A stretch of DNA of 43,391 bases from Haliea sp. (lineage in GTDB: Bacteria > Pseudomonadota > Gammaproteobacteria > Pseudomonadales > Halieaceae): contig PKDD01000126.1 in assembly GCA_002862465.1 (NCBI GenBank), positions 1 to 43,391 on the forward strand, given 5' to 3'. The notes beneath the pieces were generated by a model. That model saw nothing but the letters and a program-made list of their open reading frames with translations. It was not told the origin of the DNA and did not search any database. Positions 1-43,391 of this stretch are shown here, piece by piece. Both the position numbers and the translations under genes were made by a program. How positions within the stretch are numbered: position 1 is the stretch's first letter; each line of letters starts with the position of its first letter.

Positions 1-378
1 GATGCGGTGAATCGCAGGGACGCTGACGCCTGGATCGCCACTTGGGCAGAGGATGGGGTCTGGAATCTGCTCGGTACTCCGGTGAGTGGACGCGACAACA
101 TCCTCACCCTTTGGCTACAGATGATGGGCGGCTTTGAGTTTGCCTTGATGCTGCCTAGTTCAAGCGTGTTTGAAATAAACGGCGACAGCGCCAGCGGTCA
201 TTGGTACCTGCATGAATACACCCGTGACCATGAAGGCAATGCCAGCACAATGGTGAGTCGCTATCTGGACACCTATGTCAAACAGGGCGGCCAATGGTTG
301 TTTCAGTTAAGGCACTACAGCTTTATTTATAACGGGCCTTCAGACATGAGTGGCACTTACACCCCCCCAACAGGCTGA
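1..378 (+). CDS. SnoaL/NTF2-like protein, 5'-truncated
   Basis: The reading frame is open from the first base (frame 1) and ends in TGA at 376-378, so the true start probably lies outside the window; the GTG at position 7 is only the first possible start inside it. The visible 125 residues fit the SnoaL-like/NTF2 fold: an N-terminal stretch with NRRDADAWIATWAEDG, then GRDNI, and a C-terminal beta part ending RHYSFIYNG. Proteins of this type act as small lyases, isomerases or binding proteins in the cytoplasm and are common in aromatic, polyketide and steroid catabolic clusters. No substrate can be read from the sequence. A second SnoaL-like gene occurs at 26769-27296. Confidence 0.75.
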   Translation, partial: DAVNRRDADAWIATWAEDGVWNLLGTPVSGRDNILTLWLQMMGGFEFALMLPSSSVFEINGDSASGHWYLHEYTRDHEGNASTMVSRYLDTYVKQGGQWLFQLRHYSFIYNGPSDMSGTYTPPTG

Positions 379-522
379 TCCCATCATCCATCATCGGATA
401 CTGACTATTGCCGCGATCTGGATATGTGCAGCCCAGCGGGCTGTTTTTAATGTCGGGACAGATGCAGTATGTACAACACTGTCAGCACTATTAACGTCGG
501 AACGCCCGGCCTAGGTAAAGAT

Positions 523-1659
523 ATGAGCGGGAGCCGCAAACGCTGGCGAAAAATTGCGATAGTAGCAGGATCTTTTACCCTGATATTGGCGCTTCTGATG
601 CTCAGTCCATTCAAAACAACCTTTCTAGATGGCCTTATGCTCGAGGCGAATGCTCATATCAATGATTTATTGAAATCTCAAGATTCATTCCTAGCATCCA
701 TGCCTGAAGCCATTAACGGCGTAACGTCGACTGATTTCGTTCCAATATTAGTGTCACATTCAGAGTATAGCGACCCACTCGATGCTTGGTTCGAGAGAAG
801 CCAAACAGAAGCCCTGCTTGTGCAAAAGAAGGGTCAAATTGTCTATGAACGCTACTCAGAGGATGCTGATCGTGGCAAAAATATTAATGGCATGTCTATG
901 GCAAAAAACATTATTGCGCTAATGATTGGCATCGCGATCGATGAAGGTAAAATTCAATCAGAAAACGATTCGGTTTCGCACTATATTCCAGAAATCGATT
1001 CCCCCGCTGGTCGAGAGTTAACTATTCGAGATTTGCTACGTCACACGTCAGGCATACAATCTACATCAACAGACCTGAGTTCTACATTAAAGGGTAAAGA
1101 GCTAGTAACGCCGCTGAGTAAAATTTCATTTAACGGAGATCGTGGATTCCGTTATGACAACATTAACTACCACCTCTTAAACCTCATACTGACTGAAATT
1201 TATCAGCAACCGCTAAATCACCTGATTGAAGAAAAACTATGGCACCCTCTGCAGTTGGAAGACGCCGCGATCATCAATAGCACCGGCTATTGCTGCCTGT
1301 TTGCAACCGCACGATCTTGGTTAGGTATTGGCAATCTGTATCTCAGGCAAAGCAACACCATTGTTCCCCATCATTGGATAGAAAAAATGATTAACGACCG
1401 CGTGACTCCAGAGCGATTTTTTGTCCAAGCTACAGGAGAATCTGTCGGTAATTCCTATGGCTATCATATTTACAGTGGGTTACCGACGTTGCCTGAGACT
1501 TTTTGGATTGAGGGCATGGGGCTGCAACTCATTATGATTAACCCCAACACACAAACTGTCATTGTCAGGCTTGGTGGCATTCCCTCGAAATTTAACATCA
1601 CCTCTAATCGCAGCGATGCGACGCTTATAGAGCCGCTGCTTAAGGTCTTAGCGCAATAG
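523..1659 (+). CDS. membrane-anchored serine hydrolase (class C beta-lactamase family)
   Basis: The protein resembles the beta-lactamase/DD-peptidase-like serine hydrolases, which include esterases. The nucleophile motif is SMAK, S143 and K146 if counted from an upstream ATG at 469 (S125 and K128 from the start used here). The Tyr-x-Asn motif is seen in FRYDN (Y229, N231 on the longer count). I chose ATG 523 because it follows AGGTAAAG and gives a basic N-terminus (GSRKRWRK) directly before one hydrophobic segment, a signal anchor. ATG 469 would add 18 unremarkable residues. The catalytic domain is therefore predicted to be periplasmic. The third motif (KTG-like) is not obvious; IEGMGLQL near the C-terminus is where it would be sought. 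The gene stands alone between the SnoaL-like gene and a convergent reductase. The substrate is unknown; an esterase role is as likely as any peptidoglycan role. Confidence 0.8.
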   Translation: MSGSRKRWRKIAIVAGSFTLILALLMLSPFKTTFLDGLMLEANAHINDLLKSQDSFLASMPEAINGVTSTDFVPILVSHSEYSDPLDAWFERSQTEALLVQKKGQIVYERYSEDADRGKNINGMSMAKNIIALMIGIAIDEGKIQSENDSVSHYIPEIDSPAGRELTIRDLLRHTSGIQSTSTDLSSTLKGKELVTPLSKISFNGDRGFRYDNINYHLLNLILTEIYQQPLNHLIEEKLWHPLQLEDAAIINSTGYCCLFATARSWLGIGNLYLRQSNTIVPHHWIEKMINDRVTPERFFVQATGESVGNSYGYHIYSGLPTLPETFWIEGMGLQLIMINPNTQTVIVRLGGIPSKFNITSNRSDATLIEPLLKVLAQ

Positions 1660-1725
1660 ATTTCCAGTAGATTCTTTTTTCAATGGCACGTGTGCGGGGC
1701 CAGGAATATTCATTCAACCTGCGCC

Positions 1726-2742
1726 CTAGTCCTCGGGAATCCGAATCAACAGCTTGCCTGTATTGGAGCCATCGAACAATTTAAGAAATGTGGGCAACAC
1801 ATTATCGAGGCCATCGACAATCTCCTCGCGAGACGTAATTGCTCCTGCCATTAGCCACTCTGCCAATTGACCAATGCCCTCCTCAAAACGATCCAGATAA
1901 TCCAGCAAGGTGAATCCCTGCATCGTGACACTCTCCGCAACCAGTTGCCACAAATTGCTGGGGCCCGGAGCGTTGGGGACGTTATAGGTTGATATCCAGC
2001 CACATACAGCGACTCGCGCAAATTTATTCAGACAGTTTAATGCGGCATCCATAATATCGCCGCCTACATTGTCGAAGTAGATATCGACACCCTCAGGGCA
2101 GGCTTTGCGGATCGCTTTCTCATAATCGCCGCAGGTCTTGTAGTTGATAACATCATCGAAGCCCAGATCATCCTTGATCCAAGCGCATTTCTCATCGCTG
2201 CCGGCCATTCCGACGACCCGACAACCTTTCATTTTGGCGATCTGCCCCACTACCGAGCCCACTGCACCCGCAGCAGCACTGACAAGGACGGTCTCCCCGG
2301 CCTTGGGCTTGCCAACCTCCAGCAAGCCAAAATAGGCGGTCAGGCCGGTCGGGCCTAGCACGCCCATAAACATACTAAGGGGAATACCGGCGTTTTCATC
2401 CAGTTTGTTTAATGTGACGGCATGTGCCGTTGTATATTGCTCCCATCCTCCGAGGCTCATCGCAACATCGCCCACAGCATAATCAGGACTATTGCTTTCG
2501 ACCACGCGACCAATAACAGAGCTGCGCACTGCCTCGCCCAAAGTAATGGGCTCAATATAATTAGGATCATCGCCCATCCAACCACGAATCGCTGGATCCA
2601 GCGAAATATACATATTGCGCAATACCACCTCGCCGCTAGCAGGTGCGGCAACTGGAACGTCCCGGACAGGTACATTAGCCGCATCAGGCTTTCCTGTGGG
2701 GCGCGACGCGAGATAATACTGGCGATTTGTCAGTTCTTTCAT
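1726..2742 (-). CDS. MDR-family NADP-dependent oxidoreductase (CurA/leukotriene B4 dehydrogenase type)
   Basis: A 338-residue zinc-free medium-chain dehydrogenase/reductase. The N-terminus (NRQYYLASRPTGKP) and LDPAIRGWM are typical of the YncB/CurA and prostaglandin/alkenal reductase group, which reduces the C=C bond of alpha,beta-unsaturated ketones or aldehydes with NADPH. The nucleotide-binding stretch is AAAGAVGSVVGQIAK, and FDNVGG is a family motif. The zinc-ligand cysteines of alcohol dehydrogenases are absent. The gene is transcribed away from the monooxygenase/molybdopterin operon, with a predicted operator at 2792-2815 between them, so it is probably co-regulated. Its natural substrate in this cluster is unknown; an enone intermediate is a reasonable guess. 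Confidence 0.9.
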   Translation of the reverse strand: MKELTNRQYYLASRPTGKPDAANVPVRDVPVAAPASGEVVLRNMYISLDPAIRGWMGDDPNYIEPITLGEAVRSSVIGRVVESNSPDYAVGDVAMSLGGWEQYTTAHAVTLNKLDENAGIPLSMFMGVLGPTGLTAYFGLLEVGKPKAGETVLVSAAAGAVGSVVGQIAKMKGCRVVGMAGSDEKCAWIKDDLGFDDVINYKTCGDYEKAIRKACPEGVDIYFDNVGGDIMDAALNCLNKFARVAVCGWISTYNVPNAPGPSNLWQLVAESVTMQGFTLLDYLDRFEEGIGQLAEWLMAGAITSREEIVDGLDNVLPTFLKLFDGSNTGKLLIRIPED

Positions 2743-2791
2743 AGCTGAAGCTTATCCGTTTAGTCAGTTGCCTACGATAACGGCTCTCAAA

Positions 2792-2815
2792 AAATCAGTC
2801 AACCCTGATTGTTTT
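2792..2815. promoter_or_regulatory. predicted operator, site A of shared inverted repeat
   Basis: Arms CAGTCA (2796-2801) and TGATTG (2806-2811) are separated by ACCC and flanked by AAAAT on the left and TTTT on the right. The arms pair at five of six positions. The site lies 50 bp before the MDR start and 75 bp before the monooxygenase start. The same layout recurs at 10058, 16848, 22543 and, more weakly, 42606. The bound factor is unknown; a TetR-type repressor is the simplest guess. Confidence 0.6.
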
Positions 2816-2889
2816 AGCGCGTCTACTCTGCTACTGTTTCTTCGGTCACCATCGCCACTCAAATGTCCATTTACTGCTTAGGATTGCTC

Positions 2890-3234
2890 ATGACTATATT
2901 GATTGCTGGCACCGTTCATCTCCCTGCACTGGAGCGCGAAAATGCGCTTGCAGAAACGGCAAATTTAGTAGAGCAAACGCGCGCACAAAAGGGATGTCGC
3001 CATTATGTTTGGTCCGCAGACCCTACCTCTGTTACGCGAGTCTATGTCTATGAGAACTGGGATTCAGTAGAGGATTTAGCTGCACATCTGGCAGGTCCCT
3101 ACTATCAGAACATGCTCGCTAGCCTAGGCAAATACGGTGTAAGTGAAACTGAGGTATCAAAATTTAAAGTGGCTTTGGAGGAGCCTGTATACGATCCGGA
3201 TGGCAAGCCCCGTGCAGACTTTTTTACTGAATAA
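2890..3234 (+). CDS. ABM-domain small monooxygenase (putative quinol monooxygenase)
   Basis: From the chosen start this is a 114-residue protein with the antibiotic-biosynthesis-monooxygenase ferredoxin-like fold. It opens MTILIAGTVHLP and continues with the KGCRHYVW strand and the typical VYVYENWDS segment. Such dimeric cofactor-free enzymes oxidise quinol or polyketide-like rings; some related proteins act on other reactive intermediates. I chose ATG 2890 because AGGA lies six bases upstream and the protein then begins at the conserved strand; an ATG at 2863 lacks a ribosome site and adds a hydrophobic stub. It is the first gene of an apparent operon with the molybdopterin oxidoreductase, LLM enzyme and aldehyde dehydrogenase (gaps 46, 18 and 37 bp). 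The reaction here is not known. Confidence 0.8.
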   Translation: MTILIAGTVHLPALERENALAETANLVEQTRAQKGCRHYVWSADPTSVTRVYVYENWDSVEDLAAHLAGPYYQNMLASLGKYGVSETEVSKFKVALEEPVYDPDGKPRADFFTE

Positions 3235-3280
3235 ACATTCAGTTTCACTAAGCAGGTAACGATTATAGGATTGCAATTAG

Positions 3281-5449
3281 ATGGCGAGCAAAACTGTAAA
3301 AACATATTGTCGATTTTGTCATGCTTACTGCCCGATGGAGGCAACAGTCGAAAATAATAAACTAATAGCGCTGGTCCCCGATACCAGTAATGAAATGTAT
3401 GGCGGCTATACCTGCATCAAGGGCCGGCAAATGATAGATCAAATTGACCACCCCACTCGCCTACAGCAGTCACAAAAAAAACAGCCCGATGGTTCCTTTA
3501 AGCCCATTGGTACCGAGCTTGCAATGGATGAGATAGCTGCACAATTGCAGACCATACTGGACACCTATGGCCCGCGCAGTATCGCCAGCTACAACGGCAC
3601 TTACTCTTATCAAAATTCAGCAGCCCACGATGTAGCGAGAGCATTCCATGCGGCCATTGACTCTCCCTCATACTATACGAGTGTCACCATTGACCAACCC
3701 GCAAAGGTTGCAATTGGTCCGACTCGCATGGGGTGGTGGAACGGTGGCAGCCACATGTGGAATGATTCCGATGTTGCCATGATCATCGGCAATAATACCT
3801 TGGTATCACACTATTCAATACCCGGCGGTATTCCGGCTTTTAGCCCACACAATGCCCTGCGCGATGGCAAGAAGCGCGGCATCAAAGTCATTTGTATCGA
3901 CCCGCGCGTGACAGAAGTGGCGAGTCGCGCAGACCTACATTTGCAGGTCCGTCCGGGCCAAGATGCTGCAGTCGTAGCCGCTATTATTGCCGTAATCCTT
4001 GCGGACGAACTATATGATAAAGCGTTCTGCTTAGAACATGTTGATGGCCTGGAGCAGCTTACGGAACACACCCGAAGGTTCAGCCCGGAGGCAGTATCTG
4101 CTGCGGCCGGTATCCCGGCCGAGCAAATCGTTGCAGCCGCTAGGATGTTTGCTGCCGGTCCTCGTGGCACTGCCGTTACCGGCACAGGGCCCGAGATGGG
4201 GCCTCATCCCAATCTATTGCAACACCTTGTGCAGTCCCTAAACGCAATCTGCGGACGTCACTATCGTGAAGGCGAACGCCTGCCCAACCCCGGCGTTCTT
4301 ACACCCATGGCCCCTCGAAATGCTGAAGCTACTGGACCACAACCACAGTGGCTCACCGACGGCGTAAAGAGTCGTGTATCCGCAAATATTTGTGAGACAG
4401 TGGTGCTGTCTCCCTATGGCCCAGCCAAAGAAATGCCCACCGCTGTAATCAGTGACGAAATGCTTCTAGAGGGCGAGGGGCAAATCAAGGCCCTGATATG
4501 CGTGGGTGGCAACCCACTACTAGCTTGGCCAGATCAAGACAAGACGTATGCAGCACTGTCAGGCCTAGAACTTCTAGTCTGTATTGATATAAAAATGGCG
4601 GCGACAGCACAGATGGCGGATTATGTGTTGGCACCCAAAATGTGTTTAGAACGAGAAGATGTCACTCTGCTCACCGATATATGGCATGACAAACCTTACA
4701 GCCAATACACCCAAACCGTCGTCGAGGCCGAAGGCGATAAAATAGAAGAATGGGAATTTTTCTGGGCCATGGGCAAGCGTATGGGGCTCAACATGAGCAT
4801 GGCCAACGGACCGATAAATATGCAGGAAAAGCCGAAAAAATTCGACTTGCTTGCTAATATAACCAAAGGATCACGCGTGCCGTTGAAACAGATTTATGAC
4901 ACCCAAGGCGGAAAAGTTTTTGATGTGCCGGACGTCATCCTTGGCGCACCCGATCCGACAACGCGCGAGCGCCTGCAGCTTTTTCCGCCCGGACTGCAAC
5001 AGGAGTTGGACGTCGCGCATAACGATATGAAATCTTCGGGCACGGAAGAATACCCAATGCTGTTGATCAGTCGTCGCATGAAAAATACTTACAACTCTAC
5101 TGGACCAGAACTAAGCCTACTAAAAAGCAAGGGCACCACTAACCCAGCTTTTATGCACTCCCAAGAGCTAGCAGAACTTCAAGTCTCAGATGGCGATATT
5201 GTTGAAGTGCATTCACGCCATGGAGCCATCCCAGCTGTAGCGAAGGCCAGTGATGACATCAGGCCCGGAGTCATCTCCATGTCTCACTGTTGGGGAGGGT
5301 CACCCGAGCCAACTGCAAATGCCGATCAAAAGGTCCGCGAAATTGGCAGCAACACTAACCGACTGATCGATAACTTAGAACATGGGGAGAGATATTCTGG
5401 CATGTGTCGGCAGAGCAGTATCCCGGTGATCATTAGGAAACCATCCTGA
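3281..5449 (+). CDS. molybdopterin-dependent oxidoreductase (DMSO reductase family)
   Basis: 722 residues. The N-terminus carries a four-cysteine iron-sulfur motif, C10-x2-C13-x3-C17 and C45. It is followed by the molybdopterin oxidoreductase body, with IIGNN and ICVGGNPL cofactor-binding stretches. The C-terminal molydop-binding domain begins near residue 585 (LLISRRMKNTYNS). The family binds bis-MGD and performs two-electron redox or hydration reactions. There is no Tat signal, so it should be cytoplasmic. The region where formate dehydrogenases carry Cys or Sec (about residues 133-143) has no Cys; D138 in TIDQPAK is the most visible candidate molybdenum ligand, though this alignment was done by eye. 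No electron-transfer subunit lies next to it. Its neighbours (ABM, LLM, aldehyde dehydrogenase) suggest oxidation or hydroxylation of an organic substrate rather than respiration. Confidence 0.9.
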   Translation: MASKTVKTYCRFCHAYCPMEATVENNKLIALVPDTSNEMYGGYTCIKGRQMIDQIDHPTRLQQSQKKQPDGSFKPIGTELAMDEIAAQLQTILDTYGPRSIASYNGTYSYQNSAAHDVARAFHAAIDSPSYYTSVTIDQPAKVAIGPTRMGWWNGGSHMWNDSDVAMIIGNNTLVSHYSIPGGIPAFSPHNALRDGKKRGIKVICIDPRVTEVASRADLHLQVRPGQDAAVVAAIIAVILADELYDKAFCLEHVDGLEQLTEHTRRFSPEAVSAAAGIPAEQIVAAARMFAAGPRGTAVTGTGPEMGPHPNLLQHLVQSLNAICGRHYREGERLPNPGVLTPMAPRNAEATGPQPQWLTDGVKSRVSANICETVVLSPYGPAKEMPTAVISDEMLLEGEGQIKALICVGGNPLLAWPDQDKTYAALSGLELLVCIDIKMAATAQMADYVLAPKMCLEREDVTLLTDIWHDKPYSQYTQTVVEAEGDKIEEWEFFWAMGKRMGLNMSMANGPINMQEKPKKFDLLANITKGSRVPLKQIYDTQGGKVFDVPDVILGAPDPTTRERLQLFPPGLQQELDVAHNDMKSSGTEEYPMLLISRRMKNTYNSTGPELSLLKSKGTTNPAFMHSQELAELQVSDGDIVEVHSRHGAIPAVAKASDDIRPGVISMSHCWGGSPEPTANADQKVREIGSNTNRLIDNLEHGERYSGMCRQSSIPVIIRKPS

Positions 5450-5467
5450 GTTTTAGGGGCACTACAC

Positions 5468-6457
5468 ATGAGCCAGGACAAGCCTTTTCGATTTTCACTG
5501 CAAAGTTTCAACACGGATTCAGCGGCTAGCTGGCGCAACCTCATCGCGAAAACTGAAAACCTTGGTTATTCGACCTTTTTCCTAGCAGACCACTTCCTCA
5601 GCACAGGGCCCGCTCTAGACTCCACCTATCATCCTCCCCAAATGCTAGCTGCAGTGCCCGCAATCGCAATGGCGCTGGAACAAACGAGCACGCTGCGTGT
5701 AGGTTGCCGTGTTTTCTGCAACGATTATCACCACCCAATTATACTGGCCAAAGAAGCCGCAACGATGGACTACCTGTCTGAAGGACGACTGGAATTTGGC
5801 ATCGGCGCCGGCTGGATCAAAAATGAATATGAGGCCGTTAACCTGCCTTTTGATGATTTTCCGCAGCGCTTTGAACGCTTCGCTGAATTCGTCTCTGCTT
5901 ATAAAGCGTTCATGTCTGGTGAACCGCTTGAGATCGCAGGCAACTTCATTAAGTGGTCAGGCTTTTCTGGCACACCGATACCCTCACAAGCGCCCTATCC
6001 GCCATTAATGATCGGAGGTGGCAGCAAAAAAATCCTAACTTTTGCTGGAGAGGAAGCCGACATCGTTAGCCTGAATTTTAATAACCGCTCTGGAATGCTT
6101 GGCCCTGATGGCATGACATCAGGGCTTGCGGCTGCCACAGCCCAGAAAATCGACTGGATAAAAAAGGGCGCTGGTGCTCGTTTTAACGAAATAGAGCTGG
6201 AAATCGGTGCCTACAACACTATTATTACCGATCACCAACAGGCAACAGCAGAAGCCATCGGCGGTGCTTTAGGAATGTCTAGTGGCGATATTCTCAGTCA
6301 TCCGCACTGCCTCATTGGCAGTGTCGACTTCATCTGCGAAGAGCTAGAGCGCCGCCGGGAAACCTACGGCATTTCTTATATTGCCGTACTTGATGACGGA
6401 ACAAACAACATGGTGGAGACGTTTGCGCCAGTTGTTGCGCGTCTCGCTGGCAAGTAA
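5468..6457 (+). CDS. LLM-class flavin-dependent oxidoreductase
   Basis: 329 residues of the luciferase-like TIM-barrel superfamily. Typical stretches are NLGYSTFFLADHF near the N-terminus, EGRLEFGIGAGWIKNEYEAVNL in two parts around residues 105-127, and PPLMIGGGSKKIL near residue 180. It most resembles the group often annotated as F420-dependent (MSMEG_2516-like). Most gammaproteobacteria do not make F420 and nothing here shows its synthesis, so FMNH2 as cofactor is equally possible. It lies 18 bp after the molybdopterin gene in the same operon. The family performs monooxygenation (including Baeyer-Villiger-like steps) or hydride transfer; the substrate cannot be read from the sequence. Confidence 0.85.
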   Translation: MSQDKPFRFSLQSFNTDSAASWRNLIAKTENLGYSTFFLADHFLSTGPALDSTYHPPQMLAAVPAIAMALEQTSTLRVGCRVFCNDYHHPIILAKEAATMDYLSEGRLEFGIGAGWIKNEYEAVNLPFDDFPQRFERFAEFVSAYKAFMSGEPLEIAGNFIKWSGFSGTPIPSQAPYPPLMIGGGSKKILTFAGEEADIVSLNFNNRSGMLGPDGMTSGLAAATAQKIDWIKKGAGARFNEIELEIGAYNTIITDHQQATAEAIGGALGMSSGDILSHPHCLIGSVDFICEELERRRETYGISYIAVLDDGTNNMVETFAPVVARLAGK

Positions 6458-6494
6458 ACTGCAGCAATACTTAATTCAGGAGTAAACCGTTCCA

Positions 6495-7961
6495 ATGCTA
6501 ACACTGACTGACCCATCTCTATTAAGATCTCACTTGTACATCAATGGTAATTGGATAGAAGCTGACAACGGCGCCACCAGCGACATATTTAATCCTGCTA
6601 CCAATAAAAAAATTATTACAATTTCCAATGCCGGTGCTCCTGAAACTCGACATGCTATTGAGACCGCCGAAATCGCTCTCAGCAGCTGGCGCCAAGTCGT
6701 TGCAAAAGAGCGCTCGGCTATTCTGAAGCGTTGGTTCTCTCTCATCATGGCAAATCAGGAGGACCTGGCCCAACTAATGACCGCCGAACAAGGGAAACCG
6801 CTGGCTGAGTCACGTGGCGAAGTGGCTTACGGTGCTGCATTTGTTGAATGGTTTGCTGAAGAGGGCCGTCGAATATACGGCGACACCATCAGCGCGAATA
6901 ACCCTAATCAGCGCATTGTCACTCTGAAACAACCGGTAGGGGTGGTTGCTGCGATTACACCTTGGAACTTCCCCATTGCCATGATCACCCGCAAGGTAGC
7001 CCCTGCACTCGCGGCCGGCTGTACCATCGTATTGAAACCGGCCAATGAAACGCCCCTTTGTGCACTAGCGCTCGCTGAACTGGGTCAGCGCGCAGGTATT
7101 CCAGGCGGCGTATTTAGCGTTGTTACTGGCGATAACGCCAAAGCAATTGGTGGCGAGATGACCAGCAGTAAGATCGTGCGCAAGCTGACCTTTACTGGCT
7201 CTACTGCAGTCGGAAAAACACTGATGGAGCAGTGTGCCGGCACGGTCAAAAAGACCTCTATGGAGCTCGGCGGGAATGCGCCATTTATCGTGTTCGATGA
7301 TGGGGACCTGGACGCCGCAGTCAGCGGCGCTATGGCATCGAAGTACCGTAATGCAGGGCAGACCTGTGTCTGCGCGAATCGGATTCTAGTGCAGGAATCG
7401 GTGTTCGACGCGTTCACGGAAAAACTGCTGACGGCAGTAAAGGGACTGAAGATGGGTGACGGCACCGAGGAAGGCGTAACGATTGGCCCACTGATCAACA
7501 ACGCGGCCTTTGACAAAGTTAGCGCTATCGTAGACGACGCCACAGCAAAAGGTGCGACGGCACTAATCGGCGGCAGCGGCAGCGACGCACCGGGGGACAA
7601 CTTTTATGAACCCACTGTGCTGATAGATGTAGACGACACGATGGCTGTATACAACGAAGAAATCTTCGGGCCGATAGCCCCATTGTTCAAATTCAAGACT
7701 GAAGAAGACGCTATTCGTATAGGCAATGATACCCCGTTCGGACTTTCAGCCTACTTTTACTCACGAGACATAGGACGTATTTGGCGCGTTGCGGAAGGAC
7801 TAGACTACGGTATTGTCGGCATCAACGAAGGCGTTATTTCTACCGAGGTAGCCCCATTCGGCGGGATGAAGGAATCGGGTATCGGCCGCGAAGGTTCCAA
7901 ATACGGCATTGATGATTATTTGGAAATTAAATACCTGTGTATGGGCGGGGTCGGCAGATAA
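6495..7961 (+). CDS. NAD(P)-dependent aldehyde dehydrogenase (succinate-semialdehyde dehydrogenase-like)
   Basis: A full-length 488-residue aldehyde dehydrogenase. The general-base glutamate is E257 in MELGGNAPF and the nucleophile is C291 in GQTCVCANR; the 34-residue spacing is normal. The PWNFP motif is at about residue 156 and EIFGPIAP at about 390. The closest well-known relatives by eye are GabD-type enzymes, but the group is broad and the true substrate may be an aldehyde produced by the upstream oxidoreductases. It is the last gene of the ABM-molybdopterin-LLM operon, with a ribosome site (AGGAG at 6478-6482) upstream of ATG 6495. It is presumably cytoplasmic and feeds a carboxylic acid to CoA activation. 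Confidence 0.9.
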   Translation: MLTLTDPSLLRSHLYINGNWIEADNGATSDIFNPATNKKIITISNAGAPETRHAIETAEIALSSWRQVVAKERSAILKRWFSLIMANQEDLAQLMTAEQGKPLAESRGEVAYGAAFVEWFAEEGRRIYGDTISANNPNQRIVTLKQPVGVVAAITPWNFPIAMITRKVAPALAAGCTIVLKPANETPLCALALAELGQRAGIPGGVFSVVTGDNAKAIGGEMTSSKIVRKLTFTGSTAVGKTLMEQCAGTVKKTSMELGGNAPFIVFDDGDLDAAVSGAMASKYRNAGQTCVCANRILVQESVFDAFTEKLLTAVKGLKMGDGTEEGVTIGPLINNAAFDKVSAIVDDATAKGATALIGGSGSDAPGDNFYEPTVLIDVDDTMAVYNEEIFGPIAPLFKFKTEEDAIRIGNDTPFGLSAYFYSRDIGRIWRVAEGLDYGIVGINEGVISTEVAPFGGMKESGIGREGSKYGIDDYLEIKYLCMGGVGR

Positions 7962-8079
7962 AATCAGTGCTGCCAGGCAAGATCGTCAATGCGGCATTGC
8001 ACCATAATCCATCGTTACTGAACGCGCCGTCCGGATTAAGTTAGACCTATTTTATTATTCACTCGAGGCCAGAAAATCA

Positions 8080-8778
8080 ATGTCCAGTAAAAAGGAAGTC
8101 ACAGCAAGGGACAGAGTTGTAGAGCAGCCCGGTGAAGACATAAGCTGGCAGGCTCAAAAGAGCGCCATGACCCGAGAGCGCATACTTAAAGCCTCTATTA
8201 ATTGCTTTATAGAACTGGGCTACACCAATGTCACCACAGCGAAAGTCGCAAGCTTAGCGACGGTTTCACGCGGCGCGATGTTGCACCACTTCCCGTCGAA
8301 GACAGAACTCATTGGCGCCGCAGTCGAGTATCTTCACGATAAGCTATTAGAGGATTACTCGTATCGAGTCGCTAGCATCCCGTCTTCCCTTAAAGGGAAA
8401 AAGCGTCGCCGAGCGGGTATTGACGCATATTGGGACCACCTCACCGGCGACTTGTTTGTGGTTTACCACGAATTGTGCGTCGCTAGTCGGACGGACTCAG
8501 AACTAAAGTTCATTCTAGAAAACTCACAGCTGGCATTCGAAAAACACGTACGTGATTCAAATGCAACGTTGTTTTCCGAGTGGAACGACCGCGGCGATCG
8601 CTTCCTGCTAGCGATGGATGTCGCCAAGTGCATGATGGAGGGCATGGCCGCTGGACAGCTAATGACGAACCGGGAGGAACGCGTACAGCAACTCCTAAAT
8701 TATCTAGCCGACCGCCTAGAAGAAATTTTTGAAGAGGGGGAAGGCTCGGCTATTGGTCGGCATTCCGATAACAAATAG
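8080..8778 (+). CDS. TetR/AcrR-family transcriptional regulator
   Basis: 232 residues. The N-terminal helix-turn-helix runs from about residue 28 to 75 (TRERILKASINCFIELGY, then TAKVASLATVSRGAMLHHF and PSKTELI), the classic TetR_N layout with the HHF anchor. The C-terminal part is a variable ligand-binding domain. It follows the aldehyde dehydrogenase by 118 bp and faces the convergent acyl-CoA dehydrogenase. Its own upstream region lacks the CAGTCA-N4-TGATTG repeat found in the divergent gaps. It is still the nearest candidate for binding that repeat, since TetR repressors usually bind such inverted repeats and respond to a CoA ester or substrate. That link is inference. Confidence 0.9.
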   Translation: MSSKKEVTARDRVVEQPGEDISWQAQKSAMTRERILKASINCFIELGYTNVTTAKVASLATVSRGAMLHHFPSKTELIGAAVEYLHDKLLEDYSYRVASIPSSLKGKKRRRAGIDAYWDHLTGDLFVVYHELCVASRTDSELKFILENSQLAFEKHVRDSNATLFSEWNDRGDRFLLAMDVAKCMMEGMAAGQLMTNREERVQQLLNYLADRLEEIFEEGEGSAIGRHSDNK

Positions 8779-8818
8779 ACTAGCTCAATCGTATTAGCAA
8801 AGGAACTTTTCGCACCCG

Positions 8819-9964
8819 TTACGCTGCGCGCCCAGCCGCTAAATCCGCAAATTTTTGTAAATACCAAGACTCATCTCCATAAAGCTTGGTCAATATCATC
8901 AAGCGTTTGTAGTGGTGGCCTATGCTGAGTTCATCCGTCATGCCAATACCACCGTGTAACTGCACAGCCTCCTGAGCCACAAGCCTGCCCGCCTCGCATA
9001 CTTTTACCTTCAAAGCCGCACACGCGCTAGCCGAGTCAGGTTCGTTTTGATCCAACTGGATAGCCGCATTAAACAGCAGTGAGCGGGTCTCTTCGACCTT
9101 CATATACATTTCAGCCATGCGGTGCTGCAACACCTGAAACTTACTAATGGGCTGTCCAAACTGCTGACGCGTCTTGGTATATTCGACAGTAGCATCGAGC
9201 AGCGCCTGCATTGCTCCCAGTGCTTCCCCCCCCAAAGCCACAATAGTCCTATCGATAACCGCCAACATCAGGGCATGACCCTGTCCGACTTCACCGATTA
9301 CACGATCAGCACCGACCACTACACTGTCGAGATGCACATGCGCACCGCGGCTTCCGTCTACAGCGCAAAAATCGTCCGCGCCAACGCCTGAAGAATTGAC
9401 ATCAACAATAAAAAGGGTAATGCCTGTCACGTCACCGGCGGCACCACTGGTACGTGCCGATACCACTAAGTGATCAGCGCAATGAGCATTCAAGACCGTA
9501 GCTTTCATACCGTTTAAGACATAACCTCCGTCCTGCTGCAGCGCGGTCGTACGCACTTGCGCTAGATCGTAACCACTGCTCTGTTCCGCAAAGGCAAATG
9601 CCCACTGCGCACTGCCATTAATAATGGCGGGAATATACTGTTGCCGTTGCTGTTCACTACCACCCCAGTGTACAAAGCCACCGCAGGTAACCACCGTAGT
9701 AAGTAACGGCTCGCGAACCAGACCTTTTCCCAGCGCTTCCATGATAACTATTATGTCAGTAGCCCCGCCCGCAAAGCCTCCGAGTTCCTCGCTAAACGGT
9801 ATAGACAGCCACCCCAATTGCGCAAACTGTTGCCACGCAGCATCATCAAAACCCAGCTCTGTTTTGATGACAGTTCGATGACGCTCGACGCTGCAATGCT
9901 GACGGATGTACTTCTCGACGCTATCGCGCAGTAATATCTGTTCTTCGCTAAGAGAAAAATCCAC
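8819..9964 (-). CDS. acyl-CoA dehydrogenase, probable non-catalytic-type partner subunit
   Basis: 381 residues with the ACAD N-terminal, middle and C-terminal domains: LSEEQILLRDSVEKY at the start, RTSG near 171, and LHGGIGMTDELSIGHHYKR near the end. In the helix where many ACADs without the medium-chain Glu carry their catalytic Glu (LER in isovaleryl-CoA dehydrogenase), this protein reads VIDRT, giving D238. The C-terminus also lacks a GTSEIQR-like segment. This pattern resembles the degenerate subunit of heterotetrameric ACADs such as FadE28 (ChsE1). If so it needs a partner; the gene at 24248 has the Glu and a related operator upstream of its operon. It is divergent from the nitroreductase operon across operator site D. 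Confidence 0.85.
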   Translation of the reverse strand: MDFSLSEEQILLRDSVEKYIRQHCSVERHRTVIKTELGFDDAAWQQFAQLGWLSIPFSEELGGFAGGATDIIVIMEALGKGLVREPLLTTVVTCGGFVHWGGSEQQRQQYIPAIINGSAQWAFAFAEQSSGYDLAQVRTTALQQDGGYVLNGMKATVLNAHCADHLVVSARTSGAAGDVTGITLFIVDVNSSGVGADDFCAVDGSRGAHVHLDSVVVGADRVIGEVGQGHALMLAVIDRTIVALGGEALGAMQALLDATVEYTKTRQQFGQPISKFQVLQHRMAEMYMKVEETRSLLFNAAIQLDQNEPDSASACAALKVKVCEAGRLVAQEAVQLHGGIGMTDELSIGHHYKRLMILTKLYGDESWYLQKFADLAAGRAA

Positions 9965-10057
9965 GCTGAGACCTGTCTGTGGTGTTACGAATATACCGTC
10001 TGTGGCAAGGGTTATGACGCTGCCCTCAAGTCGCTATGCTAGCAAAGCGCTCAGCGC

Positions 10058-10084
10058 GAAACAATCAGTCCCTACTGTTTTATT
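10058..10084. promoter_or_regulatory. predicted operator, site D of shared inverted repeat
   Basis: On the + strand CAATCA (10062-10067) and CTACTG (10072-10077) flank a 4-bp spacer, with GAAA on the left and TTTTATT on the right. Read on the minus strand this is CAGTAG-GGAC-TGATTG with an ACAGT/TGATTGTTT core as at 2792 and 22543. It lies 94 bp before the ACAD start and 69 bp before the nitroreductase start. One arm is less well kept than in sites A and B. Confidence 0.5.
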
Positions 10085-10152
10085 CTTAGTCAAATTGACC
10101 TAGACTCGCTCAAAGAGAATCCTACTCCACCATTATCTCTGCAGGAATACGC

Positions 10153-10809
10153 ATGCCGACATTAAATCTGAACGCTGACGAAGTATTGACTACCACGCGA
10201 GCCGTCCGCAAACGCCTAAACTTTGACCGACCGGTTGAGATGCCCATACTGCGTGAATGCCTCGATATTGCGCTGCAGGCTCCTTCAGGTTCCAACTCAC
10301 AGGGATGGCACTTTGTCATTGTGACGGACGCAACGAAGAAGGCCGCCATTGCCGAACTCTACCTAAAAGCCTTCGACGACTATGAAGCAGGTCCCGCCCA
10401 ACCTACGAAACAACATCTCGATGATCCATCAATGGCCCCTACACAGGCGCGAGTGCTCAGTTCTGCTCGGTATCTTGCCGATAATATGGCTCAGGTGCCC
10501 GCCATGTTAATTCCCTGCTGCGCGGGACGGACAGATACTCCGGGTCTGCCACAGGGTGTCATGGCTAGCCTCTACGGCTCCATCTTACCCGCGGTCTGGA
10601 GTTTCATGCTCGCCGCAAGAGAACGCGGTATTGGTACATGCTGGACCACTCTGCATCTCGGTTATGAACAGGAAGTCGCTCGCCTGTTGAATATTCCCGA
10701 CGATTTCACTCAGGTCGCCCTCATTCCGATCGCATATACCCAAGGCACCGAATTTAAAACAGCACCGCGCAAGGATCTGGACAGCGTTTTGCATACCAAT
10801 TGCTGGTAG
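10153..10809 (+). CDS. nitroreductase-family FMN oxidoreductase
   Basis: 218 residues with the nitroreductase fold. The FMN-binding N-terminal segment has TTRAVRKRLNF, followed by LQAPSGSNSQGWHF near residue 40; the C-terminal part has ERGIGTCWTTLHL near residue 157. These enzymes use FMN and NAD(P)H to reduce nitro groups, quinones, enones or, in some members, to dehydrogenate substrates. In steroid and terpenoid clusters such proteins are often of unknown role. It is the first gene of a five-gene run (dienelactone hydrolase, two hotdog proteins, dehydrogenase) and sits next to operator site D, so it is probably induced with that pathway. The substrate is not deducible. Confidence 0.85.
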   Translation: MPTLNLNADEVLTTTRAVRKRLNFDRPVEMPILRECLDIALQAPSGSNSQGWHFVIVTDATKKAAIAELYLKAFDDYEAGPAQPTKQHLDDPSMAPTQARVLSSARYLADNMAQVPAMLIPCCAGRTDTPGLPQGVMASLYGSILPAVWSFMLAARERGIGTCWTTLHLGYEQEVARLLNIPDDFTQVALIPIAYTQGTEFKTAPRKDLDSVLHTNCW

Positions 10810-10892
10810 CTCAAAACCGTCAATGTGGGCACCGGTTAATCTGAGCATCAAAGCTCGTTAGGCAATGCGTGATACCCGCATGACGCTCTATG

Positions 10893-10910
10893 CGCGTCTG
10901 AGCAGACGTG
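10893..10910 (+). other. short hairpin before the dienelactone hydrolase gene
   Basis: CGCGTCT and AGACGTG can pair as a 7-bp stem (one G-T pair) around the loop GAGC. It lies in the 138-bp gap between the nitroreductase and dienelactone hydrolase genes. No T-run follows, so it is not a normal intrinsic terminator; it could be an RNA processing or attenuation site, or chance. Confidence 0.25.
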
Positions 10911-10947
10911 TGACTATCAGAATGACCATTTTACGAGGAGACTTAGT

Positions 10948-11667
10948 ATGACTAGTAGCGCTACCCCACTGGAATATTCCACCGCCGATACCCTTTGCAA
11001 GGGTGTTTACTTTATGCCTACACAGGCGCAAGGTCCGCTGCCTGTCGTTCTGGTCTGCCATGCCTGGGACGGCTTGAACGAGGAAGTGAGGCAGAAGGCC
11101 GCCAAACTAGCGGATGCAGGCTATATCGCTTTTGCTCTCGATATACTTGGCGAGGGCAAGACGATGACCGACATGTCCGACCTGATGCCAACCCTCACAC
11201 CGTTTTTTGAAAATCGTGCCATGCTGCTGGAACGCATCATTGCTGGCGTCACCGCGGCCAAAACTATTCCCGGCGCCGATCTAGCACGCATGGGTGCAAT
11301 GGGTTACTGCTTCGGTGGCACGGCGGTGCTCGACCTGGCGCGGGCCGGCGGTGCAGATATCAAAGGGGTAGTCTCTTTTCACGGTGGACTGCAGGGTAAC
11401 TCACTGGACCACCCCAAAACGCTGGGCGCAAAAGTCTTGGTGCTGCACGGCGAGGATGACCCACTGGTACCGCCAGAAGAGGTTGACGCCTTCAAGCAAG
11501 AGATGACAGACAAACAAGCAGATTGGCAGGTCCACGCTTACGGGCACACAGTGCATGCCTTCACTCGCCCTGAAGCAAACGATCCCACATTTGGCGCTGT
11601 CTATAATCGGTCGGCGGACACCCGTTCTTGGCGCGCCATGTTGAACTTTTTTGAAGAGATATTGTAG
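10948..11667 (+). CDS. dienelactone hydrolase family protein
   Basis: 239 residues of alpha/beta-hydrolase fold. The triad is visible: nucleophile C121 in MGYCFGGTA, D171 in HGEDDPLVP and H203 in TVHAFTRP. The Cys nucleophile and the HAF context are those of dienelactone hydrolases, which open enol-lactones in aromatic ring degradation; many relatives hydrolyse other esters or lactones. There is no signal peptide, so it is cytoplasmic. An AGGAG ribosome site precedes ATG 10948. It is followed after 3 bp by a hotdog protein, suggesting a role alongside CoA-ester hydration. Whether its substrate is a lactone is unknown. Confidence 0.9.
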   Translation: MTSSATPLEYSTADTLCKGVYFMPTQAQGPLPVVLVCHAWDGLNEEVRQKAAKLADAGYIAFALDILGEGKTMTDMSDLMPTLTPFFENRAMLLERIIAGVTAAKTIPGADLARMGAMGYCFGGTAVLDLARAGGADIKGVVSFHGGLQGNSLDHPKTLGAKVLVLHGEDDPLVPPEEVDAFKQEMTDKQADWQVHAYGHTVHAFTRPEANDPTFGAVYNRSADTRSWRAMLNFFEEIL

Positions 11668-11670
11668 TAA

Positions 11671-12132
11671 GTGCGTATGGGCTCAAATCCTATTCCAGCA
11701 GAATCCGAAATCACTAGCCTAGCGGGACACCGTTTTCCTGGCGGTTTTTATAGCGTTGCGCACTGGGAAAATTTTCTACTAACCGAATGCACCGGGGCTG
11801 CGTTGCTACCCGACGGCTTGGTCCACCCAGTCGCGTTATTCCATATACCGATTGCTGGCGCTGGGACCTCCATCGCCGACATGTTTGCCCTTGGGCAAGC
11901 AGAGTCAGATTTATCTATCGTGATTGAAAGTTATGACTGGGAAACGTATCTATCCATCCGCGAAGAGACTCGCTATGCTGTCAGCGGCAGTATCACCAGT
12001 GCTAAACGCTGCAGGAATGATCAGGGTAACGTCTACGACCGTATCCAGTTCTGCTTTGAGCTTCGCACGCCCGATGACAGTTTGGCCGCCCGCGTCACCA
12101 TCACCTGGCACTACACAAGGAACATGCTGTGA
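11671..12132 (+). CDS. MaoC/FAS1-like half-hotdog protein without visible catalytic dyad
   Basis: About 153 residues, starting at GTG 11671 or ATG 11677. I place it in the hotdog-fold acyl-CoA dehydratase group mainly from its position: it ends in a 4-bp overlap (GTGA, 12129-12132) with a clear MaoC-like gene. Its own pattern (GGFYSVAHWENF at about 27, VALFHIPIAGAG near 53) is compatible with, but not proof of, a hotdog. The Asp-x4-His hydratase dyad is not seen. Known heteromeric hydratases such as ChsH1-ChsH2 combine one half carrying the dyad with one lacking it, and this pair fits that plan. The overlap suggests translational coupling and a 1:1 complex. It could instead be a structurally unrelated partner. 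Confidence 0.6.
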   Translation: MRMGSNPIPAESEITSLAGHRFPGGFYSVAHWENFLLTECTGAALLPDGLVHPVALFHIPIAGAGTSIADMFALGQAESDLSIVIESYDWETYLSIREETRYAVSGSITSAKRCRNDQGNVYDRIQFCFELRTPDDSLAARVTITWHYTRNML

Positions 12133-12560
12133 CTTTGGCAGTAGGCGACCGCATTCCCGAGTGGGAAATGGCCAGTGTTAGCTCGGACCGCATGCGCACT
12201 ATGGCCGCATTGCTGCGTGACCCCAACCCTTTACACTGGGACCGCGATGCAGTGGATGCACTGCCGCTTGGACTTGGCAAACGAACCATTAATCAAGGAC
12301 CCTTGGGGCTTTCTTACCTCATCAACATGCTACAGGCTTGGGGTGGCCCCGAGTGCCTGCGCCGCATTATGATGCGCTTTCCACAGGTCGTCCTTGATGG
12401 CGAACGGGTCGTCGCCAGAGGCGAAATCAGCGCACTCCGCGAGGAGCACGGTATACAGTTGGCCGATTGTAGCGTCCGCCTAGAGCACGATGACAGGGGC
12501 GTGTTGTTGGAAGGTACTGCCACCATTATAGTGCCTGAACATGTGATCTTGGTCGGCTGA
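12129..12560 (+). CDS. MaoC-like dehydratase/hydratase subunit with Asp-His dyad
   Basis: 143 residues, GTG start inside the stop of the preceding gene. The motif RDPNPLHWD carries D31 and H36, the Asp-x4-His pair typical of R-specific enoyl-CoA hydratases of the MaoC family. The rest reads as a single hotdog domain, with the central helix ending in the YLINMLQAWGG region. A single hotdog of this size normally dimerises; here the coupled upstream gene is the obvious partner. The predicted role is hydration of an enoyl-CoA, perhaps a bulky ring-bearing one, in the cytoplasm. It stands before a dehydrogenase gene with a 126-bp gap. Confidence 0.8.
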   Translation: MTLAVGDRIPEWEMASVSSDRMRTMAALLRDPNPLHWDRDAVDALPLGLGKRTINQGPLGLSYLINMLQAWGGPECLRRIMMRFPQVVLDGERVVARGEISALREEHGIQLADCSVRLEHDDRGVLLEGTATIIVPEHVILVG

Positions 12561-12591
12561 CTATACTGGGCAAAAGGGTAGATAGACAATA

Positions 12592-12603
12592 ATCGTTAAC
12601 GAT
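12592..12603. promoter_or_regulatory. 12-bp perfect palindrome upstream of the dehydrogenase gene
   Basis: ATCGTTAACGAT is an exact palindrome, 83 bp before ATG 12687 in the gap after the hotdog genes. It has no spacer and no extended arms. It could be an operator for a separate promoter of the D-2-hydroxyacid dehydrogenase gene. A palindrome of this length can also occur by chance. Confidence 0.25.
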
Positions 12604-12686
12604 CCGCATTTTTGAGTCCAACTAAAACAACTAAAATCCATTCAACAACTGAGCTAAACCAAGTCAATTTAATGAGAGGGGTACTA

Positions 12687-13832
12687 ATGACACTGTTTAG
12701 TAAAGCAAAACTGCTCATAACCTTTTCAATACTTTGCGCTTCCTCGCTTTGCCACAGCCAACCCGCGTCCCCCACTGCACAGGCTCTGATTGAAGAGCTT
12801 CATCTTGCCGAGTCTACCAAGCCCATCGCCGAACAGGCCGGCTGGAACCCTAAGCGAGTAGTAGTCATGCTTATTCCCGCTTTGGTGTCCACCTCAGATG
12901 ATTTTGAAGCAGCGTTACAACAAGCAGCAGGCAATGTAGAACTAATATTTGATCGCACCGGCAGCTTTTTTCCTGCACCGGAATTACTCGTCGGCACCGA
13001 TGGTGTGATCGGTTTCTGTACCCCAGCCATGCTTAAACATGCTGACGCACGGTTGCGCTGGGTACATAACTACAGCGTCGGCATGGAATATTGCACCGGC
13101 ATAAGTAACACACAACGTGAGGACATCGTATTTACCAACAACAAGCGTTTGTCGGGACCCGCAATCGCCGAACATACGATGGCGATGCTAATGGCCCTGA
13201 CGCATAACCTCCCCGCCTACCAGAGGGCGCAGGATCAAGGAAAATGGCAGCGTGAGCTTTCCGCTGGTGTCACCTTTGGTGAACTGAAAGGTAAAACTCT
13301 GCTGGTGGTAGGGCTTGGCGGCATTGGCACCGAGATCGCATGGCGTGCACACGGTCTCGGTATGCGCGTGATTGCGACACGCAGGTCATCTCAGGAAGGA
13401 CCTGATTATGTGGAGTACGTTGGCTTAGCAGATGAACTTCACAGCATGGCGGCAAAAGCTGACGTGATTGCCAACGCCCTTCCTCTTACGCCTGAAACCA
13501 CTGGCGTATTCGACAAGACATTCTTTGACGCGGTAAAACCCGGCGCAATCTTTCTGTCAGTCGGACGAGGTAAAAGCACCGTAACCAGCGACCTGATTTC
13601 CGCATTGGAATCAGGCAAACTGTTCGGTGCAGGACTGGATGTAACCGACCCTGAACCACTGCCCAAAAGCAGTCCGCTGTGGCGTTTACCGAATGTCATT
13701 ATCACTCCGCATGTCTCTGCTGCTGGCGCTGATGCGAATCAGCGACAAACCGTTATCGCCGTTGAGAATCTGCGACGCTATGTTGCCGGAGAACGCATGC
13801 TTAACGTTGTTGATATGTCCAGAGGCTATTGA
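12687..13832 (+). CDS. D-2-hydroxyacid dehydrogenase with an N-terminal signal peptide
   Basis: ATG 12687 is preceded by GAGAGGGG at 12674-12681 and is preferred over an in-frame TTG at 12612. The resulting 381-residue protein starts MTLFSKAKLLITFSILC, a Lys-rich n-region and hydrophobic core followed by ASSLCHSQPA, a typical Sec signal with cleavage probably near residue 24. The mature part is a D-2-hydroxyacid dehydrogenase: the NAD-binding GLGGIG near residue 209, the catalytic Arg in SVGRG, Glu in DPEPLP and His in TPHVSA. The family reduces 2-keto acids or oxidises D-2-hydroxyacids with NAD(P)H in the cytoplasm. An exported member is odd because the periplasm is not expected to hold NAD(H). 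Either the leader is an uncleaved anchor, or the protein has another role or a bound cofactor. Confidence 0.85.
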   Translation: MTLFSKAKLLITFSILCASSLCHSQPASPTAQALIEELHLAESTKPIAEQAGWNPKRVVVMLIPALVSTSDDFEAALQQAAGNVELIFDRTGSFFPAPELLVGTDGVIGFCTPAMLKHADARLRWVHNYSVGMEYCTGISNTQREDIVFTNNKRLSGPAIAEHTMAMLMALTHNLPAYQRAQDQGKWQRELSAGVTFGELKGKTLLVVGLGGIGTEIAWRAHGLGMRVIATRRSSQEGPDYVEYVGLADELHSMAAKADVIANALPLTPETTGVFDKTFFDAVKPGAIFLSVGRGKSTVTSDLISALESGKLFGAGLDVTDPEPLPKSSPLWRLPNVIITPHVSAAGADANQRQTVIAVENLRRYVAGERMLNVVDMSRGY

Positions 13833-13865
13833 TAGCAGAGCGCATCTTAACGGGGGGCAGACACC

Positions 13866-15290
13866 CTAGCCAGCAGATTTCCACGTGCCGTGAAAGCACA
13901 CGGGCACTCGATGAGAAACCTTTGCCCTGCCAACCGGCCCTGCTGCGATGTTCTGCGCATCAAACACACAGAGCGCACTAGTATTGCTTGTAATATCGTA
14001 AACGCAGGTGAGCACATAACCATCGCCCTCGGCGCTGGATTCAGTGCGCGGCACAAACATAGGTTCTGAAACATAACCCGCTTCAAACGCATAAGTGTCA
14101 CTAGTCAGTGTCTTTACATTGAAGTGGACAATAGCGTTGTACACAACATCACTACCCGGGATCTGCGCGGGAATCGTACGATCAGATGACGTATACCATG
14201 CATGAGTGTATTCGCGCATGGCATGGCGTGGATCTACCACAGGAAACTCTGCACCATGATCTGCCAGATATTCCATCTTGACGCGCGGGCTTTGCTGATT
14301 CAGGTCAATCGTCCATCGTGCAATTGCGGGGTGCACGTTGGCGGGCGTAGGAGTGCCGTCGGCCATCGGAAACAACGGTGGCGAATCAAAATGGCAGGCT
14401 TCAATAGTGATCACACCATCCTTGTCACGCCCATTCACAAAGTGAAACACGTAACATGCATCACCCTCGATCCACTGCATATCCGCAGGCGTACCATCAC
14501 GCGGCATGATTCCGACGCGGGTGCCAACCTCCGGCTCCCAAGCGAAGGGCGGCTTGCCCTCCATTGCTCGTCCCATATCGCCCGTGATGGGCATCACGGG
14601 GAATATAACGTAGTGCTCCGTCACCACAAAATCGTGCACCATAGCCGAATAGGGCGCGGTGAACACGTGAGACTCTATCATGTGCCCCTCCTTGTTAACG
14701 CGATAAAAGCCTATATCGTCACTGAATGGGCCCGTCGCCATATAGGCGTGAAACAGCAGTTCTCCGGTAACCGGGTCCACTTTCGGGTGCGCGGACATGG
14801 TAGTATTCAATTTGCCATAGAAACTCCAGGAACCCTGCGAGTCCAATGTGTCTGGATCCATTTCAAACGGCAAATGGCCCTCCTCCAAAAGTAACATGCG
14901 GTTACCGTGACAGACGATTGAGGTATTAGCGACGCCCTCTTTATCTGTCAGCACAAAATCAAGATATTGCTCTGGCGTTTCCAGCGGATTAATACCGCTA
15001 AACAAAGATTCACCGGCGCGCTGTTCAATCCTGAAGCGCTCAGTGCGGGCCCAGCGATTTTTGTGGCTGACCTTGCCATTATTAAATGTAAATGCGTGTA
15101 CCATGCCGTCGCCGGTAAAAAAATGGTACTCATTCTTTGGGGGTAGTTGAGGGTTCGGTCCATTGCGATAGAATGTTCCGTTGAGATCTTTGGGTATTTC
15201 ACCCTCTATAACCAGATCGGGCGAGAAGCACTCAGCCGTCAGAGGCTCATAGTAACCTTGTAAAAATGCATTCTCCGGCCATGGTTTCAT
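13866..15290 (-). CDS. carotenoid oxygenase family protein, paralogue 1
   Basis: 474 residues of the RPE65/carotenoid cleavage dioxygenase family, a seven-bladed propeller with a non-haem iron. The four iron ligands are visible: H168 (SAHPK), H219 (MVHDF), H283 (VFHFVNG) and H467 (CFHGTW). YRNGPNPQ near residue 41 and GDGMVHAF near 60 are family landmarks. The family splits a C=C bond of carotenoids, apocarotenoids or stilbenes with O2. Where bacterial lignostilbene dioxygenases carry a phenol-binding Lys (from memory, in a KED-like stretch), this protein reads LLLEEGHLPF, which argues mildly for an isoprenoid rather than a stilbene substrate. There is no signal peptide. It is 73 bp from its paralogue in the same direction and probably co-transcribed. 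Confidence 0.92.
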   Translation of the reverse strand: MKPWPENAFLQGYYEPLTAECFSPDLVIEGEIPKDLNGTFYRNGPNPQLPPKNEYHFFTGDGMVHAFTFNNGKVSHKNRWARTERFRIEQRAGESLFSGINPLETPEQYLDFVLTDKEGVANTSIVCHGNRMLLLEEGHLPFEMDPDTLDSQGSWSFYGKLNTTMSAHPKVDPVTGELLFHAYMATGPFSDDIGFYRVNKEGHMIESHVFTAPYSAMVHDFVVTEHYVIFPVMPITGDMGRAMEGKPPFAWEPEVGTRVGIMPRDGTPADMQWIEGDACYVFHFVNGRDKDGVITIEACHFDSPPLFPMADGTPTPANVHPAIARWTIDLNQQSPRVKMEYLADHGAEFPVVDPRHAMREYTHAWYTSSDRTIPAQIPGSDVVYNAIVHFNVKTLTSDTYAFEAGYVSEPMFVPRTESSAEGDGYVLTCVYDITSNTSALCVFDAQNIAAGPVGRAKVSHRVPVCFHGTWKSAG

Positions 15291-15363
15291 TCCTCAATAC
15301 CTCTAGCATGTCCGGTAAAAACTCGGTATCGATGTTGCCAATCGTCGAGTAGAGGTGCCTGTC

Positions 15364-16794
15364 TCAATTTCCTTGACGCCATGAACCATGAAAACCTGCA
15401 GGTACGCTATGAGACAGGTGGACTTTAGCCAATGGTCCATCGGACAACTTGAGCGCGTTGAAAATATACAGGCTGCTCGTTCTGGTTTCGAAACTCGTCA
15501 CAACTGACAGCAGATAACCCTCACCTTCAGCCGCACCATCGTGTGCAGGCACGAAGATTGCCTCCGAAGTCATCGCTTGTCCACAGGAGTAGCGATCTAC
15601 GGTGTCTGCCTGATGATCAAAGTGACCAATGGTATTATAAAAGTTACCGCTATCGTCCAGCGTACTCTTTAAGTCACCATCAGGCGAGGTATACCATCCG
15701 TGTCGATACGCCTTGCCGGCATAACGGGGATCACACTGTGGAAACTCTGATTCGAAGTCATCAAGGCGTGCAAAGGTGGCACGCGGATACTGCGCGTTCA
15801 TGTCTAGAGTCCATCGTGTTAGATGCGGCTCGGACTTGCCGGTAGATTGTCCGTCTGGCGTAGAAAATAAAGGCGCCGCCTCAAACTGACTACAGTCAAC
15901 GGTGATAACACCATCTTTGTCATAACCGTTCATAAAATGGAAAGCAAAGCTTAGATCCATTTCGACCCAGCGAATATCCTCAGTTTTACCGCCATGGCGC
16001 GGTAAAATACCAAGATGGACGCCTTTTTCAGGCTCCCATGCAAACGGAGGTCCTCCTTCCATCGCCCTCTCAAGGCTGCCTGTAATCGGCATCACTGGGA
16101 TAATGATATAATTTTCAGTGACCATGAAGTCGTGAACCATCGCTGAATATGGTGTGGGCACGAGAATACTCTCCGTCAAGATTCCCTCTGCATTTACTTT
16201 ATGCACCATCACGTCCGCCGAGAAAGGGCCCGTCGCCATATAAGCGAAAAATACCATTTCACCCGTGTCGGGATCGATTTTAGGGTGGGCAGTCATCGCG
16301 GTGTTTAGCTTGCCTCTAAAATTCCAGCTACCGAGTGACTCAAGCGTATCAGGGTCTAGCTCGTAAGGCGGATGACCCTCTTCCATCACGAGCAATCGCC
16401 CTCCATGCCAAACGGTAGCGGTATTCGCAGTGCCATCTTTATCGGTGAACACAAAGTCGCTGTAGTCCGGATCACAGTCAAAAGGATTCATCGGGTTTAT
16501 CAATGTTCTGGCTTCCCTGTCTTCGTGCTTCCACTTTGCGGTTCGTACCCAGCGATTGTTGTAATCCACCTTGCCGCCTTTGATGTGGAAAGCATGCACC
16601 ATGCCATCTCCCATAAATAGATGGTAATCGCCCCGAGGCTTGAAACGTTGATTGGGGCCCGCGCGATAGAGGGATCCACATAAGTCGTCGGGGATTTCAC
16701 CCTCCACTACGAGGTCATGCGCATCGCACTCCATCTGGATCGGCCCATAAGGGAATTTCAAAAACGGGTTAGTTGCAGGCATCGGAGCGGCCAT
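15364..16794 (-). CDS. carotenoid oxygenase family protein, paralogue 2
   Basis: 476 residues from ATG 16794, chosen because AGGA lies five bases upstream; an in-frame ATG at 16806 overlaps that ribosome site. The iron ligands are H170 (TAHPK), H221 (MVHDF), H286 (AFHFMNG) and H469 (GFHGSW), in almost the same positions as in the downstream paralogue. Blocks such as GDGMVHAF, the YSAMVHDF region and RAMEG-PPFAWEPE are shared, so this is a tandem duplication that has diverged a lot; I estimate about half the residues identical. The EEGHPPYEL stretch again lacks a lignostilbene-type Lys. It is the first gene after operator site C and is divergent from the TonB receptor. Two copies suggest different substrates, or a hetero-oligomer. 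Confidence 0.92.
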   Translation of the reverse strand: MAAPMPATNPFLKFPYGPIQMECDAHDLVVEGEIPDDLCGSLYRAGPNQRFKPRGDYHLFMGDGMVHAFHIKGGKVDYNNRWVRTAKWKHEDREARTLINPMNPFDCDPDYSDFVFTDKDGTANTATVWHGGRLLVMEEGHPPYELDPDTLESLGSWNFRGKLNTAMTAHPKIDPDTGEMVFFAYMATGPFSADVMVHKVNAEGILTESILVPTPYSAMVHDFMVTENYIIIPVMPITGSLERAMEGGPPFAWEPEKGVHLGILPRHGGKTEDIRWVEMDLSFAFHFMNGYDKDGVITVDCSQFEAAPLFSTPDGQSTGKSEPHLTRWTLDMNAQYPRATFARLDDFESEFPQCDPRYAGKAYRHGWYTSPDGDLKSTLDDSGNFYNTIGHFDHQADTVDRYSCGQAMTSEAIFVPAHDGAAEGEGYLLSVVTSFETRTSSLYIFNALKLSDGPLAKVHLSHSVPAGFHGSWRQGN

Positions 16795-16847
16795 TAGAAT
16801 CCTCATTTACAGATTTGGGGTTAAGAATGCTCACCGTAGCCCCAAAA

Positions 16848-16877
16848 TTAAAGACAGTCAATATTGTTTGTTTTTAA
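16848..16877. promoter_or_regulatory. predicted operator, site C of shared inverted repeat
   Basis: The left arm TTAAAGACAGTCA (16848-16860) and right arm TGTTTGTTTTTAA (16865-16877) flank the spacer ATAT. Ten of thirteen positions are complementary. It lies 54 bp before the carotenoid oxygenase start and 125 bp before the TonB receptor start, in a 207-bp divergent gap. The spacing and core match sites A and B. Confidence 0.55.
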
Positions 16878-17001
16878 TCTGACACTTTGCTAGTCTCATC
16901 ATTCAACTGATAACGCCTCCTCTCCATGGCTCCTCGCTCTGTCGGAACTGCGCATTAACGCATCTGGAGGGTGACTAAAAATAAGACTTTACTGGTGACT
17001 T

Positions 17002-19410
17002 ATGACTAATCGTCAATTTATTTCCGGTCTTTTCATGCTTCCCCCCCTGCTACTGACGGGAGTTTGTGCCTCAGCCGAGGTAAACCCCAACGGACCCAAC
17101 CCGCTGGCGCTCGAAGAGATTGTCGTCACTGCAAACCGCCGCGAAGAGAGTATTCAGGAAGTCCCCATGTCTGTGACGGCGTTTACGGGTCAGTTTTTTA
17201 AAGAATCTGGCGTGACCAACCTCGCAGGACTGGAGCAATATACTCCCAGTCTAAAGATAACCCCAGGAACAGACTCCAATTCCACCTCTATCAGAATCCG
17301 CGGTATCGGCTCAGTGGGCACTAATGCAGGCATTGACCCTAGTGTTGGGGTGTTTATCGATGGGGTTTACCAAGGCCGCGCTGGCATGAGCATAGGAGAC
17401 CTTATTGATATCGAACGCGTGGAAATCCTGCGTGGACCACAGGGTACACTCTACGGGAAAAATACGGCTGCCGGCGCTATCAGCATCATAACCAAAGCTC
17501 CCTCCCCGCACGCGCTTGAATCCGAGATCGAGTTAACCTATAACACTGATCAGCGTGCCGAAGTCCACGCCATGGTCAACGTTCCTTTTGGTGACACCGG
17601 CAACGCTATGCGCATGACAGGCTTTGCCATCAATGGCGATCACCTTTATAACAATACCTACGACGGGCAGGGCCTGAACGACGCGAACAAATGGGGACTT
17701 AAAGCGCGCGCGCTTTTTGATACCGGAGCAAAGACGGAAAGTGATGGTTTTGGTGAGTTTTTGTTCACTTTTGATTATATGAAAGAAGATACAGATTGCT
17801 GTGCCCTTGCCATAATAGACTACACGGGGCTTTCGACGCTCAACTCGCCCAGCACCAATACGCCTTCTGCACAACTGTCCGAAGCGCTCGGCCTAAACGC
17901 AGAGGGAAACCCAATTCTGCAATGGAGCTCTTTTGAAGACTCGGAAGGCTTCCAGCCGCCTGCAGCAGACCCCTTCAGCGACGATTACTGGATCGACACC
18001 GACATACGCAACAAAGTGGAAGTAGGAGGCGTGGCGCTAGAGTGGAATAAAGAACTGGCCAATGAAAATATCGTAACGTTTATCAACGCGTGGCGACATT
18101 ACGAATCTGACAGCGCCTATGATGGAGACTTCACTGCTTATGAAGCGGTCGGAGGCTCAACCGATATCAATTTTGACCAGTATTCATCTGAACTGCGGAT
18201 TACCTCGGCGGGCGGTGAGACTATCGACTATCAAGCCGGGCTTTATGCATTTTACTCAGAAATGGATTCTGTTGGAACATTCAGTCAGTCGGTCGCGCTC
18301 GTCACTAACATCGGCATCGCTTTTCTCTTCCCTGACGGCACAACTAATACCGATACCAATCAATACAAAACTACCAGCTACGCCGCATTCGGTCAGGCCA
18401 TTTGGAATATTACAGACACATTCAGTACCACACTAGGGCTTCGCTATACCTATGAGCGCAAAGATCGCAAAGGCTCACAGATTACTTCACCAGCATCGAT
18501 CCTTGACATCCCACCTGTCGCTGGCCCAGACGTTTATTATGACGACAGCCGCAATGACGACAACATATCTCCGGCACTAATAGCCCGCTATTTCGTTAAG
18601 CCTGAAATTATGACCTACGCTAGTATCAGCAGGGGCTTCAAATCTGGAGGATTCAACCAGCGACGAGAATTAGAAGGAAAAAACGGTGAATTTGATCAAG
18701 AAACTGCCACCAACTATGAGATTGGCTGGAAGGGTTCCACCGAGGACAGACGCCTGCAACTGAATGGCACGCTTTACTACACTAGTTACGACGACTTTCA
18801 GGCACAAGCCTTTGACGGCTCTAGCATTAGTGTCACCAATGCGGGCTCAATGGAAAGTTACGGCTTAGAACTGGATATTGTTTATGTCCCTGCAGCCGAC
18901 GTGGTGGTTGGCTCAGCGGTGGGTTATAACAAAGCAGAATATAAGGACTTTGACAACGGTCAGTGTACCATTGCGCAGGCATTTAATCAGTACTATGTAG
19001 TAGAGGGCGCGCAGTCAGGCTCCCCCGGCACCTCATCCCTATGCCTGCAAGATCTTGCCGGAAAAGCATTAGACAATGTGCCCGAATGGACTGTGAGCTC
19101 CTATGCACAATATGAACGCGACTTGACACCTGCCCTTGTCGGTACAGCCCGATTAGAATATAACTACGTCGATAGCTTTTTTCTTGATCAGGATCTCGAT
19201 AAGAACCTCGAGAACGACGCGGTCAATCTGGTCAATCTGCGGTTCACCCTATCGAATGTTGAACAAACCTGGAACGCTGCAATTTGGGGCCGCAATCTGC
19301 TGGATGAAGACTACTATGCTTTTGGCCTAGACGTCCCTGTACTTGGCGGCTACGCTGGCGTGACTGCACCGGGCGCAATTTATGGTGTCACTGTCCGCTT
19401 CATGCATTAG
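17002..19410 (+). CDS. TonB-dependent outer-membrane receptor
   Basis: 802 residues. It has a signal peptide (MTNRQFISGLFMLPPLLL, ending near CASAE) and a TonB box LEEIVVTANRR at about residue 36. The plug domain follows (about residues 50-165), with IRIRGIGS and the ERVEILRGPQGTLYGKNT stretch, then a beta-barrel to the C-terminus. The last residues are VTVRFMH; most such barrels end in Phe or Trp, so the final His is slightly unusual. The type is that of receptors found in sphingomonads and marine gammaproteobacteria next to catabolic genes rather than the siderophore class; no flanking iron genes are present. It likely imports a hydrophobic substrate or its adduct with energy from TonB-ExbBD, encoded elsewhere. 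It leads an operon with the next three genes. Confidence 0.93.
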   Translation: MTNRQFISGLFMLPPLLLTGVCASAEVNPNGPNPLALEEIVVTANRREESIQEVPMSVTAFTGQFFKESGVTNLAGLEQYTPSLKITPGTDSNSTSIRIRGIGSVGTNAGIDPSVGVFIDGVYQGRAGMSIGDLIDIERVEILRGPQGTLYGKNTAAGAISIITKAPSPHALESEIELTYNTDQRAEVHAMVNVPFGDTGNAMRMTGFAINGDHLYNNTYDGQGLNDANKWGLKARALFDTGAKTESDGFGEFLFTFDYMKEDTDCCALAIIDYTGLSTLNSPSTNTPSAQLSEALGLNAEGNPILQWSSFEDSEGFQPPAADPFSDDYWIDTDIRNKVEVGGVALEWNKELANENIVTFINAWRHYESDSAYDGDFTAYEAVGGSTDINFDQYSSELRITSAGGETIDYQAGLYAFYSEMDSVGTFSQSVALVTNIGIAFLFPDGTTNTDTNQYKTTSYAAFGQAIWNITDTFSTTLGLRYTYERKDRKGSQITSPASILDIPPVAGPDVYYDDSRNDDNISPALIARYFVKPEIMTYASISRGFKSGGFNQRRELEGKNGEFDQETATNYEIGWKGSTEDRRLQLNGTLYYTSYDDFQAQAFDGSSISVTNAGSMESYGLELDIVYVPAADVVVGSAVGYNKAEYKDFDNGQCTIAQAFNQYYVVEGAQSGSPGTSSLCLQDLAGKALDNVPEWTVSSYAQYERDLTPALVGTARLEYNYVDSFFLDQDLDKNLENDAVNLVNLRFTLSNVEQTWNAAIWGRNLLDEDYYAFGLDVPVLGGYAGVTAPGAIYGVTVRFMH

Positions 19411-19495
19411 GACGTTGCCTAATCGGGTCTAAAGTTTGTATCACTACTTTAAGGTCGGCAAGCCAAGAACCTGTCATCAAGGGGGATAAAGCCAA

Positions 19496-20302
19496 ATGTC
19501 TAATGAGCAATTAATCTCCACCGATGGTGGTTCGAGCCGCGTTCCGGCGCCACAGAAACTGGGCTTTTATTATAACTGGGGGCCCCAAGCCTGGATCGAC
19601 ATGTGGATGTCGAACTCTATGCTGGTGAGAAAAGCCATGCCTATTATCAGCCATACCTTTGTACCGATCTTGAGACTGTCTGGTGACAAAGAACAGGTAA
19701 ACCTTGATTACGAGCGAATCAAATCACGCAGGGAGGTGATTAATCGCTTTGACTCGCCCCGAGAAAAATGGCGTAAGCGCTATGGAAACTTTGTACGTGA
19801 AGTTGAGTGGGCGTTGCTGGAACTACGCAAGCATTTTAACCAAAAACAATATGAAGACATTGTTATCGGCACGTCAGTCGCTCTGTCGCATGAGACCTCG
19901 GGTGACTTCCTCAAAATGATGAACAGTATTTCAGATAAAAATAAAAACAAAAAGACTACACTATCGAGAGACGGAAGCCCCACCAAGCCAAGCCGCTGGA
20001 GCACCTTCTTGTTTGAAACCTTTAATCCGGCACACTGGCTGACTGGTCCGGCAACGATCACGGAATTTGATCCGGCTAACGGACTTACAGTGATGGAAAT
20101 TCCCGATTGCGGCTGGCATACGTGCGGCCCCCAAGATCGTTTGCCGAACCCGAGTTCGCTGCCTGAAGAAGGCTGCCTTAATATCTGCAAAGGCCCATTT
20201 GAAGCGCTTTTCAGCGGGACTAATGGCGGACTAAAAATGGAATTCGACCCGCACCTACCTGAGACGTCATGCACAGTCAGGATGAGTTGGCAGCCAAACT
20301 AG
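19496..20302 (+). CDS. unrecognised protein with a cysteine-rich C-terminus
   Basis: 268 residues that I cannot assign to a family with confidence. The N-terminal two thirds look helical and charged (for example YERIKSRREVINRF, then REKWRKRYGNFVREVEWALLE in two pieces around 90-110), without signal peptide or membrane segment. The last 65 residues hold five cysteines, C205, C210, C227, C231 and C259, with H208 and H253 nearby. This suggests a metal or iron-sulfur site, or a V4R-like or ATC-hydrolase-like domain; the last two are only impressions. It lies 85 bp after the TonB receptor and 18 bp before the small coiled-coil gene, so it should be expressed with them. It could be an enzyme acting on the imported substrate. 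Confidence 0.8.
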   Translation: MSNEQLISTDGGSSRVPAPQKLGFYYNWGPQAWIDMWMSNSMLVRKAMPIISHTFVPILRLSGDKEQVNLDYERIKSRREVINRFDSPREKWRKRYGNFVREVEWALLELRKHFNQKQYEDIVIGTSVALSHETSGDFLKMMNSISDKNKNKKTTLSRDGSPTKPSRWSTFLFETFNPAHWLTGPATITEFDPANGLTVMEIPDCGWHTCGPQDRLPNPSSLPEEGCLNICKGPFEALFSGTNGGLKMEFDPHLPETSCTVRMSWQPN

Positions 20303-20320
20303 TGGGCGAGGAGTATTCCA

Positions 20321-20551
20321 ATGAACCTGTTGGAGATAGTGTTCGCGCGAAGACGTCTGTGGCAACAACGGCAGGAAATAGCCGCGTTGCGCGCAGAAAA
20401 GGCTAAACTGCAGCGGCAAAACGATAGTATGCGTGAGGGTATGCGGCGCTGTGTGACCTGCGAATATCGCAGCGATTTCAAACAACGGCAGGACAACTGT
20501 ATCGATACAACGAAACAGTTGTCCCCTGCCCCGGCAAACAATGAGCAGTAA
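20321..20551 (+). CDS. 76-residue coiled-coil protein with a CxxC motif
   Basis: A small protein that I accept as real because AGGAG lies eight bases before ATG 20321 and the frame fits tightly between two co-directional genes (gaps of 18 and 32 bp). Residues 10-38 form a charged amphipathic helix with hydrophobic positions L13, I20, L23 and L30, a likely short coiled coil. It is followed by C44-V-T-C47 and C60, a possible metal-binding or disulfide unit, and a disordered Pro/Asn-rich tail. There is no signal peptide. The neighbouring 19496 protein is also cysteine-rich, so the two may form a complex. No function is known to me. Confidence 0.65.
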   Translation: MNLLEIVFARRRLWQQRQEIAALRAEKAKLQRQNDSMREGMRRCVTCEYRSDFKQRQDNCIDTTKQLSPAPANNEQ

Positions 20552-20583
20552 GATAACCCACACTATCATTTGAGAGGAAATTC

Positions 20584-21450
20584 ATGGCCGTTATCCTAGT
20601 GACAGGAAGTAGTACCGGAATTGGTCAAGAAACCGCGCTACATATGGCGCGCAAAGGCCACGAGGTCTACGCTGCAGTGCGCAGCCCCGAGACTGCTACA
20701 GAATTACAAGAGCTGATTGCAGCGGAAAAACTACCCATCAGCGTTATCAAGCTGGACCTCATCGATACCGAATCTATTGTGACCGCCGTGAAAGAAATAA
20801 TGGCGCGCAGTGGCCGTATCGATGCGCTGGTCAACAACGCCGGTATAGGCGGTGGCCGCGCGGTGGAGGAGACACCGATGGATGAAGTTCGGGAAATTTT
20901 TGAGACTAACTACTTCGGCAACGTCAATGTACTGCGCGCAGTTACGCCCATTATGCGCCAGCAAAGGTCTGGCAGGATTGTCACCGTGGGGTCACTAGCC
21001 GGTCGTGTTGTAATGGGCTGTCACGCTCACTATTCCGCATCCAAATGGGCAATGGAAGGTCTCAGCGAGGCGCTAGCGCAGGAAATGGCGGAATTCAACG
21101 TAAAGGTGGCCATCATCGAACCAGGCTGTGTCCTAACGCCCATATGGGGTAAAGGATCATTACCGACAGAACCTTCACCCTACCTTAAATCTCTGCAACG
21201 GCTAGGGCGTTTTTTTGAGTTCGGTCTGCGCCGCCCGGCGATGCCGACTGACGTGGCCAGCGCTATTGCCCACGCCATCGAAGCGGCCAAACCGCATTTC
21301 CGCTACCCAGTTGGACCAGACGCCTTGGAGACTGTAGCTGCTCGCGCCTCAGTTTCGGATGATGCTTGGATCGAAGCTAACTGTTTGCAGGGCGAGTTAT
21401 TCAATGATCGATGGCTGGAGTTGGTCGGTGTGGACTACTACCGCGACTAG
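20584..21450 (+). CDS. short-chain dehydrogenase/reductase (SDR)
   Basis: 288 residues of classical SDR. The cofactor motif is TGSSTGIG at residues 7-14, NNAGIGGG is near 86 and the catalytic YSASK near 147. The length and the C-terminal extension (PHFRYPVGPDALE) resemble the retinol- or 17-beta-hydroxysteroid-dehydrogenase-like SDRs that act on alcohols or ketones of isoprenoids and steroids. That subfamily reading is by eye. It closes the operon of TonB receptor, Cys-rich protein and coiled-coil protein; GAGAGGAAATTC precedes the start. With the divergent carotenoid oxygenases an oxidation of a retinal-like cleavage product is imaginable but unproven. Confidence 0.9.
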   Translation: MAVILVTGSSTGIGQETALHMARKGHEVYAAVRSPETATELQELIAAEKLPISVIKLDLIDTESIVTAVKEIMARSGRIDALVNNAGIGGGRAVEETPMDEVREIFETNYFGNVNVLRAVTPIMRQQRSGRIVTVGSLAGRVVMGCHAHYSASKWAMEGLSEALAQEMAEFNVKVAIIEPGCVLTPIWGKGSLPTEPSPYLKSLQRLGRFFEFGLRRPAMPTDVASAIAHAIEAAKPHFRYPVGPDALETVAARASVSDDAWIEANCLQGELFNDRWLELVGVDYYRD

Positions 21451-21793
21451 TCACTAGACTATTAACAAGGTGCCTTTTCTCGGTCTCGCACAGATGTGTT
21501 CACCGAGTTTACAGTCGCCGTCTGCTCCTGCGCCAGTCTCGATACTCTCTCCGAAATCGGCTCCAGAATTAATCACAATAGGACAGCGTAACCCCTTCTC
21601 GAAGGACATGTAAAACAGCGTCTCAGAGACAATAAAAAATGGCCTTCATCACAAGCTCAAAAGACTACCGCACAACCCCAACTCGCGACTCTACTGTAAG
21701 CACTGGCTGACCAACTTGAGAACTGCCGCTGTCATTAATTATCGGACTTTGTCCGGGCGACCGCAGTTAGCGCCAATGGCTATTTTTTGGATG
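21451..21793. other. 343-bp convergent gap without a gene
   Basis: The gap lies between the converging SDR and GST genes. Apart from the terminator-like hairpin at 21479-21510 I find nothing convincing. There is no open frame with a ribosome site and start, no repeat shared with the rest of the window and no copy of the CAGTCA operator. Several stretches look like ordinary gene-derived sequence, so a decayed gene is possible, but I recognise no protein remnant. Confidence 0.5.
21479..21510 (+). terminator. possible terminator after the SDR gene
   Basis: CTCGGT (21479-21484) and ACCGAG (21502-21507) form a 6-bp outer stem. CACA and TGTG inside the loop can add a small inner stem. TTTA follows at once, which is only a short T-run. 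Its place 28 bp after the SDR stop, facing the GST gene, supports a terminator role. Confidence 0.4.
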
Positions 21794-22426
21794 CTACGCT
21801 TCTGACGGATGAACACTGGCAGCAACGCTGGGACGCTCGAGAACACGCTTGAACCAAGCCTGCAGATTCGGTAATGCTTCAGGGATGCCTTGACCAATTA
21901 GGGCACCAAAATCTGCAAAGGCGAACAGTTGTATATCAGCCAAAGTGAATCGGTCGCCGCACACGAACGTCTTGTCCGCCATTTGTGGCTCCAGCCAAGC
22001 CCAAGAATCCTGCACCGTAGCTTTTAAATCATCTGCCGCGTGGGGAATGACGCGATATCGGTCTTTAAATAGCCCTATTGCTTCTGCACTGCGAAACGCC
22101 AGCGTCATGGGTTCGAGAATGCGCGTATCAAATCGCCGATTCCACATCCGCGTTTCTGCCCGCTCTTCTGGCGTGGCACCGATCAATGAGGGGCCGCCAG
22201 TCACTTCATCGAGGTATCCGCATATCACCGTCACTTCCGCTATCACACTACCGTCATCGAGTTGCAAGCAAGGCGACTGGGCAGACGGGTTGAGTTTCCT
22301 GAAAGCATCGCCAAGGTTTTCACCAGCCATGATGTCCACCTCCTGAACCGGCAAATCTATGCCGCGTTCAGCGATAAACATTGCAACAACACGGGGATTG
22401 GGACCCACAGACATATAAAGTTTCAT
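21794..22426 (-). CDS. glutathione S-transferase family protein
   Basis: About 210 residues from ATG 22426, which has GAGGAG six bases upstream; an upstream in-frame ATG at 22474 is not supported. The N-terminal thioredoxin-like domain starts MKLYMSVGPNPRVV and contains NPSAQSPCLQLDDG and VTVICGYLDE. The helical C-terminal domain has DRFTLADIQLFAF, the standard GST N-capping region. The residue expected to activate glutathione is S7 or a neighbour near the N-terminus. Roles could be detoxification of electrophiles, or an isomerase or lyase step. The gene is divergent from the SDR-Rieske operon across operator site B, so it is likely induced with it. Confidence 0.9.
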   Translation of the reverse strand: MKLYMSVGPNPRVVAMFIAERGIDLPVQEVDIMAGENLGDAFRKLNPSAQSPCLQLDDGSVIAEVTVICGYLDEVTGGPSLIGATPEERAETRMWNRRFDTRILEPMTLAFRSAEAIGLFKDRYRVIPHAADDLKATVQDSWAWLEPQMADKTFVCGDRFTLADIQLFAFADFGALIGQGIPEALPNLQAWFKRVLERPSVAASVHPSEA

Positions 22427-22542
22427 TTTTTCTCCTCGGGATATAGCGATTCTTTCGACTGCCAGAGGATTCATACTGGGCCGAAAAATAACTACATTGA
22501 CAGCGTCTTCTGCCTAGTTTGAACACACATTATCGGATAAAA

Positions 22543-22570
22543 AATAAACAGTCAAATCTGATTGTTTATT
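22543..22570. promoter_or_regulatory. predicted operator, site B of shared inverted repeat (best copy)
   Basis: The left arm AATAAACAGTCA (22543-22554) and right arm TGATTGTTTATT (22559-22570) flank the spacer AATC. Eleven of twelve positions are complementary, making this the clearest copy in the window. It lies 117 bp before the GST start and 126 bp before the SDR start at 22696. Confidence 0.65.
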
Positions 22571-22695
22571 ACAAATAGGTTTGATAACGTGCCCTATAAA
22601 GGCGCGTTGCCGACTGGGGACGTTGCCCTCTGAAAGGCATCTCCCCACGCTTCTACGAATAAACAAAAACACTACAATGATCTCAGGAGACACAC

Positions 22696-23457
22696 ATGGA
22701 TCTCGGACTGTCTGGAAAAAAAGCTGTCATCACCGGTTCAACCCGCGGCATTGGTCGTGCCATTGCCAATCTGCTTGCCGATGAAGGTGTCGATCTAGCA
22801 ATCTGCGCACGCCAGCAAGCTGACGTAGATAATGCTATCAGCGAACTCAGCACCAAAGGCGTCAAAGTCGTAGGATCTGCTGTTGATGTGGCTGATGGTG
22901 AGGCCTATAAAGCCTGGATTGCTGAGATGGGTAAGCAGTTGGGCGGCATTGATATTTTTGTAGCCAATGTCAGTGCAGGGGGCGGCAATATGACTGAAGA
23001 AGGCTGGCACAACAATTTCAACGTTGATCTTCTTGGCACGACTCGCGGTGTCGAGGCGGCGACTCCCTTTCTAGAGAAATCGTCCGCTGCTGCCATCGTC
23101 GTTATTTCTAGTACCGCCGGTGTGGAAACATTTATGGGGCCGCAACCCTATAACGCGATAAAGGGTGCCCTGATAATCCATGCTAAACAGCTAAGTCAGG
23201 CTCTGGCACCTAGCGGAATTCGGGTCAACTGCGTCTCGCCTGGCCCGATTTATATAGAGGGTGGGGCCTGGGAATTTATCCAGAACAATATGGCCGAGCT
23301 CTATGACAGCACACTGGCGCAAATTCCGCAGGGCCGCATGGGGTCCGCAGAAGAAATCGCCAACACCGTGGCCTTCTTGGCCAGCCCAGCTGCAAGCCTT
23401 ATCACGGGCGTAAACTTGGTAGCAGACGGCGGCTTCACCAAGCGGGTGCAGTTATAA
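22696..23457 (+). CDS. SDR-family oxidoreductase
   Basis: 253 residues, classical SDR of the FabG-like size. TGSTRGIG (residues 14-21) binds NAD(P). The catalytic residues are Ser in VVISSTAG near 138 and Tyr/Lys in YNAIK near 151. The C-terminal end VNLVADGGFTKRVQL is typical. AGGAG lies upstream of ATG 22696. It heads an operon with a ThuA-like protein (1-bp gap), ACAD, Rieske oxygenase and SnoaL-like protein. A dihydrodiol or hydroxy group made by the Rieske enzyme would be a plausible substrate. Confidence 0.92.
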   Translation: MDLGLSGKKAVITGSTRGIGRAIANLLADEGVDLAICARQQADVDNAISELSTKGVKVVGSAVDVADGEAYKAWIAEMGKQLGGIDIFVANVSAGGGNMTEEGWHNNFNVDLLGTTRGVEAATPFLEKSSAAAIVVISSTAGVETFMGPQPYNAIKGALIIHAKQLSQALAPSGIRVNCVSPGPIYIEGGAWEFIQNNMAELYDSTLAQIPQGRMGSAEEIANTVAFLASPAASLITGVNLVADGGFTKRVQL

Positions 23458-23458
23458 A

Positions 23459-24229
23459 ATGAGCAAAAGCGATCGTATTGACGTTTATCTTGTTGCAGGT
23501 GGGAAGTATCACAATATTGACCACGCAAGACTTGAGATACTCAAGTTACTTGCGGAACAACCGCGCATCAAGGTGCTAGTGGGGTCTGACTTCAGTGACA
23601 TTGAGGCGATCTGCGCGAGTGATGTACTGATTACCTACACCTGCGATGTCATTCCAACGACAAGTGAAACTCGTTGCCTGATAGACTACGTTAACAGCGG
23701 TAAAAAATGGTTCGCCTTGCACGGCACAAACTCCATCCTGCAGTTTTTAGAGCCTGCGGCTGACGGCACGTCTCGCGTGGACTGCCCAGAAGACAATATG
23801 CCATTCATGGAAGTACTGGGCAGCCAATTCATGGCGCACCCCCCCATCCATGAGTATGAGGTTCACGTCACAGAATCAGATCATCCGCTGGTGACGGGCA
23901 TTCCCAGCTTCAAAGTGGACGATGAACTCTATCTGTGTAAATTTCATGGGGAGCACCAAACGCTGCTGCACACACACTGGTCAGATCCAGTAGAAAATTT
24001 CGTTCGTGACGACTGGATGAAAGACACCGATGTACAACCTGTTTTGTATATTCACCCCTATGGAGCCGGCCTTGTTCTTTACCTAACGTTAGGCCACTGT
24101 CGCGGAAAATACGATATGCAACCCTATATTGAGGAGTACCCAGTGCCCGAGGAAGGCGCTTGGAGGACGCCGGAATTCTATGAATTGTTACGCCGTGGCA
24201 TCCTATGGCTGATGTCCCCTATACATTAG
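23459..24229 (+). CDS. ThuA-like domain protein
   Basis: 256 residues resembling the ThuA/trehalose-utilisation family, a class I glutamine-amidotransferase-like flavodoxin fold. Landmarks are VAGGKYHNIDHAR at the start, a strand ending SDVLITYTCD near residue 60, FALHGTNSI near 84, MAHPPIHEYEV near 123 and YLTLGHCRGKYD near 200. The family is usually linked to sugar metabolism, yet this gene is buried in an oxidation operon, one base after an SDR stop codon. There is no signal peptide. A role in glycoside or ketone chemistry of the cluster substrate is conceivable; the actual reaction is unknown. Confidence 0.8.
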   Translation: MSKSDRIDVYLVAGGKYHNIDHARLEILKLLAEQPRIKVLVGSDFSDIEAICASDVLITYTCDVIPTTSETRCLIDYVNSGKKWFALHGTNSILQFLEPAADGTSRVDCPEDNMPFMEVLGSQFMAHPPIHEYEVHVTESDHPLVTGIPSFKVDDELYLCKFHGEHQTLLHTHWSDPVENFVRDDWMKDTDVQPVLYIHPYGAGLVLYLTLGHCRGKYDMQPYIEEYPVPEEGAWRTPEFYELLRRGILWLMSPIH

Positions 24230-24247
24230 TCTCACTGGACTTGAACC

Positions 24248-25435
24248 ATGAATCTAAACTTTAGCAACGAAGAATTGCAATTCCAGAGTGAGGTCCGTCA
24301 ATTTCTCGCGCAAGAATTGCCAACAAATATTATCGAAGGCACTGCGAACAATGCCAGCGTCTTTGTCGAGAAGGATATTGCCCTTCAGTGGCAGGATATT
24401 CTGGTGAAAAAAGGCTGGGCTGTTCCACAGTGGCCGGTGGAGCATGGCGGCACTGACTGGAGCCCGACTCAAAAATATATTTTCAGTAAAGAGTGCTATC
24501 ACGCCGGCGCTCCCATGCTTATCCCTCTAGGACTTTTAATGCTCGCGCCCGTTATCATGGCATTTGGAACAGAAAAGCAAAAAAAGGAATATCTGCCAAA
24601 AATCCTCAGTGGAGAACATTACTGGTGTCAGGGCTACTCAGAGCCTGGCTCTGGGTCCGACCTTGCCAGCCTAAAGCTTAAGGCGGAAGCTGACGGCGAT
24701 CACTATGTTGTTAACGGCTCAAAAATCTGGACCACCCATGCCCACCTCTCTGACCATATCTTTTGCCTTGTACGCACAGATAATAGCGGCAAGCCTCAAG
24801 CTGGTATTAGTTTCCTTCTTATCGACATGGCTGCACCCGGCGTTATCGTTAAGCCCATCATTACGATGGCAGGCGATCATGAAGTCAACCAGGTATTCTT
24901 CGACAACGTCCGGGTACCAATGACGAACCGTATCGGCGAGGAGAATCAAGGCTGGAGCTATGCCAAATATTTATTAGAGTTTGAACGCGGTGGTGGCTTC
25001 AACGCGGATCGCATTCGGCACGAACTGGATCATCTGGGCGAACTGTTGAAGAATGCGAAAAAATGCAATGCTAAATTTGATAAGGAAGGGTCTTTGGCCC
25101 GGAAAGTGGCGCGCATAGAAATCGATCTTAAAGCACTGGAAATCACTGAATTGCGTATCCTTTCCTCTGTGAGTGATGGCAGCAACCCGGGGCCGGAATC
25201 CTCCATTCTGAAGCTGTCATCCACTCGGCTAGAGCAGGAGATTAACGAATTATCAGTGAATGTTCTTGGCTATGACGGCTTTGTTATGAATCCAATAGAA
25301 GACGGCAATCCCGTCAGGGCGGATTATGTTAGTTCCGTAGTGCCGCGGTATCTCAATAATCGCGCGGCATCGATTTTTGGCGGCTCACAAGAGATCCAAC
25401 GCAACATCATCGCCAAAATGGTGCTGGGACTGTAA
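24248..25435 (+). CDS. acyl-CoA dehydrogenase, catalytic-type subunit
   Basis: 395 residues. The FAD and substrate regions are visible: CQGYSEPGSGSDLAS near residue 127, KIWTTHA near 159 and FGGSQEIQRNIIAK at the C-terminus. The probable base is E246 in LEFERGGG, which lines up by eye with the helix Glu of isovaleryl-CoA dehydrogenase and FadE29-like enzymes. The position used by medium-chain enzymes is a Gly in FGGSQ. This pattern is common among ACADs acting on branched or ring-linked acyl-CoA and often found as one half of a heterotetramer. The ACAD at 8819, with D238 at that place, could be its partner. It is third in the SDR-ThuA-ACAD-Rieske operon. Confidence 0.92.
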   Translation: MNLNFSNEELQFQSEVRQFLAQELPTNIIEGTANNASVFVEKDIALQWQDILVKKGWAVPQWPVEHGGTDWSPTQKYIFSKECYHAGAPMLIPLGLLMLAPVIMAFGTEKQKKEYLPKILSGEHYWCQGYSEPGSGSDLASLKLKAEADGDHYVVNGSKIWTTHAHLSDHIFCLVRTDNSGKPQAGISFLLIDMAAPGVIVKPIITMAGDHEVNQVFFDNVRVPMTNRIGEENQGWSYAKYLLEFERGGGFNADRIRHELDHLGELLKNAKKCNAKFDKEGSLARKVARIEIDLKALEITELRILSSVSDGSNPGPESSILKLSSTRLEQEINELSVNVLGYDGFVMNPIEDGNPVRADYVSSVVPRYLNNRAASIFGGSQEIQRNIIAKMVLGL

Positions 25436-25466
25436 CAACCAAGCAAAAGTACTTGGGAGATTAGCA

Positions 25467-26615
25467 ATGCAACACCAGCAACTGGTTGATGAAATTAAAG
25501 TCCTAATGGCTTTAGTGGCAGCAAAAACCACAACGCTGGCCGATAGCGTTATGGAAATCGACGTCAACGAGTATACGGATCCTCGACAGTTTGAGCGGGA
25601 AAAAGTCGAGTTATTCCGACACTATCCTCAGTTTGTTGGGCCCAGCTGTGTGGTGCCTGATGCCGGAGATTACTTCGCGTTTGACGATACGGGCATCCCG
25701 ATTCTAATTGTTCGACAGAGTAGCGGAGGGCTAAAAGCTTTCATAAATATTTGTTCGCACCGCGGCGCTCCGTTGAATGAGTGTGCACACGGAACGGCTA
25801 AAAACGGTCGACTATTCTCCTGCCCCTATCACGGTTGGACTTATGACCTAGAAGGTAAATTGGTCGGAGTGCCTTTTGGCAATGAAGGTTTTAATGGTAT
25901 CGATCGAGATACGCTAGGCCTCAGAGCATTGGACGTCAAGGAAAAATATGGCATGATTTTTGTAATGCCCAATCCGGAAAAAACTTTTGACATCGACGAA
26001 GTATTGGGTGGCATTCAGGAGCGCCTTTCCGGCTTTGGCTTTGAGGACCACTATTATTTAGGCGCTAAGCAAGTATCCACTGATTTTAGCTGGAAGCTAA
26101 ACATGGATACCTTTCATGAGTACTACCACTTTGAATTCCTGCATGCAGAGTCCATTGCAACGATGGCCTATAGTAACACCGCAAGCTACCTTCAGTATGG
26201 ACGAAACCACTCCATGGGGTCTCCAGCGCTCTCCATCAATGAACTCAAAAATATTCCTGAGGAACAATGGGAGCCTAGAAACTACAGTTCTTACGTCAAC
26301 TTCATTTTTCCCAACACTGTGATCTTCGTTGTGCAGGATCACTTCCAGACCTGGCGAGTTTATCCGATTACACCAGACCGTTCCGTGGTCTATCACAGTA
26401 TGTTCCTGCCTAAGGAGCCTGCAACGCCGCAGGAACGACAGCACTATGAAGAATATTTCCAAATGATTAATGATGTTGCCGTCGCCGAAGACTATTCACT
26501 GGTGGACAAAATCAATAGAGGCTTGAAGGCCGGTATACAGCGTAACGTGCTAATCGGGCGCAATGAACCAGGCGTCCAAAATATGCATCGTCAACTGCAT
26601 GACATGCTTGGTTAA
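25467..26615 (+). CDS. Rieske non-haem iron oxygenase, alpha subunit type
   Basis: 382 residues from ATG 25467, which follows GGGAGATTAG; a longer frame from 25377 overlaps the ACAD gene. The Rieske 2Fe-2S ligands are C96, H98, C119 and H122 (CSH and CPYHGW). The mononuclear iron site is in NMDTFHEYYHFEFLH, with H217 and H221 likely ligands and D214 in the electron path. The C-terminal catalytic domain is full length. Such enzymes hydroxylate aromatic rings or aliphatic carbons with O2, using a reductase that is not encoded nearby. The SnoaL-like gene 153 bp downstream could act as a small or beta subunit. The operon context suggests hydroxylation of the pathway substrate or its CoA ester. 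Confidence 0.93.
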   Translation: MQHQQLVDEIKVLMALVAAKTTTLADSVMEIDVNEYTDPRQFEREKVELFRHYPQFVGPSCVVPDAGDYFAFDDTGIPILIVRQSSGGLKAFINICSHRGAPLNECAHGTAKNGRLFSCPYHGWTYDLEGKLVGVPFGNEGFNGIDRDTLGLRALDVKEKYGMIFVMPNPEKTFDIDEVLGGIQERLSGFGFEDHYYLGAKQVSTDFSWKLNMDTFHEYYHFEFLHAESIATMAYSNTASYLQYGRNHSMGSPALSINELKNIPEEQWEPRNYSSYVNFIFPNTVIFVVQDHFQTWRVYPITPDRSVVYHSMFLPKEPATPQERQHYEEYFQMINDVAVAEDYSLVDKINRGLKAGIQRNVLIGRNEPGVQNMHRQLHDMLG

Positions 26616-26768
26616 AAACCGTTTTTACAGATACTCTCATTAGAGACAACACGATCCCAGTAGCCTTCGCATACATCATAAGAATTGCAAAGAGTGCTCT
26701 GAGTAGATGCTTTTCCAGCAGTAAGTGTAATTATTGATGCCGCTCCCCTCCTAACAGAGGCACATGTT

Positions 26769-27296
26769 ATGACAGAAGAAATGGGTACAACTCCTCATCC
26801 AAATCAAATCGCAGACAGAATGGCAATATACGATGTATTAAACCTACATAGTCGCGGCCTAGATCGACGAGACAAATACGCAGTTCAATGCGCATACTGG
26901 TCCAATGCGGAAGTAGACTATGGCAGCTTCAAGGGCAGCGCACACCAATTTGCGGTACTTGTTGTGCGCGCATTAGACGAACAATACGAACTGACGCGGC
27001 ATAGCCTAAGTAATACACTAATCCAATTTTCAGCCAATACAGCCCTCTGTGAGTCAACAGTTGAAGCAGGTCACCTGTTACCGGGTGCAGCAGAGGAACT
27101 GTTATTCTATGGTCGCTATCTGGACAAACTGGAAAAGCGGGGAATGCAATGGAAAATCGCTCACCGACAAGTAGTGATGGACTGGAGCAAGCGCTTGCCC
27201 GTGCTGGATGAACGCGATGGCGCAGCATTTTTTGACATCGCGAAAAGTGCGCATCTCAATGATGACCCGCTTTATTCCTTTCTCAATTCTAAATAA
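26769..27296 (+). CDS. SnoaL-like protein, possibly an oxygenase beta-like subunit
   Basis: 175 residues. The N-terminus (NQIADRMAIYDVLNLHSRGLDRRD) and FWKIAH-like C-terminal strand (MQWKIAHRQVVMDWS) match the SnoaL_4/NTF2 group that also contains ring-hydroxylating dioxygenase beta subunits. D-x-R-D, here LDRRDK, is a common landmark near residue 37. It lies 153 bp after the Rieske gene, a gap that could hold its own promoter. It may stabilise the oxygenase as a beta subunit or act as a separate dehydratase or isomerase. The sequence does not decide between these. Confidence 0.8.
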   Translation: MTEEMGTTPHPNQIADRMAIYDVLNLHSRGLDRRDKYAVQCAYWSNAEVDYGSFKGSAHQFAVLVVRALDEQYELTRHSLSNTLIQFSANTALCESTVEAGHLLPGAAEELLFYGRYLDKLEKRGMQWKIAHRQVVMDWSKRLPVLDERDGAAFFDIAKSAHLNDDPLYSFLNSK

Positions 27297-27405
27297 AAAC
27301 AAAGTGCCTGCTATCAACGATCGACAAAGGCATTACCCTGGGCAAAAAAATAGTCATTTTGATCTGGCAACTGCCTATCTGCGTGGTGGGTAGCAACGTG
27401 ACTTA

Positions 27406-27427
27406 GTGTACGATAGCCTGAGTACAC
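27406..27427. promoter_or_regulatory. inverted repeat just upstream of the ABC exporter
   Basis: GTGTAC (27406-27411) and GTACAC (27422-27427) are perfect 6-bp arms separated by ten bases. The right arm ends 19 bp before ATG 27447. It could be an operator or an mRNA hairpin near the ribosome site; it does not resemble the CAGTCA operator. Confidence 0.3.
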
Positions 27428-27446
27428 AATCTAAGCACCTACCACT

Positions 27447-29273
27447 ATGCAGCACGACAACTCTATAGACGAACCTAAGCTAAAAATGTACTGGCATATC
27501 ATCCATATAATGTGGCCCTATCTGATTGAATATCGTAACCGAGTACTATTGGCCCTAGGCTGCTTAATCCTCGCAAAACTGGGTAATGTAATTGGCCCTT
27601 TTATCCTCAAGTATATCGTTGACGCATTAGACACTGAGAAAACACAACTCATCGTAATGCCGGTAGCGCTCGTACTCGCCTACGGCTTCGCGCGCTTTGC
27701 TAACGTGTTGTTTGGAGAACTTCGTGATACGATTTTCGGGCGCGTTACGGAGAGGGCAATGCGCAAAATTGGCATCAAGGTATTCAGGCATCTGCACAAT
27801 CTCGACCTTGATTTTCACCTCAATCGTCGCACCGGTGGCCTATCGCGCGACATTGAACGCGGTACTACCGGCATCAGCTTCCTCATGCGCTTCCTTGTCT
27901 TCAACATAGTTCCAACGTTCATCGAAATTTTCATGGTAGTAGGCATTCTACTATACAACTATGGATGGGGATTTGCCTTAATAACTCTGGCGGCAGTCAC
28001 TGCATATGTGTGGTTCTCGATCGCAGCGACAGAATGGCGCACTAAATATGTTCGTGAATCTAACGTTGCAGACTCTGCAAGCAACAATCGTGCTGTCGAT
28101 AGCTTACTCAATTTTGAGACGGTTAAATACTTCACCAACGAAGAATTTGAGGTGCAACGTTACGATTATGAGCTTGAAAAATGGGAGTCAGCTAGGCGCA
28201 AGAACCGTTTATCCTTGTTCTCTTTAAACGGAGGTCAAGCGCTGATCATTTCCGTTGCTATGACTGCGATGATGGGGCTAGCTAGTTCGCGTGTTGCGAA
28301 TGGCACCATGAGCTTGGGAGATTTTGTAATGATTAACGCCTTTATGATACAGCTTTTTCTGCCGCTCAATTTTCTAGGATTTGTCTATCGGGAGATCAAG
28401 GGGTCAATAGCTAATATTGAGAAAATGGTGAAACTCCTAGACATCACCAGCAGCGTCAAAAAATGCGTCAATGCGAAGACCTTGGCTCCACCGATTTGGG
28501 ACATTGAGTTCAGAAATGTTTCGTTTTCTTATGGACCTGGCAGAAAAATACTGAACAACGTATCGTTGACTATCGGAGCAGGCCAAAAAGTAGCAGTAGT
28601 CGGAGCCAGCGGTGCTGGAAAATCAACATTGGTAAAACTGTTGTTTCGTTTCTATAACGTTGAAGAAGGGAGTATCACAATAGGGGGCACGGATATTAGT
28701 CATGTCACGGAAAATTCGCTCCGCCAGGCTATCGGCATCGTTCCTCAAGATACGGTTTTATTCAATGACAGCATTTTTGAAAATGTTCGCTATGGCCGCC
28801 CCGAAGCAAGCGATGCAGAAGTCTCCAATGCTATCTCTCTAGCACACCTCGAAAATTTTATCAGGCAGTTGCCGGATGGCAATCAAACCATAGTCGGTGA
28901 ACGCGGTTTAAAGCTTTCAGGCGGCGAAAAACAGCGTGTAGCGATAGCGCGAACCATCCTCAAACGCTCCCCAGTCTTGGTTTTCGACGAAGCAACATCC
29001 TCTCTCGACAGCAACTCAGAAAAAGCTATTCTAACAGCACTGCGAGAAGTCGCTGTGGGGCATACAAGTTTAGTAATCGCGCATAGGCTGTCCACTATAG
29101 TAGATGCGGACAAAATCTTAGTATTGGATGATGGCTGCATTATAGAGCAGGGTTCACATCAAGCACTGCTCGAAGAAGGAGGATACTATGCAAATTTATG
29201 GTTTACCCAACAAAAAGAGCGGGCTGGAAAAACAAAAAGCAACGAACCTCTTTCTGCTAGCAATGCCCGTTAG
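27447..29273 (+). CDS. ABC transporter, fused permease-ATPase (Atm1/HMT1-like)
   Basis: 608 residues. An N-terminal membrane domain of about six segments spans residues 20-320. An ATPase domain follows, with Walker A GASGAGKST at about 385, signature LSGGEKQR at about 490, Walker B VLVFDEATSSLD at about 510 and the H-loop IAHRLST near 547. The permease part (ALGCLILAKLGNVIGPFILK and the DIERGTTGISFLMRF region) is closest to the Atm1/ABCB7/HMT1 group, half-size exporters working as dimers in the inner membrane on glutathione-linked or metal-thiol compounds. It stands alone, 150 bp after the SnoaL-like gene, and is probably not part of the catabolic operon. Confidence 0.9.
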   Translation: MQHDNSIDEPKLKMYWHIIHIMWPYLIEYRNRVLLALGCLILAKLGNVIGPFILKYIVDALDTEKTQLIVMPVALVLAYGFARFANVLFGELRDTIFGRVTERAMRKIGIKVFRHLHNLDLDFHLNRRTGGLSRDIERGTTGISFLMRFLVFNIVPTFIEIFMVVGILLYNYGWGFALITLAAVTAYVWFSIAATEWRTKYVRESNVADSASNNRAVDSLLNFETVKYFTNEEFEVQRYDYELEKWESARRKNRLSLFSLNGGQALIISVAMTAMMGLASSRVANGTMSLGDFVMINAFMIQLFLPLNFLGFVYREIKGSIANIEKMVKLLDITSSVKKCVNAKTLAPPIWDIEFRNVSFSYGPGRKILNNVSLTIGAGQKVAVVGASGAGKSTLVKLLFRFYNVEEGSITIGGTDISHVTENSLRQAIGIVPQDTVLFNDSIFENVRYGRPEASDAEVSNAISLAHLENFIRQLPDGNQTIVGERGLKLSGGEKQRVAIARTILKRSPVLVFDEATSSLDSNSEKAILTALREVAVGHTSLVIAHRLSTIVDADKILVLDDGCIIEQGSHQALLEEGGYYANLWFTQQKERAGKTKSNEPLSASNAR

Positions 29274-29351
29274 CAACTCCTTAGAATAGCTCCGCAGAGG
29301 CTTGACAATGTCTCGCGTAGGTTTGAACATCTTTAAAATTTATCTAGGCAG

Positions 29352-30398
29352 GTGTCACCACATGACTCAGCATATATGATACGTCTCAACATAGTTGCGT
29401 GGCATAATGGCGGCGGGCTAAGTCGTGATGTCGAGATCATTATTTCTGCTTTACCAACGGAACGCTTCGAGGTGACTGTCAACGGCGCCGCTTACCACAA
29501 GGCAAAGATTAGACGTCACAGGATCTCTCATCGTGCTCATAATTTTCTGCAGCAGTGGTTGTCTCTCAAAGCGCGCACGGCGATGCCGTATGATATAAAT
29601 CTTTTTCTTGAGGATATTAGTCCAAGTTTTATTCGGCACGCCCGTGTCAATGTGTTTATTCCGAATCCAGAATGGTTTAGGAAATCGCAGTATCGGTACC
29701 TGCAGAGAATCGATGGCATTTTTTGCAAAACTAAAAGTGGTCAAAGTATCTTTAACGCACTTGGGCACTCAACGCGTTTTATTAGCTTCACAAGTGACGA
29801 CCGCCTCAATGCCGTGTGCGCCGATAAAAAGAAGATCGGGTTCCTGCATTTAGCGGGCCGCAGCTGGCAAAAAGGCACGAAGCCATTGACTGACTTATGG
29901 CTGCGCCATCCTGAATGGCCGCTTTTAACCGTGGTTCAAAGCCCAAAAACCTATAGCCAGTCGACAGTCAATGTAATTCACGCAGCTAACATAAACCACA
30001 TACTTGATCGTCCAAATAATGATAGCCTGCGGCAGCTCCAAAATACCCACTCTATTCACCTATGCCCTTCCGAGGCGGAAGGTTTCGGACATTGCATCGC
30101 TGAAGCCATGAGCTGCGGCGCTGTCACTCTCACCACGGATGCTCCCCCAATGAATGAGTTGATCACAAACGACCGAGGTATTCTTGTCGCACACTACAGA
30201 ACACGCAAACAGCGTGCAGGTATCAACTATTATGTAGACTCGGAAGACCTTGAACGAAAGATCGAGCAGATTATTCAAATGGAGCAATCGTCGATGCAAG
30301 CACTAGGACGAAACGCAAGAAAGTGGTTTGAGCAAAATGATAGTCTATTCCGCACTCAGTTCATCGAAGCGCTCAAGGCAACACTGCTGGGGAACTGA
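29352..30398 (+). CDS. glycosyltransferase, GT-B type (group 1-like)
   Basis: About 348 residues. The C-terminal nucleotide-sugar domain has HLCPSEAEGFGHCIAEAMSCG at its core, with the two Glu of the E-x7-E motif, and ends in a helix (QALGRNARKWFEQND). The N-terminal acceptor domain is divergent; IVAWHNGGGLSRDVE marks the start. The start is uncertain: GTG 29352 has AGG nearby, while ATG 29376 gives MIRLNIVAW and a more natural beginning. There is no signal peptide. It could act in cell-surface polysaccharide or glycolipid synthesis, yet no other such genes adjoin it. It converges with rlmJ, leaving only 23 bp. Confidence 0.8.
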   Translation: MSPHDSAYMIRLNIVAWHNGGGLSRDVEIIISALPTERFEVTVNGAAYHKAKIRRHRISHRAHNFLQQWLSLKARTAMPYDINLFLEDISPSFIRHARVNVFIPNPEWFRKSQYRYLQRIDGIFCKTKSGQSIFNALGHSTRFISFTSDDRLNAVCADKKKIGFLHLAGRSWQKGTKPLTDLWLRHPEWPLLTVVQSPKTYSQSTVNVIHAANINHILDRPNNDSLRQLQNTHSIHLCPSEAEGFGHCIAEAMSCGAVTLTTDAPPMNELITNDRGILVAHYRTRKQRAGINYYVDSEDLERKIEQIIQMEQSSMQALGRNARKWFEQNDSLFRTQFIEALKATLLGN

Positions 30399-30421
30399 TC
30401 ATATATGCGTTCAAGACATTT

Positions 30422-31258
30422 TCAGTCACCACATCTGCGTGTAGTCCACAGTGGCGCCCCAGATTCTGCTAGCGCGGTATGCAGGTATGGCAGACATTCT
30501 TCAAGCTGCTGCTGCAACGTCCAAGGAGGATTAACAATAAATAAACCGCTCCCGCGCATGCCCTCACCTGCCAAAGGCTGCACTGGAAATTCGACCATCA
30601 ACGATTTCACTGGGAGTAGCTTCAGCCTCCGTGAAAAAGCTGATACGTCCTTGCGATCTAATAATGGATACCACAGTGCGTAAACGCCGGTAGCAAATTT
30701 TTTACACCCCATCTTCAACGCGGAAATTGCGCAATCGTAATCAGTCTTGACCTCGTAAGGTGGATCAATCATCACAAGTGCGCGCTTTTCCGGGGGCGGA
30801 AGAATTGCCTTCAAGGCCACAAACCCATCGGCCCGCTGCAACTTAATACGTCGATCGCGGGCAGCCCATTTGCCAAGACTGGAGGCATCTGTGGGATGTA
30901 ATTCAAACAATTGTAGGCGATGCGCAGGGCCTAAGATTGCTGCAGCAATAGCCGGCGACCCAGGATAAAACAAGAGCTCACTTGAAGCGTTAACACTTCG
31001 CACGACATTGACATAATGCTGCAATGGCGTAGGCAGGTCGCTGCGCCCCCAAAGGCGAGCGATGCCCGAGGCAAACTCTCGATTCTTAATCGAAAAAGAC
31101 CCCTGCAGCCTAGAAATACCCGGCCCAGCATGGGTATCGATATAGCGTAACGGCTTAACTTCCTTTTGCACTAAATATTGCAATATCAATACCTCAACCA
31201 GATGCTTCAGGACATCGGCATGATTCCCCGCATGAAATGCATGACGGTAGCTAAGCAT
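30422..31258 (-). CDS. rlmJ: 23S rRNA (adenine(2030)-N6)-methyltransferase
   Basis: 278 residues with the hallmark N-terminus MLSYRHAFHAGNHADVLKH and the IDTHAGPG SAM-binding loop. The N6-adenine methyltransferase catalytic motif DPPYE is at about residue 162. RlmJ methylates A2030 of 23S rRNA using S-adenosylmethionine. Length and motifs are those of the E. coli enzyme family. This is a conserved single-copy gene of gammaproteobacteria and so marks ordinary chromosome in the middle of the catabolic region. Confidence 0.95.
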   Translation of the reverse strand: MLSYRHAFHAGNHADVLKHLVEVLILQYLVQKEVKPLRYIDTHAGPGISRLQGSFSIKNREFASGIARLWGRSDLPTPLQHYVNVVRSVNASSELLFYPGSPAIAAAILGPAHRLQLFELHPTDASSLGKWAARDRRIKLQRADGFVALKAILPPPEKRALVMIDPPYEVKTDYDCAISALKMGCKKFATGVYALWYPLLDRKDVSAFSRRLKLLPVKSLMVEFPVQPLAGEGMRGSGLFIVNPPWTLQQQLEECLPYLHTALAESGAPLWTTRRCGD

Positions 31259-31331
31259 TAATCAACATTCGTCAAGATAACTGTAGATCGTACCGCAGGT
31301 TTTATGACGCATCGCAGCCCGTATATCCACT

Positions 31332-32156
31332 TCAATGCTTGAGACCGCGTTTTCCAGCATGCAGTACAATATCTGCATCAGCGGAAAAAAATGGTGGTGG
31401 CGCAGCGCCGGTTGTTTCACCCGCGTCAATAACCATCGTATGTCCCGTCATATAGCGAGCGTCTTCACTCAACAAAAAGAGGATCGCATTGGCAATATCC
31501 TGTGGCATGCAGGCAACCCCCAAGGGCGAGGATTCCGCAATAAACTGGGCCGTCGTTTCAGGATTGTTGTCCCCCAATGCACTCGTCATCGGCGTTACAG
31601 TGCCGCCAGGCGCTACCGCATTGACCCTAATACCTATTCTGGCCAGTTCGCAGGCAGCAGACTTAGTAAGCCCGACGACACCGTGCTTAGCCATCGTGTA
31701 CACATGTGGCCCAAGCCCACCCACAACACCGGCGGTGCTTGCCAAAGATACAATCGCACCCCGACCTTGCGGCCGCATAGCCTTGGCAGCATGCTTGATG
31801 CCCAAGAAAACAGCGCGAGATAAAATGGCCATCGTGTGATCAAAGGCTTCTGCACTAGTATCGATAATCGAGCCAATAGCGCCCACAATACCAGCATTAT
31901 TGACCATACCGGTCAACGGACCGAACTCATCCTGAGCCATGGCTATAGCACCTATGATATCCTGCTCCCGCGTGACATCGGTGGCGTAGAAGGCAGCACT
32001 CGAACCTAACTCCGAGACCAGAGCTCGACCGCGCTCTTCCTGTAAATCAGCGATTAATACGCTTCCTCCTTTCTTTACAATTTCCCTAACAGTCGCTTCT
32101 CCGATGCCACTAGCGCCACCGGTAACCACCACACATTTAATCTCAAACTGGCTCAT
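31332..32156 (-). CDS. SDR-family oxidoreductase
   Basis: About 274 residues from ATG 32156, preceded by GGAG at 32163-32166; an in-frame GTG at 32168 overlaps that ribosome site. The cofactor motif TGGASGIG, NNAGIVG and the catalytic YTMAK (with Ser in SLASTAG) are intact. The C-terminus carries TGHTMVIDAGE and a short extra tail ending GKRGLKH. It resembles the broad FabG/cyclohexanol-dehydrogenase-like SDRs. It is divergent from the SRPBCC gene across a 255-bp gap without the shared operator. The substrate is unknown. Confidence 0.9.
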   Translation of the reverse strand: MSQFEIKCVVVTGGASGIGEATVREIVKKGGSVLIADLQEERGRALVSELGSSAAFYATDVTREQDIIGAIAMAQDEFGPLTGMVNNAGIVGAIGSIIDTSAEAFDHTMAILSRAVFLGIKHAAKAMRPQGRGAIVSLASTAGVVGGLGPHVYTMAKHGVVGLTKSAACELARIGIRVNAVAPGGTVTPMTSALGDNNPETTAQFIAESSPLGVACMPQDIANAILFLLSEDARYMTGHTMVIDAGETTGAAPPPFFSADADIVLHAGKRGLKH

Positions 32157-32411
32157 ATCTGGCTCCACTGTCTGTAGAAAATGTTTTACAATTCAAATTG
32201 GTTCACCGAAACTCTACCACGCATTGAGGGTAACACTTTCCAATCCTCGATTCACAGCGACAACATTTCAAGGCTTTCTCGATAGTACGCAAGCACGAAA
32301 ACTGGCCTGATAGCGCCGCAGTTATAACAAAAGGAAAACAAATAATTTCAACCATCACAAGTATCTTAACGGTGTGATCTGCTCGGCATCAGGCAACAAA
32401 AGGAGAGAGAA
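32157..32411. promoter_or_regulatory. divergent intergenic region between SDR and SRPBCC genes
   Basis: This 255-bp gap must hold the promoters of both genes. I see no copy of the CAGTCA-N4-TGATTG repeat and no strong palindrome. It contains A/T-rich stretches near 32330-32345. It is one of only two divergent gaps of seven without the shared operator. Confidence 0.4.
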
Positions 32412-32918
32412 ATGACTCAGGAAGTATGCGCAAAAGTGACTATTGATATTCCACTCTCGGAGGCATGGGAGAAGCTCAAGGATATATCGCTTGCACACAA
32501 TTACGTCCCTGGCATTATCAAAACAGAAATCGTAAGCAAGCAATTACAAGGTGTTGGCGCTAGTCGTTATGTGTATCGGAATAAGAGTAGCTATATCCAA
32601 GAAACAGTCGAGGAATGGCAGGATGGGCACGGTTTTTTGATCCACCTGCACCGAGGGGACAAACCTGCCCCTCCGTTTAAAAACGCATGGTTTCGCTATG
32701 CGCTGAAAGATTTGGGATCGGGACAGACCGAGCTTTCTACTTCACTCATTTATGAAATGCCGTGGGGCAGGCTGGGAACTTGGTTGGGCGCGAGAATGGC
32801 AAAATTTGTGCAATCGACCATCGCCGATGTTGCACTTTCAATGAAACTTTATTACGAGCGAGAAGAATCGACGACGCCTGCTGCTCTCAAGACCTATAAA
32901 GCGCATTATAAAACATGA
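32412..32918 (+). CDS. SRPBCC (START-like) family protein
   Basis: 168 residues with the START/Bet v 1-like layout: a first strand CAKVTIDIPLSEAWEKL, then YVPGIIKTEIVS, a middle of antiparallel strands (SRYVYRNKSSYIQETVEEW in two parts) and a long C-terminal helix from about residue 125 (ARMAKFVQSTIADVALSMK). Such proteins bind hydrophobic ligands in a deep pocket, and some are cyclases or hydrolases. GGAGAGAG lies upstream of ATG 32412. It could bind a sterol-like or lipid ligand; nothing more specific can be said. Confidence 0.85.
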   Translation: MTQEVCAKVTIDIPLSEAWEKLKDISLAHNYVPGIIKTEIVSKQLQGVGASRYVYRNKSSYIQETVEEWQDGHGFLIHLHRGDKPAPPFKNAWFRYALKDLGSGQTELSTSLIYEMPWGRLGTWLGARMAKFVQSTIADVALSMKLYYEREESTTPAALKTYKAHYKT

Positions 32919-33009
32919 GGAGGCCTATCAACTCGCAACCACCATTAATGCAAAACAATCTCACGACACGTAGTCAAAGTGCAATTGAGATAGTGCTCAT
33001 GGATATTAG

Positions 33010-33915
33010 TCAGGCAGCTACCGCATGTCGCAGCACGGCACCGTAACCATCAAACTGAGGGACGCTATCCAGTGCATGGCGACAACGTAGATGCTCACGC
33101 AATTCACGCAATTTGTAGCTAGGCACACTGGCCATAAAATGGTGCTCTAGGTGATAGTTGACCCAACAAGGCGCGAAAATCATGCGTTGCCACCATGGCG
33201 CCTCAACAGTACGAGTGTTCATGCGAGGATCTGGGTCGAATAAATCCGGCACAGCGGCATGTTCAGCGACCTGACGTATCCGAATAATCAGCATAAACAC
33301 TGTCATATATGCCGTTGCCCAAAGCAAAAAGGTCCAGCCGATGCCAGCGACCGCCAGGATGGCAAATAACACCAGTTGCACTAACAACTGCTTTATCAGG
33401 GGCAATACTGATACGCGCTTTTCCTTAGACAGGGCGCCAGCGGCGCCACGAACAATAGATGCCATCGATTTGAAACCTGTTTGGCCACTGAGGTCACGAA
33501 TGACCTTGCGTTTAAAACTTGATCGCGAAACAGGGTATGCCTGATAATTTAAAAGGTCTGGATCAGCGATGCTGCCGGACTTAGCGTGATGCTCTAGGTG
33601 ACCTTTGGCATACGAAGGCTGGTCATTCATAACCGGAAGGGCACAGAGCCACTGACCGACAGCAGCGTTAAGACGCTTGGACCGAAATAGGCTTCGATGG
33701 CCACAGTCATGCATCATTACGGACAGCGCCATTTGCCTGGTAGCGAGCATAATCACCGCTAACACAACGGTTATAGGGTTAGGCCATGCACCGACGACAG
33801 CAAAGATGACCGCAATACATAGCCAATTGCCCAACACCAGACGCCAGCCCTGCCAATCGCTTTTGGCAGTGAAATAAGCTACCTCTTCAGATGACGCGTA
33901 ATCACTAACCTTCAT
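33010..33915 (-). CDS. membrane fatty acid desaturase
   Basis: 301 residues of the integral-membrane di-iron desaturase family. The three histidine boxes are HDCGH (H69, H73), HLEHH (H106, H109, H110) and the C-terminal HLEHH (H255, H258, H259). Hydrophobic segments surround residues 28-62 and 190-225. The family inserts double bonds into acyl chains, or hydroxylates or ketolates lipids and carotenoids, at the inner membrane. The compact size and NYHLEHH context fit an acyl-lipid desaturase. It could be the last gene of the leftward run from TetR 38020, but a 158-bp gap separates it from the epimerase gene, so its own promoter is likely. Confidence 0.9.
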   Translation of the reverse strand: MKVSDYASSEEVAYFTAKSDWQGWRLVLGNWLCIAVIFAVVGAWPNPITVVLAVIMLATRQMALSVMMHDCGHRSLFRSKRLNAAVGQWLCALPVMNDQPSYAKGHLEHHAKSGSIADPDLLNYQAYPVSRSSFKRKVIRDLSGQTGFKSMASIVRGAAGALSKEKRVSVLPLIKQLLVQLVLFAILAVAGIGWTFLLWATAYMTVFMLIIRIRQVAEHAAVPDLFDPDPRMNTRTVEAPWWQRMIFAPCWVNYHLEHHFMASVPSYKLRELREHLRCRHALDSVPQFDGYGAVLRHAVAA

Positions 33916-34073
33916 TTCAATTTCTATCGCTCCAGTTCCAATCGCGCTGCATCATGCAGAGAGTACCGCGCACTACAAAGACGTCCCGGGATTATAATAC
34001 TACTTTATTGAATGGACCTAATATCATGACAGGCATCGGAAGGCTCCAGATATTTTCACGTCGCGACTGAGAA

Positions 34074-34997
34074 TCAACGCAACAACTCGGGCGCGAGGTT
34101 CTTGAGTTGGCGGCGAATACCATCGCGCCAGTCAACTTTAGTCTCGCCGATCAGTCCATGCATTTTTTCTAGGTCTATGCAAAGACTACCAAACGCTTTG
34201 GCATTGTCTTTGAAACTCGGTTCAAACCCGGTTAACTCAGTGATGTATGCACACCACTCTTCTATACTCACTTTTTGCGATCCACCGAAATTCACCGTCG
34301 TTGCCTCCGTAGCCGCCGCGCCGAGTAAGTAGGGGATTTTCTCAATATAATCGTCACTGTGAAGTGGGTTGTAATAGTTAGGCTTATCCGGATGCAGGTC
34401 GATGGCAATCCCCTGCTGCATCATCAACATGTGAAAATACATCCAACCCCCGTTGTCGCCGTAAGGCACGCTTAGGCGAGCGATAGTAGTCGGTATTTTT
34501 TGTTGGCGAGCGACAAAGCGACATACCGTTTCGGCCGCGATCTTAGAGATACTATAAGTAGGAAACATAACACGATGATTGTCGCCTAATGGGGCATTTT
34601 CGGCACGCGGGTCCTGTCCGCAATATTCATAAACAGCTGTCGATGAAAAATGAAGGAATGCTTTTGCTGCGCGACATCGAGTCATCAGATTGCCTACGCC
34701 CTCGGCATTAGCGGCCAAGTCGTATTCAAAATCGCCGCTTTTTACAACGGCAAAATTCAGCACATAATCAATATCCTCAGGGACGATATTGAGACTGCTC
34801 TCATCGGCTAGATCTGCCTGTAGTACCTCCGCACCCAGACTTTCTATCCGCGCACGATCTTCTGCCTTGCGGAACCGCGCCAGAGTATAAACATCCGCAA
34901 TTTTCGCATAATGCTCGACTACAGGCAGAGCGACCTGCCCAGTAGGGCCAGTGATCAGAATTTTTGCGTTGGTCAGGTCTACAGGGCTTGCGGGCAT
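34074..34997 (-). CDS. NAD-dependent epimerase/dehydratase (extended SDR)
   Basis: 307 residues. The N-terminal Rossmann motif is ITGPTGQVALP at about residue 15 (GxTGQ type), followed by ADLADESSL. The catalytic YSISK lies near residue 156, and SSTAVYEYCG precedes it. GAGGAA lies upstream of ATG 34997. Extended SDRs include sugar epimerases but also 3-beta-hydroxysteroid dehydrogenase/isomerases and cinnamoyl reductases. In this leftward operon (TetR, ACAD, Old Yellow Enzyme, then this gene 29 bp later) action on a hydroxy-ketone intermediate is more likely than on a nucleotide sugar. That reading is inference. Confidence 0.85.
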   Translation of the reverse strand: MPASPVDLTNAKILITGPTGQVALPVVEHYAKIADVYTLARFRKAEDRARIESLGAEVLQADLADESSLNIVPEDIDYVLNFAVVKSGDFEYDLAANAEGVGNLMTRCRAAKAFLHFSSTAVYEYCGQDPRAENAPLGDNHRVMFPTYSISKIAAETVCRFVARQQKIPTTIARLSVPYGDNGGWMYFHMLMMQQGIAIDLHPDKPNYYNPLHSDDYIEKIPYLLGAAATEATTVNFGGSQKVSIEEWCAYITELTGFEPSFKDNAKAFGSLCIDLEKMHGLIGETKVDWRDGIRRQLKNLAPELLR

Positions 34998-35026
34998 AGC
35001 ACGTTCCTCGAATAGAATTGTATGTG

Positions 35027-36091
35027 TTATAAGCCTGCGGGAGGGTAACTGCTATAACCCTCAGCACCCGGCGTGTATAGCGTCTGGGGATCAAATGCTG
35101 CTAGCTCCTTTCCGCATTGTAATCGTTCAATCAAATCTGGATTTGCAATAAAATGACGACCAAAAGATACCGCGGCGAGTTCGCCGGCCGCGACTGCGGC
35201 TTCGGCTTCGTCAAAGCTATAACTCTCATTGCCAATCAAACGACCGCCAAAATAGCGCTGGCCGAGTGCAATACTGTCCACTCTCCCACTCGGAAAACGT
35301 ATAGCATGCAGGTAGGACAAACCTAGAGCCGATACTTCATTCAGCAGATACTCGAATGTCTGCTGCGGATCATCATCCTGCAGATCATTAAAAGGGTTAT
35401 CTGGACAGATACGCATGCCCACGCGCTGCGCCCCGTCAACGCTGGCCATGGCCTCAAGCACTTCGAGCACGAAGCGTGCTCTATTAGCCACGCTGCCACC
35501 GTAGTCATCCGTGCGCTTGTTTGTGCCAGTACAGAGAAATTGAGCCGGCAAATAGCCGCTAGTACAGTGTAATTCGACACCGTCAAAACCTGCGGTAAAT
35601 GCGTTTTCCGTCGCCTTACGATAATCTGCTATTACGCTCGCAATTTCGTTCTGTGCCAGCGCGCGGGGGAGGTCAAAAGGCTGCATACCTCGAACATCAG
35701 TATACATCTCCCCTCGAGCACGAATTGCTGAAGGTGCAACCGTTTCGCTGCCTGACGCTTTATTCAAAACGTTAGCGACCCGGCCTACATGCATGATCTG
35801 GGCAACTATGCAGCCGCCCTTTTCATGCACCGCGCGGGTGACTTGGTTCCAAGCCTCAATCTGCTGCCCGTTGTAAATGCCTGGGGTACGGCAGTAGCCC
35901 CTGCCATCTTCGCTCGGAGCAATACCTTCAGAAATTATCAATCCTGCGGTGGCTCGCTGGCCGTAATAGTCCACCATGACGTCAGTGGGCAGACCATCTG
36001 CACCGGCACGGCTGCGGGTCATAGGTGCCATTACAACCCGATTACTTAAAGACAACGCGCCGAGTTGCACTGATGTAAAAAGAGTCATCAC
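35027..36091 (-). CDS. Old Yellow Enzyme-family ene-reductase
   Basis: 354 residues with the FMN TIM-barrel of OYE-like alkene reductases: MAPMTRSRAG at about 21, the QIMHVGRV region near 98 and NKRTDDYGGS at 191-200. The substrate-binding pair is usually His plus Asn or His, in H-x-x-N/H-G-Y. Here it reads H175-C-T-S178-G-Y180, so the second donor is a Ser. The enzyme should reduce an activated C=C bond (enone or enoyl) with NAD(P)H, perhaps with altered binding of the carbonyl. The start is the first or second of two adjacent ATG codons. It lies 52 bp after the ACAD in the leftward operon. Confidence 0.92.
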   Translation of the reverse strand: MMTLFTSVQLGALSLSNRVVMAPMTRSRAGADGLPTDVMVDYYGQRATAGLIISEGIAPSEDGRGYCRTPGIYNGQQIEAWNQVTRAVHEKGGCIVAQIMHVGRVANVLNKASGSETVAPSAIRARGEMYTDVRGMQPFDLPRALAQNEIASVIADYRKATENAFTAGFDGVELHCTSGYLPAQFLCTGTNKRTDDYGGSVANRARFVLEVLEAMASVDGAQRVGMRICPDNPFNDLQDDDPQQTFEYLLNEVSALGLSYLHAIRFPSGRVDSIALGQRYFGGRLIGNESYSFDEAEAAVAAGELAAVSFGRHFIANPDLIERLQCGKELAAFDPQTLYTPGAEGYSSYPPAGL

Positions 36092-36143
36092 AGTCTCGTT
36101 AGGCCACCGTAACTAAAACTCAGCGAGTCTACCGGAAAAGCTC

Positions 36144-37304
36144 TCAAGCCCCCTCTGTTTCCATGGCACGAAAGCCAAGGCTGTCATCGTCTGCCAGCAA
36201 ACGACCAAGTTTTTCCAACTGCTGGCTCGCATTCCCAAGTGAAGCACTGATCTGTTTGGCCATGAGGTAGAATCGATGGATAGGGTATTCAATGTCAGCG
36301 CCAGTACCTCCATGCAAATGTTGTGCCGTGCAAACCACTCGATGCGCTGCATCACAGGCCCACCATTTTGCAGCTCGCACCTCAGCTCTGGCATCCAGCC
36401 CCTCGCTGAGGCGCCAAAGCGCCAACCAATATGTAGAGCGAATCGCTTCTACGTCGATATAACTGTCTGCCATACGCATAGCCAGCGCCTGAAACGTGCC
36501 GAGAGCAACTCCAAATTGTTTACGCTCGCCCAAGAAATCCGCCGTGCGCCTCATGGCCTCCTCAGTAACACCAACCTGCAGTGCGCAATGGCAAACATTG
36601 GCACGCTGCTCCAGCCAATCGATAATGTCTGTCCCCTGCCCGGGTATGCCTAGGACCGCATCGTCATTGATCGTTACATTGTCCAATATTAAATGCGCTG
36701 CTCTATCACCGGACATACCAATTTCAACGGTTTGAAGGGTCACACCCGGTGCAGCAACGTCAATGACAAACACTGTTTGCTGCCCTGCAGCGTCTTCAGC
36801 CGGCACTAGAATAAAGTCTGCTACCGCGCCATCAGGTACTACGGATTTTTTGCCGTCGAGCGTCCAGCCTTGTGGCCCATGAGTTGCTGAAACTTTCGTC
36901 GCCAATGCGGGATTCATAGCCAGTTCCGCTATAGCGGCACTGAACTTAGTCTTGCCCGCCGCGAGCGCTGGCAGATAGCGCTGCTGCTGCTGCGCTGAGC
37001 CAAACTCAGCGATAGGCAGTCCGCCCAAGACTAACGAGGCAAATAGCGGTATTGGCGCAACACGCCTGCCCTGTTCTTCCAAGATCATACAAAGTTCAGT
37101 AAGACCTAGACCTGTCCCGCCGGCAGCTTCAGGGATAGCGACGCCCAGTAAACCCTGACCTGCCAACGTTTGCCATAGTGTCTCATCATAGGTCTCGTCT
37201 GTGCGCGAGAAGCCCAACAGAAACTCATCACTGGCGCGATCTGCAAAGATTTGGCATGCCAGTTCGCGAATTGAATTTTGGTCATCACTAAAAGTGAAAT
37301 TCAT
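36144..37304 (-). CDS. acyl-CoA dehydrogenase, FadE28/ChsE1-like non-catalytic-type subunit
   Basis: 386 residues with the full ACAD domain order (FSDDQNSIRELACQIF at the start, LHGGTGADIEYPIHRFY near 340). At the helix position where the partner ACAD at 38094 has Glu240, this protein reads WLEQRAN, giving Gln233, so it seems to lack the base. The end of the protein also has no GGTSEIQR-like segment. In actinobacteria ChsE1 and ChsE2 form an alpha2-beta2 enzyme with active sites from one type of subunit. The opposite-strand ACAD is the natural partner. It is 11 bp after the TetR gene, with GGAG before ATG 37304, so the two are co-transcribed. Confidence 0.88.
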   Translation of the reverse strand: MNFTFSDDQNSIRELACQIFADRASDEFLLGFSRTDETYDETLWQTLAGQGLLGVAIPEAAGGTGLGLTELCMILEEQGRRVAPIPLFASLVLGGLPIAEFGSAQQQQRYLPALAAGKTKFSAAIAELAMNPALATKVSATHGPQGWTLDGKKSVVPDGAVADFILVPAEDAAGQQTVFVIDVAAPGVTLQTVEIGMSGDRAAHLILDNVTINDDAVLGIPGQGTDIIDWLEQRANVCHCALQVGVTEEAMRRTADFLGERKQFGVALGTFQALAMRMADSYIDVEAIRSTYWLALWRLSEGLDARAEVRAAKWWACDAAHRVVCTAQHLHGGTGADIEYPIHRFYLMAKQISASLGNASQQLEKLGRLLADDDSLGFRAMETEGA

Positions 37305-37315
37305 AATGGGGCTCC

Positions 37316-38020
37316 TCAGTAAGTCCTGACCATGGCAGTCAGGTTGCGGGTATATTTAAGCTTCTCTTCTTCGGGCTGCTGAAGAAAAAGGGCTCTGTAA
37401 AACATAGTGGACAGCAGCTCTGCGAACTGCTCTACCGATAGCTGTGCGGCACGTAACGTTTTGCTCTCATTGATGAAGTACTCGCGTATTAACCCTTCTC
37501 CAATGCCGGCAAGAGAGTACACCACCATCAGCGACTGGTTATTACTAAACTTTACGTTGGGGAACAGCTTCGGCATCAGTTCTACCAGCCACATTAATTG
37601 ATTGCGATAGTTCGCTCGCAACATGCTGGAAAATGTTGCATCCTCGTCTGCCAGTTGCAGCAAAGACCGCATAACCCCAGGGCGTTTCGCGTACGTGCGA
37701 ACTATAACCAGATTGTGCGCATATATCCGCGCATACCAGTCTCCCTTGGGCACATGCTTTTCCGTTTGCGCTGGGTCATTACTAGCGACCGAAAAATCCG
37801 TCAACACTTCCAACGTAAGAGACTTCAGATCTTTAAAATAATGATAAAACAAGCCCTGAGCGACTCCAGCTTCGCCGGTGACATCGGCAATTCGCATTTT
37901 GTGATAGCCCTCGCGCTCGAGCACAACCAGCGCGGCCTCTTTCAAACCTGCGCGGGCGCGCGCTCCGCGTGCGCTGAGAACACCCGTACTTCTTGGGGCT
38001 TTAGCAATAACTTCTGACAT
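37316..38020 (-). CDS. TetR/AcrR-family regulator of the igr-like cluster
   Basis: 234 residues. The N-terminal DNA-binding domain covers about residues 22-72 (RAGLKEAALVVLEREGYHKMRI in two parts, then GVAQGLFYHYFKDLKSL), the standard TetR layout. The C-terminal domain is ligand-binding, with no recognisable sub-family. It is the first gene of the leftward operon and is divergent from the ACAD-MaoC-Ltp2 operon. A 22-bp near-perfect palindrome lies at 38036-38057 in the 73-bp gap and could let one dimer pair control both directions, including itself. The ligand is probably a CoA ester of the pathway; that is inference from how KstR-type regulators work. Confidence 0.92.
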   Translation of the reverse strand: MSEVIAKAPRSTGVLSARGARARAGLKEAALVVLEREGYHKMRIADVTGEAGVAQGLFYHYFKDLKSLTLEVLTDFSVASNDPAQTEKHVPKGDWYARIYAHNLVIVRTYAKRPGVMRSLLQLADEDATFSSMLRANYRNQLMWLVELMPKLFPNVKFSNNQSLMVVYSLAGIGEGLIREYFINESKTLRAAQLSVEQFAELLSTMFYRALFLQQPEEEKLKYTRNLTAMVRTY

Positions 38021-38035
38021 AGCGTGACAAAATAG

Positions 38036-38057
38036 TTGAATTTGAATTCAAAATCAA
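38036..38057. promoter_or_regulatory. predicted TetR operator in the igr-like divergent gap
   Basis: The arms TTGAATTTGAA and TTCAAAATCAA abut at the centre; ten of eleven positions are complementary, and the inner TTTGAATTCAAA is a perfect 12-bp palindrome. It starts 16 bp before the TetR start and ends 36 bp before ATG 38094. Its sequence differs from the CAGTCA-N4-TGATTG sites, pointing to a second regulator. Confidence 0.65.
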
Positions 38058-38093
38058 TATCATATGGCACATTAACGGAAAGGAGCCTTGTCT

Positions 38094-39266
38094 ATGTTCG
38101 TCGATTACACAGATCATCAAAAAGAGTTGCGCAGAGAATTTCGCGCTTATTTTTCCAATCTGATTAAACCCGAGCACCGCGAAGAGCTGCGCAACGCGGA
38201 AAGCGGTGAGGTTTATAAGACCCTCATCCGACAGCAAGGCTTAGACGGGATGCTCGCGGTTGGCTGGCCAGAGCAGTACGGCGGGCGCGGACTGACCGAA
38301 AGTGAGCAGCTTATCCGCTATGAAGAAGCTTTATTAGCCGGAGCACCCACACCCTTTGTCACCCTCAACACAGTTGGCCCATCGATCATTAGCAAGGGTA
38401 CTGAAGAGCAAAAGAAGCGGTTCCTCCCAGGCATAGCAGGCGGTGAGTTGCACTTCGCCATCGGCTATACGGAGCCTGCCGCCGGTACCGATCTTGCCGC
38501 CCTAACAACCTCAGCCGTTAAACAAGGCGACCATTACTTGGTCAATGGAAACAAGGTCTATACGAGTGGAGCTGAAGGTGCAGATTATGTGTGGCTCGCG
38601 GCCCGAACCAATCCTGACGTTGCGAAACACAAAGGCATTTCGATATTGGTGCTGGACACCAAAGATCCGGGATTTTCTTTTGGACCAATCCACACCATGG
38701 GTGGTGTCCGCACTAATGTTACGTATTACAGCGATGTCAAAGTCCCCGCGGATATGATTATCGGCGAAGAAAACGCTGGCTGGCGCTTGATAACGGAGCA
38801 ACTCAATCATGAGCGAGTTGGTCTCGCGGCATGGGGCATACAGGGCTGGAAAATTTTTCGGGCGGCGCTCGAATGGGCGCGTAACACTCAAAACGACGAT
38901 GGGCAGCGCGTGATTGATGACCCACTAGCCCAGCGCAACTTGGCAGAGGTTTATGCGCATTTAGAGGCTATGCGTGTCATGAACGCACGCATGTCATGGC
39001 AACTAGATCAGGCAGAGATGGACCCTGTTTTTCCTTCTGCAATCAAAGTCTACTCTACCGAAATCATGCTGGAAATTTGCCGCATACTCATGGACGTGGT
39101 CGGCCCCCATGCACTCATTGCAGCTGGCAGCGAGGGTGCCATGCTGCACGGGGATTTGGAGCATGAGTATCGTCGAGCGACTATTAGCACTTTCGGCGGT
39201 GGCGTGGTGGAAGTGTTACGTGGACTGGTCGCTACCCACGGACTTGGTATGCCATCGCACCGCTAA
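38094..39266 (+). CDS. acyl-CoA dehydrogenase, FadE29/ChsE2-like catalytic subunit
   Basis: 390 residues from ATG 38094, with AGGAG at 38081-38085; an in-frame TTG at 38088 is too close to that site. The domain order is normal: AIGYTEPAAGTDLAA near 122, NKVYTSGA near 153, and STFGGGVVEVLRGLVA at the C-terminus. The probable catalytic base is E240 in LNHERVGLA, close in number to the Glu I recall for FadE29 (Glu241). ChsE1-ChsE2 introduces the double bond in the three-carbon side chain of steroid CoA esters. The gene starts the operon that continues with the hydratase and aldolase genes. The substrate here may be another ring-linked propanoyl-CoA. Confidence 0.9.
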   Translation: MFVDYTDHQKELRREFRAYFSNLIKPEHREELRNAESGEVYKTLIRQQGLDGMLAVGWPEQYGGRGLTESEQLIRYEEALLAGAPTPFVTLNTVGPSIISKGTEEQKKRFLPGIAGGELHFAIGYTEPAAGTDLAALTTSAVKQGDHYLVNGNKVYTSGAEGADYVWLAARTNPDVAKHKGISILVLDTKDPGFSFGPIHTMGGVRTNVTYYSDVKVPADMIIGEENAGWRLITEQLNHERVGLAAWGIQGWKIFRAALEWARNTQNDDGQRVIDDPLAQRNLAEVYAHLEAMRVMNARMSWQLDQAEMDPVFPSAIKVYSTEIMLEICRILMDVVGPHALIAAGSEGAMLHGDLEHEYRRATISTFGGGVVEVLRGLVATHGLGMPSHR

Positions 39267-39299
39267 AATAATTGATAATTGCAATAGGAACTGTGTCAA

Positions 39300-40274
39300 A
39301 TGACAACGGATGAGCAAGAAGCCATTGAGTCAGAAATTTACGCCTTCGTAGGCCAACAAGTCTATCCACCCACTCCCGCAGCGGATGACGTAAACGATGC
39401 GATGATTCGTCAGTGGGCAGAAATCATGGGCGACACCAATCCGGCATATATCGACAAAGACTGGGCCGCCAGCAGTATTCGGGAACGGACTATTTCTCCC
39501 CCTGCTATGATGTATGTATGGGGTCAGGAGGGATTTCAAGTCACCAAGGGTCGCGCACCCAATGCAATGTCAAACCTTGTCAGCACTTTTGACAGGTATG
39601 GCTATACAGGCGTGCTCGGCACGAATGTCAAACAAGAATATTTCAAAGAGGTCAGCCCTGGTGACAACGTCACTATTGAGATGATTATCGACAATATCTC
39701 TGAGCGCAAGGCGACTGGACGGGGTACCGGGTATTTCTTCGAAACGTTGTCAACCTTTACTGACCAACACGGTGAAAAAATTGGCACTCAGCGCTTTAAA
39801 GTGTTGAAATTTATTCCACAAGAACAGCCCGCCGCTGCCGCAACCGAAGACAAACTTGATGTGCCTACTCGGATCGCATCCCCTCGCGGACACGACAATA
39901 AGTGGTGGTGGGAGGCTTGCGATGATGGCAAGGTGCTTATACAGCGCTGTAAGAGTTGCGGAGCACTCCGCCACCCTCCTCGACCCATGTGCGGCGAATG
40001 TAATTCCATGGAATGGGATTCCATAGAATCCACGTTGGACGGTGAAGTGCTCAGCCATACCGAAATCCATCACCCCAAGATTCCCGGCTATCAGTATCCT
40101 CTGGTATGTGCTGTCATCAAGTTGGCAGAGGGGACTAACCTAGTGGCAAATATTGTTGGGTGTTCCCCATCGGAAGTGCAAATCGGCATGAAAGTCAAAG
40201 GCGTGCTGGAGCAAATCGATGAAAAAACTATGCTGCCACAATTTTATCCGGCGCAATCAGGACTCAATCCATGA
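39300..40274 (+). CDS. MaoC-DUF35 fusion, ChsH2-like hydratase/aldolase subunit
   Basis: 324 residues in two domains. Residues 1-170 are a MaoC-type hotdog; its motif region reads GDTNPAYID, with Tyr where the catalytic His would stand, so this half is probably not catalytic. Residues about 190-318 are a DUF35 domain: a rubredoxin-like zinc ribbon C217, C220, C231, C234 followed by an OB fold (DGEVLSHTEIHHPKI). This is the domain order of mycobacterial ChsH2, whose MaoC half pairs with ChsH1 and whose DUF35 half binds Ltp2. The stop overlaps the next start by 4 bp (ATGA), consistent with tight coupling. By analogy, one complex could pass the enoyl-CoA from hydration to cleavage. Confidence 0.9.
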   Translation: MTTDEQEAIESEIYAFVGQQVYPPTPAADDVNDAMIRQWAEIMGDTNPAYIDKDWAASSIRERTISPPAMMYVWGQEGFQVTKGRAPNAMSNLVSTFDRYGYTGVLGTNVKQEYFKEVSPGDNVTIEMIIDNISERKATGRGTGYFFETLSTFTDQHGEKIGTQRFKVLKFIPQEQPAAAATEDKLDVPTRIASPRGHDNKWWWEACDDGKVLIQRCKSCGALRHPPRPMCGECNSMEWDSIESTLDGEVLSHTEIHHPKIPGYQYPLVCAVIKLAEGTNLVANIVGCSPSEVQIGMKVKGVLEQIDEKTMLPQFYPAQSGLNP

Positions 40275-40702
40275 ATGAACACAAGACACTGACTCGCGCC
40301 GAGGTATCCGTCGGCGACAAATTACCCGCCGCGGATATCGATATCACAACGGGACTGGTGGTTTGTGGCGCTTTGGCCACGCGTGATTTTGAACCCGTAC
40401 ACCACAGTAAGGCCGCTGCACAGGCCGTTGGTCTGCCCGACGTATTTATGAATATCTTGACCAGTCAAGGCCTGATGACTCGGTTCGCTACCGACTGGAG
40501 CGGGCCGGAAGCTGTCGTCAAGTCGGTGGATCTGCGCTTGGGTGCCCCCAACGTACCCGGTATGGTAATGACCGTTAGTGGCAAAGTCACAGCGCTTGAC
40601 AAAGACAGTGGGCTGGTGGATCTCGCCGTTACCGGGGAAAACAACATATGGGGAATGCACATGCAGGGCACCGTTCAATTGACATTGCCCAAGGAGTCCT
40701 AA
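40271..40702 (+). CDS. MaoC-family hydratase subunit, ChsH1-like
   Basis: 143 residues, a single hotdog domain. RDFEPVHHS gives D39 and H44, the Asp-x4-His hydratase dyad, near the positions I recall for ChsH1 (Asp29, His34). The central helix follows (VGLPDVFMNILTSQGL). Its partner is the upstream MaoC-DUF35 protein, which lacks the dyad; the coding regions overlap by 4 bp. Together they should hydrate the alpha,beta-double bond of a bulky CoA ester in the cytoplasm, forming the tertiary or secondary alcohol cleaved by the next enzyme. It is followed after 3 bp by the Ltp2-like gene. Confidence 0.9.
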   Translation: MNEHKTLTRAEVSVGDKLPAADIDITTGLVVCGALATRDFEPVHHSKAAAQAVGLPDVFMNILTSQGLMTRFATDWSGPEAVVKSVDLRLGAPNVPGMVMTVSGKVTALDKDSGLVDLAVTGENNIWGMHMQGTVQLTLPKES

Positions 40703-40705
40703 GCC

Positions 40706-41881
40706 GTGATCGCTAACGTGAAAAATAAAGCAGTAATCGTCGGAATCGGCAATACGACATTCAGTAAGGATTCTGGTGTTTCCGAACTCTCACTCGCAGT
40801 GCAAGCCGTTAAAGCTGCCATTGATGACGCTGGCCTTAAACCCAGCGACATTGATGGTATGGCAACGTTCACTATGGACACCAACGACGAGATTGAGGTG
40901 GCAAGAGCGCTCGGTGTTGGCGAGCTCACCTTTTACGGCCGTTCCCACTATGGCGGTGGCGCAGCGACTAGCTGCCTGCATCAGGCAACCATGGCAATAG
41001 CAACAGGAATGGCGGAAACGGTGGTGGTGTATCGCGCATTGAATGGTCGTAGTGGCCACCGCTTCTCTGGCGGTGTCGCCGGCGATATCACCACAGCTGA
41101 TGCTATTCATTGGGGCTGGTACATGCCTTATGGTCTGCTGACGCCCGCCAGTTGGGTCGCGATGTTCACTCAGCGCTGGATGCATAACACCGGCGTCACC
41201 AAGGATGCTCTTTTTGAAGTGGCACATTCAACCCGCGTCTACGGTGCTAACAACCCGGCAGCTTTCTTCCACGGCAGACATTTCGACCGCGCCGAGTATG
41301 ACGCGGCACGAATGATTGCGGATCCTCTGCAGTTATTCGACTGCTGCCAAGAAAGTGATGGCGGCTCAGCCGTTATCGTAACGACGCCAGAGCGGGCTCG
41401 TGATCTAAAACAGCCCGGCGTAAGCGTTCTAGGGGTGGCTCAATGTGCGGCCGACAACCAGGAGCAAATGACTTCATTTTATCGCGAAGAATTCGCAGGA
41501 ATCCCCGAGATGGAAACTGCGGCAAGAAACGTCTACGCCATGAGTGGCCTTTGTGTAGACGATATAGATGCTGCCGTGATTTATGACGCCTTCTCCCCAA
41601 TCGTACTTTGGCAGCTAGAAGCATGGGGTTTTTGCGGCTATGGCGAGTCCGGTGATTTCGTGACAGACGGCGCGCTCAGAACAAACGGCCGACTGCCTAC
41701 CAACACCCATGGCGGTCAATTGAGTGAAGCCTATATCCATGGCGTTAATGGCATCGTTGAAGCTACTCGGCTAGTGCGCGGCACCTCTGCGAACCAGCCA
41801 ACAAAGGCAGTCAATCACGCGTTAGTAACGTCCGGCGTGGGCATTCCAACCGGCGGGGCGATTCTAGGGAAAATGAACTGA
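40706..41881 (+). CDS. thiolase-fold aldolase, Ltp2-like
   Basis: 391 residues, GTG start. It is a thiolase-superfamily/lipid-transfer protein of the Ltp type, with VIVGIGNTTFSK at the start and the DAAVIYDAFSP and THGGQLSEAYIHGVNG regions near the end. Where true thiolases have GHPxGATG, this has AYIHGVNG, with Y343; Y293 is in IYDAFS. Published work on Ltp2 bound to the ChsH2 DUF35 domain describes such tyrosines in a repurposed active site that does retro-aldol cleavage, not thiolysis (residue numbers not checked here). It should release propionyl-CoA and a ring ketone. Its position after ChsH2- and ChsH1-like genes is the same as in the actinobacterial igr operon. Confidence 0.88.
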   Translation: MIANVKNKAVIVGIGNTTFSKDSGVSELSLAVQAVKAAIDDAGLKPSDIDGMATFTMDTNDEIEVARALGVGELTFYGRSHYGGGAATSCLHQATMAIATGMAETVVVYRALNGRSGHRFSGGVAGDITTADAIHWGWYMPYGLLTPASWVAMFTQRWMHNTGVTKDALFEVAHSTRVYGANNPAAFFHGRHFDRAEYDAARMIADPLQLFDCCQESDGGSAVIVTTPERARDLKQPGVSVLGVAQCAADNQEQMTSFYREEFAGIPEMETAARNVYAMSGLCVDDIDAAVIYDAFSPIVLWQLEAWGFCGYGESGDFVTDGALRTNGRLPTNTHGGQLSEAYIHGVNGIVEATRLVRGTSANQPTKAVNHALVTSGVGIPTGGAILGKMN

Positions 41882-41944
41882 GACGTTTTTTGAAGGCCGA
41901 AGCAGCAGGCTAGGCGAGCCGATCGAAAACACCTCACCGTCATA

Positions 41945-41969
41945 GGCCCGCGTACGAACCTCACGGGCT
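41945..41969. terminator. weak hairpin after the Ltp2-like gene
   Basis: GGCCCG (41945-41950) and CGGGCT (41964-41969) pair as a 6-bp stem with one G-T pair and a 13-base loop. ATTTATAG follows, not a strong T-run. It lies between converging genes and may help end transcription of the rightward operon. Confidence 0.3.
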
Positions 41970-42042
41970 ATTTATAGTAACAGTGTGGGTGCCGACGCAA
42001 CCCGCATAAAAAAATAAGGCAAAGCCCCGGCCGGACGCAAAT

Positions 42043-42058
42043 CCTGCTAGCTGGCAGG
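42043..42058. terminator. hairpin between converging Ltp2-like and MaoC genes
   Basis: CCTGC and GCAGG form a perfect 5-bp stem around TAGCTG. It starts 7 bp after the stop of the leftward MaoC gene. On that strand the following bases are ATTTGCG, so it is at best a weak terminator. Confidence 0.3.
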
Positions 42059-42064
42059 TCAGCA

Positions 42065-42532
42065 CTACATATAAATTATAATCATCTCGTAGACTAAAAC
42101 AGGACGTTCATCTTGTCCAACAACATGAATATGCTGTTCCATTTCGACTTTAGTGCCCTTAGCTGTCGCGGTCACGCCCTTGACTCTGCTGCGACAGTGA
42201 ACTGCACTACCCACAGGAACCGGGCCGATAAAGCGCAACTTGTCCGAGCCATAATTCAAAATATTGTTATAGCCAGTCACTTCGTAACTGCTCGCGCCAG
42301 CCATTTTCGGCAGCAGAACAAGCGTTAAGAATCCGTGCGCTATCGTCATGCCAAACGGGCTATCAGTTTTTGCTTTCTCAGGGTCAGTATGAATCCAGTA
42401 AGTATCACCCGTCAGCGTCGCGAACTGATCAACCAATGATTGGGTAATCTGCACCTGCCCGCTCCAGGCGCCAAACTCGTCAGACACCACCTCCTGCAAC
42501 GCTTCAATATCGTTATAGGCGTAATGTTTCAT
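42065..42532 (-). CDS. MaoC-family (R)-specific enoyl-CoA hydratase-like protein
   Basis: 155 residues, a single hotdog with the complete hydratase motif: TGDTYWIHTDPEKA carries D43 and H48, followed by SPFGMTIAHGFLTL. This is the PhaJ/NodN-like layout and, unlike the two coupled pairs in the window, it should work as a homodimer. GAGGAGAG lies upstream of ATG 42532. It would hydrate enoyl-CoA to (R)-3-hydroxyacyl-CoA. It is divergent from a thiolase across a 286-bp gap with operator site E, so the two may serve the same beta-oxidation branch. Confidence 0.92.
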   Translation of the reverse strand: MKHYAYNDIEALQEVVSDEFGAWSGQVQITQSLVDQFATLTGDTYWIHTDPEKAKTDSPFGMTIAHGFLTLVLLPKMAGASSYEVTGYNNILNYGSDKLRFIGPVPVGSAVHCRSRVKGVTATAKGTKVEMEQHIHVVGQDERPVLVYEMIIIYM

Positions 42533-42605
42533 ATTCGGCTCTCTCCTCGTTAATCAAATAGTCACTTCACTTATCGTTCGTGTCTATATTTTACATGTTA
42601 GGCAG

Positions 42606-42625
42606 AAAAACAATCAATCCGACTG
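42606..42625. promoter_or_regulatory. weaker copy of the shared inverted repeat, site E
   Basis: AAAAACAATCA (42606-42616) is followed by ATC and CGACTG (42620-42625). On the minus strand it reads CAGTCG-GAT-TGATTGTTTTT, the same core but with a spacer one base shorter and one arm mismatch. It lies 74 bp before the MaoC start. It could be a weak or chance match. Confidence 0.35.
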
Positions 42626-42818
42626 CGGCTTGAGCAACGATCTTGGAATGCGTTTCTCATACCCGCGGTGGTTCTGCAGACTTCACAAAATCGTAAATCC
42701 TGCAGCAGTGGTGGCCGTATACACCATTGAAATACGGCCGCCGTCTAGTACACTAGCGCGCTAACTTAAATTCATCTCAATTACGAAAAACGCAACTTCC
42801 ATTATTCGAGGATTCATT

Positions 42819-43391
42819 ATGCGCGAAGCAGTTATTGTAGAAGCCGTCAGAACACCCATCGCCCGCGGCAAACCCGGTGTTGGAGATTTATCTGACTTCC
42901 ATGCTACAAAATTACTAGCCCTGTCGCTGCAGGAAATCGTCAATCGCACCGGTCTGGAGTATGCTGACGTGGACTACCTCGCGGGCGGGTGTGTAACCCA
43001 GGCGGGCGAGCAGGCAGGCAATATCACCCGCAATGCGTGGCTCACACTCGGCAAAGACTACACCGCCGGTGGCACCACTCTTGACAACCAGTGTGGTTCT
43101 GCCCAGACAGCCAACCACATGATTTCCTCTATGGTCTCCAGCGGTTCTGTTAATATCGGGATTGCCTGCGGCGTAGAAGCCATGAGCCGCGTCGGATTGG
43201 GCGCCAACGTCTACAACGGTCCGGGATATTTTATTCCTACTGACTGGCCATGGGACTCCAGTCATGATCAATTTACCAGTGCACAACGTATTGCCGACAA
43301 CCGCGGCATTACCCGTGAGATGGCTGACCAACTGGCTTACAACTCCCAGCTACGCGCCAAGCAAGCGTGGGCGGAAGGTCGCTTCGACCGT
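42819..43391 (+). CDS. thiolase (acetyl-CoA acyltransferase family), 3'-truncated
   Basis: ATG 42819 follows GAGG at 42808-42811 and the frame is open to the window end (191 codons, no stop), so the gene is partial. The N-terminus MREAVIVEAVRTPIARGKPG is that of degradative thiolases. The nucleophile Cys is C92 in LDNQCGSAQ, and CGVEAMSR lies near 126. The later His and Cys (GHP and CxG motifs) are beyond the edge. The DNQCGSAQ context resembles FadA5-like thiolases, which act on steroid side-chain CoA esters, though that is not decisive. It should release acetyl-CoA in beta-oxidation and sits across operator site E from a MaoC hydratase. Confidence 0.93.
   Translation, partial: MREAVIVEAVRTPIARGKPGVGDLSDFHATKLLALSLQEIVNRTGLEYADVDYLAGGCVTQAGEQAGNITRNAWLTLGKDYTAGGTTLDNQCGSAQTANHMISSMVSSGSVNIGIACGVEAMSRVGLGANVYNGPGYFIPTDWPWDSSHDQFTSAQRIADNRGITREMADQLAYNSQLRAKQAWAEGRFDR

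Follow-up and report, generated by a model that had tools for sequence, protein, structure and literature searches.

The closest known system is CymR of the Pseudomonas putida F1 cym/cmt genes, a repressor of the TetR type whose catabolic target operons carry genes for a ring dioxygenase and for outer-membrane transport (PMC5224996). Its cumate operator is given as ACAAACAGAC-N6-GTCTGTTTGT (PMC5224996) or as AACAAACAGACAATCTGGTCTGTTTGTA (PMC1654148). Two other described systems are alike in part. AtuR and RdmA are TetR repressors of catabolic clusters, for acyclic terpene and DSF degradation, that bind inverted repeats (PMC9973270), and the TetR-like PA3973 of Pseudomonas aeruginosa controls an acyl-CoA dehydrogenase gene and has palindromes around its own predicted -10 (PMC9736018).

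In the window (the whole 43,391-nucleotide stretch of Haliea sp. DNA analysed here), the operator layout is similar to that of CymR and the protein, which we call TetR-A, is different. The CymR layout is shared with the form AAACAGTC-N6-GACTGTTT found here, but the arms AAACAGAC-N6-GTCTGTTT were not found: the spacing is the same and each core half-site is one base off. By BLASTP against a provisional CymR sequence (its best plasmid match, among the matches listed, 38%), the DNA-binding domain of TetR-A (residues 24-100) is 36% identical over 77 residues, while residues 101-232 gave no alignment, so the similarity does not run through the whole protein. The gene clusters are not alike either, and the passages on CymR in PMC5224996 and PMC1654148 do not mention -35 elements inside the operator. 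The other operators, AGCAAGCGCTTGG / CCAAGCGCTTGCT for AtuR/RdmA and SAAGRNMTGAACG for PA3973, are unlike the dyad here, and AtuR was rejected on the difference between its 13-bp inverted repeat and our consensus. Among open-licence PMC papers, the motif strings matched only papers that look unrelated by title, no paper was found that treats TetR together with Halieaceae or with lignostilbene dioxygenase, and Halioglobus was not named among the matches listed (best 8 of 5,077). Within that literature the earlier note's remark that no published regulator has this motif holds, though the CymR operator is similar.

A 22-bp dyad in divergent gaps

The useful form of the motif is a 22-bp dyad, AAACARTCA-N4-TGAYTGTTT, present in four of the window's seven divergent gaps (Table 1); gaps were counted from called ORFs, with the start of the last gene taken from a separate reading. 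All four dyads lie outside called ORFs. The earlier note had placed copies at 2792, 10058 (minus strand), 16848 and 22543, and these exist, 1 to 7 bases away. Of the 17 other genus members searched, 16 have the best operator (22546) without a mismatch and with similar flanks; it was not found in G009.

The earlier note had also given the repeat to five of seven divergent promoters. Four are borne out, but the fifth copy, at 42606, fails: with the site matrix no position in 42581-42660 scores above 0, and in G004 the same gap has no site scoring at least 13. BLAST alignment of this gap covers four relatives only (L212-L215); none of them keeps the first arm unaltered, and the second arm is lost from three and changed in the other. 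With no positive score and no conservation in the relatives aligned, the copy was rejected. Chance does fit it, and the adjoining unit, labelled thiolase by the earlier note, loses the place in the regulon that had been proposed for it.

Table 1. Operators, candidate promoter elements and regulator gene in the window
Feature	Position	Strand	Neighbours or partner element	Basis
Operator AATCAGTCAACCCTGATTGTTT (core CAGTCA-N4-TGATTG 2796-2811, +)	2793-2814	+	CurA-like reductase 1726-2742 (-); ABM-domain/molybdopterin/LLM/SSADH/tetR-A run from 2863 (+)	Matrix and mismatch search; recurs in relatives
Candidate -35 TTGTTT	2809-2814	+	17 bp to extended -10 TACTGT (2832-2837)	
Candidate divergent -35 TTGACT	2797-2802	-	17 bp to -10 TATCGT (2774-2779)	
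Degenerate remnant of half-site array, before tetR-A	8031-8060	+		Weak in the window's own clade
tetR-A, TetR/AcrR-type regulator, 232 aa, proposed repressor	8080-8778	+		Pfam, fold, co-occurrence
Operator AAACAGTAGGGACTGATTGTTT (core 10062-10077, -)	10059-10080	-	Acyl-CoA dehydrogenase 8819-9964 (-); BluB-like nitroreductase 10153 (+)	Matrix and mismatch search; recurs in relatives
Candidate -35 TTGTTT	10059-10064	-	17 bp to extended -10 TAGCAT (10036-10041), facing acyl-CoA dehydrogenase	
Operator AGACAGTCAATATTGTTTGTTT (core 16855-16870, +)	16852-16873	+	RPE65-type dioxygenase 15364-16806 (-); TonB-dependent receptor 17002 (+)	Matrix and mismatch search; recurs in relatives
Candidate -35 TTGTTT	16868-16873	+	17 bp to extended -10 TAGTCT (16891-16896)	
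Candidate divergent -35 TTGACT	16856-16861	-	17 bp to -10 TACGGT (16833-16838)	
Best operator AAACAGTCAAATCTGATTGTTT (core 22549-22564, +)	22546-22567	+	GST 21794-22474 (-); SDR/ThuA/acyl-CoA dehydrogenase/Rieske run from 22696 (+)	Matrix and mismatch search; conserved in genus
Candidate -35 TTGTTT	22562-22567	+	17 bp to extended -10 TAACGT (22585-22590)	
Candidate divergent -35 TTGACT	22550-22555	-	17 bp to -10 TAATGT (22527-22532)	

The four remaining sites might likewise be chance repeats in AT-rich intergenic DNA, and the bare 16-bp core is indeed not enriched in the window: at up to three mismatches it gave 48 matches against 41.3 expected, and 20 of 100 shuffles reached 48. Genome-wide, at up to one mismatch, it gave 12+11 matches against 5+6 in the reversed control, most of them without AT-rich flanks, and it was rejected as a genome marker because it stays close to background. 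The 22-bp form, however, leaves reversed and simulated controls empty at the thresholds applied to it. Across the whole genome this form has five places at up to two mismatches against none in the control; at up to three mismatches the figures are nine and five, so weaker matches are unsafe. Four positions in the window score at least 20, a score reached in none of 100 first-order Markov copies. A matrix built from the L146-L203 sites only ranks the same four first (20.2-27.8, the next being 10.8), and its best score on the reversed window is 7.5. None of 41 site matches at 22 close loci fell in tblastn-supported coding DNA (65% of the sequence); the earlier note would have taken equal frequency inside coding sequence as a refutation. 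Given also that the sites are conserved at the same promoters in relatives, chance is scarcely credible as their origin.

Several matches lie elsewhere in the same genome. C15:1952, C33:8922 and C67:2097 have a perfect core and were dropped (matrix 13.1 or below 8); C13:35251 and C48:17397 score 14.5 and 14.8 and are unproven; C20:230 (16.4) was retained as a possible zero-spacer site.

TetR-A and the distribution of the sites

To judge from sequence comparison, the regulator of the sites is very probably TetR-A. Co-occurrence, neighbourhood and the array that relatives have at the tetR-A promoter support both the choice of the TetR protein at 8080 and the idea of a single regulon, as the earlier note had it. 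TetR-A has an N-terminal TetR_N helix-turn-helix (PF00440, E 4.6e-12, 46 bits against a cut-off of 24), and its model (pLDDT 83.5, helices only) shows an all-helical two-domain fold whose best PDB matches are TetR-type regulators including EthR2, Rv0078 and QacR. EthR2 and Rv0078 of Mycobacterium tuberculosis are the best fold matches (Foldseek E 1.2e-5, TM about 0.6) but only about 20% identical to TetR-A. A KstR identity was rejected (22.3 bits against an NCBIfam KstR cut-off of 280). It is from the dyad and the co-occurrence only that we infer a dimer on a palindromic operator, released by a ligand.

Within the genus, sites recur in 18 of 18 members at up to two mismatches (2-9 places each, against 0-1 in the control), which is the opposite of the lack of conservation in close relatives that the earlier note named as its other refuting outcome, and TetR-A was detected in 15 of 18. 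In G002 and G008 the expected tetR-A contig stops short of the gene's place, and the single G010 contig examined is 4.5 kb long. In an order-wide sample of 390 genomes, at least two sites (up to one mismatch) were present in 10/10 genomes with TetR-A at 62% identity or more vs 2/380 others (nominal Fisher p 3e-18, relatedness not corrected). This cut excludes 12 of the 22 sampled genomes with a TetR-A match, and at most seven candidate proteins were scored per genome, so TetR-A absences are not certain. Within genus g22, four sampled members have both sites and TetR-A and two have neither; three f9/g15 genomes with TetR-A relatives at 50-51% have no site at up to one mismatch.

Seventeen sampled genomes have a site but no TetR-A at 62% or more, 15 with a single site and two (G026 and G371) with two. 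Since the reversed control matches 11 of 390 genomes, single sites are near background. The surroundings of the sites were searched with four TetR queries in 10 stretches from eight of the 17: a TetR-A relative stands beside the sites in G371 (36%, between the two) and G270 (40%), G213 has a weaker relative, and the stretches of G026, G156, G178, G326 and G112 yielded none. G026, with two sites, counts against the TetR-A reading. Sites scoring at least 20 within about 10 kb of tetR were counted in three groups: the 22 close loci have 41, the 8 loci of 50-56% identity have 8 and the 50 loci of 40-47% have 53, with none in the reversed control for any group. At least one such site occurs at 31 of the 50 distant loci; the flanks of the other 19 have none at this score.

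A zero-spacer form (e.g. AATCAGTCATGATTGTTT) precedes tetR-A in 11 of 22 close loci, and a site scoring at least 15 or a zero-spacer form lies within 350 bp upstream of tetR in 32 of 80 loci. tetR-A is probably autorepressed, because in many relatives the array lies just downstream of a TATAAT-like -10; the window's own array is degenerate, which was counted against TetR-A.

Another TetR protein could read the motif instead: the one encoded at 37316-38020, present in 18/18 genus members, or the P450-side TetR of some relatives (TetR-B), which in G015 and G013 shares a site-bearing divergent gap with a P450-like gene. Neither follows the sites. The 37316 protein gave no match at E<=1e-40 in G090 or G290, each with two sites, is present at 70-72% in G128 and G202, both without sites, and has another palindrome in its own gap; TetR-B was found in 5 of 18 genus members, has at least 54% identity in only four of them and was not found in the genome that holds the window. 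Both were rejected on presence and absence relative to the sites, and a reader other than TetR-A seems very improbable.

Operator arms as candidate -35 elements

At all four window sites the TTGTTT arm lies 17 bp from a candidate -10, usually an extended one, and three of these sites also have a candidate divergent -10 at the same distance from the other arm, TTGACT. The same geometry was counted in a close set of loci that also takes in G022 loci and some from a few further genomes (L036-L078), with identical rows and rows with incomplete flanks removed. There, TANNNT stands exactly 17 bp on from 68/77 TTGTTT arms vs 0/55 CTGTTT arms, and from 49/62 TTGACT arms; both promoter geometries occur at 45 of 91 sites. 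Wherever an arm faces a -10 at 17 bp it reads TTG (69/69 orientations); of the remaining 113 orientations, 88 have CTG and 19 have TTG. The asymmetry of the motif looks like a promoter code. These counts rest on four promoter regions, the orthologous sites not being independent. The geometry is weak in distant loci (6 of 23 TTGTTT arms) and mostly missing at sites elsewhere in these genomes (a TTG-arm promoter at 2 of 14 sites without a window-gene neighbour), so the case for occlusion is confined to the window's four promoters and does not extend to the whole subfamily.

We hold with considerable confidence, on sequence grounds, that the dyad is the operator of TetR-A, that at the window sites one or both arms act as -35 elements and that TetR-A represses by covering them. 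A TetR-A dimer would sit on the 22-bp dyad, in which the TTGTTT arm would serve as the -35 of a promoter toward one neighbour at each window site and the TTGACT arm as that of the divergent promoter at three of four. One dyad over two -35 elements predicts repression by occlusion: bound TetR-A would shut one or both promoters. A pathway compound would then free the DNA of TetR-A. Alternatively, TetR-A could act on the dyad as an activator rather than a repressor, from a class II position. The operator is centred at about -40.5 from the predicted start, and the -10s are mostly extended TGnTA. Class II activators also use a centre near -40.5, and extended -10 elements occur at some activated promoters. 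Some TetR proteins can activate, for example LuxR of Vibrio alginolyticus (PMC9736018). Activation is nonetheless unlikely: the invariant TTG of the arm facing the -10 suits a functional -35, relatives carry the tetR-A array past the TATAAT-like -10, in a repressor's place, and repression is described as usual among studied TetR proteins (PMC3511530).

The repeat might also be nothing but the back-to-back -35s of bidirectional promoters, with no regulator bound, as both arms make -35-like hexamers at the right spacing. But the conserved 22 bp extends past the hexamers, in distant loci the dyad persists beside tetR, for the most part with no such promoter geometry, and the sites track TetR-A across genomes; we regard this as even less probable than a different TetR reader. 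Returning to the dyad as both operator and promoter element, we lean toward a broader proposal: that one operator code has been kept, at protein identities of only 40-47%, throughout a subfamily that ranges from Halieaceae to Microbulbifer, Woeseiaceae and Steroidobacteraceae, and that in Halieaceae the half-sites have been tuned into back-to-back -35s, TTGACT/TTGTTT, making the dyad an operator and a double -35. If so, the left/right asymmetry records promoter function and not protein binding, a single dimer switches the two genes of a divergent pair together, and the double use of the arms is a clean case of the same bases serving operator and promoter.

Predicted regulon

The regulon would comprise the CurA-like reductase, the molybdopterin/LLM/SSADH genes, the acyl-CoA dehydrogenase, the RPE65-type dioxygenase, the TonB receptor and the SDR/ThuA/Rieske genes, together with sites beyond the window on contigs C20 and C30. 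The nitroreductase unit, named as a member in the earlier note, has an operator in its gap, but the promoter-like arm there faces the acyl-CoA dehydrogenase. These genes may form a catabolic pathway, its substrate perhaps aromatic or isoprenoid; a single protein could then turn the whole breakdown pathway on or off, and the substrate could be found through the compound that releases the repressor. The dyad also gives a searchable operator for an apparently uncharacterised TetR subfamily, with which the regulon of a marine bacterial catabolic pathway becomes definable. Recurrence of an SDR and ThuA-domain protein unit with the regulator across families suggests one old pathway. The tetR-A gene itself sits within the run starting at 2863. 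Neither the sites beyond the window nor the arms doubling as -35 elements were part of the earlier note.

The dyad and its conservation

An inverted repeat, CAGTCA-N4-TGATTG, had been claimed at five of the seven divergent promoters of the window and taken to mark a single regulon. Four of the copies are present where the earlier note put them, whereas the fifth, near 42606, fails: its matrix score is not positive, a site is absent from this gap in G004, and alignment of the gap in four relatives (L212-L215) shows both arms altered, the second beyond recognition in three. Within the window, the core without its flanks shows no enrichment (48 matches vs 41.3 expected). AT-rich arms separate the true dyad from this background: the 22-bp form AAACARTCA-N4-TGAYTGTTT, at no more than 2 mismatches, has five places genome-wide, four of them inside the window, against none for a reversed control (at no more than 3 mismatches, nine places against five).

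Site matrices give the same picture. A first matrix, from 29 seed sites of the genome itself and its relatives, picks out exactly the four window sites at a score of at least 20, a level absent from all 100 Markov-simulated windows. Because its seeds include the window sites, a second matrix was restricted to 39 distinct sites from L146-L203, and its top four are the same sites (20.2-27.8; next 10.8; reversed-window best 7.5), although the two are partly dependent, the L146-L203 sites having been picked up with the first.

Conservation bears out the idea of a shared operator, and the regulon is real. All 18 genus genomes have 2-9 places at no more than 2 mismatches (control 0-1), and the 22546 site recurs with zero mismatches and similar flanks in 16 of the 17 other members, the exception being G009 (89% complete), where the search did not find it. 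None of the 41 site matches at 22 close loci lies in tblastn-supported coding DNA, which makes up 65% of that sequence.

Dyad sites and associated features (C22 is the window; other prefixes denote other contigs, loci or genomes)
Feature	Position	Strand	Setting
Site	C22:2793-2814	+	CurA-like reductase / ABM-domain run
Site	C22:10059-10080	-	8819 acyl-CoA dehydrogenase
Site	C22:16852-16873	+	RPE65-type dioxygenase / TonB receptor
Site	C22:22546-22567	+	GST / SDR-ThuA-Rieske run
Site	C30:24871		between P450 and ThuA-domain gene
Site	C20:14747		adjoining SDR-like gene; counterpart of G004:1123216
TetR-A	C22:8080-8778	+	proposed repressor
TetR-37316	C22:37316-38020		
Palindrome TTTGAATTCAAA	C22:38041-38052		between TetR-37316 and gene at 38088
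TetR-B	L070:6632-7309 (G015)		divergent to P450-like gene
TetR-37316 orthologue	G180:C1:1898982-1899647		one in-frame TGA reported

The candidate regulator

TetR-A, the TetR/AcrR-type protein that the earlier note had named as nearest candidate, is a well-supported regulator. It was found in 15 of the 18 genus members; in G002 and G008 the contig expected to carry it stops short of its place, and in G010, where it was not found, only one contig, of 4.5 kb, was examined. Across 390 sampled genomes of the order (up to 7 candidate proteins scored per genome), all 10 with TetR-A at 62% identity or more have at least two sites at no more than 1 mismatch, as do only G026 and G371 among the other 380 (nominal Fisher p 3e-18, the genomes' relatedness left uncorrected). 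G371 has a 36% relative located between its sites. In genus g22, regulator and sites occur together in four sampled members and are both absent from two (G128, G202). Counting against TetR-A, sites at no more than 1 mismatch are lacking in three f9/g15 genomes whose TetR-A relatives are 50-51% identical; at no more than 2, G031 among them does show a site, about 18 kb from its tetR and 0.9 kb before its ThuA gene.

Two other TetR proteins were rejected. TetR-37316 was not found in the site-bearing G090 and G290 and is present in the site-less G128 and G202; the palindrome beside its gene, perfect and the sole window match at no more than 1 mismatch, is perhaps its own operator. TetR-B is present in too few genomes. 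In a few species (G015, and L077 in G013) the dyad lies between it and the P450-like gene, making it a possible operator-sharing TetR.

The operator reaches beyond close relatives. Around the best 80 of 335 TetR-A matches, from a scan of genome contigs, sites scoring at least 20 number 41 at 22 close loci (at least one at 21), 8 at 8 loci of 50-56% identity (at 4) and 53 at 50 loci of 40-47% (at 31), with 0 in the reversed control of each group. Within 350 bp upstream of tetR, a site scoring at least 15 or a zero-spacer form, the latter counted without a control of its own, occurs at 32 of the 80. Gene content recurs as well: among the 50 distant loci, 20 encode a relative of the SDR that comes after the best window site (mean 57% identity) and 10 a relative of the ThuA-domain protein (mean 52%). 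Of the 390 genomes, 23 have the ThuA protein at E<=1e-50 and 22 have TetR-A at E<=1e-40; 18 have both. Three MAG records with TetR-A relatives of 42-52% (L150, L165, L194) are titled Klebsiella pneumoniae, probably wrongly.

Promoter geometry and a predicted mode of repression

The promoter-operator design is informative. Across 182 orientations of 91 distinct sites from close loci, TANNNT lies exactly 17 bp after the TTGTTT arm in 68 of 77 cases (TGnTA as well in 66 of 77) and after a CTGTTT arm in 0 of 55; all 69 arms facing such a -10 start with TTG. The opposite arm reads TTGACT, with TANNNT 17 bp on in 49 of 62. Both geometries occur at 45 of the 91 sites, and the -10 positions lay outside the site matrix. 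Because orthologues are counted here, only four promoter regions provide independent evidence. By neighbouring window genes, both promoters are found at 21 of 22 CurA/ABM, 16 of 19 GST/SDR/ThuA and 8 of 10 RPE65/TonB sites; 8819-class sites (n=16) have the TTG-arm promoter only, directed at the acyl-CoA dehydrogenase. Sites without a window-gene neighbour have that promoter at 2 of 14, the few beside the genes at 26769, 27447, 7 and 5468/8080 have neither, and distant loci show the geometry only weakly (6 of 23 TTGTTT arms).

With a TetR dimer on the dyad, one or two -35 elements would be covered and RNA polymerase thereby blocked; occlusion of the -35 would be the simplest mechanism. The analysis establishes the sites, their conservation, their co-occurrence with TetR-A and the geometry; binding, repression, induction and the substrate are inferred. 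In many relatives a tetR-A half-site array lies downstream of a TATAAT-like -10, a position that would suit autorepression, not activation.

The closest published operator found, in the literature drawn on (PMC9973270, PMC3511530, PMC1654148, PMC10304978, PMC5224996, PMC9736018, PMC4482099), is that of CymR, ACAAACAGAC-N6-GTCTGTTTGT (PMC1654148, PMC5224996), which is alike in arm layout and spacing but differs by one base per core half-site. Against a provisional CymR sequence, the DNA-binding domain of TetR-A is 36% identical over 77 residues, and BLASTP aligned nothing further beyond it. Since the operator layout is CymR-like and only this domain is common, TetR-A probably works like a CymR-type catabolic repressor without being classed as CymR.

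Genomic setting and gene content

The genome is 3.3 Mb in 182 contigs; among the matches listed, the nearest named records that carry a TetR-A relative are Haliea/Halioglobus (Halieaceae). Catabolic genes flank the sites: a CurA-like reductase, an ABM-domain protein, molybdopterin and LLM oxidoreductases, a succinate-semialdehyde-type dehydrogenase, acyl-CoA dehydrogenases, two RPE65-type dioxygenases, a TonB receptor, SDRs, a GST, a ThuA-domain protein and a Rieske oxygenase. The cluster probably extends past the window: contig C20 (L030) opens with what appears to be the 5' portion that the window's first gene lacks, together with a zero-spacer-like site, and is therefore probably contiguous with C22. 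A further RPE65-type dioxygenase adjoins the zero-spacer-like site on C20.

The first bases of one MAG contig (L080 / L124) resemble a Nextera transposase adapter, apparently left untrimmed in the public record. Operator-bearing units repeatedly include or adjoin dehydrogenase E1 (PDH-like) genes, in one distant locus and in Halioglobus relatives (L168, L076, L064).
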